Below are positions 1 to 29,262 of a DNA stretch of 29,262 bases, piece after piece. The notes beneath the pieces were generated by a model. That model did no database searches, was not told where the DNA came from, and saw nothing but the letters and a program-made list of their open reading frames with translations. Both the position numbers and the translations under genes were made by a program. Every line of letters starts with the position of its first letter. Within the stretch, counting starts at the first letter, position 1. Origin of the DNA: a virus. The stretch lies in the IMG/VR virus record IMGVR_UViG_3300020220_000244, positions 1 through 29,262 of that record; one strand, 5' to 3'.

Positions 1-137
1 ACGCATGGACATTTAATAGAATTGATAAAAATCCAGGATATGAAATTGATATGACAACATATTCAGTGGAAAATAAGAGAAAATTTGAGACTTCTGACCA
101 TTACATGTATAAAATTACTAATTTGGATCAAAAATAA
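1..137 (+). CDS. 3' end of an unidentified gene (partial)
   Basis: An open frame enters from the left edge (codons in phase with position 3) and stops at TAA 135-137, giving the last 44 residues of a protein. The tail is rich in Lys, Asn, Asp and Tyr and contains NPGYEIDMTTYS and SDHYMYKI. I do not recognise a family. The same strand, same AT-rich codon use and the late-promoter-like sequence at its stop codon fit a real gene next to speD. Neighbouring genes in cyanophages are often structural or small auxiliary genes, but nothing here lets me choose. It could also be a chance open frame, since only 137 bases are visible. Confidence 0.5.
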   Translation, partial: AWTFNRIDKNPGYEIDMTTYSVENKRKFETSDHYMYKITNLDQK

Positions 138-140
138 ATA
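133..140 (+). promoter_or_regulatory. Candidate T4-type late promoter for speD
   Basis: AATAAATA fits the NATAAATA form reported for cyanophage late promoters, which are read by the gp55 sigma factor with the gp45 sliding clamp. It overlaps the stop codon of the preceding gene and lies 34 bases before the speD ATG, a sensible leader length. The first base departs from the T4 consensus TATAAATA, and AT-rich DNA yields such strings by chance, so confidence is moderate. Confidence 0.45.
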
Positions 141-174
141 AATTTTTAGTTGAAATAAGTTGAAACAGCATTCA

Positions 175-501
175 ATGGGCAAACATTTGCTCTTAGAAGT
201 GTATAATATTGCCTCAGAGGCAATTAATAATTCAGAATCACTTCAAAATGCCATGATTAGAGGCATTCAACGTGCAAAAATGGAAATTTTGAACACATTT
301 TTGCATCATTTTGATCCACAGGGATGTACAATCGTGATTGCACTTGCAGAAAGTCATGTTTCTTGCCATACTTGGCCCGAAAATGGGTGTTTAGCGGTGG
401 ATGTGTATACCTGTGGTGATGGAAATCCACGTTTGATTGCCTTAGAAATCTTAAAATACCTCAATTCGGACTCATATTCAATACGTGAAGTAGAGCGTTA
501 A
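175..501 (+). CDS. speD: S-adenosylmethionine decarboxylase proenzyme (pyruvoyl-dependent)
   Basis: Decarboxylates S-adenosylmethionine to the aminopropyl donor used for spermidine synthesis; cytosolic. The 108-residue product has the bacterial/archaeal SpeD pattern. Glu59-Ser60 is the self-cleavage site, where Ser60 becomes the pyruvoyl group, within ESHVSCHTWPE. His65 is the processing residue and Cys80 in the VYTCG motif is the proton donor. These match Ser63, His68 and Cys83 of the Thermotoga enzyme with a constant offset of three. The protein is about 20 residues shorter than that enzyme at the C-terminus. I start at ATG 175 (MGKHLLLEVY), which matches family N-termini; an upstream in-frame TTG at 160 would add only five residues. 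There is no clear Shine-Dalgarno. A late-promoter-like site at 133-140 suggests its own late transcription next to virion genes. speD is an established auxiliary gene of T4-like cyanophages. Confidence 0.93.
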   Translation: MGKHLLLEVYNIASEAINNSESLQNAMIRGIQRAKMEILNTFLHHFDPQGCTIVIALAESHVSCHTWPENGCLAVDVYTCGDGNPRLIALEILKYLNSDSYSIREVER

Positions 502-509
502 ATAGAAGT

Positions 510-529
510 AGGGAGATAGCAACCTCCTT
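510..529 (+). terminator. Weak hairpin after speD, possible terminator
   Basis: AGGGAG (510-515) can pair with CTCCTT (524-529) around an 8-base loop; one pair is G-U. It is followed by TATAAAAG rather than a clean T-run, so termination would be inefficient. It lies just after the speD stop, where a terminator would make sense. Confidence 0.3.
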
Positions 530-539
530 TATAAAAGTT

Positions 540-560
540 CTGTTTTATTCATTAAAACAG
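540..560 (+). promoter_or_regulatory. Perfect 8-bp hairpin abutting a ribosome binding site
   Basis: CTGTTTTA (540-547) is exactly complementary to TAAAACAG (553-560) with a five-base TTCAT loop. The last bases of the 3' arm are the first bases of the AGGAG Shine-Dalgarno (559-563) of the gene starting at 569. Folding could partly hide the ribosome binding site, or the hairpin could serve as a processing site or 5' stabiliser. There is no T-run after it, so a terminator role is unlikely. Confidence 0.5.
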
Positions 561-568
561 GAGCTAAA

Positions 569-820
569 ATGTCCAATTTACCAGTTGATAGAGACTCAAG
601 CTACATGTATAACATGTGGGGAACCGATAAACTAACCACTGATTATGGTTCTCTCAAAAAAACTGATAAAACAAGAGTGATTCAAGAGGTTATGCACGAT
701 CTGGCACCACATCATGATCTTAAAAAACAAGTTGAATTACATGAAAAAATTCGTAATGACGAAGACTATGATGATTGGGAATATGGTACTGAACCAGCAT
801 ATGGTTCTCCCTGGCACTGA
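569..820 (+). CDS. Small acidic protein of unknown function
   Basis: An 83-residue protein with a strong AGGAG ribosome binding site (559-563) five bases before ATG 569. It has no signal peptide or membrane segment. The N-terminal part is polar (SSYMYNMWGTDK). The middle, with TRVIQEVMHDLAPHHD and KKQVELHEKI, looks helical. The tail is acidic and aromatic (NDEDYDDWEYGTEPAYGSPWH, split here into NDEDYDDWEYG and TEPAYGSPWH). I do not recognise a characterised family. Its place between speD and gp25, its strong start site and its typical codon use make it a real gene. It could be a minor virion component or a small regulatory protein; the sequence does not say which. Confidence 0.75.
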   Translation: MSNLPVDRDSSYMYNMWGTDKLTTDYGSLKKTDKTRVIQEVMHDLAPHHDLKKQVELHEKIRNDEDYDDWEYGTEPAYGSPWH

Positions 821-821
821 A

Positions 822-829
822 TATAAATA
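822..829 (+). promoter_or_regulatory. T4-type late promoter for gp25-gp6-gp7-like genes
   Basis: An exact TATAAATA lies in the 31-base gap before gp25, 22 bases upstream of its ATG. This is the T4 late promoter consensus. A transcript starting a few bases downstream would carry gp25, gp6 and the giant gene, which follow with gaps of one base each. Confidence 0.7.
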
Positions 830-851
830 AAGCAAGAAAACTCTTGACCAG

Positions 852-1253
852 ATGACCGTTCAAAGGATATCTAGATCATTTAAAGATATTAGTTTATCCT
901 TTGAACCTCATCCGGTAACAAAGGATCTAACGATTCTTAAGAATGAAAATGCGATCAAAAGATCCGTAAGAAATTTAATTGAAACCATTCCTACGGAAAG
1001 GTTCTTTAATTCACTTTTAGGTTCTGAAGTTCGTTCTAGTTTGTTCGATTTTGTTGACTTTGGCACTGCCTCAGTCATTCAAAACCAAATTAAAATTACT
1101 TTAGACAACTTTGAACCAAGAATTGAAAATGTACTGGTGGAAGTAAATCCACGTCCAGATAATAATGAGTTTGAAGTAACAGTAATATTCGATATTATTG
1201 GACAAGAGTTTCCAACCCAGGAGTTCACATTTATATTAGAGGCAACCAGATAA
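852..1253 (+). CDS. 25: Baseplate wedge subunit gp25 (sheath initiator)
   Basis: Homologue of T4 gp25, which sits on the baseplate wedge core with gp6 and gp7 and seeds polymerisation of the contractile sheath; the family also includes TssE of type VI secretion systems. The protein is 133 residues, against 132 in T4. The conserved EPR motif of the family is present at residues 88-90 (NFEPRIENV), followed by the amphipathic strand pattern VLVEV and a C-terminal beta segment (FTFILEATR). The ribosome binding site is weak, but a TATAAATA lies 22 bases upstream and gp6 begins one base after the stop, so the start at 852 is well placed. Gene order gp25-gp6 supports the call. T4 gp25 was once described as a lysozyme; nothing here supports such activity. 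Confidence 0.95.
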   Translation: MTVQRISRSFKDISLSFEPHPVTKDLTILKNENAIKRSVRNLIETIPTERFFNSLLGSEVRSSLFDFVDFGTASVIQNQIKITLDNFEPRIENVLVEVNPRPDNNEFEVTVIFDIIGQEFPTQEFTFILEATR

Positions 1254-1254
1254 A

Positions 1255-3174
1255 ATGCCTTTCACCAAATTTTCTAACTTAGACTTTGATCAGATAAAAA
1301 CTTCAATCAAAGATTATCTCCGTGCCAACTCTACATTTACGGACTTTGATTTTGAAGGATCAAACTTTTCTGTGTTAATTGATACATTAGCATATAACAC
1401 TTATATTACGGCATTTAACTCAAACATGATTGTGAATGAATCCTTTTTGGATTCGGCAACTCTTCGTGAAAATGTGGTTTCTCTGGCAAGAAATATTGGT
1501 TACGTACCACGCTCTAGAACCGCTTCTAAGGCATCTGTTTATTTCAATGTAGCAACTAACTCAACAAGTCCTACACTCACGTTACAGGCGGGTTTGGTGT
1601 GTATTGGAAGCACAAATGATACTTCTTATGTCTTCTCAATACCAGAAAAAATTACAACTTCCATTAAAAATGGAGTCGCATCTTTTGGAACATTTATAAG
1701 TCCAATTGACGTGTATCAAGGTACTTTCTTAAGCAAATCATTTGTTGTTGATGGATCATTAAATCAGAAGTTTGTACTTGATAATTCTTTTATTGATGTT
1801 TCAACAATTATTGTTTATGTAAAGGGTCCAGCAGACACTGGATTGGGGAGAGAATATCAAAGAGTTGATAATATTTTAAACGTTAAATCAGCATCAGAAA
1901 TCTATCTGATTCAAGAAGTTCAAGATGAAAAATACGAACTTTTATTTGGTGATGGTATCTTTGGTAAGAAACTAGAAAATGGTACTGTAGTTACCGCAAC
2001 ATATATTGTTACTGATGGAAAAGAAGGCAATGGTCCTTCTGTATTTTCATTCTCTGGTAGTTTTAGAGGATCTTCAGAAGAGATTGTTGTACCAACATCA
2101 ACACCATCAATTATAACGATTAATGCTGCTTCTAACGGCGGCGATATTGAATCTATTGATTCGATCAAATACTTTGCTCCTAGACTGTATGAAGCACAGT
2201 ACAGAGCGGTTACAGCGAGAGATTATCAAACAATTATTCAACAAATTTACCCAAATACAGAAACAGTGTCTGTTGTTGGTGGAGAAGAACTAAACCCACC
2301 ACAGTTTGGGACTGTTTTAATTACAATTAAACCAAAAAATGGAGAATTTGTTTCCGATTTTGACAAGCAACAGATACTCTCAAAACTAAAAAATTACTCT
2401 CTTTCTGGAATCAATCAGAGAATACTTGATCTTAAAATTCTTTATGTTGAATTGGATTCTTATGTTTATTATGATCCATCAAAAACAACAAATGTTGATG
2501 AATTAAAAACAAGTGTTACCAATGGATTAATAACATATTCCAATTCTCAAGATATTAATAAATTTGGCGGAAGATTTAAGTATAGTAAAGTTTTGAACAT
2601 TGTTGATGAAATTGATGCATCAATCACATCGAATATTACCACAGTAAAAATTAGACGAAATCTAAAAGCTCTCTTAAATCAGTTTGCTCAATATGAATTA
2701 TGTTTTGGAAATCAATTCCATGTTAATGAAAAAGGGAGGAATATTAAGAGCACTGGATTTACAATTTCTGGTAATAGTAATATTGTTTACTTTACAGATA
2801 CTCCAAATAAGGATGCCAATGGCAATTTAGATGGAAGTGGTAAAGGAGTTATATCGATTGTTAAAGAAAATATTGAAGATGGTACGCAAATAGTTGTTGT
2901 TAAATCAGCAGGAATAGTCGATTACATAAGTGGAGAAATTAATCTTACAACTATTAATATCACATCTACTGTAAAACCAAATAATGTAGTTGAAATACAA
3001 GCATTCCCAGAATCAAATGATGTCATTGGTCTCAAGGATTTGTATTTGAAATTTGACATCTCAAATAGTTCAATAAATATGGTAAAAGATACCATTTCTT
3101 CTGGTGAACAAATATCTGGTGTAGGATTTAAGGTTACTTCAAGCTATACAAATGGAGAATTAACAAGAGGATAA
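1255..3174 (+). CDS. 6: Baseplate wedge subunit gp6 (baseplate J-like)
   Basis: Homologue of T4 gp6, which dimerises with one gp7 to make the wedge core and connects wedges into the inner baseplate ring. Length 639 residues, against 660 in T4. The N-terminus (residues about 13-90) carries the best match: FDFEGSNFSVLIDTLAYNT, then an ESF segment, LRENVVSLARNIGYVPRS and the A/S-rich stretch after it, which line up with the T4 gp6 N-terminus. The central part (about 200-430) looks like the beta-rich baseplate J fold, and PRLYEAQYRAVTARDYQ (near 305-320) is typical of that family. ATG 1255 is one base after the gp25 stop, suggesting translational coupling. The next gene starts one base after the gp6 stop. 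No anomalies were seen. Confidence 0.95.
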   Translation: MPFTKFSNLDFDQIKTSIKDYLRANSTFTDFDFEGSNFSVLIDTLAYNTYITAFNSNMIVNESFLDSATLRENVVSLARNIGYVPRSRTASKASVYFNVATNSTSPTLTLQAGLVCIGSTNDTSYVFSIPEKITTSIKNGVASFGTFISPIDVYQGTFLSKSFVVDGSLNQKFVLDNSFIDVSTIIVYVKGPADTGLGREYQRVDNILNVKSASEIYLIQEVQDEKYELLFGDGIFGKKLENGTVVTATYIVTDGKEGNGPSVFSFSGSFRGSSEEIVVPTSTPSIITINAASNGGDIESIDSIKYFAPRLYEAQYRAVTARDYQTIIQQIYPNTETVSVVGGEELNPPQFGTVLITIKPKNGEFVSDFDKQQILSKLKNYSLSGINQRILDLKILYVELDSYVYYDPSKTTNVDELKTSVTNGLITYSNSQDINKFGGRFKYSKVLNIVDEIDASITSNITTVKIRRNLKALLNQFAQYELCFGNQFHVNEKGRNIKSTGFTISGNSNIVYFTDTPNKDANGNLDGSGKGVISIVKENIEDGTQIVVVKSAGIVDYISGEINLTTINITSTVKPNNVVEIQAFPESNDVIGLKDLYLKFDISNSSINMVKDTISSGEQISGVGFKVTSSYTNGELTRG

Positions 3175-3175
3175 T

Positions 3176-6100
3176 ATGATCACAACAGGGTTTGAAACAA
3201 GGGTAAAAGTTCAGCAAATCATTGAAAATCAACTCCCTGAGTTTATATTATCTGAAAGCCCAAAAGCAGTTGACTTTTTAAAGCAGTATTATATTTCTCA
3301 AGAGTATCAAGGCGGTCCTACTGATATTTCGGAAAATCTTGATCAATATTTAAAGGTTGATAATCTAACTCCAGAGATCATTGTTGGATTCACTTCGTTA
3401 ACAAGTGCCGTTTCATCTTCTGGTACAACTATTTCCGTAAATTCCACAAAGGGATTTCCAGAAAAATATGGTCTATTAAAAATTAATAATGAGGTAATTA
3501 CATACACAGGACTGACGACAAATACATTCACTGGATGTATTCGTGGATTTAGTGGAATTACAACGTATAGATCAGAAAATAATCCTCAAGAATTAGAATT
3601 TTCAACTTCTAGTAGCGATTCACATATTTCGGGAACAAGAGTTGAAAATTTAAGTTCTTTATTCTTAAAAGAATTTTACAATAAATTAAAATATTCTCTA
3701 ACTCCAGGTCTTGAAAATGTTGATTTTGTATCTAATTTAAATGTAGGTAATTTCATAAAAGAAGCAAGAACTTTTTATGAAGCAAAGGGAACCGAAGAAT
3801 CGTTTAGAATTCTTTTTAATGTTCTATTTGGATCAACTCCAAAAGTAATTGACCTTGAGCAATTTCTTTTAAAACCCTCTTTTGCTAATTTTCTTAGAAG
3901 AGAACTAATAGTTATTGAAGCAATTTCTGGTGATCCAAATAAACTTGTTGGTCAAACTATAATCAGATCAAAAGATTCTGAAACAAACGCTTCGGTTTCT
4001 GAAGTTGAAATATTCACTCGTACACCAAAGGTAGGATATGCTCAAACCTACTATAAAATAGGTTTGTTTGTTGGTTTTAGCGAAGATGATTTAATTAATG
4101 GTACTTTTGAAGTTACTCCAAATACAAAAGTTTTAAAAACAGTTTCTGTCGGATCTTCAATTATTAGTGTTGATTCTACTATTGGATTTGGACAAACTGG
4201 AACATTAGTTTCCTCTGGAAATGTAATAACTTATTCCGATAAAAGCATTAATCAATTTTTTGATTGCTTAGGAGTAGATTCACAAATTCCAACAGCTTCG
4301 GATGTAAGATCGGATGACATTTATTATGGATATGAGAATGGAGATCTTGATAAAAAAGTAGAGTTTAGAATAACAGGATCGCTATCTTCTTTTGTTCCAA
4401 CATCGGACATTATTTCTGCCGTAGAAGGAGAAAAAATTTATGTTAAAAATGTTGGAGAGAAAATAAAAAATCCTGCAGGTGATAAAACTTATAAAGAAAT
4501 ATTCTTTAATTCGTGGGTTTATAACACTAGTTCAAGATATGAAATTGAAACTATTTCTGGATCAACTTTTACATTAAAATCCAATATTGATAAAGCGTCA
4601 TTAAAAGTTGGAGATTTTGTTGATATTTTAGGATCTAATTCTAATAATGTTGTTGTTTCTAGCGCAACAGTATCATCCATCGATCAGAATTTAAAGCAAG
4701 TAATTTTAAATAATCTGGGTGGATTTACTCCTGGAGTAGATTTAAGTTATGATTTGATACGAAATAATAATTACGCCTCTAGTTCTGGTGCGGTTATTAA
4801 TGGTGGAAATGATAAAATTTTATCAGATGTACAAAATTCATACAATGATGCTGATGAATATTTTTACGTTGCTTCAAACTCTTTACCATCATATCAAATT
4901 AGTGAAGATGTACTTTACTCACAAATTAATGCTGCTGTAGCTGGATCAACAGTTCAAGGATATGATGCGTCTACAGGAACTTATTCAATAATTTCATTCG
5001 GTTCAAATGTTCCATTCATTACGGGTGACAAAGTTTATTACAAACCAGGTGGATCTCCAATTCAAGGATTATCTGAAGGAACTTACTATGTTAAAGTAGT
5101 TGGATCTGGAAACCAGATTAGATTATACTCATCAAGGTCTTTCATAGATATTGATGATTATCTAACCTTTTATCCAACTGCTTCTGGGGACGGTTATCAT
5201 AAGTTTACTTTAGATAGTCAGAAAGATTCTTTAATTGGTCCAAGAAAACTTCTTAGAAAATTTCCATCACAGTCAAATATTTTAAATTCTGAATCAACAG
5301 AAACAACAGTTGGGTCTGTTGGTATGTTGATCAATGGTGTTGAAATTGTAAATTATAAATCAGATGATAAAGTATACTATGGTCCTTTAACCGATTTAAA
5401 AGTATTAAATATTGGATCTAATTATGATGTAATTAATCCACCATCAGTTCAAGTATCTTCTCCATCTGTTGGAACAACAGCATTAATTCAACCAGTTGTT
5501 AGTGGGTCAGTTCAATCGGTGGTCGTTGATCCGTCTGAATTTGATATAGCAAATGTCATTTCAATATCAATCACTGGTGGTAATGGTAGTGGAGCGGTTC
5601 TTGAACCAGTTCTTAGTAAAAGATATAGAGAAATTTCTTTTAATGCTCAAGATATTTTATCTTCTGGTGGATTGGATTATAATAATGAAACCATTACATT
5701 TTTAATAAATCATAATTTACAAGACGGTGAAAAAATTGTATATAATAAAAATGGAAACGATGAGATAGGTATAGGAACATTTGGTGGATCTAATACATCA
5801 CAAAATAAAACTCTAGTGAATGGTTCAATTTATTATCCAAAAATTATTAATAATAAAACTGTAAAACTTTTTGAAACAGAAAAAGATTATTTTTCTGGTA
5901 TTAATACAGTTGGATTTACAACAATTGCCAATCAGGGAATACACAAATTTAGGGTATTTGAAGGGAAAAATAACATCTCTAAGATTAAAGTTATTAATCC
6001 TGGTGATGGGTATACTCATAGACAACTTAAAGTTAAAACCTCAGGAATTTCTACTTCAGAAAGTATAGTTATTTTCTCAAATCATAATTTTAAGAATGGT

Positions 6101-9100
6101 GAAATTGTAAATTATTCTACTAGTGGAACTACAATTAGTGGATTGAGCACTTCTAATCAATATTATATTATTACAGAAAAATCTGATACGTTTAGACTTG
6201 CCGATGCTGGAGTTGGTGGCACCATAACTTCAAATTATGAAAGAAAAAAATATGTAAAGTTTGAAAGCACTGGATCTGGATATCAAATTTTTTCTTATCC
6301 CGAAGTTTCTTTAAGTATTAATGTTTCTTATGGTAGTAGTATTGCTGGAATTATAACAGCAACTCCAGTTATAAGAGGTAAAATAATTGATGCTTATCTA
6401 TATGAAAATGGAACAGGGTATGGTTCCACTACACTAAATTTACATAAAAAACCAATCATTACTGTTAAAACTGGAAAAAATGCTGAATTAACTCCAGTTA
6501 TAACTGATGGTAGAATAGAAAAAGTTGTAATTTTAAGTTCTGGATCTGAATATAATGCTGCCCCAGATTTAGTCGTTAATGGTAATGGTAACGGAGCAGT
6601 ATTAAGAGCAGTTGTTACAAATGGATCTGTAACTGATGTTATTGTCATTAACTCTGGTGCTGGATATACAAAAGAAAAAACAACTGTAATAGCAAATGCT
6701 CCTGGATCTGGAGTGTTATTTGACATATCTGTTAGAAATTTAACATTAGATAATCAAAATAGATTTGGAAATGAAATTCTAGTTCAAAATGAAGGTAGTT
6801 TAGAATATGGAATTGTAGGATATTCTACACAGATTGGAAAATCAATCGCTGGAGATGATGGAAATCAACACTCGCCTATCGTTGGATGGGCATACGATGG
6901 AAATCCAATTTACGGTCCATATGGATATTCGGATTCAGAGAATCAAAATTCATATCTAAAATTAGTCGAAAGTGGATATACACTAGATATTAATTCTGTA
7001 ATAAACAGACCACCTGGTTTTGCATCAGGATTTTTTGTTGAAGACTATCGTTATGATGGTTTAGGTGATTTAGACGAACACAATGGTAGATATGGAAAAA
7101 CTCCAGAATTCCCACAAGGTGTTTATGCTTATTTCTGTGGAATTAAAACAGATACTTTTACATCAAGTTTAATATCAGAATTTCCATATTTTATTGGTAA
7201 TTCATTCAAATCTAAGTTTTATTCGGAAAATAAAACTCTAGATCAAACTTTTGATTTTAATTCTTCAAATCTAGTCAGGAATTCATTCCCATATAACGTT
7301 GGTGAATCCCATGCTGATAATGATTTTATTTTAGAATCTTATGAAATAAGCAATCAACAAACAAATGTTGATTCTGTTTCTGTTGGATCAGTTGATTCAT
7401 TTACAATTGTTTCTCCTGGAGAGGATTATAAAGTTGGAGATGTTGCTAATTTTAATAATGAAGGAACTAATGGTGGTGGATTAACAGTTTCAGTATCATC
7501 TCTGGTTGGTAAAAATATTGTTGATTTAGCAACATCTATAGAAACTTATGAGGGTTCTTTACTTACTTGGAAAACTCCAAGTGAAGTGGAAGTAAAGATT
7601 TCGCCATATCATGACTTATTAGATAATGATTACGTTGTCTTATCTGGATTAACAACAAATATTAATCGATTATCAAGAAGTCATCAGATAGGAGTTATTA
7701 CAGAATATAGTTCTCTATTGGCAGAGGTGCCATCTAATGCCATATCTGGAGTAGTGACCGACATATATCTAACTAGAAATTTTGAAACAGTTTCTGTTGG
7801 ATCCACAATTGGAATTGGAACAGAAATTTTATCAGTTCTCAATATCTTTAATCAGGAAAAAGTTTTAAGAGTTAAAAGAGGACTTGTTGGTTCTGCCCAT
7901 ACAGCATCTACAATAGTTAATATATCTCCCGACAAGTTTATCGTGCCAGTTTCTGTAGAATATTTTGATTCAAAGGTTGATGATAAAGTTTATTTCAATC
8001 CAAAGAGTTCAGTTGGTGTAGGAACAACAGCAGGAATTGGTGTTGCTGTAAATTTCAAATTAGGTGAAGTTACCAAAGTCATTTCAGTACCAACTCAAAG
8101 CATATATTTACCAAATCATCCATTTGAGAATAATCAAGAAGTAACTTTTAATAAAAAGAGTTCATCAAGTGCTATTTTAGTAAGCACCACTTCTAGTGGA
8201 ACGCCTTTCAATCTTCCATCCACTGGTAACTCACAAACACTATATGTAATTAGTAAGTCCAAAGATTTTATTGGATTAGTAACCTCCGTTGGATTAACAA
8301 CTAATACCGATGGATTGTTCTTTACAGATAATGGAACAGACAATCATGAGTATTATCTCGAATCAAATTATGATCAAATTACAGCAAAAGTTGAAAAAAT
8401 AAAAACAACTGTTTCAGTTTCAACTTCACATGAATTAAAAGTTGGAGATACTGTAACTCTTAACATAACACCTTCAACAACTGTTGGTGTTGGAACTTCA
8501 ACAGCAGTAAGAGTAAAATATAATTCATCTATTGAAAAACTTTTAATCAATAGAGTTGGTTTTGGATCTCAAGCAGTTAATAATTTAACTGATAAGATTA
8601 ATATTCAAAATCATGGATATAGAACTGGTGATAAAGTTTTCTATGATGCCTCTGATTTAATATCTGCTGGACTACAGACAGGAAAATATTTTGTTTATAG
8701 AATTGATAATAATAGTTTCCAATTAAGTGAAACTTACACGGATATAACCTCAATACCTCCAGTTATTGTTAGTATCGCTGGAACTGGAGGGGCAAATCAA
8801 GAATTTAGTCTTGTAAATCCAAAAATAGAATCAATTAGAGGTAATAATTTAAAGTTTGATCTTTCAGATTCTTCTCTTCAAGGATATGATTTTAAAATTT
8901 TTACAGATCAAAATTTTAGAAATGAGTTTATCTCTGTCGGTAATACAGCACCCTTCAGTATTACTGGAGTAGGAACAATTGGTGTTTCAACTATTGCTTC
9001 ATTAACCATTAATTATGATGCTAATATTCCACCAAAACTTTATTACAATGTTGAAAAGTCTGGATTTATAAGCACTTCAGATACTGAAGTCAACAATTAT

Positions 9101-12100
9101 TCAGAAATCTCATTTGTTAATAGCAAGTATAATTCATCATATTCTGTTATCGGCATTGGAACAACAACATTTAATATTTCTCTCCCAAGAAATCCAGAGA
9201 GATTAGATTATTCTCCATCAAATTGTGAAACAATTGAATATACAACAATTTCGACTAATGCTAAAGGTGGAGTCGATAAATTAAGAATTTTATCTGGTGG
9301 ATCAAACTATAAATTGGTTCCTTCTTTTACAAACATTACTTCAGAAGAAGGTAAAAACGCATCAATTATAGCAAGTTCAAAAACAATAGGTAGAATTAAA
9401 AATACTACAATTTTAGATCAAGGTTTTGAATATTCAGTAGATAGAACCTTAAAACCAGAGGCATATATCTCACCAAGAATAACTCTAAAAGATTCTGGTG
9501 AAATTTCAAAAATTGATATTATTAGTGGAGGTAAAAATTATACTTCTCCGCCAGATGTAGTTGTAATTAATGGTGTTACTAGAGAAAAAATTAATTCAGG
9601 ATCACTTTTAGCAAATATTACATCAAGTTCAATTACATCGATCGATATTGTAAGAACTCCAAAAGGTCTTTCATATGTAAATAATGAAATTTTTACAGAA
9701 AATAATACAAATGGAGTTGGTATTAATACACTTTCCAGTTCTTCTTCTGGAATTGTAACCTGTTTCCTTGTAACTCCGGTTTTGGGTTATACCACCCCAC
9801 CATTTACTGTTGGTGATAAAATTTATGTTGAAGGTATTCAGAATAATGATTTTTCAGGAACTGGATTTAATTCAAGCGATAATGGATATGTATTTTTCAC
9901 GGTTGATTCTTTTACAAATTCAAATCCAGCTGTTTTACAATTTAGTGTTTCTGGAGTAACAACCAATCCAGGATTAGCTAAAACAATTCAATCTTCTTAT
10001 GCAACAATTATTAAGTATAGTGATTATCCACAATTTGAAGTAACAACAGACTATTCCCAATTTGCTTTTGGAGAAGCATTATTGAGTAAGTTAGATGAAA
10101 ATGATCTTTATTCTGTAAAAGATTTGAATGTTACTGAATCAAATGATGATGCTCTAAAAGTAGTTGGAACATACGTTCTATCCGAAGGTGAAATTATCCT
10201 TGGCCAAAAATCTGGATCAGTAGCAACTATTGAATCCGTTTCCAAAAATAGTGGTGTATTTTCTATAGGATACTCACTACAAAAAAATTATAGTTGGTCA
10301 AATGATACTGGTAAACTCGATGTTGATTATCAAGTTTTACCAGATAATGATTATTATCAAAATCTTTCATATACTGTTAAGAGTCCAATAACTTATGAAG
10401 AACTTGTCAATCCAGTAAATAGATTGGTCCATACTGTTGGTCTTAAAAACTTTGCCGATACTGAAATTCAAACAGAAACAAGTGTTGGATCTGGATTAAC
10501 TGCTGTTGAAAATACAACAATTGTTAGAGACATTTTAGAAGAAAAGAGAGTCGATACGATTAACTTCTATGACAATGTAGTTGATATTGATACTATTACC
10601 AACAGTCCAGTTAAATCTAAGTTCTTAAAACTTAATAGCAAAACTTTAGCAGATTATATTCAATGTAATACAAACAGAGTTCTAAAAATTGATGATTTTA
10701 GCTCTCAATTTAGAAATAACAGTAATATTACTGAAAATTATGTTGACATAGTTTCTTATGATAACACTTTCTCAGAATTTTTAATTCAAACTATTGATCC
10801 AAATGGCGATCAAAGACAACTTACAGAATTACTTGTTCTTAATAGTGGAAGTGACGCTGTCACAATACAAAAATCTTCACTATACAATACAGAAAATGAA
10901 ATAGCTGATATTGAAGCTAATTTAGATGAATTTGGTAATCTTTCTCTAAGATTCTATCCAGAGGATGTATCAAATACAGATTATGATATTAAGGTATTAA
11001 GCACAGAATTTAATTCACTTCTCAGTGGAATTGGAACTCAGAGTGTTGGATTTATCAATATGATTGGTGCCAACAAACTAGTTGGTATTGGATCTACTGA
11101 AGTTGTTATTGGATTTAGTACCTTAACAACTTCTTCAATATATGCTAATTTCCAAGTTTATGATCAAACTAGAGATAAATTCAATTTTGTTGAATTAGAA
11201 ATAGATCATGATGGACAAGATGTTTATATATCAGAATTTTACAGTGATGGAAATCAAGGATCTGTTGGTGGTCAAATAGGCACATTTGGTATTAATATTA
11301 ATTCTGGTGTTTTAGCACTCGATTTTTCAAATAATTCTGATGCTCCATTATTAGTTAGAGGTAATATTATTGGGTTTGGTTCAACTTCAGTTGGAGTTGG
11401 AACTTATAGATTTAAAACTTCTAGTCAACCAGATGGATCAGAAAGAAGTGTTCGTATTGAATCAAACTATTATGTTGCTTCTTCAACTTCAACTATTATC
11501 TCTTTAGACAGAGATCTAGTTTCATCAGTAAAATCCTTGGTTAGAGTTTCTTATGGTGACACAACATCAATTCATCAAATAATGATGATTCATGATGGGA
11601 CAGATGTTTATATTAGACAATATCCATTTATTTCTGTTGGTAGTACTGGTGGAATAGGAACTTTCTTTGGAGCATATTCTGGATCTAATCTTGTACTATC
11701 ATTCTATCCAGATCCATCAATTGTTGGAAACTATACAATTGAAAGTTTAGATAAAATTTTCTATACAGATACGGACACTGTTAATAATCCCCCAACATTA
11801 ATATATGGAACAATTACTCAAGATGTAAATCTTGCCTTCTACAATGCTCCAAATAATGAAAGATCCAATAAATTAGATTTTGATGCTACTTATAATGGGA
11901 CTCCGATTTTTGCCAAAACCTTTAATCCTACAGATTCTGCTATTTTAAATCCATCAACCGGAGTATTTACAATTGAAAATCATTTCTTTAGTACAGGAGA
12001 AAAGTTAAATTATACTCCAGAAAGCACAGTTATAGGAGTAGCAGCTTCTGCCGTTGGAATAGGATCAACAGCAACTGCGGTGACCTCTGGAGGTGTTGGT

Positions 12101-15100
12101 GTAGGAACAACTAATATTTTACCATCTACTGTTTATGCTATTAAAATTAATAATGATCAATTTAAATTAGCGACTACATCACAGTATGCCAATCTAAGTA
12201 TTGGTGTTACGTTTACCTCAACTGGTTCTGGAAATGCTCATGAACTTGAAATGTATAAGAGAATGGAAAAAACTGTTCTTTCTGTTGATGGAATCATTCA
12301 ATATCCATTATCTTACAGCCCAGTTTCTTATTCAATAGTTGGTAACGGTGGTCAAATTAGTGCGGCTGCAACTTATTTTGCTGTTTCTGGAATTTCATCC
12401 ATAAAACCAGCAGATCTGCTTGAGATTGAAAATGAGTTTGTTAAGGTTATCGCTGTTGGATTCGCAACAACTGCTATTGGACCAATTGATGGTGTTGGTA
12501 TAACAACTATCGTTGAGGTTAAGAGAGGTGCTGTTGGCACATCAGCAACAACACATGCAGATTCTACATCATTCCAAGTCTACAGAGGTTCTTATAATGT
12601 TGTGGGAAGCAAAATTTACTTCACAGAACCACCAAGAGGAAGTTCAGACAATAGTATTAATTCAAGCAACCTCCAAGAGGCATTTTCATCATTTAATGGA
12701 AGAGTATTCCTAAAACAAGACTACACAAATAATATAATTTACGATGATATATCAGATCAATTTACAGGAATTGGTCAAACATTTACACTGAAAGTTTCTG
12801 GAGTCAATACATCCGGAATATCAACGGGAAGTGGTATATTACTAATCAATGATATATTCCAAACACCTACTACGTTAAATAACGCAGGAAACAACTATGA
12901 ATTAACTGAAGGTGTTGGGGTTTCTACTGTAACATTTACAGGAATCACTTCTTCAAATGGTTCTATCATAATTTCACCAACATATATCAACCAAAATCAA
13001 CTTCCTAGAGGAGGTACAATTATCTCCCTAGGATCAACTAATGGATTAGGATATGCTCCATTAGTTGGTGCGGCAGTAACTGCTGTTATTGGTGTTGGTG
13101 GAAGTATTACTGCTGTTGGTATTGGATCAACCGATATATCTGGTTCTGGATATCGAGGATCGGTTAGCATTGCTGTTACTTCTAACACTGGACATGGTGC
13201 TATTGTTTCTGCTGTAGTTGGTGCTGGAGGATCTCTATCATTTGTTGTAACATCTGGTGGAACTGGATATGCTGTCACAAATACTATTGTCAGAACACCA
13301 GATCCAATATACGAAAATTTACCAATTGTGGGTGTTTCTAGATTAGGAATTGGATCAACAACACAGTCTGGAACTGGATTACTATTAAACGTTGAAGTTG
13401 GGGCAAGTTCAACAACAGGAATAGGATCTACATTATTTGAGGTTACATCATTTAAAGTTACTCGCCCAGGATATGGATTTAGAAATGGCGATGTATTCAA
13501 ACCAGTAGGATTGATAACTGCTAGAGGTTTGGCAGCACCTGTATCAGAATTTGAACTAACAGTTATTGAAACCTTTAGTGATAGTTTTGCTGCTTGGCAA
13601 TTTGGTGAACTAGATTATATTGATAGTATCGAATCTCTACAAAATGGAGTAAGAACAAGATTCCCATTAAACTATAATGGTCAACTGTTAAGTTTCCAAA
13701 CGAATCCACAAAATGTAGATTCAGCAGAAATAGATTTAAATACCTTACTTTTAATCTTTGTAAATGGTGTTGTTCAAGATCCAGGAGTTCACTATAATTT
13801 TACTGGTGGAACTTCATTTACATTTGCCGAACCACCAGAATCCAGTGATAATATTTCAATATTCTTCTATAGAGGGACCAGAGATGTTGACTCTATTATA
13901 GTTAACGTAAATGAAACTATAAAATCTGGAGATACTGTTCGAGTTATTAAAAATAATTTAATATCTGGTACAAAAACTCAGGATCCAAGAATTGTTGTTG
14001 GTATTACAAGTTCTGATGTTCTCGAAACTAACTTGTACGGAGGAGATGGAATTGATGAAGTCAATTACAAACCAATGAGTTGGACAAAACAAAAAGTTGA
14101 TAGATTTATTTCTGGTGAATTTATTTCAAAATCAAGAGATTCTATCGAAGCACAAATTTATCCAACAGCAAAGATAATCAAGAATGTTTCTTCTTCAGAT
14201 ACTCAAGTATTTGTTGATGATGCTCAATTCTTTAATTATGAAGAAAATGAATCTGCTATTGTAATTTCATCTTTTAATGCTTTAATTATTGATACTAAAG
14301 ATCCAGTTTCTGCTGCTGTAACAGCAATTGTATCTGCTGCTGGAACAATTCAATCACTTAATATTGTTTCAGCAGGGGCTGGTTATACGGGATCATCTAT
14401 TGAGGTTAAAATTGCCGCTCCAAAATATATTGGAGTTGGATTTGGTACAACCGCAACTGCAACCATACCAGTTGTTAATGGATCTCTAAGTGGAACCGCA
14501 AATATTACAAATCCAGGACTTGGGTATTCACTTACTAATCAACCAAAAGTAATTGTTCCGCTTCCAGGACCAACTTATGAAACTGTAACACCAATTACAA
14601 CTGTCGAAGGATTCTCTGGAATAATTACTGGTATTACAACTTCTACTGGAACTAGTGGGAATCCATTAGCACTTAAGTTCTTCTTAAGAGCAACTTCTTT
14701 TATTGGATTATCTCCAAATTATCCTATTTGTGTTGTTGATACTAAGGTTGGTAATGGTGTAACATCAATTGATGGTAATGATACGTCTGTAGTTGGAGTT
14801 GGAACTACTTTCCTAGATAACATTTATTACGTACACAGTATTACATCTTCTGGTGCCAATGCTGAAGTTATTACAAATATTAAATCTAATAGTTCTATTG
14901 TTGGGATAGCAACAACAGGAAGTTTGTCTTTACCTTTAGGTAGATTCTCTTGGGGTAGATTCTCTGGTTTAAGTAGATCTTCTTCAGCAATTTCTATAGG
15001 GGTTACTGGTTTGACAGTTGATGCTGGTTTAACCACATTCCCAACTATTCAAAGACGTGGATATGGATTGAGAGACACTGGCTCTCTAAGAAAAGATCTA

Positions 15101-15103
15101 TAA
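3176..15103 (+). CDS. Giant baseplate/virion protein with gp7-like N-terminus and repeat modules
   Basis: A 3975-residue protein in the gp7 slot between gp6 and gp8. Residues about 8-60 and 155-270 match the C-terminal third of T4 gp7, including RTFYEAKGTEESFRILFNVL and LVGQTI, so this part should bind gp6 in the wedge core. T4 gp7 is only 1032 residues long and carries this segment near its C-terminus; here it is N-terminal. The rest is Gly/Ser/Thr/Val/Ile-rich beta structure. It has six GDKVxY-type repeats (residues about 609-683, 843-932, 967-1042, 1646-1733, 1809-1881, 2932-3030), many G-x-G-Y repeats, three HDG-type repeats (about 2532-2892), a YHYH-like domain (about 1219-1340) and a FVNGVVQ segment (about 3527-3570). 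The C-terminus ends in a distinct RRGYGLRDTGSLRKDL tail. AGAGG (3166-3170) is a good ribosome binding site. Similar large structural proteins occur in cyanophages. A peripheral baseplate or adhesion role is inferred. Confidence 0.85.
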   Translation: MITTGFETRVKVQQIIENQLPEFILSESPKAVDFLKQYYISQEYQGGPTDISENLDQYLKVDNLTPEIIVGFTSLTSAVSSSGTTISVNSTKGFPEKYGLLKINNEVITYTGLTTNTFTGCIRGFSGITTYRSENNPQELEFSTSSSDSHISGTRVENLSSLFLKEFYNKLKYSLTPGLENVDFVSNLNVGNFIKEARTFYEAKGTEESFRILFNVLFGSTPKVIDLEQFLLKPSFANFLRRELIVIEAISGDPNKLVGQTIIRSKDSETNASVSEVEIFTRTPKVGYAQTYYKIGLFVGFSEDDLINGTFEVTPNTKVLKTVSVGSSIISVDSTIGFGQTGTLVSSGNVITYSDKSINQFFDCLGVDSQIPTASDVRSDDIYYGYENGDLDKKVEFRITGSLSSFVPTSDIISAVEGEKIYVKNVGEKIKNPAGDKTYKEIFFNSWVYNTSSRYEIETISGSTFTLKSNIDKASLKVGDFVDILGSNSNNVVVSSATVSSIDQNLKQVILNNLGGFTPGVDLSYDLIRNNNYASSSGAVINGGNDKILSDVQNSYNDADEYFYVASNSLPSYQISEDVLYSQINAAVAGSTVQGYDASTGTYSIISFGSNVPFITGDKVYYKPGGSPIQGLSEGTYYVKVVGSGNQIRLYSSRSFIDIDDYLTFYPTASGDGYHKFTLDSQKDSLIGPRKLLRKFPSQSNILNSESTETTVGSVGMLINGVEIVNYKSDDKVYYGPLTDLKVLNIGSNYDVINPPSVQVSSPSVGTTALIQPVVSGSVQSVVVDPSEFDIANVISISITGGNGSGAVLEPVLSKRYREISFNAQDILSSGGLDYNNETITFLINHNLQDGEKIVYNKNGNDEIGIGTFGGSNTSQNKTLVNGSIYYPKIINNKTVKLFETEKDYFSGINTVGFTTIANQGIHKFRVFEGKNNISKIKVINPGDGYTHRQLKVKTSGISTSESIVIFSNHNFKNGEIVNYSTSGTTISGLSTSNQYYIITEKSDTFRLADAGVGGTITSNYERKKYVKFESTGSGYQIFSYPEVSLSINVSYGSSIAGIITATPVIRGKIIDAYLYENGTGYGSTTLNLHKKPIITVKTGKNAELTPVITDGRIEKVVILSSGSEYNAAPDLVVNGNGNGAVLRAVVTNGSVTDVIVINSGAGYTKEKTTVIANAPGSGVLFDISVRNLTLDNQNRFGNEILVQNEGSLEYGIVGYSTQIGKSIAGDDGNQHSPIVGWAYDGNPIYGPYGYSDSENQNSYLKLVESGYTLDINSVINRPPGFASGFFVEDYRYDGLGDLDEHNGRYGKTPEFPQGVYAYFCGIKTDTFTSSLISEFPYFIGNSFKSKFYSENKTLDQTFDFNSSNLVRNSFPYNVGESHADNDFILESYEISNQQTNVDSVSVGSVDSFTIVSPGEDYKVGDVANFNNEGTNGGGLTVSVSSLVGKNIVDLATSIETYEGSLLTWKTPSEVEVKISPYHDLLDNDYVVLSGLTTNINRLSRSHQIGVITEYSSLLAEVPSNAISGVVTDIYLTRNFETVSVGSTIGIGTEILSVLNIFNQEKVLRVKRGLVGSAHTASTIVNISPDKFIVPVSVEYFDSKVDDKVYFNPKSSVGVGTTAGIGVAVNFKLGEVTKVISVPTQSIYLPNHPFENNQEVTFNKKSSSSAILVSTTSSGTPFNLPSTGNSQTLYVISKSKDFIGLVTSVGLTTNTDGLFFTDNGTDNHEYYLESNYDQITAKVEKIKTTVSVSTSHELKVGDTVTLNITPSTTVGVGTSTAVRVKYNSSIEKLLINRVGFGSQAVNNLTDKINIQNHGYRTGDKVFYDASDLISAGLQTGKYFVYRIDNNSFQLSETYTDITSIPPVIVSIAGTGGANQEFSLVNPKIESIRGNNLKFDLSDSSLQGYDFKIFTDQNFRNEFISVGNTAPFSITGVGTIGVSTIASLTINYDANIPPKLYYNVEKSGFISTSDTEVNNYSEISFVNSKYNSSYSVIGIGTTTFNISLPRNPERLDYSPSNCETIEYTTISTNAKGGVDKLRILSGGSNYKLVPSFTNITSEEGKNASIIASSKTIGRIKNTTILDQGFEYSVDRTLKPEAYISPRITLKDSGEISKIDIISGGKNYTSPPDVVVINGVTREKINSGSLLANITSSSITSIDIVRTPKGLSYVNNEIFTENNTNGVGINTLSSSSSGIVTCFLVTPVLGYTTPPFTVGDKIYVEGIQNNDFSGTGFNSSDNGYVFFTVDSFTNSNPAVLQFSVSGVTTNPGLAKTIQSSYATIIKYSDYPQFEVTTDYSQFAFGEALLSKLDENDLYSVKDLNVTESNDDALKVVGTYVLSEGEIILGQKSGSVATIESVSKNSGVFSIGYSLQKNYSWSNDTGKLDVDYQVLPDNDYYQNLSYTVKSPITYEELVNPVNRLVHTVGLKNFADTEIQTETSVGSGLTAVENTTIVRDILEEKRVDTINFYDNVVDIDTITNSPVKSKFLKLNSKTLADYIQCNTNRVLKIDDFSSQFRNNSNITENYVDIVSYDNTFSEFLIQTIDPNGDQRQLTELLVLNSGSDAVTIQKSSLYNTENEIADIEANLDEFGNLSLRFYPEDVSNTDYDIKVLSTEFNSLLSGIGTQSVGFINMIGANKLVGIGSTEVVIGFSTLTTSSIYANFQVYDQTRDKFNFVELEIDHDGQDVYISEFYSDGNQGSVGGQIGTFGININSGVLALDFSNNSDAPLLVRGNIIGFGSTSVGVGTYRFKTSSQPDGSERSVRIESNYYVASSTSTIISLDRDLVSSVKSLVRVSYGDTTSIHQIMMIHDGTDVYIRQYPFISVGSTGGIGTFFGAYSGSNLVLSFYPDPSIVGNYTIESLDKIFYTDTDTVNNPPTLIYGTITQDVNLAFYNAPNNERSNKLDFDATYNGTPIFAKTFNPTDSAILNPSTGVFTIENHFFSTGEKLNYTPESTVIGVAASAVGIGSTATAVTSGGVGVGTTNILPSTVYAIKINNDQFKLATTSQYANLSIGVTFTSTGSGNAHELEMYKRMEKTVLSVDGIIQYPLSYSPVSYSIVGNGGQISAAATYFAVSGISSIKPADLLEIENEFVKVIAVGFATTAIGPIDGVGITTIVEVKRGAVGTSATTHADSTSFQVYRGSYNVVGSKIYFTEPPRGSSDNSINSSNLQEAFSSFNGRVFLKQDYTNNIIYDDISDQFTGIGQTFTLKVSGVNTSGISTGSGILLINDIFQTPTTLNNAGNNYELTEGVGVSTVTFTGITSSNGSIIISPTYINQNQLPRGGTIISLGSTNGLGYAPLVGAAVTAVIGVGGSITAVGIGSTDISGSGYRGSVSIAVTSNTGHGAIVSAVVGAGGSLSFVVTSGGTGYAVTNTIVRTPDPIYENLPIVGVSRLGIGSTTQSGTGLLLNVEVGASSTTGIGSTLFEVTSFKVTRPGYGFRNGDVFKPVGLITARGLAAPVSEFELTVIETFSDSFAAWQFGELDYIDSIESLQNGVRTRFPLNYNGQLLSFQTNPQNVDSAEIDLNTLLLIFVNGVVQDPGVHYNFTGGTSFTFAEPPESSDNISIFFYRGTRDVDSIIVNVNETIKSGDTVRVIKNNLISGTKTQDPRIVVGITSSDVLETNLYGGDGIDEVNYKPMSWTKQKVDRFISGEFISKSRDSIEAQIYPTAKIIKNVSSSDTQVFVDDAQFFNYEENESAIVISSFNALIIDTKDPVSAAVTAIVSAAGTIQSLNIVSAGAGYTGSSIEVKIAAPKYIGVGFGTTATATIPVVNGSLSGTANITNPGLGYSLTNQPKVIVPLPGPTYETVTPITTVEGFSGIITGITTSTGTSGNPLALKFFLRATSFIGLSPNYPICVVDTKVGNGVTSIDGNDTSVVGVGTTFLDNIYYVHSITSSGANAEVITNIKSNSSIVGIATTGSLSLPLGRFSWGRFSGLSRSSSAISIGVTGLTVDAGLTTFPTIQRRGYGLRDTGSLRKDL
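3385..3610 (+). repeat. EVITYT...RG-type module, copy in the gp7-like region
   Basis: Residues about 70-145 of the giant protein read as a small beta module with ISVNSTKGFPEKYG, INNEVITYTG and CIRGFSGITTY. It interrupts the gp7-like core. Related copies occur near 4145-4270, 7785-7945 and 12382-12600 of the same gene, at 22540-22760 in the DUF4815-like gene and at 28605-28790 in gp15. Confidence 0.6.
5000..6300 (+). repeat. Three copies of the GDKVxY...YYV repeat
   Basis: Copies at about 5000-5222 (FITGDKVYY ... GTYYVKVV ... GYHKFTL), 5704-5970 (NHNLQDGEKIVY ... SIYYPKI ... GIHKFRV) and 6065-6300 (NHNFKNGEIVNY ... NQYYIITE ... GYQIF). Each has an Asn-His or similar start, a G-D/E-K-V-x-Y turn, a Y-Y-V/I strand followed by an F/I-x-L strand, and a G-x-H/Q closing strand. 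Length is about 75-90 residues. The copies are divergent at the protein level, so they are old duplications. Confidence 0.65.
6382..6750 (+). repeat. Three tandem G-x-G-Y beta repeats
   Basis: The units begin at NGTGYGSTTLNL, SSGSEYNAAPDLVV and NSGAGYTKEKTTVI, each followed by a G-x-G-A-x-L segment and a short V-T-D/E-V-x-V strand that leads into the next unit. Spacing is about 40 residues. The same unit recurs in gp8, the DUF4815-like protein and gp14. Confidence 0.7.
6830..7200 (+). other. YHYH-like domain inside the giant protein
   Basis: Residues about 1219-1342 contain HSPIVGWAYDGNPIYGPYGY, then GFFVEDYRYDG, GDLDEHNGRYGKTPEFPQG and VYAYF. These are the hallmark blocks of the YHYH domain found in secreted bacterial proteins and in cyanophage structural proteins. 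The Tyr-His-Tyr-His tetrad that normally precedes the GWAYDG block is not present here, so only the C-terminal part of the domain is recognisable. Function is unknown. Confidence 0.75.
8111..8815 (+). repeat. Two more GDKVxY-type repeats
   Basis: Copy 4 (about 8111-8373) opens NHPFENNQEVTFN and closes DNHEYYLE; copy 5 (about 8601-8815) opens NHGYRTGDKVFYD, continues GKYFVYRIDNNSFQLSE and closes ANQEFSL. A sixth copy lies at about 11970-12262 (NHFFSTGEKLNY ... VYAIKINNDQFKLA ... NAHELEM). Confidence 0.65.
9274..9690 (+). repeat. G-x-N-Y beta repeats in the giant protein
   Basis: Units LSGGSNYKLVPSFTNI, LDQGFEYSVDRTL and ISGGKNYTSPPDVVVI follow each other at about 40-50 residues, linked by I-K-N-T/S-K-I-D strands. 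They belong to the same family as the units at 5395-5640, 6382-6750 and 13020-13520. Confidence 0.65.
10770..11850 (+). repeat. Three tandem HDG-x-DVYI repeats
   Basis: Three units of about 110-120 residues. The second and third are clearest: EIDHDGQDVYISEFYSD with IGTFGININSGVLALDFS, and MIHDGTDVYIRQYPF with IGTFFGAYSGSNLVLSFYPD. The first is more divergent, with LTELLVLNSGSDAV, EFGNLSLRFYPED and a following strand. The shared frame is an HDG turn, an aromatic strand, an IGTF-x-A/I segment and an L-x-L-x-FYPD strand. Confidence 0.6.
13020..13520 (+). repeat. G-x-G-Y / GIGST repeat block
   Basis: Dense run of short Gly-rich units: GSGYRGSVSIAV, SGGTGYAVTNTIV, RPGYGFRNGDVF, mixed with VGIGST and GIGSTTQSG strings. 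A comparable run occurs at 14310-14575 (SAGAGYTGSSIEV, NPGLGYSLTNQPKVIV). Confidence 0.65.
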
Positions 15104-15106
15104 ATA
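15099..15106 (+). promoter_or_regulatory. T4-type late promoter before gp8
   Basis: Exact TATAAATA overlapping the stop codon of the giant gene (TAA 15101-15103) and ending 18 bases before the gp8 ATG. The match to the T4 late consensus and its position at one of the few intergenic gaps make it a convincing promoter. The resulting leader would be short. Confidence 0.7.
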
Positions 15107-15124
15107 TAGAAAAAAGCTATTACG

Positions 15125-16675
15125 ATGGCGGCAATTGTAACAGATCAGTTTAGAATATTAAATGCGAGTAATTTTTTAGATTCTATTGAAGATTCTTCCA
15201 ACTCTTACTACGTGTTTTTAAGTTTACCAAATCCAACTGCTGTTGGTTTTGGTAGAAGCACGACCTGGGATGATAATACACCAGTTCCTGTTGATGTTAT
15301 CAATTATATTAATCATGTTGGTCAAACAATGATGTTTGGCAAAAGAGTTACCTCAATTAATGCCAAAAGATTAATCAGAAGAATTGATTGGTCTAGAGGA
15401 ACTAGATATGAGATGTACAGACATGATTATAGTTCTTCCAATTTATCACCCATTACACAGTCTACAAGACTGTATGATGCAAATTATTATGTAATGAATA
15501 GTGATTATAAAGTTTATATCTGTATAGATAACGGTTCATCTGGAATTAGTATAACTGGTAATGCTTCTCAAGATGAACCACTATTTACAGATTTAGAACC
15601 ATCAAAAGCAGGTGAAAGTGGTGATGGTTATTTGTGGAAATATTTATTTACAGTTAATCCTAGTGATATTATTAAGTTTGATTCAACTGAATATATTGCT
15701 TTACCAAATGACTGGGATAATTCAACAGATGCACAAATATCAGCAGTAAGAGATAATGGAGATTCTACAGTTTATGAGAATCAAATAAAAAAGGTTTATA
15801 TAAAAGAACAAGGATCAAATTATTCTGGTGGATTGGGGCAAGAAGTTAATGTTTTAGGTGATGGATCTGGAGCAAAGGTTGTTATTGACGTTGTCAGTGG
15901 AAAGATAACAAATACAACTGTTTCATCTGGTGGAAAAAATTATACTTATGGGATGGTTGATCTTGGATCAATCAACCAAAATGCTGCTGGAACTTTTGCT
16001 CATCTAATTCCTATCATTCCACCATCTAAGGGTCATGGTTATGATATTTACAAAGAATTAGGATCTGATAAAATTTTACTTTATGCTAGATTTGATGATT
16101 CAACTAAAGATTTTCCAATTGATGCCAAATTTGCTCAAGTTGGAATTGTTAAAAATCCAACTTCAATTGGATCAACCACAGTTTATACTGAAAACCAATT
16201 TTCATCACTAAATGCTATCAAATTTTCGTCGGTAACTGGCAATTTATCTATTGGAGATAAAATAACACAATCTGTTTCTGGTGGAGTAGCACAAGGATAT
16301 GTTGCCTCATATGATAGTGAAACTAAAGTTGTAAAATATTTTAAAGACAGATCACTGTTCTTCAACCAAACAACTTTAGATCAAACAGATTATATTGGAA
16401 TCACAACCGCATCTAAAGTTTTAGATTTTGAATCATCGGCAACTGCAGTTATAACCACTGGAGGATTTTCTGGTGCTATTGATACTTCATTTACTGGAAT
16501 TACAACAAATCCAACTGGATCAAAGATCGTTGATCTTGGATCCCAATTCATAGATGGGTTAACAACATCTGAAATAAATAAAGGATCAGGGGAAATAATT
16601 TACCTAGATAATCGTCCTCTAATCATAAGAAACTCTAGGCAAAAAGAAGACGTTAAAATCATCCTGGAATTCTAA
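15125..16675 (+). CDS. 8: Baseplate wedge subunit gp8, with inserted module
   Basis: Homologue of T4 gp8, a peripheral wedge protein that binds gp7 and gp10. N-terminal AIVTDQFRILNASNFLDSI and FGRSTTWDD align with the T4 gp8 start. GDGYLWKYLFTVNPS and STEYIALP (near residues 163-195) align with its middle, and the C-terminal GEIIYLDNRPLIIRNS and IILEF align with its end. The protein has 516 residues against 334 in T4. The extra length lies mainly between the middle and C-terminal blocks, where residues about 228-285 hold two G-x-N-Y repeats (QGSNYSGG, SGGKNYTYGM) and about 370-400 hold a GDKITQSVSGGVAQGYV unit. The start at 15125 follows a TATAAATA promoter but has no clear Shine-Dalgarno. 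The next gene begins two bases after its stop. Confidence 0.92.
   Translation: MAAIVTDQFRILNASNFLDSIEDSSNSYYVFLSLPNPTAVGFGRSTTWDDNTPVPVDVINYINHVGQTMMFGKRVTSINAKRLIRRIDWSRGTRYEMYRHDYSSSNLSPITQSTRLYDANYYVMNSDYKVYICIDNGSSGISITGNASQDEPLFTDLEPSKAGESGDGYLWKYLFTVNPSDIIKFDSTEYIALPNDWDNSTDAQISAVRDNGDSTVYENQIKKVYIKEQGSNYSGGLGQEVNVLGDGSGAKVVIDVVSGKITNTTVSSGGKNYTYGMVDLGSINQNAAGTFAHLIPIIPPSKGHGYDIYKELGSDKILLYARFDDSTKDFPIDAKFAQVGIVKNPTSIGSTTVYTENQFSSLNAIKFSSVTGNLSIGDKITQSVSGGVAQGYVASYDSETKVVKYFKDRSLFFNQTTLDQTDYIGITTASKVLDFESSATAVITTGGFSGAIDTSFTGITTNPTGSKIVDLGSQFIDGLTTSEINKGSGEIIYLDNRPLIIRNSRQKEDVKIILEF
15805..15965 (+). repeat. G-x-N-Y repeat pair inserted in gp8
   Basis: Units EQGSNYSGGLGQEVNVLG and SSGGKNYTYGMVDLG separated by GDGSGAKVVIDVVSGKI. 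T4 gp8 has no counterpart to this segment as far as I can recall. It matches the units in the giant protein and gp14. Confidence 0.65.
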
Positions 16676-16677
16676 AA

Positions 16678-19600
16678 ATGCCACAGAAGACTAATTTAAA
16701 TATCAATCCATATTATGATGACTTTGATGCTAAGAATAATTTCTATCGGGTATTATTTAAACCAGGATTTCCTGTTCAAGCAAGAGAATTAACAACACTA
16801 CAGTCAATTCTCCAAGATCAGGTTGAATCATTTGGAAGTCACATCTTTAAAGATGGGTCAATGGTTATTCCTGGGAGTATCAACTACGACTCTCAGTATT
16901 ATGCTGTAAAGATAAATCCAGATCATCTAGGATTAGATGTATCTTTGTATATTGAAAATATTATTGGAAAAATAATTCAAGGTCAATCTAGCGGAAACAC
17001 AGCAAGAGTTATTAATTATATTTTACCACCAGATAATGGATCAGAATATCCAACACTGTATGTCAAATATCTAGATTCAAACAGTAATTTTGATATCTCC
17101 ACTTTTGATGATGGTGAGGTTCTAATAATACTTGATACTATCACTTATGGTAATACAACCATAAATTCGGGGGATACTGTTGCTTCTTTGATTGATTTAG
17201 ATGCAACATCAATTGGAGCGGCAGTTGGAATTACAACAGGTGTTTATTTCCTAAGAGGTCATTTTGTCAATGTAGAGACAGATACTCTTATTGTTTCTCC
17301 ATACGATAATAATCCATCGTATCGTGTTGGTTTAACCATTACAGAAGAAATTGTCAATGTTGGTATTGATACCTCATTATACGATAATGCAAAAGGATTT
17401 TCAAACTTTGCTGCTCCTGGAGCAGACAGATTAAAAATTTCAACGACATTATCTCAGAAAGAATTAACTGATTTTGATGATAAGGATTTTATTGAATTAA
17501 TTCGTTTAGAAAACGGGGAAATTAAAAAATTACAAGATAAGTCTCAATATTCAATAATCAAAGATTATTTTGCGAAAAGAACATTTGAAGAATCTGGTGA
17601 TTATTCGGTTGATTCATTTAATGTTGAAGTTGCTAACTCTCTTAATGATCGCTTATCGAATGATGGTCTTTACTTAGAAACTCAAAGAACTGATCAAGGA
17701 AATATTCCAAGTGAAGATTTGATGTGTATCAAAGTTTCCCCTGGAAGAGCTTATGTAAGAGGATATGATGTAGGTAATATTTCAACAATTGTTCTTGATG
17801 TAAACAAACCAAGAGACATTGAAAGTGTTAGTTCATCATTAATCCCATTTGAAATGGGTAACAAATTAAGAGTCCACAATGTTTTTGGAACTCCAGTTAT
17901 CGGTGTTGATAATAATAGCAATACTGTAGATCTTTATAGTCAAAGAAGGAATTCAACAACTGCTGGAACAGGAACTTTAATCGGAAAAGCAAGAGTTTAT
18001 TCTTTTGGCACAGCTGATATTTCATATTCACAAGCAACATCAGAATGGGATTTATATCTTTTTGACGTACAAACATATACAGTATTAACTCTAAATGAAA
18101 CAACTTTAGCAGCAGATTGTCCAGAAACTTCTTTTATCAGAGGTTTAAGTAGTGGTGCTACTGGATATGTTGTAGGATCCCCAAGTGGGGCAAATATAAC
18201 AATCGATCAAACTAGTGGTACTTTTATTGCTGGTGAGCAGATTTTAATAAACGAATCCTCTCTAATCTCAAGAGTTGTAAAATCTTTAAAATCTTACAAT
18301 ATTGATGACGTAAAATCAGTTTATCAAGATGCTTCCGCTCTTGGTCTCCAAACTGATTTTGTTGCTGATACTGTTCTTCAAAAAACAATTCCAGATAAGT
18401 TTAATATCACAGATAAACTTCAAATTAATACTGCCGGTATTGCTACGTGCCCAGGTAGATCTTTCCTTGGTATAAGATCAGATGCCATTATTAGATATCA
18501 ACGTCCAGATCTAACAGTTGAAACATACAACAGAGTCTCTGCAGTTTCCACAAATGGTATAACATTACAATTAACAACTGTTCCAACAGCGACTGGAATA
18601 TGTAATGGAGCTCTACCAACCAGTGATATTATTACTACTTTTGGAATAGGTTATCCACAAATAACAAATCAAGAAGAAGCATCTCTTTATGCTCGTATTG
18701 ATGAGTCAAATATATCTTCTGTAGATTTGTCTGGATCAAATCTTTTAGTTTCTTCTCAAATAACAGGAGAATCCACAGATTCTACTGGTGCGTTAAGTGT
18801 TAATATTTCAGCAACTGGTATTTCTAGTGCCTTTTTTGAAAATTATGATACAGAAAGATATGCCGTTATCTATAGTGATGGAACAATTGCTGATCTTACT
18901 TCGGATAAATTTAATTTAACTACAAATGGAACTGTTTTAAATCTTTCTGGTTTGAGAACAAGTCAGAGCAATGTAACACTAAATGTTACTGTTAGAAAAA
19001 ATTCCATTCAAAATAAATCAAAAAATTATATTAGAAGTGAAAAATTAACTATCAATAAAGTAAGTTCAGGAGTTTCAACTTCTATTAGTGGTTTAACAAC
19101 TAGTACATATTATGGGACTAGAATTGGTGATAGAGAAATTTCTTTAAATGTTACAGATGTTGTTAAAGTAATTGCCATATATGAATCACTGGACACAAAT
19201 GCACCAACACTAGATGCTTTAACATTTGTTTCTGGTTTAAGTCTAAATACTGCTTCAATCCTGGGTGAAAAGATTATTGGTGATAGTAGTGGTGCTGTTG
19301 CCCAATTAGTCACAAGATCATCTGCTACTCAGGTTGAAATTTCTTACCTAAACCAAGAAAGATTTACCGTTGGAGAAACAGTATCATTTGAAGAGTCTAA
19401 GATTGTTTCAAATATTGTATCAATTACAAAAGGAAATTATCTAGATGTAACTAATAATTTTGATTTAGATAAAGGTCAAAAGGCACAATATTATGATTAT
19501 TCAAGATTAATTAGAAAATCTAACGCTCTAACCCCATCTAGACAACTTTTAGCAATATATGATTGCTATCAAGTTCCATCTAATGATGTTGGAGATGTAT

Positions 19601-22600
19601 ATACTGTAAATTCATATACTAAAGATAGATTTACAAAAGATGTTCCTATTTTGCCAGAGGGAATCAGATCTTCAGATACATTAGATTTTAGACCAAGAGT
19701 ATCTACATTTGTTTCAACAACTTCATCACCATTTGCTTTCAGTAGCAGAAATTTTGCCGCAACAGGGACAAATCCAACTTTGGTTGTAACTCCTGGAGAA
19801 AGTTCTTTAATCGGTTATAATTTTTATCTTCCTAGATTGGATAAAATTGTACTTGATAAATTTGGCAATTTCTCAATTATTAAAGGATCTTCCTCACTTA
19901 CACCAAAAGATCCAGTAAATATTGAAGAAGCAATGGATATTGCTTTTATTAGTTTACCTGCTTATCTTTATGATCCAGCTGATGCCAAGGTAACTCTTAT
20001 TGACAATAGAAGATACACAATGAGGGATATTGGAAAATTAGAAGATAGAATTGAAAACTTAGAGACTGTTACTTCGTTGTCATTGCTTGAATTAAATACG
20101 AAGTCTTTACAAATCCAAGACGCTGATGGATTATCAAGATTTAAGAGTGGATTCTTTGTTGATGACTTTAAAAATAATGATCTAATTAATCTAAAGGACC
20201 CAGATGCTAATTGTGATGTTGATATTGAGAATCAAGAATTAAATGTTCCCGTAGATTTTTATTCATTAAAAACTGACATAGCAATTTCTCCTGGTTTAAA
20301 TGAAAATACTGCTGATTACAGTACAAATCTAGCACTTCTTGATTCAAACGTAAGAAAAACGGGAGATTTAGTAACTCTAAACTATCAAGAAAAAGGATGG
20401 ATAGAACAACCTCTTGCCTCTAGAGCAGAGAATGTTAACCCATTCAATATGATTGAGTATAAAGGTGCTCTACGCCTCACTCCTGCCGCCGACAACTGGG
20501 TTAGAAACGTTTTTGTACCTGGCGGAAGTCGTACAGAAACTGGTGGATGGGATGGATCATACATCGAAAATATTTTAATTAGTAGCCTTCCAGATACTCA
20601 TATGAGATCTAGAAACGTTGAGTTCTATTCAGTTAGTCTTAAACCACTTACAAGGTATTATTCGTTTATTGATAGTGTTAGTGGTATTGATATTATTCCA
20701 AAATTAGTTGAAATTTCGATGTCATCTGGAACATTCCAAACAGGTGAAATTGTAGATGGATTTGTTGGATCTCAAAGAGTTATTTCTTTCAGAACTGCTC
20801 AACCAAACCATAAGGCAGGAACGTATAATAATCCATCTTCCACCTATTCTATTAATCCATATAATAAATCAACTTCTATTGGTGCTTCATATTCGGCATC
20901 TTCAAGTATTTTAAACGTTGATACTGCTTCCCTTTGTGAAGAAGCACAGGGGAGATTCTCTGGTTATCTTACGATTGGTACAGTTTTGATTGGTAGATCT
21001 AGTGGAGCACAAGCTTCAGTAGCAAATCTACGTACTATTTCTGATAACTGGGGAGATCTGATTGGTGCATTCTTCATTAGAGATCCTTTGGCAACACCAG
21101 CACCAACAATTAGACTTACAACAGGGACAAAAACTTTCAAACTAACTTCTAGTTCAACTAATTCAACTCCTCTACCAGGTAGTTTGTTAATTAGTTCTGC
21201 CGAAACAACATATGCTGCCAGTGGAATTGTAGATACTTTCGCACAGGTTACTGTAACTGTAAGGAGACCACCTCCTCCTCCACCACCACCACCAGCACAA
21301 AATAGAGGTGGTGGAAAAGATCCTCTAGCACAATCATTTACAGTTGATGAAACTGGAGCATTTTTAACTTCTGTTGATCTTTATTTTGCTAATAAAGATG
21401 AAAATGAAAAGTGCTATGTACAGATAAGAACTGTTGAACTTGGGACACCAACATCGCAGATTGTTCAAGATTATGCTCAAGTGGAATTGTTCCCAGATCA
21501 AATCACAACTTCAACTGATGCTTCTGTAGCAACTAACGTTAAATTCCCATCGCCAGTATACTTACAACCCAATACTGAGTATGCTATCGTTATCCTTTCT
21601 CCAAATTCTGATCAATATGAACTTTGGGCAGCAAGAATGGGTGAAAAAACTGTTAACACACAATCCCTTCCAAACGCTGAAAGTGTTCTAGTAACAAGGC
21701 AGTATATTGGTGGAAGTTTGTTCAAATCACAAAATGGAACAATTTGGACAGCAAGCCAATTTGAAGATCTTAAATTTAAACTTTATAAAGCAAACTTTAC
21801 TGCCTCAACTGGATCAGTATCTTTCTACAATCCAACTATTGTATCAAATGATGAAAATGTTCCAGCACTCGACAATAATCCAGTTAAGACTTTACCAAGA
21901 AAACTAAAAGTAGGTGTTACAACCGAAACAACCAGTACAACTGTATTAGCAACTTTAGTTCCTGGTATTAGAGTTAAGAAAACTGGATCAACTGGACCAT
22001 ATGGATATATTGAAAAAGTTGGAAGCAGACTTACAACATCTACAACTGGAATTAGTACAGTTAGCGTTGGAACTGGTTATTCAACTGGTCAATTCTCTTC
22101 TGTTCCTCTCTATACAATTACTGGTTCTGGTAGCGGAGCTGTAGCAACAGTATCTTTCCACAATAGTGGTCTTACTACAGCAGTAATTACAACTGTTGGT
22201 ACTGGATATGCTGTTGGTGATATTCTTGGTATTACAACTTCAACAGTAACAAAAGGTAAGAACGCAACAATTTCAGTATCCACAATTAGTGGAGTTGATA
22301 CACTTTATTTGACAAATGTTCAGGGTGAATCTTTTGCTACAAATAATAACCTACAGTATTTTAATGGATCAACAAACGTTGCTCTTGGTGTTACTGTTAG
22401 AGAAAACTCTAGCGTAATAAGCAATCTATATGATGGTAGAGTTATTGAAATTTCACAATATAATCATGGAATGCATCAAGATACTAATAAAGTAATTTTG
22501 GCAGATATTGAGCCAAATACTGTTCCAACAACAATTACAGCAGATTTGGGATTAAGTGATACTTCAATTTCGGTTGCTAGCACAGCGGTATTCGCAACCT

Positions 22601-23763
22601 TTGAGGGAATAACCACTTCAAGGGGATACGCCAAGATCAATAATGAAATCATTTATTATAATAGTATTGATTCTGGAACACTTGGAATTGGATCAAGAGG
22701 AAAAGATTTACTTCTTTCTGCCACAAGATCTCATACAAGTGGAACTCAAATTTATAAGTATGAACTAAATGGTATTTCTCTTAATAGAATTAATACAACT
22801 CATACTCTTCCAAATGACGCAACACTTAAATCATTGAGAGAAATTGATAATTATCATCTTCAAATTGATAGATCAGATAGAGCAACTGGAGATACCCAAT
22901 TAAGTTTTATTGATGAAAAAAATCTTGGTGGTCCAAATGTATTTGCTTCCCAAAACTTCCAGTACAACGGAATTATTCCGCAGTACAATGTTATAACCCC
23001 AGGTCAAAATACAACTGTTTCTGCTGAAATCAGAACAGTATCTGGAACAAGTGCTAGTGGATCTGAAATTTCGTTTATTGATCAAGGATTTGAACCAGTA
23101 CAGTTAAATAATCCAAACTTTTTATCTTCCACAAGATTGGTTTGTTCTGAGGTTAATGAGGAAGAGTATCTAACTACCCTACCTAAGAAAAAGTCATTGA
23201 CTGTTAAGTTAGACCTACAATCTGCTGATTCAAATCTATCTCCTGTAATTGATACACAAACTGCTTTTGTTGCCTTAATTAGAAATAGAATTAATGATCC
23301 AATTTCGGATTATGCCAATGATCCAAGATCAAACGCAATCTTTAATGACCCACATGCTGCTGCTTATGTTTCAAATAGAGTTAACCTGAAGCAACCAGCA
23401 TCTTCACTCAAAGTTCTTGTTGGTGCTTATCGCCACTCTTCTGCTGATTTTAGAGTTCTTTATAAACTTTATAAAGCAGACTCAAGTGAAATTGAACCAA
23501 CCTATGAATTGTTCCCAGGTTATGATAATTTGAAAGATACTGATGGTGATGGATTTGGTGATACCGTGATTGATTCCACAAGAAATAGTGGATTACCAGA
23601 TGCTTTTGTTAGAACAAGTAGAGATGGTGAATTCTTAGAGTACCAATTTACTGCTGATAATCTGGATCAATTCACTGGGTTTGTGATTAAGATTGTTATG
23701 AGTGGTACAAATGAAGCATATCCAGTTAAGTTGAAAGATCTAAGAGCAATAGCACTAGCATGA
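16678..23763 (+). CDS. Large tail/baseplate structural protein with DUF4815-like N-terminus
   Basis: A 2361-residue protein in the position T4 uses for gp9-gp12. The N-terminus (residues about 6-65) contains NINPYYDDFDAKNNFYRVLF, PVQARELTTLQSILQDQ and HIFKDGSMVIPG; CIKVSPGRAYVRGYDVGN follows near 349. This set is what I know from DUF4815-type phage structural proteins. The block ASRAENVNPFNMIEYKGALR (near 1243) is also typical. A run of nine prolines (1531-1539) separates the N-terminal two thirds from a beta-rich part starting KDPLAQSFTVDETGAF. The C-terminal third has G-x-G-Y repeats (about 1795-1870), an EIIYYN...RG module (about 1955-2030) and an acidic DTDGDGFGD loop (2287-2295). It may link fibres to the baseplate or act in adsorption; this is inferred from position and architecture. 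It starts two bases after gp8 and its TGA overlaps the next ATG. Confidence 0.8.
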   Translation: MPQKTNLNINPYYDDFDAKNNFYRVLFKPGFPVQARELTTLQSILQDQVESFGSHIFKDGSMVIPGSINYDSQYYAVKINPDHLGLDVSLYIENIIGKIIQGQSSGNTARVINYILPPDNGSEYPTLYVKYLDSNSNFDISTFDDGEVLIILDTITYGNTTINSGDTVASLIDLDATSIGAAVGITTGVYFLRGHFVNVETDTLIVSPYDNNPSYRVGLTITEEIVNVGIDTSLYDNAKGFSNFAAPGADRLKISTTLSQKELTDFDDKDFIELIRLENGEIKKLQDKSQYSIIKDYFAKRTFEESGDYSVDSFNVEVANSLNDRLSNDGLYLETQRTDQGNIPSEDLMCIKVSPGRAYVRGYDVGNISTIVLDVNKPRDIESVSSSLIPFEMGNKLRVHNVFGTPVIGVDNNSNTVDLYSQRRNSTTAGTGTLIGKARVYSFGTADISYSQATSEWDLYLFDVQTYTVLTLNETTLAADCPETSFIRGLSSGATGYVVGSPSGANITIDQTSGTFIAGEQILINESSLISRVVKSLKSYNIDDVKSVYQDASALGLQTDFVADTVLQKTIPDKFNITDKLQINTAGIATCPGRSFLGIRSDAIIRYQRPDLTVETYNRVSAVSTNGITLQLTTVPTATGICNGALPTSDIITTFGIGYPQITNQEEASLYARIDESNISSVDLSGSNLLVSSQITGESTDSTGALSVNISATGISSAFFENYDTERYAVIYSDGTIADLTSDKFNLTTNGTVLNLSGLRTSQSNVTLNVTVRKNSIQNKSKNYIRSEKLTINKVSSGVSTSISGLTTSTYYGTRIGDREISLNVTDVVKVIAIYESLDTNAPTLDALTFVSGLSLNTASILGEKIIGDSSGAVAQLVTRSSATQVEISYLNQERFTVGETVSFEESKIVSNIVSITKGNYLDVTNNFDLDKGQKAQYYDYSRLIRKSNALTPSRQLLAIYDCYQVPSNDVGDVYTVNSYTKDRFTKDVPILPEGIRSSDTLDFRPRVSTFVSTTSSPFAFSSRNFAATGTNPTLVVTPGESSLIGYNFYLPRLDKIVLDKFGNFSIIKGSSSLTPKDPVNIEEAMDIAFISLPAYLYDPADAKVTLIDNRRYTMRDIGKLEDRIENLETVTSLSLLELNTKSLQIQDADGLSRFKSGFFVDDFKNNDLINLKDPDANCDVDIENQELNVPVDFYSLKTDIAISPGLNENTADYSTNLALLDSNVRKTGDLVTLNYQEKGWIEQPLASRAENVNPFNMIEYKGALRLTPAADNWVRNVFVPGGSRTETGGWDGSYIENILISSLPDTHMRSRNVEFYSVSLKPLTRYYSFIDSVSGIDIIPKLVEISMSSGTFQTGEIVDGFVGSQRVISFRTAQPNHKAGTYNNPSSTYSINPYNKSTSIGASYSASSSILNVDTASLCEEAQGRFSGYLTIGTVLIGRSSGAQASVANLRTISDNWGDLIGAFFIRDPLATPAPTIRLTTGTKTFKLTSSSTNSTPLPGSLLISSAETTYAASGIVDTFAQVTVTVRRPPPPPPPPPAQNRGGGKDPLAQSFTVDETGAFLTSVDLYFANKDENEKCYVQIRTVELGTPTSQIVQDYAQVELFPDQITTSTDASVATNVKFPSPVYLQPNTEYAIVILSPNSDQYELWAARMGEKTVNTQSLPNAESVLVTRQYIGGSLFKSQNGTIWTASQFEDLKFKLYKANFTASTGSVSFYNPTIVSNDENVPALDNNPVKTLPRKLKVGVTTETTSTTVLATLVPGIRVKKTGSTGPYGYIEKVGSRLTTSTTGISTVSVGTGYSTGQFSSVPLYTITGSGSGAVATVSFHNSGLTTAVITTVGTGYAVGDILGITTSTVTKGKNATISVSTISGVDTLYLTNVQGESFATNNNLQYFNGSTNVALGVTVRENSSVISNLYDGRVIEISQYNHGMHQDTNKVILADIEPNTVPTTITADLGLSDTSISVASTAVFATFEGITTSRGYAKINNEIIYYNSIDSGTLGIGSRGKDLLLSATRSHTSGTQIYKYELNGISLNRINTTHTLPNDATLKSLREIDNYHLQIDRSDRATGDTQLSFIDEKNLGGPNVFASQNFQYNGIIPQYNVITPGQNTTVSAEIRTVSGTSASGSEISFIDQGFEPVQLNNPNFLSSTRLVCSEVNEEEYLTTLPKKKSLTVKLDLQSADSNLSPVIDTQTAFVALIRNRINDPISDYANDPRSNAIFNDPHAAAYVSNRVNLKQPASSLKVLVGAYRHSSADFRVLYKLYKADSSEIEPTYELFPGYDNLKDTDGDGFGDTVIDSTRNSGLPDAFVRTSRDGEFLEYQFTADNLDQFTGFVIKIVMSGTNEAYPVKLKDLRAIALA
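21268..21294 (+). other. Nine-proline hinge in the 2361-residue protein
   Basis: Nine consecutive Pro codons (CCA/CCT only) after RR and before AQNRGGGK. Polyproline then Gly-rich sequence suggests a stiff arm plus flexible joint between two globular parts. It is the only such run I saw in the window. Confidence 0.85.
22060..22290 (+). repeat. G-x-G-Y repeat pair in the DUF4815-like protein
   Basis: VSVGTGYSTGQFSSVPLYTI, then GSGSGAVATVSF, then TTVGTGYAVGDILGI. This is the same unit as in the giant protein, gp8 and gp14, here in the C-terminal third of a protein of different ancestry. Confidence 0.7.
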
Positions 23764-23960
23764 TAAGAGTAGAAGGTCATAAAGACCTATTTCGAGATGA
23801 AAAGTCTGGTGCTATTGTAAATACTGATACTTTTGGTTATTCTCAATATATTAAAATGAAAAATGAAAAACAAAAGCAAAAGGATGAGATTGACCAAATT
23901 AAAAATGATATTAATGAAATCAAAGCATTACTGCAGGAGTTAATTCATGGATCCAAATGA
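23760..23960 (+). CDS. Small coiled-coil protein, function unknown
   Basis: A 66-residue protein whose ATG overlaps the TGA of the large upstream gene (ATGA), a usual sign of translational coupling. The N-terminal half (VEGHKDLFRDEKSGAIV, DTFGYSQYIK) reads as a small folded part. The C-terminal half (KQKQKDEIDQIKNDINEIKA and LLQELI) has I/L heptad spacing and should form a coiled coil. Similar small proteins lie among tail genes of cyanophages, as far as I recall, but I know of no assigned function. A fibre-assembly chaperone (compare T4 gp57A, also a small helical coiled-coil protein) or a minor tail component are both possible; neither is shown. Confidence 0.75.
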   Translation: MIRVEGHKDLFRDEKSGAIVNTDTFGYSQYIKMKNEKQKQKDEIDQIKNDINEIKALLQELIHGSK

Positions 23961-24117
23961 AATTAATTTAGAATCAATTAATAAATTATTTGAATATGAA
24001 AAACACGCAAGAACGATTGACGAACTGGATCTTGATGAATTAAGAAAGTTTGCCAAACTCTACTATAAATTATACCTGAAACAGCAAGAAATTGTTTCTT
24101 CCCTGGGTGCTCTTTGA
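23947..24117 (+). CDS. Small helical protein, function unknown
   Basis: A 56-residue frame starting at ATG 23947, overlapping the end of the previous gene by 14 bases, and ending at TGA 24115-24117. The sequence is mostly helical and charged: INLESINKLFEYEKHARTID, then LDLDELRKFAKLYYKLYLKQ and QEIVSSLGAL. The start lies behind GCAGGAG (23933-23939), a good ribosome binding site. The long overlap, good ribosome binding site and the late promoter just after its stop support a real gene. I do not recognise a characterised family. With its neighbour it forms a pair of tiny genes between the big tail gene and the fibre genes. Confidence 0.7.
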   Translation: MDPNEINLESINKLFEYEKHARTIDELDLDELRKFAKLYYKLYLKQQEIVSSLGAL

Positions 24118-24120
24118 ACT

Positions 24121-24128
24121 TATAAATA
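24121..24128 (+). promoter_or_regulatory. T4-type late promoter for fibre, neck and terminase genes
   Basis: Exact TATAAATA in the 81-base gap before the gene at 24199. No other intergenic match occurs between here and the right edge, so this promoter probably serves the run from 24199 through gp16. A weaker TATAAATT lies at 24150-24157. Confidence 0.65.
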
Positions 24129-24198
24129 TATTTTAGATCCTGATATTGTATAAATTTCATGGTTATGGGAATTTAAAACTTGCGGGAGTCACTACCTA

Positions 24199-24435
24199 AT
24201 GGCAGATATAAAAGTAAGAGTTGGCCAAAAAAATGCAGTAAAAGTTATATCTTCTTTGGCTGGAGCACAGGCTCTAACACTGCCAGAATTACTAGATGTT
24301 GACGCAAATTCTTTTGTCAATTTATACGATGGAATGGTCTTAGTTTATAATGCTTCAATTAATCAGTGGCAAGCCACCCTAACTCTTACCCCAGGAAATA
24401 CACAAAATCTAGACATTAATGGGGGTACCTTTTAG
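24199..24435 (+). CDS. Small virion/fibre-associated protein
   Basis: A 78-residue protein beginning ADIKVRVGQKNAVKVISS and ending PGNTQNLDINGGTF. The segment LDVDANSFVNLYDGMVLVYN with NQWQATL resembles the DG-x-VLVYD unit seen near the N-termini of many phage tail-fibre proteins. GGGAG at 24184-24188 is a good ribosome binding site 10 bases upstream of the ATG. Its TAG stop shares a G with the GTG start of the next gene (TAGTG), so the two are probably translationally coupled and may form one structure. A role in a fibre or whisker is inferred from this pairing and the position before gp13, where T4 has fibritin (wac). Confidence 0.75.
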   Translation: MADIKVRVGQKNAVKVISSLAGAQALTLPELLDVDANSFVNLYDGMVLVYNASINQWQATLTLTPGNTQNLDINGGTF

Positions 24436-25586
24436 TGGCTAGCATTATAAGAGTTAAAAGATCTACAGGAACAACCGCTCCAGCTACTCTTTATTATGGT
24501 GAGTTAGCGTATACTGATGGACAAGGTTTAACTGCCAACGGTGGAGGCAGACTCTTTGTTGGTGATCAAAATCAGATTCCTAGAGAAGTTGGTGGTAGAT
24601 ATTATACTGATATGTTCCTACAACCCGGAAAGGTTGCAGGGAAACAAAATAAAACAACTCCAGCAAATGGATTTGTTCCCATACTCGATATTAATAGAAA
24701 AGTTGATGAATGGAATGTTGATGGATATTTAAACGTTACTGGTGTATCAACATTTATTGGTCTTGTTAATGTTCAAGGTGAATCTTTCTTTGGAAATATT
24801 GGAATATCTTCAAATCTTATTAGAACAACTTCTGGAGATACTCTTTACATTGATCCATATCCCGATGGTTTAAGTAACCAGGGAACGGTTGTTATTAAAG
24901 GTAATTTACAGATTGATGGAGACACAACATCTGTAAATTCATCAACTGTAAATGTTGATGATGTAATTCTTCATCTTGGTGATGTTAACAAAATAAGAAC
25001 AGTTGTCGGTAGTGATGCTGTTGCTGGTGTTAATACAATTAGATTAGATTCAATATCTAATCTTAATGTTAGTGATGTCGTAACTGGATCTGCTAATTTA
25101 TCGCCACTAGGATTGACAACAATCACTAGTATTGATAGTACATATAATATTATAACAATTCAAGATACTATTCTTAGTTCTGGAATTAGTACTCAAACTC
25201 AACTAACAATAACTACTGGATATGATACAAATACCGATAGAGGTATTTCGTATGGTTATAATACTGGAGTTGGAACAGCAAATAATAAAATAGGATTTTT
25301 TGGTTTTGATGATAGTACAGGTTATTGGACTTATATACCTGATGCTACTATCACAAATAGCGTTGTTTCTGGAACTAAAGGAACCCTAGATTTAGGTGCT
25401 GCCTTTTTTGATTGGGCAGTCTCTGGAATACATACTAGAGGATCAATGTATTTTGATTCTTATGGACAAGTAAAGAGCACTCTCACACCAGAAGTTGGAT
25501 ATGCTACTACTTCAAATTTTGTATTAACAACAGATGCTTCAAACGTTCCTGTTTGGACCAGTGTTTTAGACGGAGGATCTTACTAA
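24435..25586 (+). CDS. Tail-fibre-like virion protein
   Basis: A 383-residue protein that I start at GTG 24435 because the product then begins ASIIRVKRSTGTTAPATLYY and GELAYTDG, which is how cyanophage fibre-like proteins of this type begin. No sensible ATG exists nearby. RLFVGDQNQIPREVGG follows. In the middle, VVIKGNLQIDGDTTSVNSST with VNVDDVILHLGD matches a very common tail-fibre strand-repeat unit. Next comes VAGVNTIRLDSISNLNVSD, related to the RG-type modules. The C-terminus (GSMYFDSYGQVKSTLTPEVG, TSVLDGGSY) is short. There is no clear receptor-binding tip or endosialidase-like domain. It sits where T4 has wac/fibritin but is not a coiled-coil protein, so the link is positional only. Confidence 0.75.
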   Translation: MASIIRVKRSTGTTAPATLYYGELAYTDGQGLTANGGGRLFVGDQNQIPREVGGRYYTDMFLQPGKVAGKQNKTTPANGFVPILDINRKVDEWNVDGYLNVTGVSTFIGLVNVQGESFFGNIGISSNLIRTTSGDTLYIDPYPDGLSNQGTVVIKGNLQIDGDTTSVNSSTVNVDDVILHLGDVNKIRTVVGSDAVAGVNTIRLDSISNLNVSDVVTGSANLSPLGLTTITSIDSTYNIITIQDTILSSGISTQTQLTITTGYDTNTDRGISYGYNTGVGTANNKIGFFGFDDSTGYWTYIPDATITNSVVSGTKGTLDLGAAFFDWAVSGIHTRGSMYFDSYGQVKSTLTPEVGYATTSNFVLTTDASNVPVWTSVLDGGSY

Positions 25587-25587
25587 A

Positions 25588-26433
25588 ATGAAACCAACAA
25601 CTCGCCAACAATTGGTAGATTATTGCCTTAGAAGGTTGGGTGCTCCAGTCTTAGAAATTAACATTGATGATGATCAAATTGACGATCTAGTTGATGATGC
25701 TCTTCAATATTTTCACGAAAGACACTTTGATGGTGTCGAAAGAATGTACTTGAAGTACAAAATCACTCAAGAAGATATTGATAGGGGAACCGCAGATCCA
25801 CTTAGCAATAGCACTGTTGGAATTGTAACTACCACAGGAACAGCGACTATTAGTGGTGTTGGTGCAACTACTTTTAATTTCTATGAAAATGCTAACTTTA
25901 TTCAAGTTCCAGATTCAGTAATTGGTATTGAAAAAGTTTTTAAATTTAATACTAATTCAATTAGCCAAGGCATGTTTAGTATAAAGTATCAGTTATTCTT
26001 AAATGACTTATATTATTTCAATTCTGTTGAACTTTTACAATATACTATGGTTAAATCTTATCTCGAAGACATTGATTTCTTATTAACGACTGATAAGCAA
26101 ATTAGATTTAATAAAAGACAAAATAGACTTTATTTGGACATTGATTGGGGTTCAAAAGCAAAAGATTCATTTATTGTTATTGACTGTTATAGGATTTTAG
26201 ATCCAAATGATTTTACAAAAGTTTATAACGATAGTTTTTTAAAAAGATATTTAACTGCCCTAATGAAACGTCAATGGGGGCAAAATTTGATAAAATTTAG
26301 AGGAGTGAAATTACCTGGTGGAGTTGAACTAAATGGTAGAGAAATTTATGATGATGCTGAAAAAGAATTAGAAATGATTAGAGAAAGAATGTCTATGGAT
26401 TATGAATTACCACCTTACGATTTTATTGGATAA
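25588..26433 (+). CDS. 13: Neck protein gp13
   Basis: Homologue of T4 gp13, which with gp14 completes the head neck after packaging and makes it ready for tail joining. Length 281 residues, against 309 in T4. The N-terminus TTRQQLVDYCLRRLGAPVLE with INIDDDQIDDLVDDALQYFH and ERHFDG matches the family opening, in which LRRLGAP and the DQI...AL...HFDG pattern are typical. The C-terminal LMKRQWGQNLIKFRGVKLPG and GGVELNGREIYDDAEKELE are also characteristic. GGAGG at 25572-25576 lies inside the end of the upstream gene, 11 bases before the ATG. The stop overlaps the gp14 start by one base (TAATG). No inserted repeat modules are seen here, unlike gp14. Confidence 0.9.
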   Translation: MKPTTRQQLVDYCLRRLGAPVLEINIDDDQIDDLVDDALQYFHERHFDGVERMYLKYKITQEDIDRGTADPLSNSTVGIVTTTGTATISGVGATTFNFYENANFIQVPDSVIGIEKVFKFNTNSISQGMFSIKYQLFLNDLYYFNSVELLQYTMVKSYLEDIDFLLTTDKQIRFNKRQNRLYLDIDWGSKAKDSFIVIDCYRILDPNDFTKVYNDSFLKRYLTALMKRQWGQNLIKFRGVKLPGGVELNGREIYDDAEKELEMIRERMSMDYELPPYDFIG

Positions 26434-27851
26434 TGGCACTTAACCCTTTCTTTCTACAAGGTTCTCCAAGTGAGCAAAGACTCGTACAAAGTCTTATCAA
26501 TGAACATCTGCAGATATTTGGTGTTGAGATAACATACATTCCAAGAATGTTTGTTAACAAAAAAACAATCATTGAAGAAATACAATCTTCAAGATTTGAT
26601 GATAATTATTCAATTGAAGCATATGTGAACACATATGAAGGATATTCTGGAGCTGGAGATATTTTAACAAAATTTGGAATGAGTTTAAGAGATGAAGTTA
26701 CTCTAACAATTTCTAAAGAAAGATTTGAAGATTTTATAGGTCCATTTTTAGGTTCTGCTGGAGATGCCTATGAGGTTGAACTTTCTAGTCGTCCAAGAGA
26801 AGGTGATTTAATTTATTTTCCATTAGGACAAAGATTATTTGAAGTTAAATTTGTTGAACACGAGCAACCTTTTTATCAATTGGGAAAACTTTATGCTTAT
26901 GAATTAAAGTGTGAACTATTTGAATATGAGGATGAAGTTATTGATACCTCTATTGCTGAAATTGATACTCAAGTTGAAGAAGAAGGATTTATTACTACTT
27001 TAAATCTTATTGGTGTTGGTAATACAGCAAACATAACACCTTTTATTGGAACCGGATATATTCAAGAAATTACATTAACAAATGATGGTAGTGGTTATAC
27101 TTCTGTTCCAACAGTGGCAATTACAACATCACCATCGGGTAATCCTCTCCATAATGCCTCTGCTGTTGCTATAACGACGGTTAAGTCTGGCGTTTATTCC
27201 GTAAAAGAAATATTGATAACAAATGCTGGAACTGGATATACTGTAGCACCAACAATATCGATTATTAGTTCACAAGGAGCTGGTGCGGTAGCAACATGTG
27301 CGATTAATACTTCTAATTATGGAATAGTTAGAACAGTTATCAATGATGCTGGAACTGGATATAGTCCATCATTTATTCCAATATTAACATTTACTGGACC
27401 AGTAGGAGTTGGATCTACAGCACTTGGTATTGTTCGTGTGAGTGCTTCCACTCAAGGAATTAGTAGTGTATTGCTTTCCAGTCCTGGATATGGGTATAGT
27501 GCCGCTGCTGTTCCAACAGCAACTGTTGGACCACCAACAATTATTACCGGAGTTGGTACATTTGCCTTTAATGAAATTATAACTGGAGAAACATCAAATA
27601 CTAAGGCAAGAGTCAAATCTTGGGATACCGATACTAGAGTTCTTAAGATATCGTTTGTTGGTATTGGGTCTACAACAGCAGGATTTATTCCTGGAGAAGT
27701 TCTGGTAGGAACAATATCATCCGCTAGATATACTATTAACTCTTATGACCATGATGACATCTATGATAAATATGCTCAGAATAATGAAATAGAAGAAGCG
27801 GCGGACGATCTTTTAGACTTTAGTGAATCTAATCCATTTGGAAATTATTAA
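26433..27851 (+). CDS. 14: Neck protein gp14, with inserted repeat block
   Basis: Homologue of T4 gp14, partner of gp13 in the neck. VEITYIPRMFVNKKTI, VNTYEGYSGAGDILTKFGM, RDEVTLTISKERF, REGDLIYFPLG and PFYQLGKLYAYELK follow the T4 gp14 order over residues 1-170. The tail DDIYDKYAQNNEIEEAADD and ESNPFGNY (about 436-472) resembles the T4 C-terminus. The protein is 472 residues against 256 in T4. The difference is a block at about 195-435 that contains four G-x-G-Y repeats (DGSGYTSVPTVAI, NAGTGYTVAPTISI, DAGTGYSPSFIPIL, SPGYGYSAAAVPT) and one FNEIITGETSNTKARV unit. The block would be expected to project from the neck. Start and stop are fixed by overlap with gp13 and a five-base gap to gp15. 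Confidence 0.92.
   Translation: MALNPFFLQGSPSEQRLVQSLINEHLQIFGVEITYIPRMFVNKKTIIEEIQSSRFDDNYSIEAYVNTYEGYSGAGDILTKFGMSLRDEVTLTISKERFEDFIGPFLGSAGDAYEVELSSRPREGDLIYFPLGQRLFEVKFVEHEQPFYQLGKLYAYELKCELFEYEDEVIDTSIAEIDTQVEEEGFITTLNLIGVGNTANITPFIGTGYIQEITLTNDGSGYTSVPTVAITTSPSGNPLHNASAVAITTVKSGVYSVKEILITNAGTGYTVAPTISIISSQGAGAVATCAINTSNYGIVRTVINDAGTGYSPSFIPILTFTGPVGVGSTALGIVRVSASTQGISSVLLSSPGYGYSAAAVPTATVGPPTIITGVGTFAFNEIITGETSNTKARVKSWDTDTRVLKISFVGIGSTTAGFIPGEVLVGTISSARYTINSYDHDDIYDKYAQNNEIEEAADDLLDFSESNPFGNY
27045..27540 (+). repeat. Four G-x-G-Y repeats inserted in gp14
   Basis: Four units of about 38-45 residues in tandem, linked by G-A-x-A-x-A/I strands and a short I/V-x-x-V-x-I-x-x-A/P-G turn. 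They are the most regular example of the family in the window and show its consensus: G-x-G-Y, four to six residues, P-T-V/I-x-I, a Gly turn, then A-x-A-x-V. Confidence 0.75.
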
Positions 27852-27856
27852 GATAA

Positions 27857-28903
27857 ATGCTAGGAACTTATTTTTACCACGAAATTATTAGAAAGACCGT
27901 CATTGGATTTGGCACTCTTTTTAATGATATTCACATTCGACATCAAGATAAAAATGGTGGAGATTTGACGGACATCAAGGTGCCTATTGCCTATGGTCCA
28001 ACACAAAAGTTTTTGGCAAGAATTGAGCAACAGGCAGATCTTAACAAACCTGTTGCCGTAACTCTCCCAAGGATTTCTTTTGAAATGACATCTTTACAAT
28101 ATGATGCTTCAAGAAAAGCGGGTGTAACTCAAACATTTAAAGCCTCTGATGGTACAAATTTAAAGAAAGTATTTTTACCTGTTCCATATAACATTGGATT
28201 TGAGTTAAATGTTTTATGTAAATTAAATGACGATGCGCTGCAGATTGTTGAACAAATTTTACCATTTTTTCAACCTGGTTTTAGCATAACTATTGATCTA
28301 GTTGATTCGATTGGTGAGAAAAGAGATGTTCCAATTGTTTTAGATAATATTTCTTTCCAGGATGATTATGAAGGTGATTTTTCAACGAGAAGAGTTTTAA
28401 TTTATACTCTAACTTTTACAGCAAAAACCTATCTATTTGGTCCTATTGCTTCCACAACAGATGGTCTCATTCGTAAGGTTCAAGTTGATTACTATGCTGA
28501 TACTAATAGAGAAACTGCCAAGAGAGAGCTAAGATATACAGCAACTCCAAAAGCACTTAAAGATTATAATAATGATAATACTGCCCAACTAGCAGACGAT
28601 ATTACTAAAGAAACAACATTGGTTGGTGTTAATGACAGTAGTGGGTTTACTTTAGGTAATAGGATCATTATAGATAGTGAAATTATGTATGTTAAGGAAA
28701 TTCCAAATTCTTCTCAACTAATTGTTGTAAGAGGATACAATGGTTCTTCAATTACGACACATCTGAAGAGTGCTTCTATAGATCTCTTAACTGCTGCTGA
28801 TGATAATCTAGTTGATGTTGATGATGACTTTGGATTTAATGAATCTATAACATCATACACAGACTCTAGATCTTATAGTCCAACACTAAAGACTGATATT
28901 TGA
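27857..28903 (+). CDS. 15: Tail sheath stabiliser and completion protein gp15
   Basis: Homologue of T4 gp15, the hexameric tail terminator that caps tube and sheath and joins the neck. TYFYHEIIRKTVIGFGTLFN, IKVPIAYGPTQKFLAR, LPRISFEM and LQIVEQILPFFQPGFSITI line up with T4 gp15. In the C-terminal half, RRVLIYTLTFTAKTYLFGPI and DGLIRKVQVDYYADT also match. T4 gp15 is 272 residues; this one is 348. The extra C-terminal part (from about 250) holds a module with ETTLVGVNDSSGFTLGN, IIIDSEIMYVKEI and VVRGYNGS, the same RG-type unit found in the giant and DUF4815-like proteins. The start ATG 27857 is five bases after gp14; the ribosome binding site is weak. The gp16 ATG is 10 bases beyond the stop. 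Confidence 0.93.
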   Translation: MLGTYFYHEIIRKTVIGFGTLFNDIHIRHQDKNGGDLTDIKVPIAYGPTQKFLARIEQQADLNKPVAVTLPRISFEMTSLQYDASRKAGVTQTFKASDGTNLKKVFLPVPYNIGFELNVLCKLNDDALQIVEQILPFFQPGFSITIDLVDSIGEKRDVPIVLDNISFQDDYEGDFSTRRVLIYTLTFTAKTYLFGPIASTTDGLIRKVQVDYYADTNRETAKRELRYTATPKALKDYNNDNTAQLADDITKETTLVGVNDSSGFTLGNRIIIDSEIMYVKEIPNSSQLIVVRGYNGSSITTHLKSASIDLLTAADDNLVDVDDDFGFNESITSYTDSRSYSPTLKTDI

Positions 28904-28913
28904 GTAAATTATT

Positions 28914-29262
28914 ATGCCTAATGGATTTGAAAAAATTGATGATGCTTTGAATATTGAAAGTAGCATTATAGAAGTTGAAAAAACTTCTAGAGAAATAGAA
29001 AAAGTTAGAAGCACGGATAAAAATGATATTCAAAAAGATTATGAGTACACCCGTGCTAATTTGTATTCTCTGATTGAAAAGGGGCAAGAAGCAATTAATG
29101 GAATTATGGAACTAGCTGGTGAAGGTGGATCACCTAGAGCATATGAAGTTGCCGGACAATTAATTAAAAGTGTTGCTGATACAACTGATAAATTAATAGA
29201 TTTACAGAAAAAACTTAAAGATGTTGAAGAGGAGACGGTAAAAGCAACAAATAATGTTACTA
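28914..29262 (+). CDS. 16: Small terminase subunit gp16 (5' part, cut by window edge)
   Basis: Start of the T4 gp16 homologue, the DNA-recognition and regulatory subunit of the packaging motor with the large subunit gp17. Only 116 codons are visible and the frame runs off the right edge with no stop. KDYEYTRANLYSLIEK, then GGSPRAYEVAGQLIKS and TTDKLIDLQKKLKDVEEE follow the T4 pattern of DYGVVRRN, DSPRHMEVF and the ILKLHKDMKD helix. The N-terminal 40 residues (NIESSIIEVEKTSREIEKV) are charged and variable, as in the family. ATG 28914 is 10 bases after the gp15 stop. Gene order gp15-gp16 is as in T4. Confidence 0.9.
   Translation, partial: MPNGFEKIDDALNIESSIIEVEKTSREIEKVRSTDKNDIQKDYEYTRANLYSLIEKGQEAINGIMELAGEGGSPRAYEVAGQLIKSVADTTDKLIDLQKKLKDVEEETVKATNNVT

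Follow-up and report, generated by a model that had tools for sequence, protein, structure and literature searches.

Ig-like domains recur promiscuously on the structural proteins of phages (Fraser et al. 2006, as cited in PMC10385173), T4 Hoc being one example. The crAss-like phages carry tandem BACON repeats, which are beta repeats of tail proteins with bacterial surface relatives and whose role as linker or binder is unsettled (PMC6949934), and the YHYH domain (PF14240) is counted among the putative recognition domains of pelagimyophages (PMC7029224). Here we characterize a repeat of about 40 residues in four structural proteins encoded by a 29,262-base virus fragment (the window). Like the phage Ig-like domains, the unit is an accessory beta domain of variable presence and copy number on unrelated structural proteins; unlike them, it is a short repeat with a G-x-G-Y turn and is inserted internally, not at protein ends only. 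With BACON it shares the arrangement as tandem beta repeats in phage tail proteins and the relatives in bacterial proteins, but it differs in sequence family and unit length, and it is spread over neck and baseplate proteins. The YHYH domain is likewise common to phage and bacterial proteins, but in the window it is a separate, single domain, not repeated and unrelated to the units. Neither an Ig/Big family model nor PF13004 (BACON) appeared among the Pfam-A matches of the window proteins or of other gp14 proteins. The best working analogy is with the phage Ig-like domains, although membership of their family is unsupported.

The window carries late genes in the order gp6, gp7-like giant, gp8, DUF4815/VrlC, small genes, P0004, gp13, gp14 and gp15 (Table 1). 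Its gp14 is closest to those of S-SRM01 (a Synechococcus phage) and P-SSM2 (a Prochlorococcus phage), at 58–60% identity, which places the window with the T4-like cyanomyoviruses (Kyanoviridae); we regard it as a fragment of such a virus. By its PF11649 core and its homology to T4 gp14, the window gp14 belongs to the T4 head-closure family, and by its PF09215 match and T4 gp8 fold, the window gp8 belongs to the T4 gp8 family. The predicted gp8 model fits the T4 gp8 structures, the window protein being about 180–190 residues longer than T4 gp8. For the giant, the name gp7 comes from annotation of its P-SSM2 and S-SM2 orthologs as gp7, the baseplate wedge initiator in phage annotation. We use this name provisionally, because a Pfam scan of the giant matched no gp7 model and T4 gp7 is stated to be absent from cyanomyophages and pelagimyophages (PMC7029224). 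The host families, PF11649 (gp14), PF09215 (gp8), PF16075 (DUF4815) and phrog_2885 (gp7-like), are unrelated, in agreement with the different ancestry first ascribed to these proteins. The gp14 and gp15 genes of the window lie 5 bases apart; S-SRM01 has between its own copies of the two an HNH endonuclease gene (21430–21957) that the window lacks. Elsewhere in the S-SRM01 record (27134–31095), comparison with gene order and lengths in P-SSM2 suggests that the labels 'tail sheath' and 'terminase large subunit' have been exchanged.

Table 1 Host proteins, repeat units and other shared modules in the window. Units are named by protein residue; percentages are profile-match probabilities
Feature	Positions	Strand	Evidence
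gp7-like giant, 3975 aa	3176..15103	+	phrog_2885 'baseplate wedge subunit', bits 3863; hosts several unit arrays
gp8, baseplate wedge, 516 aa	15125..16675	+	PF09215 E 4e-13; fold match T4 gp8 1n7z, E 1.2e-7
DUF4815/VrlC protein, 2361 aa	16678..23763	+	PF16075 E 2.3e-56
gp14 neck/head-closure protein, 472 aa	26433..27851	+	PF11649 E 1.1e-31; T4 gp14 structures 9mkb, 9lu4, E ~1e-24
Unit, gp7 747	5381..5491	+	94% to gp14 352
Half unit, gp7 943	5969..6049	+	93% to gp14 352; stretch compared also overlaps another shared module
Three-unit array, gp7 1079, 1123, 1161	6374..6730	+	1123 to gp8 230, 97.3%; 1161 to gp8 270, 92%
YHYH domain (PF14240), gp7 1217-1326	6824-7153		E 4e-25; inside gp7-like giant between unit arrays
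Unit, gp7 1415	7382..7495	+	94.0% to DUF4815 1841
Three-unit array, gp7 2042, 2083, 2119	9263..9610	+	to gp14 219, 89%; gp14 352, 90%; gp14 352, 94.5%, respectively
Two doubtful units, gp7 3290, 3323	13007..13210	+	88% to each other; other proteins not matched
Unit, gp7 3362	13223..13330	+	93% to gp14 307
Unit, gp7 3432	13433..13543	+	95% to gp7 1415; 75% to DUF4815 1841
Two-unit array, gp7 3734, 3781	14339..14590	+	97.5% to gp14 307; 96.8% to gp14 352
Two units inserted in gp8, residues 219-300	15779..16024	+	alignment (T4-type gp8 lacks them); profile matches
Two units in DUF4815, residues 1786-1880	22033..22317	+	1798 to gp8 230, 93.6%; 1841 to gp7 1415, 94.0%
Four-unit array inserted in gp14, residues 208-382	27054..27578	+	alignment; AlphaFold2; HMM matches
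Second module, TTIxVxSTxGFxxxGxxxIxxEIIxY...RG	3401-3565, 12203-12460, 22480-22677, 28589-28792		gp7-like giant, DUF4815, gp15 C-terminus; pairs up to 95%
Third module, NHxFxxGDKVxY...GLxxxxxYYVIxxxxxxFxLA, ~6 copies within gp7	4973-5215, 5639-5965, 6068-6295, 8093-8359, 8588-8830, 11948-12211		pairs up to 99%
Fourth module, GExIxGxSSGAxAxV	16933-17133, 18085-18312, 19219-19431, 20920-21117, 16196-16360, 27570-27767		DUF4815 (four copies), gp14, weakly gp8 and gp7
Fourth module copy in gp14, GExIxGxxSGAxAxVxSW type, next after units	27570..27767	+	profile pairs up to 87% between proteins

The original prediction, made from the sequence of the window, was that one G-x-G-Y family is shared by these four proteins. 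We examined this with query-anchored ortholog profiles, for which related loci were fetched for gp14 and gp8; 47-column stretches around candidate units and decoys were compared by hhalign. A probability above 50% was reached by 38% of 156 cross-protein unit pairs, against 0.2–0.7% for decoys: 2 of 1125 unit–decoy pairs, 1 of 400 decoy–decoy pairs and 3 of 625 pairs with decoys matched for a similar G-x-x-Y/F motif. Several of the decoy matches can be traced to overlapping stretches, to a unit that was probably missed or to a further shared module. The top cross-protein pairs were gp7 3734–gp14 307 (97.5%), gp7 1123–gp8 230 (97.3%), gp7 1415–DUF4815 1841 (94.0%) and gp8 230–DUF4815 1798 (93.6%). 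Whole-profile comparison gave the same links among gp7, gp8, DUF4815 and gp14, and none from these unit hosts to gp13, gp15, gp6 or P0004.

A family HMM found 1004 units in the fetched ORFs and none after local, composition-preserving shuffling, which answers the proposal that the units be compared with shuffled sequence. Scanned over the fetched ORFs, much as had been proposed for cyanophage virion proteins, it was positive in 181 of 185 gp14, 80 of 91 gp8 and 69 of 79 gp7 ORFs, and in 0 of 182 gp13, 0 of 168 gp15 and 0 of 54 P0004-type ORFs. DUF4815 is the most divergent host: its units need profile–profile comparison, because a single-sequence HMM search detected them in only 14 of 138 orthologous ORFs and missed those of the window. 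Among PHROG profiles, the gp14 array matched the gp7 and gp8 families, a gp5-type hub family and tail fibres. An HMM built from three window gp14 units only was too narrow to rise above shuffles in other proteins, hence the ortholog profiles; whole-protein HMMER on gp7 gave negative full scores from bias correction, and 300-aa fragments were used instead. We consider it confirmed by these profile comparisons that the units of the gp7-like giant, gp8, DUF4815/VrlC and gp14 form one family of about 40 residues.

A motif search put units at or near the places originally given for them. Most of the 17 gp7 candidates were supported; those at residues 2164, 3238 and 3290 had no cross-protein support and that at 3323 had weak support, and the original list had overlooked units at 943 and 1415, plus a probable weak one at 1033. 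The unit at gp7 1079 is tied to the family mainly via adjacent gp7 units in profile–profile comparison. At least three further modules are common to these proteins: one to gp7, DUF4815 and gp15, one within gp7, and one to gp14, DUF4815, gp7 and, weakly, gp8. The G-x-G-Y unit is thus a member of a small set of parts that these virion proteins have in common.

AlphaFold2 modeling of gp14 residues 180–472 (65 sequences; mean pLDDT 84) gave an all-beta array with a regular long-short-long strand pattern in each unit. In the gp8 model, which is poor outside the units (mean pLDDT 64), the units have the same A-B-C strand order at pLDDT ~70–85. The fold prediction proposed at the outset therefore gave agreement between gp14 and gp8, with lower confidence for gp8, and strand order, on which the two models were compared, suggests that the units of the two proteins have the same fold. 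The unit may be described as a small three-strand beta-repeat, in which the strands would run long (IxxIxVTNxG), short (TVTI) and long (GAxATAxV), with the G-x-G-Y turn after the first and a Gly-rich turn after the second. PDB sequence and Foldseek searches returned no relative of the gp14 array, with no PDB fold match at E ≤ 0.001; bearing on an Ig-like beta-sandwich are this negative search and the all-beta gp14 model. The best PDB fold rows, lysenin and eIF2-gamma, were set aside for low probability. Foldseek against BFVD returned 43 entries for the array at E ≤ 0.001, including a neck protein, baseplate wedge proteins and tail-fibre-like proteins, with low TM-scores and high rmsd across the full length.

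In the gp14 protein alignment, the array comes after the beta-barrel core and ahead of a peptide conserved at the C-terminus (the ADDILDFTESNPFG tail), and the units are always N-terminal of this tail in the aligned phages. In T4, gp14 residues 178–256 are disordered before tail joining and then bind gp15 (PMC12270204); the insertion point in gp14 would therefore be a flexible arm at the head–tail junction. The number of gp14 copies is 0 in phiN3, which keeps the C-terminal peptide, 2 in Syn33, ACG-2014b and S-RSM4, 4 in the window and P-SSM2, and ~8 in S-CAM9, and it is constant within clades, being mostly 2 or mostly 4. In gp8, the units stand in place of a short T4 gp8 loop, with 0 copies in a T4-type phage, 2 in Kyanoviridae and, at the same place in the alignment, ~3 in a Stenotrophomonas phage. 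The unit had been proposed to spread by duplication and insertion. The differing copy numbers and the absence of the insertions from T4-type gp8 and phiN3 gp14 bear this out, but the spread was not recent within gp14: the gp14 arrays are old, because orthologous units (59% identical) are much closer than units inside one protein (28%), and recent spread was ruled out on the same ground. Some units have their nearest relatives in another protein, as gp7 1123 has in gp8 230. Units of 40 residues are too short for a firm tree from which the direction and route of transfer could be read.

The four host proteins first named are a lower bound: further phage tail proteins carry the unit as well, and it is found sporadically inside bacterial proteins. 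A two-unit query over bacterial and archaeal genomes found 36 loci in many phyla. The carriers on phage-like contigs included a tail-sheath protein, a gp8 and a gp7-like giant; the bacterial carriers included three SusD lipoproteins, multicopper oxidases, FGE-like proteins and a molybdopterin enzyme. In several carriers, the alignment to a single Pfam or PHROG domain extends across the units, which therefore lie inside a folded domain. The unit was rare in the one bacterial phylum sampled (2 of 148 genomes, seed counted) and nearly universal in cyanophage gp14 among the fetched loci. In the window the unit is on baseplate and neck proteins, as originally suggested, but the family is confined neither to these proteins nor to phages. 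In an uncultured Pseudovibrio contig, a tail-sheath protein (4527–6029) has two units between sheath domains. A Nonlabens contig (1593–10166) encodes a gp7-like giant in which nine units occur together with a YHYH domain; therefore, flavobacterial phages or prophages have this protein type too.

Judged from the window proteins and other gp14 proteins, neither Pfam nor NCBIfam has a model for the unit, and no library names it, in keeping with the original remark that a described function was not known; a full-text literature search for the peptide GGSGYT returned no paper, which is weak evidence of novelty only. Since the unit is found inside SusD, multicopper oxidase, FGE-like and tail-sheath proteins, it seems portable and not bound to one host function. 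A wider reading, which we put forward tentatively and hold to be somewhat less than an even chance, is that it is an undescribed, portable beta-repeat fold, mobile between phages and bacteria, that enters the interior of folded proteins as diverse in function as the head–tail connector, baseplate, sheath, SusD and oxidases, with marine cyanomyoviruses as its main reservoir.

The likeness among units might also reflect convergence of Gly/Ser/Thr/Val-rich beta hairpins without homology, as their low-complexity composition and the modest HMM scores of single units in gp7 and DUF4815 would allow. This reading is very improbable and already largely refuted: neither decoys from the same proteins nor motif-matched decoys scored, composition-preserving local shuffles gave no match, the elements G-x-G-Y, P, V-x-I and A-x-A keep a fixed order across ~38–40 residues, and a family-consensus query was up to 76% identical to bacterial arrays.

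Given one family, the units could be modules that bind glycans and tether the virion to polysaccharide on the host surface until attachment becomes irreversible, much as the original prediction had suggested sugar binding. Binding to surfaces and glycans is documented for phage Ig-like domains (PMC10385173), and the unit occurs in phage tail-fibre families and in SusD proteins, outer-membrane lipoproteins that bind glycans; one of these SusD proteins also has a CBM_5_12 domain. The units themselves gave no positive sign of it, however. None of 240 sampled gp14 units (30 columns) contains tryptophan, the turn Tyr is the only conserved aromatic, and the unit sequence is not hypervariable; moreover, glycan binding would not be anticipated for the multicopper oxidases, the molybdopterin enzyme and the tail sheath that also carry units. 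We consider this role unlikely. Its classical form, a carbohydrate-binding module (CBM), was ruled out for lack of aromatics, and Pfam matched no CBM family in the window proteins. Assembly glue, in which the units would link neighboring gp7, gp8, VrlC and gp14 molecules by specific contacts and owe their common sequence to homotypic pairing of strands across proteins, is a role to which we give slightly less credence still. It draws on the beta-rich prediction for the units, on the placement of gp7, gp8 and VrlC in one baseplate and of gp14 in a hexameric ring, and on units whose nearest relatives are sometimes in another protein; but gp14 at the neck is unable to touch baseplate proteins, its copies range from 0 to ~8, and bacterial enzymes have the unit without such partners.

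We favor as probable that the unit is an accessory structural beta-repeat, which would contribute outward mass and spacing as well as weak contacts to neighboring subunits or surfaces. Its variable presence on unrelated structural proteins is that of an accessory domain, and the clade-stable gp14 copy number, the lack of tryptophan and the moderate, not extreme, divergence support this reading. The unit would have been inserted at permissive sites of unrelated virion proteins, leaving each host core intact, probably by recombination followed by in-place duplication, and would stack in tandem. In T4, gp7 and gp8 are peripheral in the baseplate (PMC3004832), and by T4 stoichiometry the arrays on gp7, gp8 and VrlC of the baseplate and on the gp14 neck ring may project from the particle in 6 to 12 copies. 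Their function would then resemble that of the promiscuous Ig-like domains on other phages.

The ocean holds very large numbers of cyanomyoviruses, whose baseplate and neck proteins are much larger than the T4 counterparts. One shared repeat accounts for part of this extra protein mass, and its profile can be used to annotate unnamed parts of many virion proteins. The presence of the unit in bacterial SusD proteins and oxidases suggests a general insertion-tolerant module that is missing from Pfam and NCBIfam. With 0, 2, 4 and ~8 copies on one ring, gp14 provides a natural series in which the role of such accessory repeats in virions can be tested directly.
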